Assembly: GCF_963082655.1 (NCBI RefSeq)
Contig: NC_081553.1
Location: 38,589,205-38,653,204, forward strand
Source: Stomoxys calcitrans
Taxonomy: Eukaryota; Arthropoda; Insecta; Diptera; Muscidae
Reading direction: 5' to 3'
DNA: 64,000 bases
Positions 1-64,000 of this stretch are shown piece after piece. The notes beneath the pieces are model-generated. The model did not search any database, was not told the origin of the DNA, and saw only the letters and a list, made by a program, of their open reading frames with translations. How positions within the stretch are numbered: the first letter of the stretch is position 1; each line of letters starts with the position of its first letter. The position numbers were made by a program, and so were the translations under genes.

Positions 1-224
1 TCCGACTGTGCTCAAGGAAAACAATAGAGTTGGAGACCTCCGCCCATACATGGTAGATACATTCCATCTTCCAGGAAATCTAATGCCGCAGACGTCAGCG
101 GTTCTTTGTTTCTCCTATGAATTGTATGAAAACATAGTGACGTTAACTCTTGTCTCTTTGATTGGGTTAAGACTCTCAGTGAATCGTAAGTGTGACAGTA
201 AACGGCACTGGCTCTATGTACATT

Positions 225-461
225 CTAATTCACTTTGTTCCCTCGGGTCAGCAAGTCCCGGCAGAGTGTATCATTCACCATCCTCCTCTGGTCCTCAATT
301 TCTTGATGACTCGGCCTAAGGTCGAAAGTAACTGAATGACAGAGATTGCAGTCATCCGCTAATAAATAAATCGGATTCGAAGTCTGACTCAAGAGATCGT
401 CATTGAAAATAAGAAAAAGGAAGGGAGAGAGGACACAGCCTTGTGGTACACCTGCGGTCAA
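225..461 (-). mobile_element. Non-LTR retrotransposon (LINE) reverse transcriptase remnant
   Basis: A 78-residue reading frame contains two adjacent reverse-transcriptase landmarks. The first is AGVPQGCVLSP (RT motif 4, usually GVPQGSVLSP). The second is LADDCNLCHS about 25 residues later, the catalytic ADD box (motif 5, normally F/Y-A-DD, here L-A-DD). The text downstream (MVNDTLCRDLLTRGNKVN) resembles the post-catalytic part of Jockey/LOA-like fly LINEs, but the frame then stops; 1-224 may hold a more degenerate continuation. No ORF1, poly-A tail or target duplication is seen. It is a dead fragment upstream of hth. Clade assignment is from memory of family patterns and is uncertain. Confidence 0.8.
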
Positions 462-553
462 TTTCTATTCAATGGATGAGAACCCTATATCAACTCGTAT
501 AGAGCGATCTCGAAGAAATCTCGAAGTCATTACCCATACCATAAGTGAGAAAT

Positions 554-793
554 TTACATAACTGATTCCCGACAATAAGTCGTATTCACTTTGACTCCAG
601 GCTCGATGAAAACGTTAGAAGAGCACCCACCGACGGTCACAGCAGCCCATAACATTACTTGAGATGGAATATTACTTCGAGTGTCTATTCGTAATCTCAA
701 ACTCTCGTCCATGCGCCCGGTTAAGTAAACATCATCGTCTACGAAACCACCACCATGGCATTTGGCAACGCAATAAGTAGCATTTAAAACCAT
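554..793 (-). mobile_element. mariner/Tc1-like transposase fragment, degenerate
   Basis: A 79-residue frame contains QVMLWAAVTVGG followed by VFIEPGVKVNTTYCRE. This matches the part of mariner-family transposases between the first and second catalytic aspartates (typically VMVWAGV...FIEPGVKVN...YR). The stretch GGGFVDDDVYLTGRMDESLR upstream is less recognisable. Terminal inverted repeats were not found around it and no full-length transposase is present, so it is a fossil. It lies 93 bases from the LINE fragment on the same strand; the two are unrelated insertions. Confidence 0.6.
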
Positions 794-964
794 TTATGAT
801 TCTTTATACAAACATTTTGTTCACTTTGAGGTGTTTGAGTTCGCCGACAAAAGCCGTTTGCGATTTTCCAGCTAAACAATAGATTTTTTTATGCTAATGG
901 CTGGCTTAGGAATCGATTTGCCGTTTTGACTCTTTAAACGCCTGGAGGTTGCATAATGTTAAAT

Positions 965-1240
965 AAATTGAAATTTGCCCATTAAGGAATAGGGGCAAAC
1001 TTCACACATATCAATGAGAGCAGTTCTATTCAAGTATAGCCGGCTCCGAACGGCGTGCGGCAGTGCTACACCTCTTATGAGGAGAAGTTTTTACATGACA
1101 TAATACCTCACAAATGTCGCCAACATTATGAGGGGATAACCACCACACCACAACATTTTATGATGGTCTCGCCCGGATTTGAACCCAGGCTTTCAGCGCC
1201 CTAGGCGGACATGCTAACCTCCTGAGCTACGGTGGCTTTC
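965..1240 (-). mobile_element. tRNA-derived SINE, family 1
   Basis: Read on the minus strand, the right end is a tRNA-like head. A box at 1218-1229 reads TAGCTCAGGAGG (Pol III box A), and 1175-1185 reads GGTTCAAATCC (box B). The body runs leftward through sequence shared with copies at about 6998-7318, 7484-7775 and 16745-17064. Shared landmarks are 'cattaaggaa', 'tcacaaatgtcgcc' and 'ggcggacatgctaacct'. It is not a functional tRNA gene because the cloverleaf is not preserved and it carries a long shared 3' body. Confidence 0.8.
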
Positions 1241-2800
1241 AAGGTGGTTTATTGTGGTTTTCTTCCAACGATTTTTTTTTCTTTAACTTCACTTTTGTTC
1301 AAAAACTTTGCCAATTGGCAACTCTCTCTATCTCTCTGCTAATGTTGTTGCTAATGGGGAGGAGGTAGATCAGCCTTATATAGTTGTAGGGAATTAACCA
1401 ACAACAGCAAGCACAAGTAGTACGATTTTTTTTGTTTTGTTGCTTTAGATATTTTCTCATTGCTACTTGCCTAGACGACGATGATGATGACGATGACGAC
1501 GATGGCAACGACGTGTGTGTGAAGTGATTATAAGCCGTCTCATTTCATCTAAAGACAAATAAATTTCAAATAATAACAACAAGAACAACAGCAAAACCCA
1601 TAGGCATAAGGTGGGCCCTCACTAGCCATTTAGAAATAACTTAAAGAGAGCAAAAATATAACACAAAAAATATTTTTTCATATATTTTTTTAATTTTTAT
1701 TTATTTTTAATAAATCATTTTTTCCGAATTATTTTATTTTGATTGAGTTATAACCAGCCGGTCGATTTTTTTTGAGCCCCATCATTTTTGTCATTTCAAA
1801 TGCTGTTGGTAAAATAAATTCGCCGCACAAAATGTGTGCGCAAAGTTTTTGACTCGTAAAGCCAACTGCTCTCTTAAACACTCTTCATAAATTTCTCCCT
1901 CATATGTATTTTCTTCGTACTCGCTGGCTCTCTCTCTTTCTCTGTCATAGTCTCTTTGCGGATTTTTTGATGAAGATGGTGGGTTTTTGTCATCGTGGCT
2001 GCCGCCGCCACCGCTACCACCTTCAATAGCCTTTGACAATGATGATTTACTTTTTGACAAACACATGCGCTTTTTTATCTTTTGTTGTTGGTGTTGTTGT
2101 TGCTTGTATAGCTGTTCGTTGGTGGTGTACTGTTTACGGGGCCATTAGCCATCCAGCCAGCCAGCCAGCCATCTATAACCAGAGAGTGAGTGAGAACAGT
2201 CATCTCTTTCTGGCTTAGGAAAATTTATGACTCTCATTTAGAGGGAAAAACAGGTAGTTTTCCTTGTCTTGCGCGCAGTTTTGAAAATTTATTTCAAATG
2301 AAATTTAATGGCACAATTGTTGCGCTCCATGAGCAAACACAAACATGCACACACACACACACACACAGTAAAGGCATCATACAACGAGAACAATTTCCTA
2401 CCTACTAAACTCAATGGATGGTTGCCGTTGTTGATGAGAGCACAACAAACACCACCACCACCACTTTAACACAACGAGGAGAAAAATGAGTTGTTTTTCA
2501 AACGAAGGCCTACACACATTCACACACACACACACCCATACAGCAGGCTAATAGAATCGAGCGTGCTCGTTGTGCGAGAGACCACGAGTATCTGTGTGAG
2601 GTGTAGTACTTGTGTGTGCCTGTGCTGCTGTTGTTGCCCTCAAACCGACTGTGTGTGTACGGTGCGGTGCTGTGCTGTGCTGTGCTGTATGCTGACTGTG
2701 TGTTGTTTACCCCCGCCAAGTTTAGTTTTCGTTGTGATTGACAAGCCCAGTGTGTATTTGCCTTCGAAACGCGTACGACGTGCTGCTGTGCTGTGTGAAT
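1241..2800. other. Gene-free upstream flank of hth with microsatellites
   Basis: No convincing coding sequence. Simple repeats include (CCAG)n near 2154-2170, (CA)n at about 2349-2367 and 2520-2535, and short CAACAA and ACC runs. The open frames here (for example 2491-2802, 2510-2902 and 2640-2963) overlap on both strands and are built from Cys/His/Thr codons of microsatellites, so they are not treated as genes. The hth transcription start may lie towards the right end, but I could not place a TATA box or initiator with confidence. Confidence 0.5.
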
Positions 2801-4390
2801 AGTTACACCACGATCGAGTAGTAGTAACACAAACCAAGAAAGAAAAAGCAGAAAACAACACATACCAACCGTACAACAATAATAATAATAAATAAAATAC
2901 AAAATAACAGTAAAGTCTCATACACCGACCGCGAGAGACCCAACCACACAACGCAACAACCAACCATCAATCCCAATCAAAAAAGATCACAACAAAATTT
3001 TTTATTTTTATTATTGAATGTAACAACAACACGGCAAGACCTACCAAAAATTTACCACAAATCTAAATAGAAAAGACGAATATCTTTTAGCAAACCCCCA
3101 CGTGTGAAAGAAAATAACTAAACAAAAAAGCGTTAAGGTTTCTGTTTGAAACAGTTTTGTGAAATGTCTGCCGGTTTTAAGCAAAATATTTGACATAAAC
3201 TAACCCAGAACACAGCGCAACAACGGCGTTTGAAAGACCCGTGTCTTTCCGATTTTTTGTTTTGAGAGAAAAAACACATCACAACAAGAAACTCTAGCAA
3301 AACGGCGGTAACGCGTTCTCCCTCCCGTGTAAAAAAAAACAGTGAAATTTGTGCATAAAATTAAGGAAAATCTTAGTGGGCAAAAAGCCGTCGCTTTTTG
3401 TTCATACGTAAAAACGCGCGCTTCGTATTATTTCGGTTTTGGTTTTATACAAGAAAACAAATTTTTTCCCTTAATTTTGCCATGATTTTTCTTTACAACA
3501 AAAGAAAAAGCTGCAAACTCTAACAAAAAAGAGATAATTTTCAACAAAACAAAAAAATTTATAATAATCATAAGAGAGTAAAGGAGGAACTGTGATATAA
3601 CAAAAAATTATAATTTTCTTTCTTCTTCTTCTGAAAAAAAATATATAAATTTAATCAACCAAAAAAACAAACCCTAAAGGTATACGACCACAATTTAAGC
3701 ATTAAATCATATTTTTCGGACAAAAAACCTCTGCAAAACCCCTACTCAAAAGCAAGAGCATCTACTGCTGCTTAAAGCCAACATGGATTTATGACCCAAA
3801 ACAAACCAATAAAAAAAAACAACAACAACCCATGTATACTAAATGTAATAATTAAAAAAAAAGAAACAACAACAACAAAACATACAAACAACAAATTGTA
3901 TACGATTTTTCTAAAACAAAAAACAAAACAAAAATTTTAATTTTGAAAATTTAAAACATAAATGTGCCTAAAATAAGTCAAAAATAAAAAAAAGAGAAGA
4001 AGAGAAATTCAGAAAAAAGCAAAACGGAATACAACAACTCCTGCTGCTCCTCCTGCTACACTTATCATTTTGCTAAATGAAGAAAAAAGTGACTAGTGCA
4101 TAGTAACTCCATTGAAACCAAGTTTTTTTTTTTTACAAAAATCCCCAACCTAACCATAACTAAAAAAAAAACAAGTGTTAAACTTTTGAGAGCCGCTATT
4201 CCTTACATCATCTTCATCAACCATCACTACAGCCCGAGCCAGAGATAATCCTTAAAAGAAATCATCGCGAAAAAAATTCTACAGCTCAATTTTTAGTTGA
4301 GTGTGTAGATTTTTTTTAAGTTTTTTACTTTTGTCTAATTTTTAACAAAAAGTGGCACAAATCGGGTTGGACATCGCTCCCAGAGCATTA
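2800..4390 (+). promoter_or_regulatory. hth: Probable hth 5' leader / promoter-proximal region
   Basis: This stretch directly precedes the hth start codon. It has no recognisable transposon, unlike most of the window. It is rich in A and in CAA/ACAA motifs, like long fly 5' untranslated leaders. A short upstream frame at 3164-3193 encodes MSAGFKQNI then stops. An in-frame TAA at 4343-4345 lies 45 bases before the hth ATG with no in-frame ATG between, which supports 4391 as the start. The left boundary is a guess; transcription starts and any leader introns cannot be seen from sequence alone. Confidence 0.35.
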
Positions 4391-4405
4391 ATGGCTCAAC
4401 CTAGG
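4391..4405 (+). CDS. hth: homothorax coding exon 1 (MAQPR)
   Basis: The first coding exon holds only five codons, M-A-Q-P-R, followed immediately by a consensus donor GTAAGT at 4406. Fly Hth proteins begin MAQPRYD. The next residues, YDDGLHGYGMDS, open the exon at 36842 in phase 0, so the join reproduces the family N-terminus. An in-frame TAA at 4343-4345 closes the frame upstream. Hth is a nuclear TALE-class homeodomain protein that binds Extradenticle, promotes its nuclear localisation and acts with Hox proteins in patterning (known from Drosophila). The exon is too short to find by frame length; it was placed by homology and splice-site logic. The 32.4-kb first intron suits a gene that is very large in flies. 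Confidence 0.88.
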
Positions 4406-5270
4406 GTAAGTAAAACAAAGAAAAAAACAACTCCCAAAAAAAACCCCCCAAGGTTATTGTGTGAAAATTTTGTGAATTAGGCGAAAAAAAAATCAAAATA
4501 GCGACGGCATTTTCAGGACTGAGGAAAATTTTTCTTTCTGCTGTTAAGAGGCTGTTTATACAAAGAGAATTTTGTATAATGTTTAGGATTTTCCTTAGGA
4601 TTTTTTTTTTTTTATTTTTTTTTTAATCCTATTATCTATGCCGGGCAATGATTTATGGTCTCTAAGAGCGTATCAAATTGTCTTGATTAATGGTTATTGG
4701 CGTTTAAAACAAAAAACTAGTTTTTTAGCATTTGTCTAAGGGAGATGAAGTTCAGATTTTGTTTAGTTTAGTTTAGTTTATGAAATTTTCCTAAACATTT
4801 TCTGAAGGGCAATGAAGTTCAGAAGAAATTCAAAAATAAAAAAAAATTTTCACCATAGGACAACAAAATGTAGAATATTTAAAAGGAGTTTTAAATTTTC
4901 CATCCGTATTTACAAAATTTAAAACAGCTTTAGAGTAGGTTTATTTGACAGTTCTATAAAGGAAATCTTTGCCAACTAAGCCTACTTCAATGATACTTCA
5001 AGTTATGTGAATATGGTCATTAGTTGTCATTAGGGTAGGCGTGGAAGAGAATGACAAGGCTTCATAAAATCCAGGAAATCCAGGAATCTATATAAGGCAA
5101 ATAAAGCCCACAAATTTTTCAAAAAAAAAAAAAATTTTTTAAAGAAATTTTGGTAAGACATTTGACGAGGGCAATGTTCAGAAAATTCAAAAAAAAATGT
5201 TTGCTTTAATTTTGGCATAACATTTTTGTACAAAATTTTGAGATTTTAGAGGAACGCAGTACAGAATATT
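4406..5270. other. AT-rich intronic sequence, little to report
   Basis: Start of intron 1. It is AT-rich, with poly-T tracts near 4602-4624 and a short (GTTTA)n run near 4760-4780. The 'ggcaatgaagttcag' text near 4809 already resembles the tandem family that follows, so the array may begin here in decayed form. No gene seen. Confidence 0.5.
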
Positions 5271-6740
5271 AAAACAAAAATCTTCCTACTGACGAAGGCA
5301 TTCAGAAAATTTGGAAAAAATTATAGTTAATGAAATTGCTGTTAAAATCTCCATAAGGGCTATGAGGTTACAAAAATGCGGAATACTTTCAAGTTTTTTT
5401 TTTTTGTATGACGATTTTCGCAAAAATCATTATAAGGAAAATGAAGTGCAGAAAATTCGGGAAATTTTACCTTCATGAAGGCAATGAAGTTCAAAGAAAT
5501 CAAAAAAATATGTATTTCTTAGTTTTGGTATACAAAACTTCAAAAGGAATAAAGAACAGAAGATTTGAAAAAATTTACTTCTTACAAAAATAAGGCATGC
5601 AGAAAATTCGAAAAAAATTTTAGTTAGCATGAAATTGTCCTCAAAATTTCCTCAAGGGCTATGGAGTCACAACAATGCAGAATACTTTCATGTTTCTATT
5701 TTTGTATGACAATTTTCGCCTTAAGGGCTATGAAATCACAAAAATGCGGAGTTCTTTCATGGTTCTATTTTTGTATGACGATTTTCGCAAAAATCATTAT
5801 AAGGAAAATGAAGTGCAGAATATTCGGAAAAATTTTATCTTCATGAAGGCAATGAAGTTCAAGGAAATTAAATAAAATTTTATTTCTTAGTTTTGGTATA
5901 CAAAACTTCAAGAGGAACAAAGAACAGAAGATATGAACAAATTTCATTCTTACAAAAAAAAGGATGCGGAAAATTCGGTAAAAATTGTAGTTGATGAAAT
6001 TGTCGTCAAAATCTCCTTAAGGGCTATGAAAGTCACAACAATGCAGAATACTTTCAAGTTTCTACTTTTATATGACATTTTTCGCAAAAATCTTCATAAG
6101 GAAAATTATTTACCGACAATTCGGGAAATTTTATCTTCATGAAGGCAATGAAGTTCAAAGCATTAAAAAAATGTCTGTTTCTTAGTTTTGTTATAAAATT
6201 TTTATAATAAATTTTAAGAGGAATGCAGTCCAGAAAATTTCTTTCTTTGAGAAAAAAGACATGCAGAAAATTAGGAAAAAATATTAGTTAATGAAATTGT
6301 TGTCAAAATCTCCATAAGGGCCAAGAAGTCACAAAAATGTTAAACACTTTCAAGTTTCTATATTTATATGACAATTTTCGCCTTAAGGGCTATGAAGTCA
6401 TAAAAATGCAGTATATTTTCAAGTTTCTATTTTTATATGACCATTTTCTTACAAATCTTCATAACGAAAACTTTGTACCGACAATTCGGGAAATTGTATC
6501 TTCATGAAAGCAATGAAGAACAAAGAATTCAAAAAAAGTTGTATATCTTAGTTTTGTTATTAAATTTTTATAAAAATTTGTAAGAGGAATACAGCTCAGA
6601 AAATTCAAGAAAATTTCCTTCTTCTAGAAAAGGTATCCAAACAATTCGAAAAACATTTAAGCTGATTAAGCTGACTATGAAGTCACAAAAATCCAAAATA
6701 CATTCATGTAACTGTAAGACAATTTTCGCAAAAATCTTTA
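5270..6740. repeat. Local tandem repeat, about 297-bp unit with internal ~70-bp duplication
   Basis: The phrase 'gggctatgaagtcacaa' and relatives recur near 5358, 5657, 5727, 6021, 6317 and 6387, i.e. spacings of about 299, 70, 294, 296 and 70. Each unit also carries 'tatgacgattttcgcaaaa', 'gaaggcaatgaagttcaa' and 'tttcttagttttg'. Copies differ by many substitutions, so the array is old. Small frames such as those at 5408-6142 are repeat translations, not genes. I found no other copy in the window and do not recognise the family. Confidence 0.75.
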
Positions 6741-6744
6741 TAAG

Positions 6745-6906
6745 GGAAGGTTAGATTAGGTAAGAGTGTTAGTCATTTACAGACTCACTTAGACAATTTT
6801 AAGTTCATTGTGATACCAAAGTAACGACAGATCAAGGTGTCTGGTGGCAATCGAACCCACGGCCCCCGCACTGGCAATGTGAGCACGCCACCCACTCGGG
6901 GCACCT
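6745..6906 (-). mobile_element. tRNA-like SINE, family 2
   Basis: The body 'tttacagactcacttagac' and 'ttttaagttcattgtg' is shared with 12045-12200. On the minus strand it begins with a tRNA-like head, GGTGCCCCGAGTGGGTGGCG, with box B GGGTTCGATTGCC read from about 6851-6863. The head differs from SINE family 1, so this is a separate lineage. A functional tRNA is unlikely because the anticodon arm region is not credible and the head is joined to a repeated body. Confidence 0.6.
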
Positions 6907-6997
6907 TCGTAAGAGAAAAATAGCGCCCAAAATTCGAAAACATTATTCGAGTTTTAGTTTTTAATACAAATTTTTAGAAAAATCTTCATAAAACTGC

Positions 6998-7318
6998 AAA
7001 ATGCAAATTTGCTCACAAACATTCCATTAAGGATCCGGGGGCAAACTTTTCTCATATCAATGAGTATTGTCCAATTAAAGTTTAAGCGTAATGATAGGTG
7101 ACTTCTTTTTACAGCTTTGTCCGAAAGGAATGCCGCTAAAACACATCTCCTTTGGGGGAGAAGTGTCTATCATTTATATGGCTATTTACCTCACAAATGT
7201 CACCAGCATTAGAAAGGTCATAAACACCGCTTAAAGTTATTCTTATGTTCTCACCATGATTCGAAGCCAGGGGTTTAGCTTCATAGGCGGACTTGGTAAT
7301 CTCTGTGCCACGGTGACC
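6998..7318 (-). mobile_element. SINE family 1 copy
   Basis: It shares the family landmarks 'aacattccattaagga', a 'cacatctcctttgggg'-like segment, 'tcacaaatgtcaccagcatt', and a degenerate tRNA-like head on the right ('gattcgaagccag', 'ggcggacttggtaatctctg'). Box B is mutated, so the copy is old and probably inactive. Confidence 0.7.
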
Positions 7319-7350
7319 TCTAAATCTTCATAAGAGACATGAATTACAGA

Positions 7351-7775
7351 AGTAAAATTTCCCATGAACATTCCATTAAGGAACAGGGGATACATCTCTC
7401 ATATCATTGTGTGCAGTGCGACTACAGTTTTAAGCTTCTCTCTCACCAAATCTTCATAAGGAACATGAATCACAAAAGTAAAATGTAAAATTTCCCATGA
7501 AAATTCCATAAAGGAACGGGGGATACATCTCACATACCATTGAGTGCAGTGCGATTCAACTTTTTGAAGCTCAATGATAAGTGGCTTCATTTTTATGCCG
7601 ACTCAAAATAGGGTGCCGCTTAGCGACAACACTTAGTAAAAAAGATTTAATATGGCACCTTTAGTAAGGAAATAACCCCCACTGAAACTTTTTCTAAAGT
7701 TCTCGCCACGATTCGAACCCAAGCGTTCAGGTGTCATAGGCGGACATTCTATCCTCTAGACCATGGTGTACTCTA
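7351..7775 (-). mobile_element. SINE family 1: truncated copy followed by near-complete copy
   Basis: A partial copy (about 7351-7440) ends abruptly, and a second copy (about 7484-7775) restarts with the same text ('cccatgaaaattcc', 'ggggatacatctcacatac'). The two are joined by a shared 'ctaaatcttcataagg' spacer, which also reappears after each copy. This suggests a local segmental duplication after insertion. The right end retains box B read as GGTTCGAATCG on the minus strand near 7708-7718. Confidence 0.65.
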
Positions 7776-8553
7776 AATCTTCATAAATATCATGAATTAC
7801 AGAAAATTGAGGAAAAATTTAATTTCTTCCTCTTTTGTGGAAAATTTTTGTAAAAATATTTAAAGGGAAAGATTATGAAAAGTTTTGCGTTATGGATTTT
7901 TTAAAAATCCTTATTCAGGATAAATGGTACTTTTTTCTCTTTTGTACGATTTGTTTGTAGAAATATTCATGAGGAAGGATTTAGAAAGTTTTTTTTTAAT
8001 TTTGTAAAAGTCTTTGCAGGAATCTTCCAATAAAGACTAGCATGAACCATACTGCGATGCCGACGCAAAATATTCTCGGAGACCTTTCCTCACAATACAT
8101 AACGCAAGTTATGTATTAGGCGGCTTTTAAAAAATATTTGAACATCACTTAGGTTAGGTTGAAAAAAAGTGCAGATATTAAACTGCCACTATGGACATAC
8201 ACCTAAGCCAGTAATCGGCTTGTTGTGCGCCCTAAATACAAGAAAAAAAAGTAACCTCAAAAAAGAAAATCAAAGTTAGAAATTCCGTTCTGCTTACAAA
8301 ATCCCTTTATAACACTGTAGACTTCTTTAAGCCCTTATTCTACAATTTCTAACTATTGTACAAGTTTCCAGATTTTGGTGTGTTTTTCTAATCAAAGATT
8401 TAGTGTTGCCCTACTTAACCTATTTCACAGTGCATAACACAAGAAAATTGAAAAACTTGTGAATAAAGTTTTTGTTCTAAGTAAATTACTGTCAAAATGT
8501 TGAAACCCATGGTAAAATCTTAAAAATTTCTCTAAGCGCCTCTTATCCAATAT
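7776..8553. other. Intronic sequence, no gene recognised
   Basis: AT-rich. A ~95-bp piece at 8145-8240 ('actatggacatacaccta', 'gtaatcggcttgttgtg') has the look of a dispersed fly repeat because its composition differs from its surroundings. There is no second copy in the window to prove it. Confidence 0.35.
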
Positions 8554-8805
8554 CTAATAGGGAGTTGGAAGATGCCTTTCATCACATATCATTTCTGCCA
8601 TGGATATTTTGGTTTGCCCAACCATCATTGGTCTGGAACCATCATTGGGATCCGATTCCAATGTCTTTCTTATTTCAACGCATTCACTAACAGTGCATAG
8701 TTTTATCTCCTTATGCGTAGTTTCTATTGCAAAGTTGGAATATACTTTCCTCCAATTGATTTTTCTTTCATATGAAATTCGTTCCGGTTGCTCTGCGTAA
8801 ATCAT
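8554..8805 (-). pseudogene. Unidentified protein-like fragment antisense in hth intron 1
   Basis: The 83-residue frame from ATG reads on to a natural stop (sequence ends DERHLPTPY). The frame is open about 19 codons further upstream of the ATG, to about 8865, before a stop. Composition is balanced and protein-like (KINWRKVYSNFAIETTHKEI, CVEIRKTLESDPNDGSRP), unlike the Lys/Phe/Asn-rich noise around it. There are no low-complexity runs. I do not recognise the family. It could be a retrocopy piece, a transposon protein fragment, a terminal exon of a nested antisense gene, or chance. Confidence 0.3.
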
Positions 8806-9079
8806 TTTTAGTTCCAGATCTAAACCGTATTCCTTTTTGTACAGCGTCTTGCTTATGTTAGTTCAAAAGGATTTTCTCACAATGCTCAATAGAAATCCAA
8901 ATCATTGGAACTATGTATAAGGAAGATAGATGAACTCTACAAGTCTGAACTATATGTCTGTTATTTATAATACTTCAATGGAATAAGTTCCACAATATAT
9001 ACCAACAAAGTTCAGTTAACAAGATTTTATGAGAAAAATACCTATGTTTATGACGTCAATATGTATGTAGCTTACATCA

Positions 9080-10290
9080 AAGTAGCTAATCATAGGCCTG
9101 CGATTTTCAAAAAAAATTTCTTCAGTAAAGTTAAGTGATGTCGGATTATGACAATTTCATTGCTTTCAGACGGAATCACAATCTTCATGTAGAAATTCAT
9201 GTCTTCTTCAAGATAATGCTAGGTTTCTTTAAAAGAGTCAGAAAGTTCATCTTCTTAATGAATGATATCAATAAGAAGTCAATATAATAAATAAAAACCG
9301 TGACTTGATTGGAAAGGCTACTTAAATCTTAGTGCTGATCAACTATATAGACATTGGAAGGAAGTCATACATATACAATCAAAATGTATGTAGTTTACGT
9401 CAAAGTAAATAGTCCTTTAATTGCCAGTTTCCTAAAAGATTTCTTCAGAGAAGTTAAGTGAAGTGAAGTTGAATTAAGACAATTTTCCTTCATCACAATC
9501 GTCGTATAGTAATTCTTCATATACGAATATTCTTCATTGAATGCTAAGTATTTTTAAAAAGAATCAAAAAAAAAGTTAATTTTTTAACTATTTATATCAG
9601 AATCGTGATTTGATTAGAAAGTCTACTTAAATCTTAGTGCTGACAACTTAAATCTTAGTGCTGAGCCCTTAAAGTGCAATTTTCCTAAAAGATTTCTTCA
9701 GAAAAACTAAGTGAAGTGAAGTTGGATTAAGACAATTTCATTGCTTTCAGACAGAAACACAATTTTAATATGGAAATATTCATATATTCTTCTTCTTCAT
9801 ATATTCTTCATGAATGCTAAGATTCTTTATAAGAGTCCAAACAGAGTTCATCTTCTTAACGATGGTTATCAATATGAAGTCAACATTACAAATATGAATA
9901 GTGATCTGATTAGAAATATTGCTTAATTCTAAATGCATATCAACTTTATAGACATTTGAGGGAATATGCAAATAAAATCAATATGTATGTATGTAGTTTA
10001 CCTCAAATTAACAAGTCATTAAAGTGTGATTTTCCTAAAAGATTTCTTCAGAAAAGTTAAGTGAAGTCGGCTTAAAACACTTGCACTTTACCACAATCAA
10101 CATGTAAAAATCCTTCATATGTTCTTCATGAATGCTAAGTTTCTTTAAAAGATTCAACAAAGTTTCATTCTCAATATGAACTCAACATTACAAATCAGCA
10201 TCGTTATTTGATTAGAAACATAAATCAGATCTTATTGCATATCAACTACAAAGACGTTAGAAAGAAGATGCAAATCATTATTTGTGTTAT
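9080..10290. repeat. Local tandem repeat, about 250-350-bp unit, four decayed copies
   Basis: The phrase 'gatttcttcagaaaagttaa' (and close variants) recurs near 9117, 9440, 9690 and 10045. Each copy is followed by 'gtgaagt', 'gacaatttcattgctttcag' or a decayed form, and 'atattcttcatgaatgctaag'. Units also share 'aaatcttagtgctga' and 'atgtatgtagtttac'. Copies are heavily diverged and have indels. No coding potential. This family is unrelated in sequence to the 5270-6740 array. Confidence 0.7.
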
Positions 10291-11700
10291 AAACATAATA
10301 TTTTATTAAAGACCTAAGTCCGTTGCGAAAGGAATAGTCTGAATTGTTAAAGGAATAAAGAACATTCATTTATACATGTCCTGGGAGAGAAAATAGCGAC
10401 TTTAGTGTTACTTATGTTCCATATGTAAGCCAATTTTAGTATAACTTGTTATACAACTAATGTATCAACAACAACAACACTGCTTTTACGCAAAATACAT
10501 TGCGTCAAAGTTCTTTTAAACAAAGATCTCTACATTATCATTTATACGATAATGAAATTTCCATACATGTAATTTCCAATACATTAAGATTCCTTGATTT
10601 AAACCCTGAAAGAATAGGGTTAAGACATATTTTTGTTGCATTAATGCCCATAGGAAACCATTAGTGAGCAAGTCTAACATTTTTATTGAATTTGCTGCCA
10701 AATTTTGTTCTTTGCTCAGATTTATATTTGCAATATACTTCAGAGAAGGCTATAAATATTAAATGTTAATGAATAATAAATTAAGTACAAAAATCTTTAA
10801 AAATCATTCAACATGACAGGCCTCAAGAGGCATTTTAAAAATTCCCAAAAAATCAACAAATTGATATTAAAGTTATAAACATTTCTTATAGTGATAAACA
10901 GTACTATTCAACTTGATATGAATAGCCAAGTTCGAATTTTCCTTCTACATTGGTTCTACCTATCTAAGGCGTATGCTATTCTCTTTTCCTTAAGTTTTTT
11001 TTACCTATTGAATATTTACAATGCCCAATATTCAAAAATCTTCAATAATTTCTTCAACAAATCTTTAGTTCACTAAAAGTTAATCTCCTTATATGGGATT
11101 ATATTGCACAGGTAGATGCATTAAAAGGAAATCTTTACAACTCCTTCCAGGAATTTCTTAAAGGTATCTGCTCACGCCCTTCATGCCAGTTGTACAGTTT
11201 TCCACAGCTATAAGCTAAAACTAAATAAATATGTTATTTATCTCAAACTTTGACAAAATGAAGATAAGATTAATGTTTTCTTTCTCAGAGTATAAAGTTA
11301 TAAGAAAACAAATATTTTTGTTAAAATTTTTATTTTTTAAGTTCATCTGAAAAAAATGAGAATGTTGTTTCTCAAGATACTATGCTACTCAAATAGGTTT
11401 TTTCTTTGAAAAAAAAAAACAGCATATATCATGGGATATAGAAAGGAATTTTCTTGTAGTTTTTTTACATAATATGTGAGTGAATTTGAAGTATGACAAA
11501 AGGCATTCCGTTTGTCGTTATGTTTGCCGGTTTATGTTAGATTGTCTTAAAAAGTCATCAGACCGACGCAATTCTTGTAGTTCAACCAATGATGGTTGGG
11601 CAGACCTAAATATCCATGGCAGGAATGATATGTAAGAGATTTGAAATATGGAGTTTTTATGATATTTCAACAGGATATAGTTATATATATAATATAATAT
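10291..11700. other. Intronic sequence, no gene recognised
   Basis: AT-rich unique-looking sequence with no repeated block, tRNA box or credible reading frame. Small frames (10516-10701, 10891-11076) have compositions expected of random AT-rich DNA. Confidence 0.5.
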
Positions 11701-11701
11701 A

Positions 11702-11880
11702 TTGGGTTGCCCAAAAAGTAATTGCGGATTTTTTAAAAGATATTTTTTTCTAAAGCAAGCTAAAAGTAACATCTGATAACTGACAGAAGAAAAAATGGAA
11801 TTACAGAGTCACAAGCTTTGAAAAAATTTGTCAACGCCGACTATATGAAAAATCCGCAATTACTTTTTGGGCAACCCATA
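11702..11880. mobile_element. mariner-type MITE with ~31-bp terminal inverted repeats
   Basis: The left end TGGGTTGCCCAAAAAGTAAT (from 11703) is matched in reverse complement by the right end ATTACTTTTTGGGCAACCCA (to 11878). Both extend inward through GCGGATTTTT, so the inverted repeat is at least 31 bp. TA dinucleotides flank both ends (11700-11701 and 11879-11880), as expected for mariner/Tc1 insertions. The ~120-bp interior has no transposase frame, so this is a non-autonomous derivative that needs an element elsewhere for mobility. Confidence 0.88.
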
Positions 11881-12044
11881 GTTATTAGAGTCAACAGGAT
11901 ATAGTTTTTTAGTACTTTAAAGTTGTATTTGTTAAAAAAACATAAAAACTAATATTAAAAAAAATACTAATTGTGAATGCTAACATGTTTTTTTGACAAT
12001 TTTTTCCCTGACTTAAAATATTTGAAAATAAAATATTTAAAATT

Positions 12045-12200
12045 TAGTTCAGGTTAGGTAAGAATGGCAGTCCTTTACAGACTAACTTAGACAATTTTAA
12101 GTCCATTGTGTTACCACAGCAGCGACAGACCAAGGCTTCTGGCGGGAATCGAACCCACGACCTCTGCTTTGGTAATCCAAACACGCTACCAAGCAATCCA
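12045..12200 (-). mobile_element. tRNA-like SINE, family 2, second copy
   Basis: It shares 'tttacagactaacttagac' and 'ttttaagtccattgtg' with the copy at 6745-6906. The minus strand carries box B GGGTTCGATTCCC (about 12146-12158), intact here, and a tRNA-like head to the right ('ggtaatccaaacacgctacc' on the plus strand). The two copies give the family boundaries. Confidence 0.6.
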
Positions 12201-12304
12201 ATGTGCATAAAATTTGTTCAAAAAAAAGTGAAAAATATTTAAAATTTAAAAAAATATTGGAAATACAAAAGTTTTATTAATCTTGTCAAAAAGACCAAAA
12301 AGAT

Positions 12305-13590
12305 TCAGCGATGTCCCTGAGTCAGTCCGTGGTCTCTGTCTGTCCATGGAGTCTGTCTATCCGTGGTGGCTATGTGTTTGTTGTGTGTGTGTGTGTGTCT
12401 ACAGAAAGTCATAGATGGTGTCTATTGGTCCATGGTGTCTGTCTGTTCATAATATCTATCTGTCCACGGTATCGGTCTGTCCGTGGTGGCTATCTGTCCA
12501 TGGCGTCGATCTGTCCGTGGTGTCTCTCTGTTCGTTGTATCTCTCTGTTCGTGGTGTCCTCCTGTCCGAGGTGTCTCTCTGTTCGTGGTGTCCGAGTTCT
12601 CTCTCTGTCCGTCGGTCTAAGGTGTCTCTCTGTCCATTGCGTTTGTGTGTCCGTAGTGACTCTCTATACATGGTGTCTGTCCGTAGTGTCTAACTGTCGG
12701 TGGAGTCTGTCTGTTCCTTGTGTCTATCTGTATGTGGTGTCTGTCTATCTGTCCGTACTGTACATCTGTTCATAATGTCTGTTTGTCCTTGGTGTCTTTC
12801 TCTCCGTGGTGTCTTTCTATCCGTAGTGTCTATCTGTCCATGGCGTCGGTCTGTCCGTGGTGTCTGTCTGTCCATGGTGTCCGCCTGTCCGAGGTGTCTC
12901 TTTCTGTCCGTGGTATCTCTCTGTTCGTGGTGTCCTCCTGTCCGAGGTATCTCTCTGTTCGTGGTGTCCGAGTTCTCTCTCTGTCCGTCGGTCTAAGGTG
13001 TATCTCTGTCCATTGCGTCTGTCTGTCCGTGGTGACTCTCTATACATGGTGTCTGTCCGTAGAGTCTAACTGTTGGTAGAGTCTGTCTGTCCCTTGTGTC
13101 TTTTTGTATGTGGTGTCTGTCTGTCCGTACTGTATATCTGTTCATAATGTCTGTCTGTCCGTGGTGTCTGTCTGTCCGTAGTGACTTTTTGTCCGTAGTG
13201 TCTATCTGTCCATGGCGTCGGTCTGTCCGTGGTGTCTGTCTGTCCATGGTGTCCGCCTGTCCGAGGTGTCTCTCTGTCCGTGGTATCTCTCTGTTCGTGG
13301 TGTTCTCCTGTCCGATGTCTCTCTCTGTTCGTGGTGTCCGAGTTCTCCCTCTGTCCGTCGGTCTAAGGTGTCTCTCTGTCCATTGCGTCTGTCTGTCCGT
13401 GGTGACTCCCTATACATAGTGTCTGTCCGTAGTGTCTAACCGTTGGTAGAGTCTGTCTGTTCCTTGTATCTTTCTGTACGTGGTTTCTGTCTGTCCGTAG
13501 TGACTTTCTGTCCGTAGTGTCTTTCTATCCGTGGTGTCTGTCTGTCCATGCTATCTGTCTGTCCGTGGCCCGTCTGTCCGTCCGTCTGCT
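12305..13590 (+). repeat. GTCTGTCCGTGGT minisatellite with ~373-bp higher-order repeat
   Basis: About 1.3 kb is built from 12-13-bp variants of GTCTGTCCGTGGT. A higher-order unit is visible: 'gtccgagttctc' recurs at 12590, 12966 and 13336 with matching flanks, so three copies of about 370-376 bp. The sequence has no stops in several frames on both strands, giving spurious Ser/Val/Cys-rich or Arg/Thr/Asp-rich frames up to 154 residues; these are not genes. It abuts a Helentron-like body at 13591. A second element of that family at 39118 has a pure TCCG run at the same internal position, so I infer this array expanded from that microsatellite. Confidence 0.88.
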
Positions 13591-14833
13591 TGTCGAAAGC
13601 ACGCTAACTTTCGAAGGAGTAAAGTTTGCCGCTTGAAATTCTGCACAAATACTTTTTATTAGTGTAGGTCGGTTGGTATTGTAAATGGGCCAAATCGGTC
13701 CATGTTTTGATATAGCTGCCATATAAACCAATCTTGGGTCTTGACTTCTTGAGCCTCTAGAGGGCGCAATTCTTATCCGATTGAAATGAAATTTTGTACG
13801 ATGTGTTTCGCTATGACTTCCACCAACTGTGCTAAGTATGATTTAAATCGGTAAATTTTTTGTTATAGCTGCCATATAAACCGATCTTAGGTCTTGACTT
13901 CTTGAGCATCTAGAGGGCGCAATTCTTGTCCGATTGGAATGAAATTTTGCAAGACGTGTTTTGCTATGATTTCCAACAACTGTGTTAAGTATGGTTTAAA
14001 TCGGTCCATAACCTCATATAGCTGCCATATAAACCGATCTTGGGTCTTGACTTCTTGAGCCTCTAGAAGGCGCAATTCTCATCATATTTGGATGAAATTT
14101 TGTATGAGGTATTTTGTTATAACTTCCAATAACTTTGCTAAGTATGGCGCAAATCGGTATATAACCTGATATAGCTGCCATATAAACCGATCTTGGGTCT
14201 TGACTTCTTGAGCCTCTAAAAGGCGCAATTCTCATCATATTTGGATGAAATTTTGTATGAGGTATTTTGTTATAACTTCCAATAACTTTGCTAAGTATGG
14301 CGCAAATCGGTATATAACCTGATATAGCTGCCATATAAACTGATATTGGGTCTTGACTTCTTGAGCCTCTAGAGGTCGCAATTCTTATCCGATTAGAATG
14401 AAATTTTGCACGACGTGTTTCGCTATGACTTCCAACAACTGTGTTAAGTATGGTGTGAATCGGTCCATTTTTTGTTATAGCTGCCATATAAACCGATCTT
14501 GGGTCTTGACTTCTTGAGCCTCTAGAGGGCGCAATTCTCATCTGATTTGCCTGAAATTTTGTACAACGGCTTCTCCCATGATTTTTAATATACACGTCTA
14601 ATATGGTCTGAATCGATCAATAGCTTGATACAGCTCCCATATAAACCGATCTCCAGAGTTTGCTTCTTGAGCCCCTACAAGGCGCAATTCTTATCCAAAT
14701 GAACTCCAATAGCATAACAGTTCTTATTCATTATTCTTTGTTTGCCAAAAAAGAGATACGTCGCATAGAACTCGACGATCCATGGTGGTGGGTCCCAAGA
14801 TTCGGCCCGGCCGAACTTAGCACGCTCTTATTT
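13591..14833 (+). mobile_element. DINE-1/Helentron-like element body with 153-bp minisatellite
   Basis: It begins 'gtcgaaagcacgctaac', as does the element at 39345. It then carries about seven units of 152-153 bp, with 'tatagctgcc' (or a variant) at 13711, 13864, 14017, 14170, 14323, 14475 and about 14628. It ends with the family 3' terminus, 'gattcggcccggccgaactt' followed by agcacgctcttatttg. Units share 'ggtcttgacttcttgagcc'. The 193-residue minus frame at 14014-14595 is a translation of these units, not a gene. Assignment to Helentron-associated elements rests on terminus and microsatellite similarity to Drosophila DINE-1-like repeats and is from memory. Confidence 0.75.
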
Positions 14834-16704
14834 GTTTGTATTGTATTCACTTTTATTTGGTTTATTTCCCTCTCTTCACCTCAAACCCCAGTGTTCAAAG
14901 TTTACAAAAATATTTCAAATATTATTATTGTTGTTATTAATATTATTACCAGCAATAGTGTTATATATCAGGGCTATATGTTTTTCTAACGGAAATTATA
15001 TTTAATTAAATTAACACGAAGCACGAGGTTTCAAGCTCCAGCCAGGCAAATGAAAGGGAACCCCCCTCAAAGATCAGCAAACAAAAGATCATGAAGACTT
15101 AAATAAGTGAGCGTTTGCGTAAATTTAAAAAAAAAAACGTGCTTTAAAAAAACACTGAAATTTTAACGCAATGAACATGAAATAAAGTGAAAATACGAGA
15201 AAAAAGAAGAAAACTGAGAATTTTTGTATTAAGAAAAATAAATTGCGTGCTGATGGTTCATTTAATTTAATGAGCAACGGCGTGCAGCAAGGCACACCAC
15301 TCATCATTGAGGCAGGCAGGCAGGCATTGAGGGCCGGCAAACATTCAGTCAGCCAACTAGCCGGCTAGCTAACTATAGCTAGTCAGACTGTGGGTCAGTA
15401 ACTTATCGAAATGTTTTCAAGTTAAAATTTGTACATTTTCCTCTACACTCTCTACAACGAAATGAAAACCAGCTAGACTTGGATTTTTCTTTGTTGTTGT
15501 TGTATTCCTTTCTTTGTTTTTAGGGTCTCTTCATTAGCTCCATTTGTGTTTTCTGCCTTTTTTTCCCTTCAATGTGAGAGAATTTTAAATTAAAAGTAAT
15601 TTAGGAAAAAATTGAAAATGATTAAATTAAATAACATGAAACAAGAACAAAGAAAACAAAAATTCCAGATGCCTCAATGGCAAAAAGAAAAAAGAAAAAT
15701 TTCTTTTTCAACAATTTAATATTTTTCAACATGTCATGATGTTGCCTTTCATGCGCGGAAGTTTTGTCTTTTTTTTTTTGTTCAATATTCTTTGTTAAAT
15801 TATAGGCTTTAAACATTTCCTGTGTGTTAAATTGAGGACATAAACACTTAGTTGGTCACATTCCATACCTCATGCCAATTTTTGGTCATTTATTAGAGCC
15901 TAATCTGTTTGGTATTCTTCAATGCAAAAATGAGCAGTTATCATTCATGTCTTTAATATGGGAAACCACAAATTAAGTTATTTCTCTTGACTAAATATGC
16001 CCAGAATCATTGCCATGTCTCTCTTTGTCATGAATGAAATGCATTGCCTGACCTGAGTTTTAAAGACTTGCAAAAAGTTGAAAAAAAAACAAAAACTTTA
16101 CTGACTTGCCAAAGCATTTGCAATTATTTTGAAGTTAGCCTTACATGTGCTATGTGCAGAATGTCCTCTTTTCTTATGGCATGGTACTCCTGCAGCCGTT
16201 AAAGTTGTTATTTTTGGTTATCACCCAGCTTGGCACGCAATTGCCGCATTATGACCCCTTGGCAAATGGTAGTAGTTTTGCTTCCCTGCCTGCTTGGTCA
16301 CTCAATCTAAAGCAAATATTTGCATATGGAGTGAAGGAGTAGAAGCATGCATTTCTAAGAAATTCCTTTAAAAAAAAAAACAGAAAAGTGTGGTTAGTCA
16401 CAAAAAAAAAAAAAAAAACAATTTAAAAATTAGAAAATATTTCTTTAAGAACAAAGTACTGTAAAACAGCTACACAAATTTATGGAAAATAAAGACAAAT
16501 TAAAAAATAAAATAAAAATATTTTATAAAAATTAATAAAAATATAAAAAATATATATAAAAAAAAATAAAAAATATAAAAAATTACTTTTTTTTGAAAAA
16601 AAAAATAATTAAAAATAAATAAAAAATTGTAATAATTATTGAAAAATATGAAATAAAAAACAAAACCAGAAACTGCATAAAATAAAAAAAAAAAAAAACA
16701 AATA
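14834..16704. other. Gene-free intron sequence ending in an A-rich tract
   Basis: There is no credible gene. A (GGCA)n-like run sits near 15311-15325 and CTAG-rich text near 15355-15385. From about 16365 to 16704 the strand becomes almost pure A/T with long A runs, directly abutting the terminus of the next Helentron-like element. Confidence 0.5.
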
Positions 16705-18185
16705 AAAGCATGCTAAGTTCGGCCGGGCGAATCTTGGTAACCCAACACCATGTAAATGCAAAATTTGCCCTTAAACATTCCATTAAGGAACTGGAGAAAA
16801 CTTCTCACAAATCATTGAAAGCTGTCCAATTCAATTTTAAGCTCAATGATCAGGGACCTCCTTTTTATAGCCGAGTTCGAAAGGCGTACCGCAGAGCGAT
16901 ACCTCTTTGAGTAGAAGTTTTTGAATGGCAAAGTACCTCACAAATGTCGCTGGCATTAGAAAAGGCTAACCACTGAAAAATTTTCTGATGTTTCTGCCAG
17001 GATTTGAACCCAGGCGTTCAGCGGCATGGGAGGATATGCTAACCTTTGCGCTACGGTGGCCCCTGCCCACCAACATGGATTCTGCTCAAAATTAATACAA
17101 AATAAATTCAGTTGAAGGGCATCATTTTATTCGAAATACAAAAATTCAGTCAAGCCAGCAAACAAAAAAAAAATGCCGAGAACCGAACAAGGATGATGGA
17201 GAGACCGGTTTACATGGGAGCTATATAAAAATATAGGCTGCTTTGGACCATATTTGGCACAGCTGTTGGAAGTCATAACAGAACACCGCATGCAAAATTT
17301 CAACCAAATCGGATGAAAATTACGGCTTCCAGGGGCTCAAAATGACAAATCGGGAGATCGATTTATATGGGAGCTATATCAGGTTATAGACCGATTCGGA
17401 CCATACTTGGCACAATTGTTGAGAACCATAAAAGAACACCACATGCAAAAATTCAGGCAATTCGGATGAAAATTACGGCTTCCAAGGCCTCAAGAAGTCA
17501 AATCGGGAGATCGGTTTATATGGGAGCTATATCAGGTTATAGACCGATTTCGACCGTACTTAGCACAGTCGTTGGAAATAAAAACAGAAGACTGCATGCA
17601 AAATTTCAGCCAAATGGGACAAAAATTTGGGCTTCCAGGGGCTCAAAAAGTCAAATCGGGAGATCAGTTTATATGGGAGCTATATCAGGTTATAGACCGA
17701 TCTGGACTGTACTAGGCTGAAATGTTGAAAGTCATAACAGAACACTAATTGTAAAATTTCAGCAAAATCGGATGAAAATTGAGGCTTCCAGGGGCTCAAG
17801 AAGTCAAATCGGTAGATCGGTCTATATGGGAGCTATATCAGGTTATAGACCGATCTGGACTGTACTAAGCTTAAATGTTTAAAGTTATAACAGAAAACCA
17901 CATTCAAAATTTCAGCCAAATCGGACGAAAATTACGGCTTCCAGGGGCTCAAGAAGTCAAATCGGTAGAACGGTTTATATGGGAGCTATATCAGGTTCTC
18001 GACCGATTTGAACCGTACTTGGCACCATTGTTGGAAATCATAACTTAACACTATGTGTAAAAATTCAGCCAAATCGGACAAAAATTGCGGCTTATAAGGG
18101 CTCAAGAAGCCAAATCGGGAGATCTGTCTATATGGGAGCTATATCAGGTTATAGACCGATCTGGACTGTACTTGGTACAGTTATT
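16705..18185 (-). mobile_element. Helentron-like element, inverted, with nested SINE
   Basis: The left edge 'gcatgctaagttcggccggg' is the reverse complement of the family 3' end seen at 14808-14825. The right part contains units of 153 bp with 'tatgggagctatat' at about 17213, 17366, 17519, 17672, 17825, 17978 and 18131. The unit text ('gacttcttgagccc' in reverse) is related to, but a different subfamily from, the 13591 element. A SINE family 1 copy interrupts it just inside the terminus. The frame at 17367-17720 is repeat translation. Confidence 0.72.
16745..17064 (-). mobile_element. SINE family 1 copy nested in Helentron-like element
   Basis: This is a near-complete family 1 copy: tail 'aaacattccattaaggaact', middle 'gcgatacctctttgagtag', and head ending 'gctacggtggcc'. 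Box B reads GGTTCAAATCC on the minus strand (about 17000-17010). It interrupts the element 40 bp from its terminus, so the SINE inserted after the Helentron-like element. Confidence 0.75.
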
Positions 18186-18387
18186 GGTAGTCGAGTCTGA
18201 ACGGCGTGCCGCCATGCGACACCTCTTTGGAGAAAAGTTTAACATGGCATAGTACCTCACAAATGTTGCCAGCATTAGGAGGGGAAAACCACCGTTGAAA
18301 ATTTGTTCTGTTGGTCTCGCCAGGATTCGAACCCGGGCGCTCAGCGTCATAGGCGGACATGCTAACCTCTGTGCTACGGTTGCCTCC
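18186..18387 (-). mobile_element. SINE family 1, 3'-truncated copy
   Basis: It starts mid-family at 'gagtctgaacggcgtgcc' and runs to an intact tRNA-like head. Box B reads GGTTCGAATCC on the minus strand (about 18323-18333), and the head ends at 'gctacggttgcc'. The tail portion present in other copies is missing where it joins the 153-bp array. Confidence 0.7.
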
Positions 18388-18715
18388 TGCCTATTAGCTG
18401 TTCTTTTTCCCAATGCATGTGTTTTTGTGTAATGACAGACTTTTTTTCTGCTATCATTACACCATTTCCTTGGTACACATGATTCTGTGCATCTATTGGA
18501 AGTTGTATGGATGGCTTCGAAAGCTAGACAACGGTCTCCAATCCCATGGCGGCCGCTTGTACGTACCAGATTGTCCCAATGGAGTTCTTCATACGCAAGG
18601 CCTGCCGCTATAGTGTATAACGCACTGTGAGAACAACAACAACAGCGACTTTAGCTGTTGCTCCGTGTGCCCAGGTTCGTATCCCGGCCGGGCTCTGCGA
18701 ATTTCTTCATTTTTC
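18388..18715 (+). mobile_element. SINE family 3 (box-B containing) copy
   Basis: It shares 'tgtgtaatgacaga', 'acatgattctgtgcatct', 'ttgtacgtacc' and 'cccaggttcg' with the copy starting at 21946. Near the 3' end, GGTTCGTATCC resembles a Pol III box B and is followed by 'cggccgggct'. The frames at 18413-18613, 18627-18854 and 18658-18972 lie in and beyond this element and are not genes. Confidence 0.6.
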
Positions 18716-20105
18716 TAGTTTTTTGCCTTTTAGGACGAAGATCCTTAAGTTTAACAATTTTTTTTGTTTCTCTTTCGGACGAGCTCAATGTTTGGAGATT
18801 TTCTTTTCAAATGGAAAAGAAGGAAAATTTATTAATTTTCACTCTAATAGGTAAAAAACATGAAAAACCAATTTCTTTATTTAAAAAAAATTCAAAAAAT
18901 TCAAAACACTTAAAACAAAATTTTTGTTTAAAAAAACCAAAAAATTTAATTGTTCTAAATTTTTTTTTTTAAATAACCCGAATTTCCAACTTTTTTGATA
19001 TCCTCCAAATCATATGAAAATTTTTTAAAAAATTTTTTTTCTTTTCATTTTTCCAAAAATTTCCCATTTCCCCTTCAATGTCCTATATTACATGGCTCCC
19101 CACAGCCATGGCTGTGGTAAACCTCAACCTTAGTTTGTGTATTGAGGTTTTCTGTTTGATTTCATCAAAACCTAATAACAATCAATGACATGAGAGTTCA
19201 AATAGCTACAGGGTGCTGGACACCAACAGGAAACCGCATATGGAACATAAAAACCAGAGAACAAGACCACCAAACTTAGAAAATAACGCCAAAAAAAAAG
19301 AGTTTCCCATAGCAGATGATTAAAAAAAAACCCCAAACTAATAAACAAAAATTATAGGCCTAAAAACCGCACAACTATAAAGGTGTTTTTTAAAGCCACC
19401 CAATAGGCAAAGAAAAAAAAATATCAAAGCTGCTTATTCTCTAGCAAACTTAATCTGCAACCTTTTTAGGTTTCCACATCAAAATTTTCTATTTTTAATA
19501 TCTTTAACCAAAAAAAATTTTTTTTTTTTACTTTTTATTTATTGTCTTACCAACCTTTGAAGCCACATGTCTGGTCTATTTGTTTGCTATTTGCTTTGAT
19601 TTTGGATAAATAGTTTAAACTAGTTTAGTTCGATTTCGATTTGTTAAGTGACGCTAATTGTTTAAGCACATGCCACTTGTCTGGCTCTTAAGTATATCGT
19701 ATTTTTCCCAATGGAATAATTTTTGGTAAGAGTGATGAAAATGGGAAAATAAATAAAAATTTTGTTATTGAATTGTTTGAAAGATGTGGAGCTACAGTTT
19801 AGCTATCCATCATAAATGCAACAAGGTGTTAATAGTTTAAATCAATGTAAAGAAAATGTGATATGGGAGGAGATTCATGCCGACGGACAGACTTGAACAG
19901 AGGTAGAAACAGTGGGGATAAAAGGTTTTGATATGAAAAAAAAAATTTAAATTGCTAGGAGAGAGAATAAAACAAAATTTTGAGGAATAAATAAAAAATA
20001 GCCAAAAAATAGAGAAAAATAAAAATAGGGGAACCAACTAAAAAAATTTGCCATACAAAATTGCAAAACCAAAGTTTCGCACAGAACGAAAAAAAAAAAA
20101 TTGAT
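18716..20105. other. Gene-free AT-rich intron sequence
   Basis: Poly-T and poly-A tracts are common (18961-18971, 19510-19530 and 20090-20100). There are no repeated blocks shared with the rest of the window and no supported gene. Confidence 0.5.
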
Positions 20106-20460
20106 CATTGAGAATCTTATATACCTTCCACCATGGATGCCGAACATTGTAGAAGTCATGGTGTAATATTTCAGTTCATACGGATAAGTATCAGAAATCA
20201 TGATCCACAAAGCCAGTCAAAGTGCTTTGAATAATAACACACAGTTCCTCAACGTTTATAAATTCTTTGCTATGCTATTCTTTGAATAGAAAGCAGTGAA
20301 CATTGTAGAAGTCACTGTGTAATATTTCAGTTCATTCGGATAAGTATCAGAAATCATGATCCACCAAGCCAGTTAAAGTGCTTTGAATATTAACACACAG
20401 TTTTTCAACTTTTATAAAGTCTTTGCTATGCTATTCTTTGAATAGAAAGCAGTGAATGTG
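20106..20460 (-). mobile_element. Helentron-like fragment with 156-bp tandem duplication
   Basis: 'cttatataccttccaccatg' at 20117 is the family terminus text in reverse orientation. The block 'gaacattgtagaagtca' plus 'gtgtaatatttcagttca' occurs at 20142 and again at 20298 (unit 156 bp, high identity). The same block reappears inside the element at 63797-63842. The outer core terminus is replaced by a poly-A run. Confidence 0.65.
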
Positions 20461-21080
20461 ATCTCAAGCTAGAAGATGTTCGAAAAATCACGAAAAAAAA
20501 TTTTAAAAATCGAAATAAAAGGCAGCCGACAGACGTTTTCAAAAAATCACCATTAAAAGGGCTACAATTTTTTTCATTTATTTGATATATTAAAAAATCG
20601 TTTAATTATTTTTTGAAGAAAGGCTCTAAAAAATCTAATATTACAAAACTACATTTAAAAAAAAATATTTTAATTTTTAAGAAAGCTTCTAGAGTATCTA
20701 AAATTAAAAAAACAAGATTTAAAGAAAATTTTTTAAAATTAAAACTAATTTTTAGAAAAAATTTTTAATAAAATTATAATTTAAGTATTTTTAAAATAAT
20801 TTTAATTAAAGATTATTACAAAAAAACTAGACATTAAAAAATTCAATTATAAAATATAATAAAAAAATATTTAATTACTAAAATTAATCTTAAAAAAGAT
20901 AAAAAATAAGTTAAATATATGTATCTGGAAAATGTAAGTTATATAGGCAAAATAAATAAAGGAATAAAAAAAAAGTTATTGGTCATTAGGAAAATATACT
21001 AAAAACTAAAATTCTTTCAGTTTTAATTTTATATAATTTTTTTATATATTTTATTTTTTTTATTTTTTTGTTGAACCATT
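20461..21080. other. Low-complexity A/T tract
   Basis: Nearly all A and T with short 'aaaaaat' and 'ttaaaaat' words, grading into T-rich sequence near 21040-21072. No gene or shared repeat was recognised. Confidence 0.5.
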
Positions 21081-21084
21081 TTGG

Positions 21085-21420
21085 GCATATGTGTTTTTAT
21101 TTCTTGCTTCTATTTTAAAACAAAACAACAACAACACTTTAAAGCGTCTCAACATTTGTGGTGTGTTAAATGTATCAAGGGGCGGGCTGAAATGATCGCG
21201 ATTTCGGCCTTTGCCAGGGGTCTCGACAGCCTGCTTTATTTTTGGTTTAACCAGCTTAGATCAATGTATTTTTATTTCTTGCTTCTATTTCAAAACAAAA
21301 CAACAAAAACACTTAAAAGAGTCTCAACATTTGTGGTGTGTTAAATGTATCAAGGGGCGGGCTGCAATGAGCGCGATTTCGGCCTTTGCCAGAGGCCTCA
21401 TCAGACTGCTATGCTACCAA
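21085..21420. repeat. Direct duplication, ~174-bp unit, two copies
   Basis: 'tttttatttcttgcttctat' begins at about 21093 and again at about 21267. Each is followed by 'caacatttgtggtgtgttaa', 'gtatcaaggggcgggctg' and 'gcgatttcggcctttgcc'. Identity is high, so duplication is recent relative to neighbouring repeats. GGGGCGGGCTG is GC-rich for this window. Frames at 21081-21480 merely read through the duplicate. Confidence 0.8.
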
Positions 21421-21435
21421 AAGATTTTTCTTTTA

Positions 21436-21945
21436 ATAATTGAGCCCTTACAAAGCTCAATTTTTGTTCGATTTGGCTGAAATTTAGCACTCAGTGTTCT
21501 GTTATGACTTCCAACAGCTGTACCAAGTACGGACTAAATCGGTCTATAAGCTGATATAGCTCCCATATAAACCGATCTCCCGATTTGACTTCTTTAGCCC
21601 TTACAAGCTGCAATTTGTCCGACTAAGCTGAAATTTTGCATGAGATGTTCTGTTTTGACTAACCACAACTGTGACCTAAATCAGTCTATAACCTGATATA
21701 GCTCCCATGTAAACCGATCTCCCGTTTTGACTTCTTGAGCCCTTACAAGCCGCAATTTTTGTCCGATTGGGATGAAATTTTGCATGTAGTGTTCTGTTAA
21801 GACTTCCAACAGCTGTACCAAGTACGGTCCAAATCGGTCTATAACCTGATATAGCTCCCTTATAAACCGATCTCTCGATTTGACTTTTTGAGCCCTTACA
21901 AACCTCAATGAGCCCATGGAAACCGCAATTGTTATACGATGTTGC
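21436..21945 (+). mobile_element. Helentron-like minisatellite fragment, about three 150-bp units
   Basis: Units carry 'gatatagctcccatataaac' near 21552 and variants near 21700 and 21850, with 'cgatttgacttctt' and 'gagcccttacaa'. The unit is of the same subfamily as the inverted copy at 17200-18180, here in forward orientation. Neither terminus is present; it runs directly into a SINE family 3 copy. Confidence 0.65.
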
Positions 21946-23085
21946 TGTACTTTTCCCCTACGCATGTGTGTTTGTGTAATGACAGATTTTTGGTCTACAT
22001 TACTGCACTACTCCCATGGTATACACATGATTCTGTGCATCTGTTGGAAGTTGTATTGATGGCTTCGAACGCTAGACAACGGTAACGTGGCGAAAGCCTT
22101 TACCCATGGCAGCCGGTTGTACGTACCGGATTGACCCTATGGAGTTCTTCAACGGCAAGTTCTCCAGCTTCAGTGTATAATGCACTGTTTCAACAACGAC
22201 AACAACGGCTCTCGCTGTTGTTCCGTGTGCCCAGGTTCAAATCCCGGCCGGGCTTCAGCAATTTTTTTAATTTTTAAGTTTTTTTGCAAGTAAGGGCATT
22301 GACCTGATGGGGGTTTTCAATGGCAAGGGCTGCCGCTTCAGTGTATAATGCACTGTTTCCACAATAACAGCAAAGGGCTCTCGCTGTTGCTCCGCCTATC
22401 CAGGTTCGAATCCCGGCCGGGCTTCAGCAAATTTTTCATTTTTGCAAGTTAGGACATTGACCTGATGGGGGGTTACAATGGCAAGGGCTGCCGCTTCTGT
22501 GTATAATGCACTATTTCAACAACGGCTCTCGCTGTTGCTCCGTCTACGCAGGTTCCAATCCCGGCCGGGCTTCAGCAAATTTTTTCATTTTCAAGTTTTT
22601 TTGCAAGTTAGGGCATTGACCTCATGGAGTTTTTCAATGGCAAGGGCTGCCGCTTCAGTGTGTAATGCACTGTTTCAACAATAACAACAACGGCTCTCGC
22701 TGTTGCTCTGTGTTCCCAGGTTTGAATCCCGGCCGGGCTTCAGCAATTTTTTCATTTTAAATTTTTTTTGCAAGTTAGAGCATTGACCTGATGGGGTTCT
22801 TCAATGGCAAGGGCTGTCGCTTCAGTGTATAATGCACTATTTCAACAACGGCTCTCGCTCCGTCTACCCAGGTTCAAATCCCGGCCGGGCTTCAGCAAAT
22901 TTTTTAATTTTTAAGTTTTTTTGCAAGTTAGGGCATTGACCTGATGGGGTTTTTCAATGGCAAGGGCTGCCGCTTCAGTGTATAATGCACTGTTTCAACA
23001 ACGGCTCTCGCTGTTGCTCCGTCTACCCAGGTTCAAATCCCGGCCGGGCTTCAGCAAATTTTTTAATTTTTAAGTTTTTTTGCCT
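21946..23085 (+). repeat. SINE family 3 with six-copy tandem amplification of its 3' part
   Basis: A SINE family 3 copy starts near 21946 (the text of 18405-18700 recurs). Its 3' portion is then repeated in tandem. 'cccggccgggctt' occurs at 22243, 22412, 22560, 22728, 22880 and 23039, spacings of 169, 148, 168, 152 and 159. Each unit includes 'gcattgacctgatgggg', 'ggcaagggctgccgcttc', 'agtgtataatgcac' and a box-B-like GGTTCAAATCC. Tandem growth of a SINE-derived segment is unusual. Confidence 0.8.
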
Positions 23086-23700
23086 TGTAAGGCAAAAATC
23101 ATAAAATTTTACAATTTTTATTTGTTTCTCTTGTACTATTTTCTTTTTTCATTATTTCAAATCCTTTGATTTTTTTTTACTTATTAGCAAAAAAATACGA
23201 ATTAACACAAAAAAATGATTGGTGAATGATTGACTACTTTATAAATTTTTTCTCAAATTTTCAAATATTTTAAATTAATTTCAATTTTCTTACCTCCCTC
23301 AACATTTCCAATTTTTGGAATTTTTTCATATTTTTGATTTAATGTTAAATTTTTTTTTTAATTTTTAAATTTTTTTTATATTTTTTTTAAATTTTTTTTA
23401 TAGTTTTTTTTTAATTATTTTTTTTTTTTTTTTATTTTTGGTTTTTCATTTTTTTTTTTAATTTTTCTCATATTTTCTCAATTTTTGCAAGACATTTGTA
23501 TATTTTTAGATTTTTTGCAATTTTTTTAAATTTAAAAAAAATAAAAAAATTATATTTTTTGCTTATATTATTTTTTTCCTATTATTTTATCTAGTTTTTT
23601 ATAAATATTTTTTCCATTTTTTATTTATTTTTTTTTTCATTAATTTATCTCTTAACTCCCATAACCTAATTTGTGTCCTTCCTTGTCACCTTCAATAAAA
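23086..23700. other. T-rich low-complexity tract
   Basis: Mostly T with interspersed A ('tttttttaatttttaaattt' type text), densest at 23340-23470. It follows immediately after the SINE-derived array. No gene. Confidence 0.6.
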
Positions 23701-26184
23701 ATTATACAAAAAAGAAACTCCTTCTTTAAATACCCCCAAAAACAAATTGTTTTATTTCACACAATATTTTAGGCGATTTTTATAACATTTAAACATGACT
23801 TTATTTCCTTTATGGATTTTTTTTTTTGGTAAGGTGGGGGAACTTTATCTCCCTCTCTCTTTCCATACAAAAAAAAACGAAAAACATTTTTTCTGCTGTC
23901 ATTTGAGTCCAACAACCAACCAACGAAATAAAAACATGTTGAAACTAAATTGTTTTAACATGCCTTAAAAATTAAGTGTCTAACACCAACAAGGCGGTGG
24001 CGGCAGTGTCCCAGAGTAGAAGAAGAAAAAACAAAACCTGAATTGAAAAAGAAAAATCAAATAGCCAAATAATATGGGAGTGTACAAAACATTTGTCTTG
24101 GCCAACTAACAAAATGAAGTAAATCAAAAAAAAAAATCAGAAAAAAGGCATTAAGGTTTGGAAAACCAAAAAACCAGACACATTTTTTTCCGAGGTTAGG
24201 GAGTTAGTAAAAAGGGCAGAGCCGTTTACACCCTTAATTTAAAGAGATTTGAATGTTCAGTCTTGTGAAAGACGTAATTTCTTTGATAACAAGCCAAAGG
24301 AATTTCATTAGAGAAATTTCAAAAATTTTCCCAACAAATATGGTGTTCATATTCAACACTTCAAACATTAGAAGAATCTAAAGTTGTGCCTTTATTCTCT
24401 GCATATGTAGCATGTTTTTTTCTCTATATATATCTACCTCATAATAGTTGTATGGTTTTCACTTGCAGTTTGTTTTGGGTTGGCGAAAACAAATGTTGCA
24501 TATAACCTTTAAAAGCAAATTGTTGCTTTATGGCAAAACCACTCTAAACTGTCTGTAAATGTGTCTGGTTTTAGACAAAACACTACTACGGGTACTCATA
24601 TATATATATATATGGAAAACCATATCCTTTGCCATATATATATATACCAATTGCAATGACCTAGGCCAGATCATAGCCGCTGCTGTTCTCAACATATGTA
24701 TCCCATATGGAGTATGGCTACATATGTATTTAGCGGGGTGTGTGTGGCGACTTTTGCAATTTAACCAAAGTGCATTTCCAGCAACATTTGCATTTAGGCA
24801 CACATATACACATTTTGCTATGTCCATGTGTATGTGTGCAACCAGATAAAATGGTTTTCATGCAATTTTTATCATGTGGCTGCAAAAGCCTTGCTACCTT
24901 CATCTGTGGGGCTGCAGGAAATTCACACAAACGCATGCAGACTCCCAAACCGAAAAGAGTTGGACAGCGGCGACCTACAAAGGCCCCATTTTCGGTAGAC
25001 ATGTAGCAAAAAAAAACCTACATTCCAAAAACATTCATTGTCACTTTATATAACACCCCCAATTGGGCCCCTCTAAAACCCCAGCATAGTCCCAAGCCGG
25101 CTAAAACCATTGTTGCCATTGCTGACCATAGTTTTAGCAAAAACTCATTCATGTGATTGAGTGTGTGTGTGTGTGTGAGTGTGTGTTGTAGGAGGCATTG
25201 TTTTGTAGTGCATATATTTGAATATTGCCACAAAATTGCAAACAATTCGCAATATTGCAGCAGCAGCAGCAACAACTAGAATTTTTCCCAAAATATCATC
25301 CACCCCTATCACCACAACACCAATGGTCAAGTTTTGTTTTTCTATTTCAAGTTCATGTTGTTTGTAGTTTTTTGTTTTCTATTTTTCTTGGGGGGTTTTT
25401 GTGAGCCAAAATTCTAGACCATAGAAAAGTAGGCTTTTGTTTTTGTATTTTTGCAGAATGCATATAAAAATGAATTATTTGTTTATAAGTAAAATATGTT
25501 TTCTGCATAGTTTTGTTGCTGTTGCTGTTGCTTCAGTTATACATACATGCTGTTGTTGATATAATGTTGTTGATAAAACAGCTTTTCTATGACCATGCCA
25601 CACCATGAGGAAAATATGGCTGGGAACACCAGCACTGGCACCAGCTACAAAACAAAAACCGGGAGCTTACATATTTGTGTTATGTTTGTTTTTAGATGAA
25701 AGTGATTAAATGATTTATGACATCAAATGGCTTTTGAGGTCTGTTTAGGCTTTGTCAGGGCTTTTCCTTAAGGCCTATCAGGCATGGTTAAGGGTGTCTA
25801 GTTGCAATGCCGTTTAAAGAAAAAAACAAAAACAGGAATTTAAAAGGTAGGAAAAGAAAAGTTTAAAGAATAAAACTTTAATGAAAGTAAGAAAATTATA
25901 ACATAAAAAATAAATGAACGTGAAATGGGGAAAAACGATTTAAATAAAAGGTTTAACTACCAATATTAGAAAACAAAATAAACAAAATAATCAAAAAATG
26001 TAACTTGGCTTTTCAGTTTTCTTCAAAATGGAAAATCTCTTTCAAAATCCTTTGAATCTATAACAGCAATGTCAAAACATTCGCAAAGTTTTCAAGCATT
26101 TGCCTTTGTAAAATAGTTAACAACTATCATTCTTGTGCTTTAGTCTTATTTTGGAAAAATGTAATAAAATTTAGCAATTTTTGC
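23701..26184. other. Gene-free intron sequence with microsatellites
   Basis: A (TA)n run sits at about 24599-24612 and a second at about 24638-24648. (TG)n is at about 25160-25187. CAG/CAA runs are at 25256-25276 and GTT/GCT runs near 25515-25535. Overlapping frames on both strands at 24528-25330 are chance frames over these. No transposon or gene recognised. Confidence 0.5.
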
Positions 26185-27910
26185 TTGAGCAACATGTTGC
26201 AGCAACAATGTTGCAAAGACAAAATAAAAAAAACTTTGTATACATTTTATTTTCTCCTAGAAATTTGCAAATGTTTTCAAGCAATTCCTTTCCTCTTTAC
26301 CTTATTTAGCAATTTTTGCTTGAGCAACATGTTGCTGCAACAATGTCGCAAAGACAAAATTAAAAAAAAAAATTGGATTAAATTTTTTTCTACTGGAAAT
26401 TTGCAAATGTTTTCAAGAAATTTCTTTCCTCTTTGCCTTATTTATCAAAAATCAAGCAAACTTTGGAAATTTTTAGGTTTTTGATTTGGCAACAAGTTGC
26501 TTCAACAATGTTGCTAGGACAAAAGAACTAAAAAAAGGACAAAAAAAGAACAAAAGAAAAAAAACTCTTTTCGCAAATGTTCCTGCACAAATGTTTTCCA
26601 AAACTGCATTTTATGCTAGCCTGATATATCAATAATCATGCACAATTTGGAAATTTTACATTTTTGCTTTAGCAACATGTGACTACAACAATGTTGCTAA
26701 GACAAAAGAACTTAAATCTATGCTAAAACTCGTATGCCCTTGGTAATAAGGAAGTGTTTTTCAAAATATTTCTTTTCTACTGGTCTTATTTTTCAAAAGT
26801 CTTGCATAATCTAGAAATTTTCGCCTTAGCAACATTTTCATGCAACATTATTGCAGGTCAAGTATGAAAAATTTTTCGAAAAATATTATTTTAGCTTTAT
26901 TTTAAGCTTAATGCAGTGTTTTAATTTTTGTTTTAAGAATTTGAATTCACCTTAGCATCATGTTGCATCAACATTGTTCCTCAGATAAATTGCACCTAAA
27001 TTAAAAGCAAATGTACATAGTCTTAAAATATTTGGACAAATTTTGCTAGCATAACTTTGCAATGTTAAGAAGTTTTAACAGAAAACAAAATGAATATAGA
27101 TTTTACCATAGTATCAGGTTGCAGCAACATTGTTGCCTAGATGAAACACATCTAAGTTGAATGCAACATGGCTGCAACATTGGATCTGAGGCGGAAGTTG
27201 TTTCAAGATTTCTCTAATTCTTAAAGACACGCCCAATATTATTCATTGACGCCAAATTGTTAATAGTAATGCGATATTTTAAAATTGCATTCCTTAGCAA
27301 CATGTTGCAGCAATATTGTTTCTTAGTTCAATATGACCAAAAGAAGTATAAATAAATGGTTTCAAAGGATTTTTTATTAAAAGCCATATTTTAATATTAA
27401 TTTTCTCCATTTTAAAGGCTTAAGTATTGAAAAAAGAGTTTCATTTCAACGTTGCTATGGCAATTGGATAGATACATATATTGTAAAATGTTTTTCTCAA
27501 AATGCCTAGTTATTGAAGACACTCAAAATTTTTGTTGTTTAACATGAATTGTCAAAATTTGGCTTCCTCTTTCTTAGCAACATGTTTCCGCAACATTGTT
27601 GCTAAGCCCAAATATAACCAAAAGTTATACAAATAACTGGTTTCTAGCGATTGTTGATTAAAGGGCACATTTTAACATTAAATGTCTCCATTTTAAAAGC
27701 TTTATTGGTTTTTAAAGCTTTTTTTGGTTTTTGTAAATATGGCAAAAATTAGATGACAAACATACAAAGTTCTTGTCTCAAAATATTGTCATTTATTTAT
27801 TTTTCATTTTTCCCAGTTTTTGAAGTCACAAAACTATATTTCTTTTGGCATAAATTTGCAAATTTTGGCTTTATCTTGCTTAGCAACATGTTGCCGCAAC
27901 ATTGTTGCTA
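26185..27910 (+). repeat. Box-A array, cluster 1 (GCAACATGTTGC family)
   Basis: About eleven copies of a box made of GCAACATGTTGC, a T/A, then GCAACAATGTTGC. Starts are near 26189, 26323, 26490, 26669, 26827, 26954, 27113, 27160, 27296, 27577 and 27881. Typical spacing is 127-183 bp, about double at the last two steps. Some copies are near perfect (26323, 27881), others are decayed (26827, 26954). Spacers are AT-rich and share only short words such as 'aaagacaaaa' and 'tttttgattaaagg'. Both half-boxes are self-complementary, so the whole box is close to a 27-bp palindrome. Confidence 0.85.
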
Positions 27911-30586
27911 AGGCCAAATATGGCCAAAAGTGATAGAAATAACTAGTTTCAAACGTTTTTTGATTAAAGGACACAATTTAATGTTAATATTCCTCATTCT
28001 AAAAACTTCATTTGGCTGTAAGCCAATAGGAAAAATATTTTGTTTAAATTTTTTTTTTTTTTGATTTTTGTACATTTTTAAAATCAAAAATTCCTTTAAT
28101 TTTCATTAAAATTTATTATAATTTTTAATGTAAGCGCTTTCTTTTCTTTTTTATTTTTTTTTTTATTTTTTTGTTTTAAATGTTTTCTAATTTCTACAAA
28201 ACCTCTAAACAAAAAACCCCCGTAACAAAATTCGCGTGTTAACTACCAGAAATCAAAATGTTCACTTAAGTTCAGTTTGCTACATGTTATACTTCCAATA
28301 TTCTTATGTTAAAGCAACATCGACAACAACAACAAAACGATATTAAATTAAGTTTTTGAACCCAAAAATTTCTAGTTAAGAGAGAAAAAAAACAACAACA
28401 TACAGCAGCAATATACACAAAACAAAATAGAAAAATTTCAACGAATTTAGCTTAATAGGCGAAAAACACGTAACTTCTTGGCGGGTTTTGTGATGTTACA
28501 TATACTACATGGCTCAAGGGATATTGCTGCATACCTACCTACATATGGTTATAAATATAATCAACATATTCATATATACATACGTTTCTAATATAATAGA
28601 TTCGTTGCTATTATGTTACATATATATAGCATACACCTAACAACAAACGTCTAAAAGGTGCTGCGGAAGAAGGAATACCTACCAACTACCTTGAATTACA
28701 CGTGTTTAGGCAAAGGCTAAATTCCTCGCTTTAGCCTCTTTTTTTGGTCTATATAGCCCAGAAATATGAAGTGGGAGTTTGAAGAGGCCTATGATGAATT
28801 TATTCCTCTTCGCCCTGCTTAGACTTTTTACCAATGTTGCTGTTTTGTTAGGAATTTCATGTATGAAAGCTTAAGAATTTTTGTAGTTCCTCTGTTATTT
28901 TTTTTCTTGCCTAGGGTATTATGGCTTTCCCTCCCCCTACCCCTTATGCTGGTGATGGCACAACATACTTGCATAATAATGGGAATTGACGCAGCACCAC
29001 CAACAGCAACAAAAATGTTGCCAACAACATGAATGGCGGACTGGCTGGTGTGGCTCTTCATCATCGTCAGTCCGTCTTTCCGTCCTTTGTATTTAGTTAG
29101 TCTTTCGAAGCTGGCTGGCTGCATGGGGTATGGGTTGTTGTGGTGTTCTGGTTATGAGTTGTTTTGTGATGTTGTCAAAAACATAAACTCTCGCTCCGCA
29201 ACACATCTTCTTAAAAGAACGGTGGGTGGCAAAGCAAGACAAGGGAGAAATAACAATAATGCCTAACCGCCCTCTTTAACAATTTAGCCTTCCCTGCCAG
29301 CTGAGCCAAAAGCATAGTGGGTGGTTGCTGTATTTTGTTAGAGTTTTTTTTTTTTGGCATGGTTATAAGCCCCGAAATCAATAATATTTCTTAAATGTAC
29401 ATATTTCCACACAAGTTTGGTTTTTGGCGGCAGGGGTGTAGTGGGGGAACTGCCTTATTTTTTTTGGAAATAAATCAAAAGCAAAAGGCAAAAGAGAAAA
29501 ACTTGTTTGTTAAAGCTTAGGAATATTCAATTATGTAAATTTAGCAGTTATATTTACACAAGACTTATAACAAAAAATATTCACAAGCAGCCGCCAACCC
29601 ACCATATCCATCCATCTACCACCAAGAAGAAGAAAAAAAACAACAACAACAACATCTAAAGCCATCTATCTATATCAATTTCATTTTCGATATTTCGAAC
29701 CACATTATAGCTGAGGTCATTATCTGCGTGTGTTTGTTTTTTTTTTTCCTACTACTTCGCCTTTTCTTCTACATTTGTGCTTGGTGAGGGAAGAGAGGGG
29801 TATAGGATTTTAAGCGGTTCATATGTTCAAAGGGTCATTGGCTATAATCATTTTAAAAGATTCAAAGCGTCTCCAAAGCTTAACATAAAAACAAGTTTCC
29901 CCTCCCCTCTCTCTCTCTCTCTTTCCTTCCATACCATATGATTGGTTAAGTCCAGAGAGAGGGGGGTTTTTTTAATGTTTTGTTATGAAAATCATATATA
30001 GCTGGACATTTGCCGCTATGCGCCACAACAATGCCGCCTAGCCAAAGAAAACCAGTAATCACGTGTTAAGGTTATTTTTGGGTCTCTTCTAAGAGAGTGG
30101 TTGGAAAAATAAAAAATAGATAATTTTTAAATAATTTCAACATACAACAAAAATGCAAAGAAAAATATACAAATTTTTATATTCATTTGATTTAAGCGAA
30201 AATAAAATTGAAAAAAATTGAGCTAATAAACTACAAAAAAAAAAATTACCATAAATTTTTGTTGGACCTCCCAAAAACAAAAAACATAAAAATAGATACC
30301 TCAAAAAATTTCTCTAAAATCGGGTTTTATAGCAAAGCAACAAAAATTAAAAAAAAATCTGCAAGGCATAATAAAACCAAGGGTTAAAAGTAAACATTTC
30401 AAATTTCATAGCTATAAATTATAGAAAATAAAGGCAAATGCTAAAGGTAGCTGAAAAATTATAACAAAAAAAAGGAAAATGTCAAAAATGTGTAAGAGAC
30501 CCAAAAACAATTTTTTTTTAAACTGAGATTAAGGTTAAGGAATTGATACGCCTTAAATCTAGGCTAATTGTAATGTTTGGGACTCA
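27911..30586. other. Gene-free intron sequence
   Basis: AT-rich with CAA/ACA runs (28318-28340, 29640-29655) and a CT-rich tract near 29895-29925. Frames at 28828-29124 and 29033-29266 overlap on opposite strands, show no domain and are not supported. Confidence 0.5.
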
Positions 30587-32160
30587 GCAACATGTTGCTG
30601 CAACAATGTTGCTGTAGTGTACATTCTGAATTTTTTTGGAAATTTAAATAAAAACTTACAAAATGAGTTTCTTATTAATTTCTGTGTAAAATTTTGTATT
30701 TCAGTCTTAGCAACATGTCGCTGCAACAATGTTGATAGAGTGGGAGACCCAAAAACAATTATTTTCAATTTTTTTTTGGACAAGATAATGATTTAGAATT
30801 TTATATGCCTTAGAGTTTAGTCAAATTGTAATGTTAAGGACTTAGCAACATGTTGCTGCAACAATGTTACTGGAGTGCACATTTCAAAATTTATTGGAAT
30901 TTTAAATAAAAATTTACAAAACTAGTTTCCCATCAAATATATGTGTAAAATATAATATTTCAGTCTTAGCAACACGTAGCTGTAACAATGTTGATAGAGA
31001 TTAAAATTGCTAAAATATTAAAATTATTTTACGATAAGCAAATTTTAGAAAAAATAGAAGAAATTATTCAAAATAAAGCACTTTTCTATTATTTTCTTAC
31101 TGCTTATCAAAAATCTGTATGCAATATTGTATTTTAGTCTTAGCAACATGTAGCTGCAATAATGTTGATAGAGATAAAAATTGCTAAAATATTGAAATTA
31201 TTTTCAGATAAGCAATTCTGAGCCAAAACATAAAAAAATTGAACAAAATAAAGCACTTTTATTTTATTTCAGTTTTAGCAACATGTTGATTGAACAATGT
31301 TGCTAGAACTGAAAATTATTGTTATTGTAAAAATATTCTCATAAGAGAAATTTTCAAAAAATATATATATTTATAAGATTAAGGCATAATAAAGTATTAT
31401 TAAAACAGATTAGAAGTGAAAGAAGAAGAAAACAGTGAAGAAGAAGAATGGAAGTTATAGCAAAATCTAAATAGCTGCAACAATGTTGCTAGATTTGAAA
31501 ATTATTGTTATTGCGGAAATATTCTCAGATTGAAAATTTTCAATAAGTATTAATAAAGAAAGATAATAAAAAATCAAGAAAAATTTCTTATTTCCTTAAT
31601 CCTAGAAATTTGAATCCTAGGTGCTAGAGCTAATTATGGCCATAGTTTCTAGAAACGCATAATTCTAATACATAATTTTTGCCAATTACGTTTTTTTATA
31701 TTCTTGGCAACATATATTTGCTGCATTTTTCTCTCCAAAGTCTTATTTCACATGCTAAATTACCCACAGCATACCTCAAAACGTCTTAAAACACATTTAA
31801 CTCATATTTCCTCTGAAAATCTATATAAACTGCAACCATATCAGCTCTGGCAACATGTTGTTGCAACAATGTTGCTAAAATCAAATATGGTCAAAACTGA
31901 AAAAAAAGATATTTCTACTTGCTTTTATTTTGAAATTTTGCAAAATACACCATTTTAACTTGGGCAACATGTTGCTGCAACAATGTTGCTAAAACCAAAA
32001 CTAGTCAAAATTGCAAGAAAAATTCAAATTTTTTATAAGTTTTAGATTTTTCTAATGGAATTAAAGTAAGAAAGGGCATTTTTAATTGCTTTTGTATGAA
32101 ATTTTGCAAAATACGCCTTTTCAGCTCCAGCAACATGTTGCTGCAACAATGTTGCTACAA
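30587..32160 (+). repeat. Box-A array, cluster 2
   Basis: About eleven copies near 30587, 30708, 30844, 30968, 31142, 31276, 31470 (half), 31706 (weak), 31849, 31963 and 32129. Spacings run 114-194 bp. Copies at 30587, 31963 and 32129 have the complete box: AGCAACATGTTGC or GGCAACATGTTGC, then TGCAACAATGTTGCT. This cluster keeps the longer right half (with the extra A, GCAACAATGTTGC), like cluster 1 and unlike clusters 3-5. Neighbouring copies have similar spacers (for example 30960-31180), showing tandem ancestry. Confidence 0.85.
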
Positions 32161-35100
32161 ACAGAAATGAGCAAAATTGCACAAAACTGAGTTTTTGACT
32201 TTTTTAATAGAATTAAATAATGTTCTCCATACATCTTCGCCTCAAAGCGATTTTTTTTTCTTTACTGTCTTCCTTAACTTCCCCTGGTAAAAAAAAACAA
32301 AAAATTTTCTTTTCAATTTAATTTTAATGAATTTTCTCATTCATTTCATTTTCTCTCTCTACTCTCTGCTCCCCCGGCATTTCCGGTTTCCTGTAATTTC
32401 CTGCCTTAACCATTTTTTCCTTTGCCCAACTAGCCTGACTTCCAAGATTCTTGTAGTTATCTAGGCACTGCAATGCCAGCAACAACAACAACAACAACAA
32501 TGAGAACCAACTAAACTACAAAAATTAGCATAACAACTTTATAGTTTAACTGCTTTTAGACAATCTTTCTTAAAGGCTTTCTTGCTGTGAGTCTTTTTTT
32601 CTTTGTTGGGGGGCCAAGACAAAACAAAACAAAACAAAAAAAAATAAAAAAGCCCCCAAAACCTTTTTGGAGTATTTCAAAGCCCATGTGGGGAGTATAG
32701 ATATATTTAAAAACAATTTTACTTACATATCTACATTTATATAAGAAATGGATGAGGATGAAGTGAAGCATAAAAAAAAACACAACCAGGCAAATGACAA
32801 ATATCTGAGCCGCGACTTTAACCCACAAAACTTGAACAATAAACAACTTGCAGCAACAGCAGCCGTAGTTGTAGCACTAGCAACATTATTGCAGCCAGAC
32901 AAAAAAACGGCCATACGCTTTTTAACTGCACATGGCAGTTGTTGCTGATGGTTTGGTTTTGGCTTTGGCTTTGGTTTTTCTACTTCTTCTTCTTCTTCCT
33001 GGGGTTTGGGGTTTTTTGTTGTTGTTTAAGCTTAGGGGGGATTTTCGTTTCGTTTGCTTAAAAAAAGGCATGTATGTGAAATGAAGTCTTTTGCTAATCT
33101 TGTGTATGTATCTGGAGGACAATATTTTTTTTTTTTCCTTCTACAATTCATTTCATTCTTGGCCTGCTTGCCTGGTTGAATAAAAATTTCAAGCTGGTTT
33201 TAAAAAGGCGGATATTGAGAAAGGTTTGCTGGTGCCGCTGCTGGCCAAACAATAGCCCACTAAAATGGCATTTTTCCCTCCAACAAAGCCTTCATAACAA
33301 TATTGTCTTTGGTAAAAGGAAACAAAAAATAAAACAAATCTGCCAACATTTTATGAGACTTTCGAGGAGACAAAATGAGTATGAGATCCAGCCACTAGGT
33401 ACAAAAAAAAATGTTGCAGGTGGTTTTTTTAAGTATAAATACAAAGATAGGTTTTTTTTAAATATTTCCTCTTTTGTCAAAGAAAAAAAACAGCGGAAAG
33501 CATCTTCTCCACACACTCTCAGGGTATGCTGTTTAAGATTTTAATCATTAACACTTGTTAGGCGAGGGCCCCTCAGCTTAAACAGGAAAGGGCTCTCCAT
33601 TAAAGCCTCTTGTGATCAACAGATAGTGGGGGGGAGTCTTGTGGTGTATGTGTGTGTCATTGTTGACATTTTACATCAATGTGTCAATTGCTGCTTAAGA
33701 CTCGAAACACAATTGTTTGGTTTGGCAAAAAAGATCTTTTCAAATCGATAAAGTGCAAAACGCCTAAACAAAACAGCACAGCTCAACATTACTCATATAA
33801 GCCCCCATATAGAAGGCAGCAAAGGCAGTCAGGGTAGATCTCCTTAACCTGCTGCAAAAGACACGCAGCACGACAGGGACACATCATCATCATCCTCATC
33901 GTCATAGTCATCAACGACATGAACGACAAGCTAAACGAGCCAGGCAGATACTTTAAGCACAGTCAAGACGCCTTTTGACAAAATACCTTTTTGGAAAAGA
34001 GCAATGGACAGAAATCCTCATACAACTATCTGAACATCGACAGCGAAATTTTATATGCAGTGTGAACTCTCAAGTTGAAAAAGTTTTGTATTTTATAAAA
34101 TGATAAAAATCTCCACAATCATCAATGTAGGAATGAACGACCCAACGAACGTTCGCTGTTACCCTCACCCGTATGTATTCGAGGGGCTCAGAGGCCTTTA
34201 GCATGCCAGCCCATGTTGTAAATGTTGGGTGGGAAGGGTATGGGCCCAAGCCGCCTAGCTAGCTATGTGTCTCTCTTTAGACTTGGTTAACATTGTCAAG
34301 CGTAGAGAAAAATGTTTTTTTTTTTTTGCTTTGTTTCTTATGCAGTTAATAAAGTGGCGTTAAAGAAGTGTTTTGGCTTAAAACAACATCGACAAAAAGA
34401 CGTAGTTTAAAACCGTTTAAAAAACTTTTTTCTATAAAAAAAATAGCAGCGTACGACAGACGGACAAGAAACAAAACAAAACAAATCATTTTGTACATTT
34501 CGTATGCAAAAAACGTTAAGACGCTTGAAGTTAAGGCTGTTATTACAAGGTCAAGCTTATTATTTGTGTTGTTGGTGTTGCTGGTGTTGTTGTTCTCCCG
34601 TATAGTAGTTGGAGGTGGTAATGGTATGGCTGGTGCGCCCCTTTCTTACCTTTTTCTGGTGTGTACGCTGTGTATGAGAAAATCATTGTTGACAACGATT
34701 GAAGCGATATGCCAATGTGCTGGCTATAATGTTTTTGTTGTTGTTGTTGTTGCTGTTGATGAGGATGATGATTGTTTGTTCATGATAACTTTTGTGATAA
34801 ATTCACGTTCTCTGTTGTTTTGTGTTTTTTGTCCATAGCTATTATGGGTGACAAGAATTTCATATGGATTTTGTGTGTGGGAACATTTTTTTCAAAGAAA
34901 AATATTTTGACATTCAATCCAAAAAAAAACAAAAATTTAGGGGAAGGGAAAGAAATAGAAAAATATTTAGGCTGTTAAAAAAATAAAAAAAACCTGAAAT
35001 TAAAAAAAAAATATATTAAAACGTATAGCAAAAATAAAAAAAATATTTAAAAATAAAAACAAAATTAAATTGGATTTTTTTAATTAAAAAAAAAAATTAA

Positions 35101-35299
35101 AAACTTAAGAAAACATAAAAACAAAAAAAATTTAAAAATAAAAACAATTAAAGCATTTTTTTAATTTACAAAAAAAGAAATAATTAAATATAAAATAAGC
35201 AGCACTTAAAATTCAATTGTGTTTTTGTATACAAAATCTGAACCAAAAAAATAAATTATAGTTAGCTGAAAGTTACAAAAAAGATATTTTTGTTAGTCC
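32161..35299. other. Gene-free intron sequence
   Basis: Contains CAA runs (32479-32500), GTT/GTTGCTG runs (34560-34590 and 34733-34760) and a long A-rich tract at 34970-35170. Frames at 32556-32948, 33176-33544 and 34368-34838 are made of homopolymer-derived residues and show no domain. No transposon recognised. Confidence 0.5.
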
Positions 35300-36712
35300 A
35301 GCAACATGTTGCTGCAACATGTTTGAAAAGCTTCCGTAGAAAATATTTCAGGGAACATTAACCACATACAAGAACACATCAACAACAAAATGCTCAACAA
35401 CCAAGATTGAGATTAACTTGGTTACGCAACATTTTGCAGCAACATGTATTTTGTATAACAAACGGCCTGTCTCTATCCAAAAAAGGATGTGGCAGAACAC
35501 ATTTTAAAATTACTTCTTAAAGCTTTATTTTGATAAAAAGCTTACGTAAGAATACTGATTTTTTTAATCAAGCAACATGTTGCAGCAACATTTGATTTAT
35601 ATATTACCTATTTCTCCAGATACATACACATACAAGAGTATTGGTATTACATAAAAGGCGTCTTGAAAGATATATTTTGGCATTAGAGTTCCTTACCTAG
35701 GTTTGAGTTACTTTTGTCTACATGTTGCTGCAACATCACATGTTAATATTATAAGCAAAGTTTTTTTTTTAGAATTTCAATGACATGAAATGATTTCAAT
35801 GACAACTTCTTATTCGAATTCCTCTTTGTTAGAATTGGCAATATGTTGCTGCAACATGTTTTGTTTAAAATAATCCGAAAGTTTTTAGAAGAAATTTATA
35901 TATGTCATAAAATTCTCTTGAATTTGGAAAGCAAATTTCAAATTTCCAAACTTTAATCAAATTTTCTCATGTAACAGCTAGCAATATGTTGCTGCAACTT
36001 TTAAAAAACTAATGACAAAATACTTTTTAGAACGTAAAGATAGAGATTTTGCGAAGTTCGGTTAAAAAAATAGTCATAAATTTTATCCTAATTTGAAAAG
36101 CAAAGTTCAAATTTTGAACTTCCTATTAAAAATCCTTTAGGGCATAGTTGGCAACATGTTGCTGGAAAATTTTCTATAATTAATAAATAATTTTTTAAAA
36201 AACTTTTTGTATGGAAAATTATGTTAACTGCAGTTGTTGATATATAACAAATTATTATTTGATACAAAATATGCTTCTTTTGTCAAGCAACATGTTGCAG
36301 AAATATTTCTAAGCTTTTCATCTGGTATGGCTGTTTTAAATTATAAATTCGTTTACATCTCTTAGCTAAAAATCTTATATAAAAAAAAATATCTCCGTTT
36401 GGAAAATAACAGCTTTTATGGCAAATTTTGTAAGCAACATGTTGCTGCAACATTGTTGACAAACTTGAAATATAATTTTCTTTTAAAACAAATGTGTTCA
36501 ATAAATCAATAATTTTCTTTTAAAACATTTAATCAATAGTGTATGTCTAAGGCTAGCAACATGTTGCCGAACCTTATTATGTTTCTCAAAAAATGCACAC
36601 AGTAACTGCTCAATTTTTAAGCTTTTCATAATTTTTTTTTCCCTGAAATAAGTACTATTAATAATAATCCAATATGTAGCTTTTGATCTAGGAACATGTT
36701 GCAGCAACATTA
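35300..36712 (+). repeat. Box-A array, cluster 3, ending 130 bp before hth exon 2
   Basis: Eleven copies near 35301, 35425, 35571, 35717, 35838, 35979, 36150, 36285, 36433, 36555 and 36691. Spacings are 124, 146, 146, 121, 141, 171, 135, 148, 122 and 136, averaging about 139 bp. Most have the short form GCAACATGTTGC plus T/A GCAACAT. Spacers are AT-rich and much more diverged than the boxes. The last box ends about 130 bp upstream of exon 2 (36842), i.e. roughly one further unit. Confidence 0.88.
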
Positions 36713-36841
36713 TGATGTCTCTCAAAATTTTCACACAATAATATTAAAAAAAGAATTTTCTTTGTTTTTGAAAAAAGTTTATCAATTTACAAATCAAATA
36801 TTCATTTCCTTTTTTTTCGTATTTTTTCTCTTTCTCCTTAG

Positions 36842-37128
36842 TATGATGATGGCCTGCATGGCTATGGTATGGATTCGGGTGCTGCAGCAGCTGCCATGTA
36901 TGATCCACATGTTGGTCATCGGCCGCCTGGATTACAAGGCCTACCATCACATCATTCACCACACATGACACATGCTGCTGCAGCAGCGGCCACAGTTGGC
37001 ATGCATGGCTACCACACAGCCGGTGCGGCTGGTGGCCATGGAACACCTAGTCATGTATCACCGGTTGCTAATCATTTAATGGGTGCAATACCCGAAGTAC
37101 ATAAACGTGATAAGGATGCTATATATGA
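36842..37128 (+). CDS. hth: homothorax coding exon 2 (residues 6-101)
   Basis: The acceptor is a long pyrimidine tract ending CTCCTTAG at 36841. The exon encodes YDDGLHGYGMDSGAAAAAMY and continues with a His/Gly/Ala-rich, Pro-containing stretch (residues about 15-85, poly-Ala at AAAAAA). It then reads MGAIPEVHKRDKDAIY and the first two bases (GA) of a Glu codon before the donor GTAAGT at 37129. Length is 287 nt, ending in phase 2, which matches exon 3. The unspliced frame would stop at once (TAA), confirming the donor. This N-terminal segment precedes the MEIS domain that contacts Extradenticle. GC content and codon use are well above the surrounding AT-rich DNA. Box-A clusters lie on both sides. 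Confidence 0.95.
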
Positions 37129-38140
37129 GTAAGTATAAAATCAAACAAAACAAAATCCCAGAACACATTCTAACACAGCAAAAGAACTCCAGCAAGCATA
37201 TGCAAATATCCCAAAGATCTGGTTTCAAATACCTGAATATCAGGTGGTTGGCCATATTACATGCTCGTGTGCCTTTATTTCCTTTTCCTGTGTGATGTTG
37301 CCTTTTATTTCAATTTAATTAAGGCCTGCCTGGAGGCATAATTTTGTAGGCGTTTCTTGATGATCGCTTTCTAAACACACACAAATGGTTTGCGCACGCG
37401 CAAATTAGGGGTTAGCCATTTGCCATTTAACAGAAGAAATTTTCTAAAAAAGAAATTTATTTATTGGTTTCATTTCTAGAGGGATAGGTGCTAATTTGGG
37501 TTTTCTTTATGAGCTTGATGAAAAAAATTCCTCCCTCTTTGTGTGTTTTACAGGCATGTGTTAGCGGCTGTCCCTCTGTCGTAGACACATCAATCATATT
37601 TCGTACATTTTCTTTGGTTTCATTGTTATGCCCATCAAGGAGCCTTTGAGACAAGTAATTAATCTGTTATTATAAGAAAACAAACAGAGAGACCTCTAGA
37701 GGCTAGCCTTCTTGGCTAAAGGAAAACAAAAACTCGACAAAGAAAAGGGGGGTAAGATTGAAGAAAAACGCCTGTCTTACTCTGGCATCCGCAGCAAAAA
37801 TATGATTATTATTTGTATATTAATTTAAACCACTTAACAAACATCTTAAAGAGTGTTAACTACTTGTCAGTTGTTATTGACACATAATGACATATTTGTC
37901 ATATTTTTGAAATGTATTAAAAGCCATCGATCGTTGGTGATGAGGATGAGAGAATTATTGGCAGGCAGCAGCAGTCATGTAATAATTAATTGGTAACAAC
38001 ATGTGTCTGAATAAATAATAACAGGAAGCAAAGTCATAAAGATGATAATGCAAAAAAGAAAATCGAGCAATAAAAACTATGACATTTATAAATCACTTTA
38101 TTAACTGACAATACATTGTCTGAGGTTTATGGAATTCCTA
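37129..38140. other. Gene-free start of intron 2
   Basis: Unique-looking sequence of relatively balanced composition, with no transposon or box copies. Slightly higher complexity than the rest of the intron makes it a reasonable place for conserved regulatory DNA, but nothing specific is seen. Confidence 0.4.
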
Positions 38141-39117
38141 AGATCAGCAACATGTTGCTGGAGAAAAAAATTTTTTTTTGTATAATTTTTAATATCTGCA
38201 GCAGACATTTGCAAATCAGTAACATAAGGCTGACATTTTTCAATTAAAAGTTTAAATGTAACTGACAAAAGGGTATCTGGGTTTATAGAATTCCAGGGAT
38301 CAGCAACATGTTGCTGAAAAAAACAAAATTTATAATAATTTTTTAAAATCTGCTGCTGTCATTTGCAAATCAGTTACATAAAGCTTAGCTTATTCTAGGG
38401 AGATCAGCAACATGTTGCGGAAAAAAAAATTCGACAATAATTCTATAATTATGTTTTTTTTAGCTTATTAAAACCTATTAGCATGTTGCAGCAACATTTT
38501 CTTTACCAATAAAACAAATATACCGATTAGACAAATACATTTAATATACAAAAACAAAATAAATTTTTCATAGTTCTTTTTGTTGTCTATGAACTCAAGA
38601 TCACTTGTTTTTGGCTGGCATTTACCACAGGGATAACTATCAAGCCAATGGTTGTCCAATTTATTTATTAATTGACAACCGTTGGTGATTTTATTTAGCA
38701 CCAATTTGGTTTTAAATAAATATGTATTCAAAAATTCGGTCGAAAGATTAACCATCTTTTCATCAACGGTGTTCTTCAATGAAATTTTATAAATATGTTG
38801 CTGCAAAATGTTGCTCTAGCATTTTTGGTTTTTTTTTCAATATCTATCGCCCAAAGTCATAATTTTCTATTATTCTGTGGGATTATTAAAAAAAATTAAA
38901 ACAACTTTTTTTTTAAATAGTTTTTAATTTCTTGTTGCATGGTTTAATTTCAACATGTTGCTGCAACATTTTTTTTTTTGAATAATTCGTATAAATGGTA
39001 ATCCAAAACCAGTTGTTTTCTGTAAACTTCTATACTTAAAAGCATTGAGGATTTAAGTTATAACCATATTCTCTTATGCCTTATAAGCATGTTGCTGAAA
39101 CATGTTGCCTGTAAAAT

Positions 39118-40667
39118 TTTTATACCCTCCACCATAAGATGGGGGGTATACTAATTTCGTCATTCTGTTTGTAACTACTCGAAATATTCGTCTGAGACCC
39201 CATAAAGTATATATATTCTTGATCGTCGTGACATTTTATGTCGATCTAGCCATGTCCGTCCGTCTGTCCGTCCGTCCGTCCGTCCGTCCGTCCGTCCGTC
39301 CGTCCGTCCGTCCGTCCGTCCGTCCGTCCGTCCGTCCGTCTGTCTGTCGAAAGCACGCTAACTTCCGAAGGAGTAAAGCTAGCCGCTTGAAATTTTGCAC
39401 AAATACTTCTTGTCAGTGTAGGTCGGTTGGTATTGTAAATGGGCCATATCGGTCCATGTTTTGATATAGCTGCCATATAAACCGATCTTGGGTCTTGACT
39501 TCTTGAGCCTCTAGCGTGCGCAATTCTTATCCGATCAGAATGAAATTTTGCACAACGTGTTTTGTTATGATATCCAACAACTATGCCAAGTATGGTTCAA
39601 ATCGGTTCATAAACTGATATAGCTGTCATATAAACAGATCTGGGGATTTGATTTCTTGAGCTTCTAGAGGGCGCAATTCCTATCCGATTTGGCTGAAATT
39701 TTGCATGACGTATTTTATTTTTACTTTCAACAACTGTGTCAAATAAGGTTCAAATCGGTTCATAACCTGATATAGCTACCATATAAACCGATCTTGGGTC
39801 TTGACTTCTTGACCCTCTAGAGGGCGCAATTCTTATCTGATTGGAATAAAATTTCGCACGTCGTGTTTTGTTATGATACCCAACAACTGTGCCATGTATG
39901 GTTCAAATCGGTCCATAACCTGATATAGCTACCATATAAACCGATCTTGGGTCTAGACTTCTTGACCCTCTAGAGGGCACAATTCTTATCCGATTTGAAT
40001 GAATTTTTGCACGAAGTATTTCGTTATGATATCCAACAACTGTGCCAAGTATGGTTTAAATCGGTTCATAACCTGATATAGCTGTCATATAAACAGATCT
40101 GGGGATTTGATTTCTTGAGCTTCTGGAGGGCGCAATTCCTATCCGATTTGGCTGAAATTTTGCATGACGTATTTTATTTTTACTTTCAACAACTGTGTCA
40201 AATAAGGTTCAAATCGGTTCATAACCTGATATAGCTGCCATATAAACCGATCTGGGATCTTGACTTCTTGACCCCTAGAGGTCGCAATTATTATCCGATA
40301 TGCCTGAAATTTTGTACGATGGATCCTCTCATGACCATCAACAAACGTGTTTATTGTGGTCTGAATCGGTCTATAGCCCGATACAGATCCCATATAAATC
40401 GTTCTCTCTATTTTACTTCGTGAGCCCCAATGGGCGCAATTCTTAAACGAATTGGCTGAAATTTTACACAGGCCTCCAACATATAATTTAATTGTGGTCC
40501 GAACCGGACCATATCTTGATATCGTTTTAATAGCAAAGTAACTCTTTTCTTATATACTTTTTTGCCTAAGAAGAGATGCCGGGAAAAGAACTTGACAAAT
40601 GCGATCCATGGTGGAGGGTATATAAGATTCGGCCCGGCCGAACTTAGCACGCTTTTACTTGTTTTAT
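39118..40667 (+). mobile_element. Complete DINE-1/Helentron-like non-autonomous element
   Basis: The 5' end is 'tataccctccaccataagat' followed by ggggggtatac, a sub-terminal inverted repeat against 'atccatggtggagggtatat' near 40604. Next comes 'cataaagtatatatattctt', 'gtcgatctagccatgtccg' and a TCCG microsatellite (about 39254-39340). Seven units of 152-155 bp follow ('tatagctgcc' or variants at 39463, 39618, 39771, 39923, 40078, 40231 and about 40384). The 3' end is 'gattcggcccggccgaactt' then agcacgcttttacttg. No Rep/helicase is encoded, so movement would need an autonomous partner. Layout matches the fly DINE-1 type as I know it. Confidence 0.82.
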
Positions 40668-41473
40668 ATATATATTTCTTGGAAATATCTACCAAAATTA
40701 AAAAATAAGTTAAAATTTCTCTTTAATTCTATGGGAAGTGAACAAAAATTGTATTAATAGTATTTTCAAAAAAAAAAAAATAATAATAATAAATTTATGG
40801 CAACATGTTGCAGCAACATTTATTCACGTAATGCGTAGAAAGATCAAACCAAAATAAAATTTACTATCTTTTATCCTTCTTTTTGTATAAAACTATTAAG
40901 GAAAAAGTTATTCTACATTGTCCCTCTAATATTTATAAATTTTTTGCAATATCTTGCTGCATGTGGCTCAAAAGAGATTTTCCATGTTGCAGCAACATTT
41001 TATGAAATATATGGAAGAAAAGTTGTTTTTTTCTAATCGTGTTTCGTATAAAAGTATTAAGAGAAAAATTTAATCACATTTTCTCTAATATTTATCAAAT
41101 TTTCCTTCATGTTGCTACAACTTGTGGTTTTACCATTGCTTTAAATATTTCGTAGAAAAGTCTTTAAAAATAACCCAAATTTTGAATTTTTTTTCTTCAA
41201 ACCTATAGGAAGGTAGAACAATTTTTTTTACTTGCATTTTCAAAAAAAAATTTTTTATGTCAACATGTTGCTGCAACATTTTTCCCAATTTCTTGGAAGA
41301 AACGTTAGGTTAACAAAAGTTTCTCGTTTTTATTCTTCTTTTATGTATTAAGAATAAAAATTTGTTTCATATTATATTAGTCAAGTAATTTCAACATGTT
41401 GCTGCAACATGTTGCTCTAGTAATATTTCTTTCAAATATCTATCAATTAATTTCAACATATTGCTGCAACATG

Positions 41474-41515
41474 TAAATGCAAATTTGCCCAAGAACATTC
41501 CATTAAGGAACTGAG
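41474..41515 (-). mobile_element. 42-bp SINE family 1 tail inserted in a box-A copy, with target duplication
   Basis: The insert 'caaatttgcccaagaac' and 'attccattaaggaact' is the tail of SINE family 1. GCTGCAACATG occurs on both sides (41463-41473 and 41516-41526); at least the first 8 bases are a target-site duplication of the box itself. The insert is truncated at the tRNA-head side, as expected of aborted retroposition. Confidence 0.7.
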
Positions 41516-41690
41516 GCTGCAACATGTTGCTCTAGTAATATTTGTTTCAAAAATTTCCTTGAAAATTATACCAAAATAATTTCAAGTAATAAAAGTTTTA
41601 TTTAAATCCAAAGAAAGTAAACAATTATTTTAACAACTGTATTTTCAAATTAAGATTTCTAATTGCAACATGTTGCTGCATCATTTTTTC

Positions 41691-44208
41691 AAATATTTTT
41701 CTAAAATTTTAAGCCAGAACTATCTTTTTTTGGTTTTAATATTTTTTTTTTTAATTTTTCTCCCATTTGCATATGTTACATTCCTTTCCCTTTTCCTCCC
41801 CCCTCTAAGAATCTCAATAATTATGTCATTTGCCCCTTTGGCTTTTATCACTTAACACCTTTTTACAAGCCCTGTATGATCATCAAGATCATCACCGCCA
41901 GCACCATTATGATGGTCGGTCGATGTCATAAAAACAACAGCCGCATTATTATCAGGCATTGTCGTCATCAACGTTGCTTTGGCAAAACGACTTTTATGGT
42001 CCTAATCATAAAATGTAATTATTACGGAAGAATTCAAACAAACTGTGAGATAACAAAATAACTTACAACACATTTAACAGAATTGCAGACTTTTGCAGCA
42101 AAAGTAAAGTGCAGTTGGTGTTGTTTTAAGTTTTTTTCACTCTCTCTGTTGCCTTAGTGGCTTTCTTTAGCATAACATGATTCTTGTCATTATTATTAAG
42201 AACTTAACACCTTTTTTTGTGAGTGAAGAAGACTCTGGATAAAAGTTTTTTTCTTCCATAATGGTGTTGGTGGCGGTATTTACCTTTGTTGCAGTTTTTC
42301 CTATAACTCAAGGGGATTTAACCATACCCGAGGACAGACCAAGCAAATATCACACTTTGTTATATGGTAGCACATGGCCCAGGCTAAGGGTGTACCATAA
42401 TTAAACAATACTGAGCAGCAAGTGTAGGGGGGGGGGGGGAAAAAAACCAGGGAAACTGCCTGTCATTTTATTAAGTAGTTTAAAAGGCCAAACTGCCTGG
42501 AGGTCACGAAACCCAAAAAAAATAACCAACCAACATTTGATTAAAATAAAGTGATATTAGATGCAAGAAAAACTAGGGGAATTTTAAAGACCATTTGAAA
42601 TACTAATTGAAAAATTATAGAGGGTAGTTCCTAAGACCTTAACACATTCCAAAAAAAGAATAAAATAAAATACAAAAAAACTTAAGGGTAAAAAAACTCA
42701 GGTGCAATTTGTAAGGCTCTAAGCTTGGCCAACTATAATCCTTCGAACAAAAGACCCAAACCGGAAAGTGAGCATTCACATATTGTGTGCAGCAAACAAA
42801 CATCAATGTTCGTTCAAGAGCAGATGTTTTTTGTACTATAACACACTCTCTCAATATGGTCACTCAGCATGGAATTATCACTCAGGCGAAAGTAGGCATT
42901 TCCCTCAATCCTCTACACTGTGGCAAATTTGCATATGCACACACCACATGACAACAAAAAGCCAAGCGAGATCATTTATCATGGGACTATGCCTTTTGTT
43001 ATGGCTCAACGTAAGAATTTCTAATATTTTCTTGCGACACCAACACCACAACAACAAGAACAACAAAAAAAAAAAAACAATTTGTCATTTTTCTTGTTTG
43101 ATGTTGTTGCAAATCCTTCAAGATTCTTTTGAGTTGTTGTTGTCTGACATAAATTGGTCAACGACAAGAAGAACATCCGACATCAAAAAGGCAAATAAAC
43201 GAAACCCCAACGAAGCCACGAAAAACCTATCAACAAATATGTCTAAACTGTCAACAATGACATTGCAAATGTTTACAACTACACACAGTCAGTCAGCGAG
43301 GCAACCAAACATGTGATGGCGCTCGCTGGCCTACTCTCAATGCTCGCTCTCTCACAGACTCAGCAACATCCCAAACGAAAAACACAAAAATTTTTTTTTG
43401 ACAGTTAAAAAGATGGTAATAAATTACAGATGAGAAACGAGGAAAAACAATACATTGTCTACCATAGATAGGCAGACAGTATGACAGACAAAATAAAAAT
43501 ACTATATAACATGCATATATATATATGAGGGTATATTAAAAAGTAAAAAAAAAAAAAAACAAAAATCGTTGTCTAGAGAGTCCAAAAACCCCAACAGCAA
43601 AGAGCGCAAGAAAGATAGACCGAAAGAGAGTTTGTGTGCCAGAGTAGTGTTTATGGCAATGTTTACATACAGTAGCCTTTTTATAAAAGCCAACAACAAC
43701 AACAACGCCAGCAATAGCAGCAGCAGCAGCAATATGAGCCAAAGATTTATTACAATTTCGTGCATTTAAAACAGGCCTCCTTGTCAAAACACTTTTACAC
43801 ATTTACTCGTTGCTGGCTGTTCTTGTTGCTGCTGCTGCTGCTGTAGTTACTCTTGCCTTTTGCTGTTGTGGGGAGGGGGGCGGTTTTCACTGTTGCTGCT
43901 GGTGCCCCTCTTGTGGTTGTTGCTGTTATTGTTCATGTTTGATATTGACTTTTAAGCAAGCAGAAAACCAGAGCAATACAAACTTGTTGATTTACAATTT
44001 TAATTTATGAACCGGCATTCACCAGAGAGCATACTATAGCAAAAGTATAACCACACAACAACAATAGGTAGAAAATGTTTCTTATATATAGTATAGATTT
44101 TTGGCGGGAAATATTCCAAGTTTATGGTCATGGCCATAAGCTTGTGAGGCAACAAAAAGGGTTTAGCAAACGAATATTTAGGTTAGAAGTTTCAAATAAG
44201 ACTAAGTG
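41691..44208. other. Gene-free intron 2 sequence
   Basis: It includes a run of 13 G at 42427-42439 followed by A7, CAA/AAC runs near 43048-43080 and 43691-43705, and CAG/CTG runs at 43717-43732 and 43828-43845. The 182-residue frame at 42768-43316 is the longest non-repetitive frame in the window, but it shows no domain and no neighbouring splice logic and is not annotated. Confidence 0.5.
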
Positions 44209-45965
44209 AAATGTTGCAGCAACATTTTCTTACAAAAAATCATGCTAAAATGAGAAATTTTTTAGAATTGTAGGGTAGGCAAATGTTGCCTGAATTTCTC
44301 ATAAGGCATAGGTGAAATAATAGCAAAAATCGCAATCCCATGGCAGCCGGCTGTAGGTACCGGTTTGACCCCACTGAGGCGGCAAGTGCTGCCGCCTCAG
44401 TGTACAACACACTGCTACTGCAACAAATATAGCATGAATAATGCAAACATATTCAGACACATGTTGAAGCAACTTTTTAAACATTTTTCGGATTAGGTTT
44501 AACACTTAATGATGCAATATGTTTTGGTGCAGAGAATTATGAATAAAAATTCAAAAATTATGCGGCAGCAAGATGTTTCATTACTCTCCCATAAAAAAAT
44601 GACTATATACTGGAAAAAAGCTATAATCAGATTCGGCAACATGTTGATGCAACATTTCTCAAAAATAAATACATACAACAAAATAATGAAACATTTTTCA
44701 TTATAAAACACTAAAATAGTGCTTCAAATACTATAAACAGTTTCAGCAACATGTTGATGCAACATTTCTCAAAAAGAAATATATACAAAACAAAGAAAAC
44801 TAAACATTTTTTATTACAAAATGCTAAAATAATACTTAAAATACCATAACAGGTTTCAGCAACATGTTGATGCAACATTTAAACAAAATTTATGGCGATT
44901 AGTTTTCAATTTTATGCTGAAATATATTTTGAGGTAGAAAATAATGAACAAGAAATCTTAAATTATAGGGCAGTCAAGTTTTCGGAAATAAATTCTGGAA
45001 AAAAAAATAACAGCCGTAATGTTTTTTTACTATACCATAATGTGGCAAAAATATTAAAATTCAAATTTGTGGCAACATGTTGCTGCATCATTTACCAAAA
45101 AGATTCAATTTAAAAAAAAAAAACAGAAAATACGAATTTCCGGAAGAAAAAAACTGTGATAACTTTGTTTGACTGCTCCATGGCAAACACATTTTTAATT
45201 TTTGTAACCGGCAACATGTTGCAGCAACATTTTTAAAAATGATTTTGCTTCAGAAAACAGGGAATTAAAGAAAGGTTTCTGGAAGAAAACGAAGAAAACA
45301 ACAGTTTTTTTTAATGCTCCATAGTGAGGCAGAAACATTTTTAATTTTTATTTACATCAACATGTTGCAGCAACATTGTAAAGAATATTTTTAATTCTCA
45401 TAAAAGGGAAATTGAAGAATTTACCAGGGTAGAAACTACTAAATGAATATATATTTTAAAGCTTCTGCACTTTGACAAAAAATTGTTGGGCCAATTTGTT
45501 TTAAAATTAGGTGGGCAGTATGTTGCTGCAACATTTGGTTTCCAAAGCTGCAAAATTTTTTCTTAATAAACATTGTCTTGAAGACTTTAGAAATATCTGT
45601 GGTAGGCTTGAACACTAAAACTGAACATTAACGATTGGGTTGTTTATAATTCATAAATGTTTCAGCAACATGTTGCAATAGAATTTCATAAAGTTTTTGC
45701 AGTTTTTAAAATGGTAAAACAACGTCTATTTCATACCAAATGAAAGTCCAACAGTTTTTTTAAATTATAGTTATACCCTTAGGCAAATCTTATTTATCAA
45801 CATGTTGCTGCAACATTTCCTCATATAAGCAATTTCCAGAAATTTGTAAAGAAAATATTTTAATTTTGTTTTGGTTGAGTATCACCTTGATATACTTTTC
45901 CCAACTTATGACCTCTTCTTAGAATGACCTCTTTCCTCTCATAAACAATGTTGCTGCAACATTTT
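44209..45965 (+). repeat. Box-A array, cluster 5
   Basis: About twelve copies near 44210, 44457 (decayed), 44636, 44744, 44860, 45070, 45210, 45356, 45515, 45662, 45796 and 45944. Spacings are mostly 108-160 bp. Three neighbours (44636, 44744, 44860) share the variant GCAACATGTTGATGCAACAT, with GAT instead of GCT, and nearly the same flanks ('tttcagcaacatgttgatg'), showing recent local duplication. The frame at 44892-45113 runs across the array and is not a gene. Confidence 0.85.
44328..44428 (+). mobile_element. SINE family 3 internal fragment
   Basis: 'atcccatggcagccggctgt' continuing 'aggtaccggtttgacccc' and 'gcctcagtgtacaacacact' matches the middle of the copies at 18540-18620 and 22100-22190. 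Both ends are missing; it sits within box-A cluster 5. Confidence 0.65.
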
Positions 45966-47086
45966 CGATTTTTTCATATACAGCTTTTCTTTTTAATTTA
46001 TTTTTTCCTCCATGAAATGCTACTTAGCTGATTTTCAATTTAATTTATAGCATTTATTACCTTCATATACACCGACAACGATGACGATATCCCGTAGTGT
46101 TGCAAGCGCCAAACATTTTCCTTCAGGCAAATCAAACAACAACAATATCAACAACATCCTAAAGCGAAAAAAATCTTTTGCTCTACTCATAATTAGAAGA
46201 GTTCTTGAGTGCATGTATAAACGATTGAACATTGAGGCTATAGTGGCATCAGTGTAAATGCCTAGAATAAAATACAAATATACAACAACAAGAAGAAAAA
46301 AAAATCATCTAAAATTGGCATTTTAGAAATGCATAGCATTTCCTTTAACTTATGCTCTAATTAAAATACCAAATGTTAAATGCACTTATAAACACACCAA
46401 CGTAAACTTCTATGCCTCTAAAACATTGTGAATAGGTCTAGGCAGTAAGTGGTGTGGTAAGTATGTGGTATTTAATGAGTGCGTTTTATACGCCAAAAGA
46501 TAGTACACTAGGCAGGCAGGCAGGCAGGCTAGCAAGCATTGCCCTAGCCTGATGATTTTCTTGGTGATGCTGATGATGCTACTTGAAGACATTATAGAGA
46601 GCTGAGGAAAATCATCATAGCCCCTTGAGTATATTACTCTGACACCTCCCTTCAATAGAGATCTGTATTTGTCCCCCCCAAACTAACCCCCCCCCCACTA
46701 ACACCCCCTTAATAGAATTTCCTTTAAGTTATACCAGCTGCTATTTTGATGCTGTTGCTGCTGTGACGGGAAGCAGCCGCCACTTTTCAAAGTAGCAGCA
46801 GCAAAAGCATTGCAAGTAGTAGTACGAAGACCATGATGATGACGGCGGTTTCTTGTCGCCATTAGTGTAAACAAATTTAAGCAATATTGCCCGCACTGAG
46901 CAGATTTTGTTTTGCTATATGCCTGGCGCTGACTATGAGTTTCTTTTGCTGTGTGCTATGCATTTTGGACGCTATGGTTTTTTTTTGTGAAAACCGAAAT
47001 ATTTGATTTGATTTTCGTTTTAATTTGTTTATTTCTTTTTTTGGTGGGTCTTTATTTTTCATCATCTATTTTTCTTATTCTTACAG
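45966..47086. other. Gene-free end of intron 2
   Basis: Contains (GGCA)n at about 46511-46530, C-rich runs near 46673-46698 and CAG/GCA runs near 46795-46812. The last 60 bases are the pyrimidine tract of the exon 3 acceptor. No box-A copy falls in the 1.1 kb before exon 3. Confidence 0.5.
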
Positions 47087-47228
47087 ACATCCCCTATTCC
47101 CGCTGTTGGCTCTAATATTTGAAAAATGTGAATTGGCCACATGTACGCCCAGAGAACCTGGTGTGCAAGGTGGTGATGTATGTTCGTCAGAATCATTTAA
47201 TGAAGATATTGCAATGTTTAGTAAACAG
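47087..47228 (+). CDS. hth: homothorax coding exon 3 (start of MEIS/PKNOX N-terminal domain)
   Basis: The acceptor TTCTTACAG ends at 47086. The first base completes the split Glu codon, then the exon encodes [20 protein letters not shown], followed by [20 protein letters not shown] and IAMFSKQ. The donor GTAAGT is at 47229, phase 0. This is the near-invariant beginning of the MEIS/PKNOX N-terminal (HM) domain, the part of Hth/Meis that contacts the PBC protein Extradenticle. Length is 142 nt (residues 102-148). The rest of the domain should begin with the IRSQKPYY-type segment in the next exon; I could not find it before 64000. The domain sequence leaves no real alternative to hth among fly genes. 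Confidence 0.96.
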
Positions 47229-47367
47229 GTAAGTTTCATAGAGTTGTAAGAAATAAAAAAAATTAAAACAAAAACATAAAACGGGAATAAAAATCATAGA
47301 GGAAATGAAAAGCCAAAAGAAAATTAAAAAAAAAAAGTAATAATAGTACAAAATTTAAGTTTAAGCT

Positions 47368-48480
47368 TTAGCAACATGTTGCTGCAACATGTTGTTTCAT
47401 AGAGTTGTAAGAGAAAATTTAAAAAAGGAATACAAAAAGAGAATTAAAAGCATATAAGAAATGAAAAGCCTTAGGAAAATTGGTAAATAATAAAAATTTT
47501 AGAAAATTAAAGTTTTAGCTTTAACATCATGTTGTTGCAACATTGTTGCTAAACAAAAATTTTTTGAAACCTAAAGGAATTTCACCAAATTATTGTTTAA
47601 AAATAAGCAACAATTCAATATTTCGTACTTTAGGAATACAGAAAGGGAATTAAAAGCATATAAGAAATGAAAAGCCTTAGGAAAATTGGTAAATAATAAA
47701 AATTGTAGAAAATTAAAGTTTTAGCTTTAGCATCATGTTGTTGCAACATTGTTGCTAAACCCAAATTTTTTGAAACCTAAAGGAATTTCACCAAATTATT
47801 GTTTAAAAATAAGCAACAATTCAATATTTCATACTTTTGATCTATTGCATATCTAAAAAGAAAGTATTGTTAACTTTCCTGACTTTTTTTCACATTTTAT
47901 TTGAAATGTTGCTAAAACATTGTAACAGCCTAAGCTTTTTTCAAATTAAAATGGTTTTTCAGTCACAAATTACTTCAGCTTTTGTTTAAGCGCCTAAAAT
48001 AACGTAATATTACATTTTCTACCTTGGCAACATGTTGCTGCAACAATGTTGCTAGACTTTAAACAGCCCCAAATAGTAGCGAATTTAATTTGTTTTAGTT
48101 CTTCTTCTTTATCAAAGCAGTTTCAAGACAAAAATAAAAAAAATTTACAGCAAATTTTTTTTTTTTAATTTATTTTCAAATGTTCGCTGATACTTTTAAG
48201 AAAATTGAGTTGTAAAAATAGTTTTGAATTTGTTTTTAACATTAGATTCTAATTTTTGTTTAATTTTTCCTTATTTTTAATTTACCTTAAAAGAAAGTAT
48301 TGTTAACTTTCCAGTCTTTTTTCACATTTTTTTTGAAATGTTGCTGAAACGTTGTAACAACCTAAGCTTCTTTCAAATTAAAATTGTTTTTCAGTCACCA
48401 GATTTTGTTTAAACGCCTAAAATAACGTAATATTACATTTTCTGCCTTGGCAACATGTTGCTGCAACAATGTTGCTATAC
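47368..48480 (+). repeat. Box-A array, cluster 6, starting 140 bp after hth exon 3
   Basis: Copies lie near 47371, 47527, 47733, 47908 (weak), 48029, 48338 (weak) and 48453. Two longer duplications are visible. About 205 bp repeats ('gaaatgaaaagccttaggaa' at 47459 and 47664). About 425-432 bp repeats ('gaaagtattgttaactttcc' at 47860 and 48293, with the full box at 48029 and 48453). The copies at 48029 and 48453 are complete, GGCAACATGTTGC then TGCAACAATGTTGCT. The duplicated block at about 48290-48720 repeats the text at 47860-48290. Confidence 0.85.
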
Positions 48481-50627
48481 TTTAAAAAGCCCCAAATAGC
48501 AGCGAATTTAATTTTTATTAACTCTTCTTCTTTATCAAAGCAGTTTAAAGACAAAAAAAAATTTTTACTGCAATTTTTTTTTTTTTATTTTTTTTTCAAA
48601 TGCTCGTTGATACTTTTAAGAAAATTAAGTTGTAAAAATAGTTTTGAATTTGTTTTTAATATTAGATTCTAATTATTACTTCATTTTTCCTTATTTTTAA
48701 TTCACCTTGTTTGTTTTTTTCTCTAAAATATCTCTATCGAAGTTTTTAAAAATGTTGCATACTATCAGGCGCTTAAAACATAAAAATCTTAATTTTTATA
48801 AAGGGTTAAGCCTGGAACTTCAGTAATAAATTATTATTTTCCTTTGAATTATTTTTTTGTCAATAAAGAACACTTCCCATTAATTTCATGATATGCAGAA
48901 TTTTAAATGTTTGAAGCCATTAAAAAGTTGCATTGAATTCCTTTCAAATCTTTTTTTTTTCGAATTGATGGTTTTTTCTGCATTGTCTCTTCCTTCATAT
49001 TCATTTTTTTTTCTGAAACTGTTTTGACTGAAATGATGAATCTTATTCTCCACGAGTGATTCACTTAACTCGATTTGGTTGTAGTTTTTGTTTTGGTTTT
49101 TTTTCTTCTTCTTCTGTTCATCTTGTTTTATGTGTCTTGTTTCCTTTGCATTCTATGCTTTAAATATCTTACAATAATGATGATCTTTATTTTCTGGCAC
49201 TTCATTAATCATCGCTACAAAACAGCCAAAACGACGACGTCATTTAAAGATGTATTTTTTTTTTCTTTTTTGATTTTGTTCATTCGTTGTATTTAATGTT
49301 TTAGTTGTTGGGTGATTTCTGGGCTCTTTGGGCTTGGGGATGTGGTTGTTGGGGATTTTAACATTCACAATCACAGAAGAAGAAAAAAAAATATGAAGCC
49401 AACTCTACAACAGAGCAACATTTCAAATTTCAACATATGATGTTGATCATCTGCCTCAGCCGGGAAGAAGAGTCCACAACAAGCATTGAACCGTCTGCCG
49501 TTGCATTACTACAAGAAATTAACCCATTAAGTGCAACCAAACTTGTGCTATTGCATGAATTCAACAGATTTGAAAAGACTATTGACAAAATTTGCTTGCT
49601 TATACAAGGCATACGACTACAATATCACATCAAGTGTTAATAATAATTGAGGCTGAAAAATTCTTTACACTCGTAGCAATGTGCTTGGGGGATCTCTTCT
49701 GGGTAATTTTCCTTTTTCGTAGCCTTTGGGGGAAGCAAGCATCCATACTGAAATACAATGTCTTTGAAATGTTTATGGCGGTTTCCCGCCTAAGATATGG
49801 TGTTGTATGCACTAAGCTTGCATATGATGAGTCTCATTCATGATCATCATAATGATGATGATGAAGGCAAGAAGAAGACCAAGACAGAAGATGGCAGCAA
49901 TGATGATGATGATGATTTTAATCTCTTGATTTCTCTCATGAATTTTAAAAATATCATTTTAAAATAAAGCATTTTTTTAGCTGCATCATTAGTAAAGCTA
50001 ACACTCGGCCAGCCAAACAGTCGAACGAACAGCCATCTAGACAAACAGTCAAGACATTTAGACAGACGGACGGACGGACAGAAAAACAGACATGGCAAGG
50101 CCCGTGTTTGCTGTATAGCCTGGACGGACATTAAAACACATTAGACGACATCGTAAAAGCATTGGCATTATTTTGAGTCAAACCATAACAACAACAACAA
50201 CATCACCAACAAAAAAAAAAATTTTTTTTTGTATATTTTTATACGATTTGTATTCAGAATCGACAGTTGAAAGCGTTGAAAATACATTTATTTAACATTT
50301 TGTTAAAAATAACATTTTTGAAAGAATCGAAAAGAAACAAAAACTTTATTTTTAAAATTTCGTAGCCATACGCATGTTGACTACACTCAAACATACATAC
50401 ATACATACACACAGATATGGTAGATAAAAATACTTATTTGTAGTATATGTTAATGGCCTAGGCATGAAGCAGAGTGATATCAAGAGACAAATATATGGGG
50501 AAGCAAAAAAAAATTATTGGACTTGGGAAAAAAGTGATTTAAACTAGGGAGAAGGTTTGGGACTTAGAGAGAGGAGAACAACAAAAAAGGGCCAAGAGAG
50601 GAAAACCTTAAATGTAAAAATTTTTTA
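48481..50627. other. Gene-free intron 3 sequence
   Basis: T-rich tracts at 48940-49010 and 49080-49120, GAT/ATG runs at 49845-49915, GGAC runs at 50070-50080 and a CATA run at 50391-50405. A weakly protein-like frame at 49437-49640 is discussed as a finding. No other gene or transposon recognised. Confidence 0.45.
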
Positions 50628-50628
50628 T

Positions 50629-50661
50629 GATCGGGCGCCAGCAACTCAATGGCGCCCGATC
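50629..50661. repeat. Perfect 12-bp inverted repeat (hairpin) of box B
   Basis: GATCGGGCGCCA at 50629-50640 is followed, after the 9-base loop gcaactcaa, by its exact reverse complement TGGCGCCCGATC at 50650-50661. The stem has 9 G/C pairs of 12 in a very AT-rich region. It is the only inverted copy found in the array and sits at its very first unit. Confidence 0.9.
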
Positions 50662-53600
50662 TCAAGAAAATTGAGCCTGTTGAAACACTTTTCAGATTTT
50701 TGGTTTTAATTTTTAACCCAATTTTTCTTCAATTTTCTTATATTATAAAAAAATATTTGAAGCTCCAAGTTGGGCGCCAGAATCAAACTGATATCCAATT
50801 GTGTTGTCAAAAACACAGTACCATTAATCTGTTGAATCAAATGTTCAACATTCTATTAGAAACTATTTAGAAGGATGTTTTTGAAAATAAAAATGTTTAA
50901 TGATCGGGCGCCAGCAATTAACTTGATCCCAATCTCACAAAAATTGAGCCTAATGGAACACTATTCAGATTTTTGATATTCATTTTTATCTCAATATTTC
51001 TTTTTTTAACTCAATATTTCTTATATTTTCTTATAACATAAAAAAATATTTGGGTCTCCAAGTTGGGCGCCAGAAACAAACTGATACCCAATAGTGTTGG
51101 CAAAAAAAACATACCATTAATCTGTTTAATCAAAGTTAAAAATTTTATTAAAAAATATTTAGAAGGTTGTTTTTAAAGTTTACTTATATTTAATTGTGGG
51201 GTCCCAGGTTGGGCGCCAGTTGTGTAAAAATTTAGCAGACTAATTGTTAGTTTGAAAAATTCACTCCTCAAGATGGCCTGTGCTTGTTTTAAGTTATCTA
51301 AGATCGCCCGTATTTATCTGAGTTCAAGTTTTAATGTTTGGTCACCAGAATATTTTTGATCGGACGCCAGTTTCTTAACCTAAAATTACTCTTGCTCCCA
51401 TCGAAGAACCATATAGACTTATACTTTTCCATTTTGTCTTAAAGCGAAAATAATTTTCTCCACTCATGCCCAAATAATGTTTATAAATACTGACCTAGTG
51501 TGTCCCAGGTGAGGCGACAAAATAAATTTTGATCGGGCGCCATTTTCTAAGCATGTTCTTACTATTTGGTATCCACCGTAGAAACAAAACATTTTCAAAA
51601 TCTTGCCTGTTGCCTTAAAAACACAATGATCCTCCATTGAAATTGACAAAAATTAATTTGGAGGGTCTCTGCTCGGGCGCCAGTTATATGATCACAGGGA
51701 GAAAAACAATTGGTAGTTTGTTAATAATACACTCCAAGGTGGTTTTTAAATTCTTTAATATAATTGGGATGCTCTGACTCTCCTTCGGTCCGAAAATGTT
51801 TGTTGGCCGCCAAAATGTTTATGATCGGGCGCCCGTTACTTGATATATTGGCCATTTTTTTTCCGATTATTGACTTTAAGAGCCTTAAATTTTTTTTTTT
51901 AACTTAAAGAAAGACACAATATTGCTCAAATAAAGACATCACTTTCGTCTCACTTCCTTTTTTATTTTGCCATATTTGTTTTTTATTCTTCTTTTACATA
52001 CAAACTAAACAATTTTAATGTTTTTCAAAACTAGATAAAATTTATGTGGCAAAAAATATATAAACTCTAAAACTAGTGCCAAGAATTACAAAAAGAAAAA
52101 AACAGCAAAAGACATTTATAACACATCATGACTATAATGATGAGGCTGCCAAAGATGATGAGGTGCCTGTAATGATGAGGTTTTTAATGCAATTTCGCGC
52201 AAGCATCCCATTAAATATTCATGCTCTTGTAAATGAAGTCTGTAGTCTCTGAAAAAAAACCAAACAAAAGATATCATAAAAATAGTTTTAGTAGGGAAGC
52301 AACAGCATAAAAGGCCAAGCATTTAAATACTTAAGAAAAAAGTTGGTTGTTTGGGCAAGCCAAAGAGTGAGAAGACATTAGGAACTTCATAAAATATGCA
52401 CCATATCAGAAATGAAGATGATAAAGACAAATATTCATATTTAAGGGACACCACCTAATTTTGCTGGTTTATATTTCAAAATTTATAGTCTGCGTATGTA
52501 TATGGAATTCAGAAAATAAAATTTTGATGTTTTTTTTTGGTTTTTATGTCACTTTAAACATCATAAATTATTTAAATGCCTAAAAATGCTGTACCATTCC
52601 TTCAGTTTCCCAAATTTTTCTATATGTGTTTTGTCTGTCAATCAAATATAATTAGAAAGTCAGTCTCTTCATACTTTTTTTGTCAAAAATCCCTCATATG
52701 TTGTTTGGTTAACTAAGCGACAACATATTTAAGACATCTGGTTAAATTAGGAAACCCTTAAGAATTCAAATCCTACTTAAAGATACTCCAAATTATTATG
52801 CCCTGGTACTCACCATTACCAAACATCACATCATATACAGCTTGTTTGCGTTTTTCGACTAGGGGTAATCTTAAGTCTTAGTTTTATTAAATATCTTCTG
52901 TTCGGGGGGTTTCTTATTTCCTTCACTTTCAGCTCGTTTAGCACAAATTTAAAAAAATTATAAAAATCTTATAGACACACAAACGCGTAAGATGGAGAGC
53001 CAAGTGCTAAACATATGGTTATGTCATAAAAATAACAAGCCAGCAAGCAAAGGCAGCCGAGACAGAGACAACATTGTGTGAGGCAAGTTGGAGGAGATAG
53101 GAAGAAGGGTGGGAGGCCTGAGGAGAGTAATCTCAAAGATTATGATTTTAAGTAATATGATATATTATATGAGAAATGATTTCAATGGAAATGAATTTCT
53201 TAGGAAAATCATTAAACAGCAGTCGAATGTTGATGAATGCAAAATAATGACTCAGAGTATGGATAAACAAAAAGAAAGTATAAATGATCGGGCGCCAAAT
53301 TTACAAAACCAAAATAGTTTTTAGTTATACCAATAATGAAAATGTTAATAAGGTTAATATCTTATCTCATATTGGAAAGGACTTCATTTTAAAAGTTCTG
53401 CTCGGGCGCCATTTATTTGAATTTGGTGTGACTACAAAATTCTAGTTTATATGCTCGGGCGCCAGTTTTGAAAGATTTACAAGTTACAAAATATGTTTAT
53501 ATGATAAAGATTTTTTTTAAATTTAAAAATATTCTACTATATAAAACATTCTATGAAAATAATATCTTCCCTGCTCGGGCGCCATTTATGAAATTAATTT

Positions 53601-53746
53601 TTAATAAAATATTTAAAAACTAAACATAAGTTGTGAGATGCTTAAAAGTATTGTCCAAAAAGTCCATTCCCAAAAATAAGAAACTGGACAAATAAAAAAA
53701 AAAAATTGCGAATATAAATGATCGGGCGCCAACATATTGGTTTCAC

Positions 53747-53965
53747 AAGGGTTGCGAAATCGAGGATTTGAGCACGCAGTCGAAGTCGGAGTCGGACTAT
53801 TGAGCCGGTAGCGAAGTCAGAGTTCGGTTTGGAGTTGAGCATGCTAGTCCCAACCCTTTGATTACGGCCTAATTGCCCGTCTCCGACTTCGATTCCGAGC
53901 TCACAACCTTGACTTCGCTACCCAGGTGAAAAACAATATGTCTGGCCCGGAGTCGAATGTAAAAT
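53747..53965. repeat. GAAGTCGG-type repeat with crossed inverted pairs inside the box-B array
   Basis: TCGAAGTCGGAG (53780-53791) pairs with CTCCGACTTCGA (53881-53892). GTAGCGAAGTCA (53808-53819) pairs with TGACTTCGCTAC (53910-53921). The order is A-B-A'-B', so the two stems cross rather than nest. Composition is GC-rich against its surroundings. The block fills a double-length gap between box-B copies at 53719 and 54063, as if inserted. A fossil simple repeat or unknown transposon is possible. Confidence 0.55.
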
Positions 53966-55010
53966 TATGCAGGCCTAGTTTTCCCCATAAACAATTTTTT
54001 AAATCCTAAAGATTTATGTTTTACAATAAGTCTAGAAAATTCAAATTCCTAAAAAATCTTTTGCTCGGGCGCCAATTTTCTTTTAAATAATTTTTTATTA
54101 CAATTTAATTTTCGAGGGTCAGACTCCGCAGCCCTGGTTTTCCCCATAAAAAATTTTTAAATCCTTAAAATTTATGTTTTACAATAAGTCTACAAAGTTC
54201 AAATTCCTAAAAAATCTTTTGCTCGGGCGCCAATTTTCTTTTAAATTATTTGTTATTACAATTTAATTTTTATATACAAATTTAACATATTGGTTTCAAC
54301 AGAAAATATATTTATAATGTTATTGAGATTCCATTGCAGGGTATTGTCTGGTTTTAGACCATTGTTTAATGCTTTCTTTTCAAAGAGTAGCATAGCAAAA
54401 ACGTTTTGAAATCAGCAAAAATGTGTTGTTGAAGCATTTGACTGGCTCTCCATATCGGGATTTCATTTTCGACCTAGAAAAATCATCAGCGGATGATGTC
54501 GAATGGATTTGAAATGTTTATGACTTTACAATGATTCTGTGGCGTACATTTTGTGCAAAAAATTTCTGCTCGGGCGCCAATTTTTTTAATATATTTTATT
54601 AAAATTTAAATTTTAACAAAAATTTACTTTTCAATTTTCTATTTTCTTTTGAGGAAGTAACATAACATATTATACATATAAAAAAATCTTTTTAAATATA
54701 TTAAAATTTGTTAGACAAAATACATGAACGGGCGCCAGGTACATTATTTTTTTGATAAAAAAAATTATAAAAATTCTAAAAACCTACATAATTAGAAGTA
54801 CATAAAAGAAAAATCTGTTGTGTAAGGAAACTTAAAAAATAAAAATGTTCCTGCACGGGCGCCATTTTTTTTTTAATTCTTCTTTATAGCATCTTTAAAA
54901 AGGAGTTCTAAGCTCTTCTTGCAATAAGTTATGTGAATATTTAAAACTTTTTTCAGTCGCAACTATTTTTTTAATGATTTTGATGATTATAACTCTGCTC
55001 GGGCGCCATT

Positions 55011-57313
55011 TGTTCAGTTTCAGTCCACTATTTTTTGACAATCCAGATTTTTTTTTAGTTTTTTTTTAATATTTTTTTTTTGTTTCTTGTTTTTCTCTTT
55101 GTTTACCGTCCTCTTAATTATTTTTTTTTGTTTTTTTTTGGGATACCATTTTTTATGATATTTTTCATATTTCTTTATTTTTTGAATTTTTGTAATTAGA
55201 ATTAATTTCTTAAAAGCTTTTTGCCATTTAGCCATCCTAATGATTTCACATTCATTAATGTTTTTTTTTTTTTTTGTTGGTTGCAACAATTTAAATAACG
55301 TTTTCTCATTAACATTCTTTTCCACCTCCTCAATCAGTTTCAAATACAAAATTAAGTATTTCGTAAATGTTATAAGGTCGAAAAGAACATATATAAAAGA
55401 AACGATATGTATTTCGGCAGAATTTAGAATTTATTGTTTTTTCCGTCTGCGTCTCTAAAGCAGGTACCACACAGCAACCTTTTACTATAAATACAGTTTT
55501 TTTTCTGGGTGTTTTTTTTTTCGTTATTCTTGGCTGGTTAAGAGGGAAATGATCATTTCAGTTTAAAATGCGTTGTTTTAACATTCCTTGTTGGCTTTGG
55601 GTTTAATCTCTTTTGTTTAAGAAGAAGAAGGAGATCAACAAACATCGTTTGTTTTTTGTCAAATGATAAAAAATGAGTTCAGGATTTACCTTTTTTGCTT
55701 GGGATCACCTTTTTTTTTAAAGACAAATCATAAATGCTTTTCATTCTCTAAACCAGGCAAGGGAAAAATTCCTTTGGCAAATGCTCTCAACCCTTAAAGG
55801 AAAAGGTTTTAAATTTCTTTTTAAATGCTTGGCCATTGTTTTCAAAAAAAAAAAAAAATACCTATACAACAATAAGCCCCGCATACAACACATTAGGTGT
55901 ATGCCACGGCTGGCATATTTGAAAGGATACCAAAATTGGTAAACGGCAAAAAGAGCAATATTTAAATGGTTAGTATTGTTTAAAGGATTTTTTTCTTTTT
56001 TTGGAAACAAAGGATCATGCCAGGGGAATCTGGTTTATACTACGAATCATGCAAGCCACATATGCAACAGTGCTGATTTGAGCGAACCCCTAAGGGGAGG
56101 GTTGGTGGGAAATTGCGCATTTTGTTGTTATGAATGCTAAGTGAGGGGAGCAAAGAGCCCTGCTGCCTGTTTCATTATCTTTAGTTTAAAGTTATACGAC
56201 TTGACATAATTCCCTACTGCTGGGCCATGGTGATGCCTAAACGGCTATGGTGGTCTTTTGGACTCTTCCAACACTGTGCTGTTTATTTTAATTGTTTTAA
56301 AAAATAAAATCAAATTAGACGCCTTCATAAACAATCCCAAGAACTCTAGGCCAAAATCGTTTAGCCCTTTCTATGGAAATGGAATGGAACTACAAAAGGT
56401 TGCCCTGCTTATTTTACACTTGATTGGTCTCAATAAAAGCAAAAAAATATTTATAAATATTTCAAGTTTTATTTTAGCCTATTGGGGCTTTAGGACTTTG
56501 TTTGTTTTACTTTATTCATTTGAGGACAAATTTGTTATTAAAATTTTGGATTTTGCTACAATCCTTAATTTTTCCAAAGAAAAACATTTTCTAATTCTCT
56601 AAGTTTGAAATTTTTCAAAAAATCATCTCGATGATTGATGTGAACTTGTGTTGCCCAAAGGAAACTTGGTTTTTTTTCATCTTCGCACTACTTCTATAGC
56701 GTTTGCTCACGAATGTATGTTTACTTTATTAGAAATGGTGTTTTTTTTTTTTTTTTTATAACCCAAAAACAAAACGAAAAAACTACACCGCAAACCATCA
56801 CATCACCTCCTTGGCCGCCCTAGAACCAAATGCTACAAAAATGTTTATTAATTGAGTGAGTGAGAGGTGGCCACAGTTGCCCCTGATCAATTTTAGGTGG
56901 GGGTGCGAAAATAACCAAAAAAACGATTTTTTTCTCTTACGCAAATTCTTAATGAAAATGAACGAACGCAAAAAAAACGCGCCCGTATATATTGGAAAAA
57001 CGAAAAAAAAATTGTTTTCATTTGAAAACACTCGGTAGCCGAGAAGGCAGGGGTCTCGCGTTTTTTTTTTTTAATAATGAAATGAAAATGTGTTGTGAAA
57101 GTCGTAGTCATTTGGTCTAAATATATACCATGCCACCAAACACTATGTTGAGAGAGTGTCTATGACGTGTGTGTTTTCTTTGGGTTTTGGATGAGGGGCG
57201 CATTAGTATATGTGATTTATTTCAGCATAATTGTTAATGAAAATTTTCGAGTGTTGAGGAATTTTAAAAAGAAACAACAAAACAATAGTAAAAGAAAATA
57301 AAAAAAAAAAAAT
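55011..57313. other. Gene-free intron 3 sequence
   Basis: T-rich on the plus strand at 55045-55145 and 55259-55276; the Lys-rich minus frame at 55020-55349 is a by-product of this. Other frames (55741-56010, 56258-56602) are AT-driven and show no domain. No repeat shared with the rest of the window. Confidence 0.5.
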
Positions 57314-58382
57314 CAGCAACATGTTGCTTTAAAAAGAAAAGCATTAAATAATGAAGTTTCATAATAAAATATAAGTAAAACGTTTTATTAGCTTAAAATA
57401 GTTTTCCTAAGCTTGAAAATGTTCGAAAAGTATGTTTAATTGGTTATTTTTGAGTAAAATAAAAAAATTATGTTGCGTCAACATGTTGCTGAATTTGGTT
57501 GATACATATTTTGCTCAACATTTAGTCAAAAATCAGTGTCCACTCCAATGTTATTAAATATAATGTTATTAAAAAAAATTGAATGTTGCATAAACATGTT
57601 GCTGGGAATAAATTTTTCTTATCTCAAGCAACAGGTTTTTCGAAGAAAAAAAAATTAGAAATAAAGATGATCAATATTAAAATATTGGTAAAACGTTTTC
57701 ATTTCTTAAAATAATTTTCCTCAGTATAAAAATGTTTAAAATCTATGTCAAATTAGTAGTTTGTCAGTAAAACTAAAAAACCATGTTGCATCAACATGTT
57801 GCTGAAGTTTGTTGATACACATGTTTCTCAACACTTTGTCAAGAATTTGTATCCACTCCAACTCAAAGTGTTAAATGTTATTGAATGAAATAAAAAATTA
57901 AATGTTGCATAAACATGTTGCCGGAAATAATTTTTTCTAATCTCAAGCAACAGGTTTTTCGAAGAAAAAAAATTAAATAAAGAAGTTCGTATTAAAATAT
58001 TTGTGAAACGTTCTCATTCCTTAAAATAATTTTCCTCAGTTTAAAAATGTTTTAAAACTATGTCAAATTGGTTGTTTGTCAATAAAATTAAAGAACAATA
58101 ATGTTGCATCAACATGTTGCTGAAGTTTGTTTAAACACATATTCTAGTATATTGTCAAGAATTTGTATCGACTACAACTCAAAATGATAAATGTCTTCTT
58201 TTTGAAAAAAAAAAACAAAAATACATATATACATCATAAACATGTTGCTGGCAACAAATTTCTCTTAATGCTTTAAAGCCATTTAATGTATTCAGAAACT
58301 TTTAAAGTATTTCTGGAATATATACCAGTATAATTTATATCAATCTTTATTTAAAAATGTTGCAGCAACATGTTGCTGAAAC
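57314..58382 (-). repeat. Box-A array, cluster 7, inverted orientation, ~319-bp dimeric unit
   Basis: After a half-box at 57314, boxes read ATGTTGCATCAACATGTTGCT or ATGTTGCATAAACATGTTGC-type at about 57473, 57581, 57780, 57900, 58099 and 58358, i.e. the reverse complement of clusters 1-6. Alternating copies form a higher-order repeat: 57473, 57780 and 58099 (TCAACATG form, about 307 and 319 bp apart) and 57581 and 57900 (TAAACATG form, 319 bp apart). Long flanks match too, such as 'ctcaagcaacaggtttttcg'. So two different ~110-200-bp monomers were amplified as a dimer. Confidence 0.85.
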
Positions 58383-60070
58383 AAGATTTGTTAAAAAATG
58401 GCAAATTTTTCGGTTCCTAAAACCTATTTTCTTTCTTTTTTTATATATCTCTAAGCCATTACCAATTTTAATTTGTCATGCATTTTAAGTGGCCTACTGT
58501 TTTTTTTTTTTTCTTTATTTTCTCCTACCGGATGTTTATAAACATGTGCAGCTACCTATCTAGCACACTACAAATCCATAATAAAACAAAACCAAAATCA
58601 TTCGTTAGTTCATTCATTCCCGCATTTAGATTAGCTAAGCCCTATACCATCACAAGAGGGGGAAAAAAACAGTGAAAGTAGCAGTCAGATGTTGTAGAGG
58701 AATCATAAAAACAAATAGTAACTGAAACCTGCACAAAAACCCACATAACAAAAAATCTCTGTCATATCACAAATATTGACACTATTGCAGGCCCAAAAAA
58801 AAGAAAGATAGAATTCATGGTACACTATTTTTTATTTGGTTACACAAAAATTATCAACAGTTCTTTCTTCGACAAGAAAGAAGCTCAACGCTTTACAAAC
58901 ATACAGCATTTTTTTTTTATGGTAGCTAATGTTTAACTAATATTTGTTGATATTGTCATTTGTTGTCTATTGGCGCGTCTTTGCTTGAAGGTAGCAGTAA
59001 ATACAGTATCTTGCTAAGCAAGAGCCAGCCAGCACTGCAGCCAGTTGTTGAATTTAAGTGTTGTAAAGATAATGAAGAACAGCAAACAAAAAAAAAATCG
59101 TATAGGGAGACATACCATGCTGTACATACTAGACCACAACAAAAACGAAAAATACCAGCTACAAACATAAACACTGAGACACTTACTACTTACCTACTGA
59201 GGAAATAACAAATAATAAAAATATGAAAAAAAAAAAAGAAATCAAACAATAACACATGTTGTTGCTTGCTATGCAATGCTTTAAATAAATATTACAACAA
59301 GAAATTATTACAAATTACAATTTGGTTTGAATTTTTTGGTAATGGTAACATCATATCACACTAGAGGGGAAGAGTGGGAGAGAGATGGGGGTCTGAGAAT
59401 CCCCTGCTTCAAAACTGTTGCTTATTAACTTTTGTATAAAACTGAATATGTTATCTTTATGATTTTTTTTTCTTTCGTTACCATTTTTTATGCAGGCCCA
59501 GGCCTATTTGGTTTTATGGTTAAATGGCTGGGGAATTGGAGGGTGTATTAAGGGGGGACTCTGGCAGAATAACCCACCAGTGGTAGGTGTCATAAACCAC
59601 TCCATTGCCTTTGGGTTATAAAAATGTAATCATGGTTTTACTTTTTTATATAGTAGATGATGCACCTTCTCTTCATTGTGCTATAAAGATAGATACACTG
59701 AAAAAAAATGGTGGTTAAAACTATAAATAAAAAATTAAAAAAAAAATTAAAATAAAAAAATCAGAGATGCAAACTCTAATAAATATTTATTTTAAAAGGA
59801 ATTAAAAAAATATGAAATAAATAAAAATTAAAAAAAAAAAAATAAAAAAATAATAAAAATTAATCAATTATCAATCACTTATTTAAAGTTTTTCTGGATT
59901 ATTTGCGTTAATTGTTATACCTTTTTATTTTATTTTATTTTTTATAAGATATTTCTTTTTATTTTTTTTTTAATTTTATTTTTTAATTAATTTTTTTAAA
60001 TTAACGTTTTTTTCTACCTACAAATAACCACATATAATTTCCACTTATTTGTAAAAAGAGTGTTTAGTTG
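58383..60070. other. Gene-free intron 3 sequence
   Basis: AT-rich; long A/T low-complexity tract at 59700-60000. The frames at 58956-59174 (minus) and 58960-59208 (plus) lie on top of each other and show no recognisable domain. No transposon seen. Confidence 0.5.
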
Positions 60071-60071
60071 T

Positions 60072-60265
60072 AGCAACATGTTGCTAGAACAATTTTCTGC
60101 TCTAGGTCTGTTAATTCTCCACAGAATCTTTATAAATCCAACTATTTTACCTTTTTTTTAGAAAATTAGCTGCATTCCACAAAATTAAACGAAATTTTTG
60201 GTTTAGTGTAAGCAAATGTTGCTTCAACATATTGCTTCAAAATGTTGCTTCAACATGTTGCTGAA
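60072..60265. repeat. Isolated box-A copies
   Basis: AGCAACATGTTGCT at about 60072, then 140 bp later a run of three half-boxes within 50 bp (AAATGTTGCTTCAACAT, AAATGTTGCTTCAACATG and GTTGCTG at 60213-60263). Orientation follows cluster 7. This is the last trace of the family in the window. Confidence 0.7.
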
Positions 60266-60419
60266 TTCAATTTTTATTAAAAATCCAATTTCTGGACTCC
60301 AGCGCCACCACTGTGGCACAGGACATTATAGATTTGTGCATTTGTTTGCAACGCTAAGAAGGAGAAGAGCTAGACCCATCGATAAGTATACAGATCGGCT
60401 TAGAATCACTTCCTGATTC

Positions 60420-61038
60420 GATTTAGATTCGATGTCCGTCTGTCTGTCTGTCCATGTATTCTTGTAATCGAGGTACAGCTCGCATTTGTTGTCCGATTTT
60501 CACAAAATTTTGCATAAGTGTCTTTTTTTGTTCAAGGACGAAAGCTATTGATTTAAAAAAAAATCTGTTCAGATTTAGATATAGCTCCCATATATATCTT
60601 TCATCCGATGTGCCCTTTTAAAGCTGTAGGAGCCGCAATTTTGTTGCAATCTCTACCAAATTTGGCATGAAATGTTCGTGTGACGTTCCAATATGTGTGC
60701 AAAATTTCTTCATAATCGGATCAGATTTAGATATAGCTTCCATATATATGTATCGCCCGATTAGCACTTAAATGGCCGTAGTAGCTACAAATTTTCAACC
60801 GATCTGCACAAAATTTGACTTGGACAATCCAATTCGTTACTGATTTTAACATATCTGCAAATTTTTATCAAAATCCGTTCAGATAAAATCGTTTCTATTC
60901 GATATTTCAATAGGTAGGTATGGTAAAGTCTGACTAAATTTGGATATAAGTGCTATCTATTAAAAGTATTACGTATACTCGGTGGTATCGGGTACTATAC
61001 AGTCGGCTCCGCCCGACTTTTGCTTTTCCTTACTGGTT
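60420..61038 (+). mobile_element. Second Helentron-like subfamily element, 5'-truncated
   Basis: It starts at 'cgatgtccgtctgtctgtc', the internal TCCG/TCTG microsatellite of these elements. Two diverged units with 'agatatagctcccatatata' and 'tagatatagcttccatatat' follow (near 60576 and 60727). It ends 'acagtcggctccgcccgact' then tttgctttt. The terminal GC-rich hairpin (GTCGGCTCCGCCCGAC) is a different sequence from the GGCCCGGCCGAA type of the other elements. The 5' terminus is missing. Confidence 0.65.
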
Positions 61039-61049
61039 TTATTTATTCT

Positions 61050-61605
61050 TACAGAGCCTTAATTTTTTTTTGTAATGATTTTTTTATTTTTTTCTAATTT
61101 TTTAAAATTTTTTCTTTTTTTTAATTTTTTCATTTATTTTAATTTTTTTAGTTTTTTATTTATTTTTTAATTTTTTTTTCTAATATTTTTTTAAATTTTT
61201 TTTTATTTTTTTTAATTTTTTTTTTAGTTTTTTTTATTTTTTTTAACTTTTTTTATTTTTTTTTATTTTTTTTGTTTTTTTTTTGTATTTTGTTTTTAAT
61301 TTTTTTATTCATTTTTTTTTAATTTGTTTTTTATTTTTTTAATTTTTGTTTATTTTTTAATTTTTTTAATATTTTTTTTTATTTTTTTTTTTATTTTTTA
61401 ATTTTTTTAATTTTTTTTTTTTATTTTTTTTTTTTATTTTTTTTTTTTATTTTTTTTAATTTTATTATAATTTTTTTTAATATTTTTTTAATTTTTGTTT
61501 TATTTTTTTTTTAATTTTTGTTTTATTTTTTTTTTATTATTTTTTTATAATATTTTTTTTTATTGTTTTTTTAATTTTTTTAATATTTTTATTTTTCAAA
61601 ATTTT
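61050..61605. other. T-rich low-complexity tract
   Basis: About 550 bp of almost pure T with interspersed A (words like 'tttttttatttttttta'). It starts within about 20 bp of the end of the Helentron-like element. No gene; it may be prone to assembly error. Confidence 0.7.
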
Positions 61606-63627
61606 TTTCCTACTTCCCTATTTTCAAGATAACATTAATGTAGTCCAAAACCCTGTGGTACTAGCGTAGATGGTGTTTAATGATTATTATTTACCCCTTT
61701 TCATGGTACCTAGATCTTTTTTTGTGTGTTTTGTTTTGTTTTGTTACTCTTTGGTTTCAAATATCATTCCCTAGCACCATTTGAGATAAAGGCCAAAGAT
61801 AACACTTATTTTGTTTTGGTAACCAAAAACAAAAACAATACAGAAAATACACTCAGAATTAGGCAATATTACATAGGCGCCACAAAGACGACAGTTCGAA
61901 ACGCATACAGCACCCTCACCTTACATACAGTCTATGAATCAATAAGGAAAACCCTAAAGTACAGACATACATTCACACACACATACATACAGGAATCTAT
62001 ACAATCATAGAAATCTTATCTTTGGAATCACGTGAGAATATTATTGGGGTTAATTGTTTGAATCATCATCATAAGCAAGAAAATGCATAACACATCTTTG
62101 GGGCCCAAGAGGCTAGCTAACTTAGCACCTTCAAACACTCACTTTACTTTGGGTCATAACAATGAAAAAAATGAGCATTGAATTTTCACCATAAGTGTTG
62201 AGTGTTTTTCGTTTTTTTCCTTTTTCTTTTGAAGCCATTAAACGTCAGTGGTTTCTGGTTCCAGGTTGTATAATCATTTTATGATGGCAATTATTGACAA
62301 CAATCCTCAAAGTTAGGTGCGAAATCAAGCAAGCAACCAACCATCAGTATTTGTTTTTATTTTTTCCTTTTGATTGTTTTTAGCACACAAAACAATCAAA
62401 GTCTCTATAAAAACTGAGAAGAAAAAAAAACAATACAATTTAATTAGTATTTGTGCAAGGTGCAGAGTAAGAATACCAGTAGTTTTATATACCTCCCATA
62501 TATATATGTACAGGGAATGGGAATAGTTCTACTACTCGACCAATATCTCTTTCATTTATACCATAACAACAAAAACAAGCAAACCAAAGGCTACGAAACG
62601 TTAAACAAAACCCAAAAACAATATAACACAATTTTATAGTGTTGTGATTTGACATGTGCCTTAGTTGCTGGGTTTTTTTAGATTTATGAAAATTTATGAT
62701 GGGGTCTCTGGGGGTATTATAAAAAGACAACAACAACAAACGTCATGTATTTTGTTTTATTTTTCCCTCAGCACTAAAGGTTTTTGGTCAGCCAGTCAGC
62801 TGGCTAGACCAAAGGCATAGGTAAACCATACAGAATATCTTTTGGGGACTTTTTGCAAGGCAAATCAAAGTTGGCTAATACCCTCTCTAACTAAACAGAA
62901 CATAGGGATTTCATATTTCTTTTATTTTTTGCCATTATTTTACATTTCATAACATAAATAAAAAAAAAATATTTTTAGTTTTTTTGTTACCTTGTGTATA
63001 ACACAAATTAACCTTTAATCAAGTAATTTGTCAAAATATGTACACAAAACAACTACCAGCTGGTCTACAATAAATACTTGGCGGTAATATAAAACGCATT
63101 AAATCATATTGGACACCAGACAATTACTCTCCTTTTCTAAACATGGTGGTGATCTATAACAAAAAAAAATCAAAAAAAAAAAAATAATAAATTGTTGCAA
63201 TTTTCATTGGTAGCGTTTGGGTTGGTTTTCTGTCCGTCCGTCTGTCTGCTGCATATGGGGTTCATACTGTTTTTGGCTATGCAATAAATCATAATTTTAT
63301 AATTAACGCAACATAAATATAATTCACACATAAGAAGTTCTTTTTTTTTGATTTGGCTTAATAGTGATGTTGATGGTTTCATTAGTATTACAAATCTTGT
63401 TCGTAATAAACAAAAAATATTTCAATAAGATATTTAAAAAAAGAAAATAATAAAAATAAATAAAAAAAAATTAAAAATAAATAATAAAAAAAATTTAAAA
63501 ATAAATAATAAAAACAAAATTAAAAAAGCAAAAATAACAAATGGAAATAAAAAATTAAAAAAAAATTAAAGACATTTAAAAATAATACAAAATTTTAAAA
63601 AGCTAAAAAATTAAAAAACAATTAAGA
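61606..63627. other. Gene-free intron 3 sequence ending in A-rich tract
   Basis: Unique-looking AT-rich DNA. ACA/CATA runs at 61968-61992, (TCCG/TCTG) at 63231-63248, and an A-rich tract at 63410-63625 that abuts the next element. No supported gene. Confidence 0.5.
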
Positions 63628-64000
63628 GCGTGGTAAGTTCGGCCAGGCCGAATCTTATATACCCTCCACCATGGATCGCATTTGTCGAGTTCTATGCGCG
63701 GTATCTCTTTTTAGGCAAACAAAGAATACTGAATAAGAACGGTTATGCTATTGGAGCTATATCAAGTTATAGTCTAATTCAGACCATAAATGAATGCTGA
63801 ACATTGTAGAAGTCATTGTGTAATATTTCAGTTCATTCGGATGAGAATTGCGCCCTCTAGACTCTCAAGAAGTCAAGACCCAAGATCGGTTTATTGGTCA
63901 GCTATATCAGGTTATTGACCGATTTGCGCCATACTTGGCACAGTTGTTGGATATCATAACAAAACACGTCGTGCAAAATTTCATTCCAATCGGATAAGAA
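63628..64000 (-). mobile_element. Helentron-like element, inverted, cut by window end
   Basis: 'gagcgtggtaagttcggcca' starts the element; it continues 'ggccgaatcttatataccct' and 'ccaccatggatcgcatttgt', the reverse complement of the 3' end at 40590-40660. Inside, 'gaactgtagaagtca'-like text near 63797 matches 20142. The first 153-bp-type unit ('gaagtcaagacccaagatcg', 'cagctatatcaggttat') follows. It runs out of the window. Confidence 0.75.

What the first reader, a model, noticed from the sequence alone, without database searches (positions are those of the whole stretch)
26185..60265. Palindromic box (GCAACATGTTGC + GCAACAATGTTGC) repeated about 60 times at ~120-180 bp through hth introns
Seven clusters plus outliers carry the same box while spacers have diverged almost beyond recognition. 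Each half-box is self-complementary, and the full box is close to a 27-bp palindrome. Ordinary satellite decay would erode box and spacer equally. Selective survival of the box suggests one of three things: a constrained protein-binding site (a CENP-B-box-like situation), an RNA structure in hth pre-mRNA, or a gene-conversion or mobility signal acting on the box. I know of no described family with this layout. Novelty is inference.
Basis: partly seen in the sequence, partly recalled or inferred. Interest (0 to 1): 0.9.

Follow-up and report, generated by a model that had tools for sequence, protein, structure and literature searches.

The report
Palindromic 12-base box array in hth
A fly's homothorax gene carries about a hundred copies of one 12-base mirror-image word, roughly every 140 bases through part of its introns, that stay nearly unchanged while the DNA between them decays, which suggests an unusually large set of docking sites for a DNA-binding protein not yet identified.

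Summary
The stated span holds 67 boxes (CAACATGTTG, at most 1 mismatch; 45 exact). Continuing 6.7 kb past the window end gives 98 (70 exact) over 44.5 kb, where a Markov model expects 0.1 exact copies. They lie between and just upstream of three hth exons. The constant part is the 12-mer GCAACATGTTGC; the second half-box is largely confined to three clusters. In hand-chosen tandem units the 12-mer diverges four times less than spacer (0.059 vs 0.248; 12 of 13 groups), and the low-divergence stretch ends near its edges. Two units tested occur nowhere else in the genome, which argues against a transposon. Smaller clusters with unrelated spacers exist elsewhere, with weaker constraint. Best reading: a dimeric protein's binding site, multiplied by local tandem duplication and kept by selection; the protein is unknown. 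The half-site, and the second half-box exactly, match the published Doublesex consensus, but the conserved 12-mer lacks Doublesex's central A/T. p53, RNA-hairpin and transposon readings did poorly. Closest precedent: mouse intronic fuzzy tandem repeats with p53 sites, far smaller. No other species could be compared.

The parts
26189..27908 (.). cluster 1: 7 boxes, most with the second half GCAACA[A/T]TGTTGC
30587..32156 (.). cluster 2: 8 boxes, most with the second half GCAACAATGTTGC
35301..36702 (.). cluster 3: 13 boxes, ending 141 bp before the hth N-terminal coding exon
36842..37129 (+). hth N-terminal coding exon (no retained box inside; a 1-mismatch hit at 36905 was dropped)
38147..39108 (.). 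cluster 4: 6 boxes, several inside TCAGCAACATGTTGCTGA-like palindromes
40800..41676 (.). cluster 5: 7 boxes, including a 13-bp tandem pair
44636..45808 (.). cluster 6: 8 boxes
47088..47231 (+). hth exon, start of the MEIS/PKNOX N-terminal domain
47371..48476 (.). cluster 7: 6 boxes, last four with the second half GCAACA[A/T]TGTTGC
57316..58376 (.). cluster 8: 8 boxes on three 313-bp tandem units; the unit has no copy elsewhere in the genome
60073..60262 (.). cluster 9: 4 boxes, three in a 13-bp-period run. Clusters 10 (about 64196-65331, 14 boxes) and 11 (about 68437-70697, 17 boxes) follow past the window end, the last box about 240 bp before the exon at 70928

Best explanation
GCAACATGTTGC is the double-stranded DNA binding site of a protein that docks as a symmetric dimer. 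An ancestral box in an hth intron was multiplied by repeated local tandem duplication of box-bearing segments (about 110-420 bp). The spacers then decayed while selection kept the 12-mers, leaving a platform of about 100 sites at roughly 140-bp spacing that most likely acts as a cis-regulatory or chromatin element of hth. Shown: the array, its spacing, its confinement to one stretch of hth, lower divergence of the 12-mer than of spacer, locus-specificity of two spacer units, and dispersed or clustered boxes elsewhere that share no long flank. Inferred: that a protein binds, that selection rather than conversion keeps the box, and that it regulates hth. The protein is not identified.
For: Divergence 0.059 in the box vs 0.248 in spacer across 43 hand-chosen units in 13 groups (ratio 0.24, bootstrap over groups 0.13-0.30; 12 of 13 groups). 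Mean mismatch 0.00-0.13 at the 12 box positions vs 0.28 and 0.24 at the bases just outside (15 box columns). CAACA-to-TGTTG spacing is 0 bp 70 times and 1 bp 17 times, other spacings up to 11 bp 5 times in total: a fixed dimer geometry. The palindrome is shared by clusters with and without hairpins. Eight other loci fetched (L027-L034) share with the array, around the box, only about 20-50 bp; their longer matches are to other repeats. The 18-mer CAACATGTTGCTGCAACA (at most 2 mismatches) has 206+164 genome hits vs 15+15 for the reversed control. Other clusters with unrelated spacers: L035 13 boxes, L036 12, the C5:77.67-77.68M locus 14. Two hth units tested occur only at this locus.
Against: No binding or expression data and no other species. 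Concerted evolution could mimic constraint. Units were chosen by hand and share ancestry. One group (47k) goes the other way, 0.083 vs 0.031. In the other loci the effect is weaker, 0.155 vs 0.264, lower in the box in 18 of 19 overlapping pairs. The 12-mer itself is only moderately frequent genome-wide: 239 vs 52 for the reversed control, 49 of the 239 in this array. Regular spacing could come from tandem duplication alone.
Confidence: 0.6

Rival explanations
1. A specific form of the best explanation: the platform is for a DM-domain protein (Doublesex or another DMRT), each box offering two to four GCAACA/TGTTGC half-sites, giving hth sex- or tissue-specific input.
For: GCAACAATGTTGC is the published Dsx consensus (passages) and part of a DM-domain gel-shift probe. 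GCAACA[A/T]TGTTGC occurs 189 times in the genome vs 10 for the reversed control, 13 of them exact in this window's array. The composite 24-mer (at most 3 mismatches) has 70 hits vs 0 for the control, 35 outside hth, some with an intact Dsx site (L031, L043). DMRT1 can bind as dimer, trimer or tetramer (passage). Homothorax is named as a putative Dsx target in a horned beetle (passage).
Against: The conserved 12-mer lacks the central A/T that defines the DM site; the 13-bp half is absent from most clusters while the 12-mer stays. The four other cluster sets have no CAACA[A/T]TGTTG. Some genome copies of the 13-mer sit in repeats (L062 and L064 identical over 113 bp).
Confidence: 0.2
2. The box is a recombination, replication or conversion signal: a protein acting at it causes local duplication and keeps the box uniform, so arrays grow wherever a box occurs, without benefit to hth.
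For: Boxes occur in tandemly duplicated contexts at several unrelated loci (L028 duplicated pair, L035, L036), with spacings around 100-160 bp common in them.
Against: The low-divergence stretch is about 12 bp, far shorter than usual conversion tracts (recalled); many boxes are single in the genome.
Confidence: 0.15
3. An ordinary decaying local satellite: tandem duplications without function, the box looking conserved through alignment anchoring, mutation bias or unequal exchange.
For: Spacer homology within clusters shows tandem duplication; nucleosome-scale repeats are common in satellites (recalled).
Against: Box and spacer in the same units should decay alike; they differ fourfold in 12 of 13 groups, and clusters with unrelated spacers keep the same 12-mer.
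Confidence: 0.12
4. An RNA element: boxes pair within hth pre-mRNA to steer splicing or circular RNA formation.
For: Box 40-mers fold better than background (mean -6.3 vs -3.0 kcal/mol; 43 of 98 vs 66 of 500 below -6), strongly in three clusters (means -10.5 to -11.1); boxes flank exons.
Against: The other 8 cluster bins average -3.4 to -6.4 and the 64k cluster is near background, yet its boxes are conserved. Genome hits of the 18-mer fall on both strands.
Confidence: 0.06
5. p53-family sites: CAACATGTTG is a CWWG-core half-site.
For: CAACATGTTG is the second decamer of the human p21 5' p53 response element (passages).
Against: Consensus RRRCWWGYYY excludes C at position 1 and G at 10, which are near-fixed here; true RRRCWWGYYY decamers are not enriched (6 in 45 kb vs 16 in about 95 kb upstream) and AACTTGTT/AACAAGTT are rare (2 and 3 vs 81 AACATGTT).
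Confidence: 0.03
6. Ends of a transposon or MITE family.
For: Palindromic boxes could be fused terminal inverted repeats.
Against: Two whole units (319 and 493 bp) find only this locus in the 1.07-Gb genome; dispersed boxes share no long flank.
Confidence: 0.03

Closest known systems
Intronic fuzzy tandem repeats with clustered p53 response elements (mouse Rbl2, Ncoa1, Klhl26; PMC3386156, passages seen)
   Same: Palindromic TF half-sites embedded in imperfect tandem repeats, in an intron in the Rbl2 case, lineage-variable, bound and active in assays there
   Different: A handful of sites there (7 half-sites in Rbl2) against about 98 over 44.5 kb here; different motif; p53 consensus not met; no binding data here
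Doublesex / DM-domain 13-bp site GCAACAATGTTGC (PMC4652034, PMC4342991, PMC1931443, passages seen)
   Same: Same 6-bp half-site GCAACA/TGTTGC; the second half-box is the exact consensus, 13 exact copies in the window
   Different: The constrained 12-mer has no central A/T
Satellite with a conserved protein box, such as the CENP-B box (recalled)
   Same: Units near nucleosome length with a short conserved box
   Different: Spacers not homogeneous; array split over one gene's introns; no centromeric context tested
Homotypic transcription-factor site clusters in enhancers (recalled; listing only)
   Same: Many copies of one site near one gene
   Different: Regular spacing of about 140 bp, tens of kb long, tandem-repeat origin

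Membership tests
DM-domain (Dsx/DMRT) binding site | Half-site GCAACA / TGTTGC inverted | tested here: met
   consensus from passages
DM-domain (Dsx/DMRT) binding site | Single central A/T between the halves | tested here: not met
   spacing 0 in 70 cases vs 1 in 17; the 12-mer is what stays conserved
DM-domain (Dsx/DMRT) binding site | Binding by a DM protein | not testable with these tools
   no binding data held
p53 response element | RRRCWWGYYY decamers | tested here: not met
   position 1 is C in 93 of 98, position 10 is G in 92 of 98 (boxes chosen at 1 mismatch or fewer); RRRCWWGYYY not enriched
Fuzzy tandem repeat with TF sites | Imperfect tandem repeats carrying a repeated site | tested here: met
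Fuzzy tandem repeat with TF sites | Factor bound and regulating the host gene | not testable with these tools
   no ChIP or reporter data
Transposon/MITE | Interspersed copies of the whole unit | tested here: not met
   2 units searched, only this locus found; the tool warns that counts are lower bounds
Structured RNA element | A hairpin common to the copies | tested here: not met
   strong in 3 of 11 cluster bins only
CENP-B-box-like satellite | Homogeneous satellite at centromeres bound by CENP-B | tested here: inconclusive
   spacers not homogeneous; binding and centromere not testable

The most novel reading that the evidence does not exclude
A gene-specific, tens-of-kilobases platform of about 100 copies of a zero-spacer palindrome (GCAACA directly abutting TGTTGC), read either by a new dimeric factor or by a DM-domain protein in an undescribed zero-gap, multi-protomer mode, that sets hth chromatin or expression and keeps growing by tandem duplication; smaller copies of the same device sit in other genes.
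Probability: 0.3. Interest if true: 0.82.

Novelty: new variant of a known kind. Interest (0 to 1): 0.62.

Why it matters
If the boxes are bound, this would be an extreme natural homotypic site array in a Hox-cofactor gene. It would let one measure, within a single locus, how selection keeps individual transcription-factor sites while tandem repeats turn over, and it offers a bait of about 100 sites for finding the unknown protein. If the protein is a DM-domain factor, it would tie sex-determination factors to hth through a new site geometry.

Tried and rejected
Rejected or weakened by test: p53 decamers; RNA hairpin as common denominator; transposon family; canonical Doublesex site as the conserved element. 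Grainyhead: AACCGGTT 0 copies. Iroquois was considered from recall (ACA..TGT cores); a paper search listed 3 papers, none opened, and it was not pursued.

Led nowhere: naming the gene at L035 (its 185-aa ORF gave 18 unnamed relatives); firm naming of the C5 gene (92 C2H2 proteins, none shown as lola; the lola name is recalled). Genome searches did not complete: pattern ATGTTGCTGCAACAT, pair search with 89-119 bp gaps, homeobox family PF00046.

Print check: motif strings were searched, homothorax with palindrome, intron and tandem repeat. One search listed 8 papers, passages of 4 opened; one search listed 8, passages of 3 opened; one search listed 1, not opened. Nothing opened describes such an array; the 12-mer appears once in a Drosophila ush reporter fragment. 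Subscription papers are not held. No other fly genome and no Dfam/Repbase were available.

Weaknesses of my counts: (0.053 vs 0.190) includes three low-complexity alignments between 61k and 70k, which raise the box value; units were cut by hand; the core profile is conditioned on at most 1 mismatch; most genome searches list only the first 100 rows or so; the loci L027-L060 were picked from those lists.
Full report
Observation. CAACATGTTG with at most 1 mismatch occurs 67 times in 26185-60265, 45 of them exact; I left out two 1-mismatch hits by hand, one inside a coding exon (36905) and one at 53730. Fetching 100 kb on each side shows that the array continues to about 70.7k in window coordinates: 98 boxes, 70 exact, in 11 clusters by a 700-bp rule. 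Elsewhere in the 264 kb there are 12 hits, all with one mismatch. First-order Markov expectation is 0.098 exact copies in 45 kb.

Place. Reading frames and recalled Hth/MEIS fragments put exons of homothorax on the + strand at 36842-37129, 47088-47231, 70928-70993, 73879-73932 and 90183-90266; PF16493 finds this locus in two places and nothing else at the cut-off. Boxes lie upstream of the first of these exons (presumably intron 1; exon 1 was not located) and in the next two introns. The nearest retained box to the three exons is 141-240 bp away. No exact box follows the exon at 70928 within the stretch held.

Anatomy. The half words CAACA and TGTTG occur as CAACA-TGTTG with spacing 0 (70 times) or 1 (17 times), with 5 cases at other spacings up to 11, and as TGTTG-NNN-CAACA 43 times. 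The 12-mer GCAACATGTTGC is thus the common unit. The second half GCAACA[A/T]TGTTGC accompanies it mainly in three clusters; the full box at up to 3 mismatches occurs 27 times. Gaps between boxes cluster at 100-170 bp (56 of 82 gaps of 20-700 bp; random mean 17, maximum 30), though tandem duplication alone could give this.

Constraint. I cut 43 tandem units in 13 groups by hand, aligned them with MAFFT, and compared box columns with spacer columns: 0.059 vs 0.248, ratio 0.24 (bootstrap over groups 0.13-0.30), lower in 12 of 13 groups; the exception is the young 47k pair, 0.083 vs 0.031. The mismatch profile over 15 box columns is 0.00-0.13 inside the 12 positions and 0.28 and 0.24 just outside, with weaker conservation at positions 13-23 where the second half-box lies. 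An earlier BLAST-based count gave 0.053 vs 0.190, box value inflated by three low-complexity alignments. Conversion could mimic selection, but would need very short tracts.

Rest of the genome. The 12-mer occurs 239 times (reversed control 52), 49 of them in this array. CAACATGTTGCTGCAACA at up to 2 mismatches: 206 forward and 164 reverse hits, control 15 each (first 100 rows listed). Composite 24-mer at up to 3 mismatches: 70, control 0, 35 of them in hth. Eight loci fetched share only about 20-50 bp with the array around the box; their longer matches are to other repeats. Pairs of exact boxes 120-150 bp apart: 28 (control 4), of which 21 in hth, 3 at C5:77.68M, 2 at C2:199.86M, 1 each at C3:181.16M and C3:94.9M. 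L035 holds 13 boxes and L036 12; the C5 locus 14, between C2H2 exons that resemble lola's alternative exons (name recalled; one search returned dipteran C2H2 proteins without that name). In these loci the box also diverges less than spacer, but the effect is weaker: 0.155 vs 0.264, 18 of 19 overlapping pairs. Two hth units, 319 and 493 bp, match only this locus.

What binds it. GCAACAATGTTGC is the Doublesex consensus in the passages I saw of PMC4652034, PMC4342991 and PMC1931443. It is 19 times over its reversed control in this genome (189 vs 10), and 13 exact copies are in the window. DMRT1 can use several protomers (passage of PMC9713387). In 20 sampled 13-mer loci extra half words in the flanks run at 10.4 per kb, in 20 sampled 12-mer loci at 6.8 per kb, against 4.4 per kb background; two loci in each sample are identical copies. 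Against a DM protein: the conserved unit has no central A/T, and the other four cluster sets have no DM-type 13-mer. p53: CAACATGTTG is half of the human p21 element but consensus decamers are not enriched here. So the half-site fits a DM protein, the geometry does not, and the factor stays open.

RNA reading. Box 40-mers fold better than background (mean -6.3 vs -3.0 kcal/mol; 43 of 98 vs 66 of 500 below -6), but strongly only in three clusters; the 64k cluster averages -3.4 and still keeps its boxes (0.067 vs 0.219).

Verdict. A constrained palindromic binding site amplified by local tandem duplication is the best account (0.6). The nearest described layout is mouse intronic fuzzy tandem repeats with p53 sites (passages of PMC3386156), with 7 half-sites in Rbl2 against about 98 boxes here. 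I call it a new variant of a known kind. The missing facts are the protein and the between-species comparison.

Noticed in passing
L038 (C3:176053701-176058700), with L029 and L037: An array of related but differently built palindromes, ten TGTTG-NN-CAACA words such as ATGTTGCGCAACAT, near four exact or near-exact 12-mer boxes: the same half-site in everted order.
   Followed up: partly
L039, L030, L040 (C5:77671400-77684600): About 14 boxes between C2H2 zinc-finger exons on the minus strand that look like lola's alternative 3' exons (gene name recalled).
   Followed up: partly
L035 (C2:199861000-199869000) and L036 (C3:181155500-181163500): Clusters of 13 and 12 boxes with spacers unrelated to hth; the gene context was not identified.
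   Followed up: partly
C1:54915849/54924717, 79418581/79427439, 262174998/262183863: Doublesex consensus 13-mers in pairs about 8.86-8.87 kb apart; the first members of two pairs are identical over 113 bp (L062, L064), as if carried in repeat ends of a dispersed element.
   Followed up: no
window 13708-14696, 17201-18186, 21440-21909, 39462-40319: 153-bp tandem repeats in several blocks, with matches in other fetched loci.
   Followed up: no
window 12415-13585 and 39254-39348: A 17/34/51-bp TGTC-rich tandem array and a GTCC microsatellite of about 24 units.
   Followed up: no
L017, window coordinates 64430-65322: In the 64k cluster boxes come in pairs about 42 bp apart and the second follows a pyrimidine tract plus CAG, resembling 3' splice sites.
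   Followed up: no
C2:10388126 (L043) and C2:90872970 (L031): Full composite boxes (box plus perfect Doublesex 13-mer) standing alone outside hth.
   Followed up: partly
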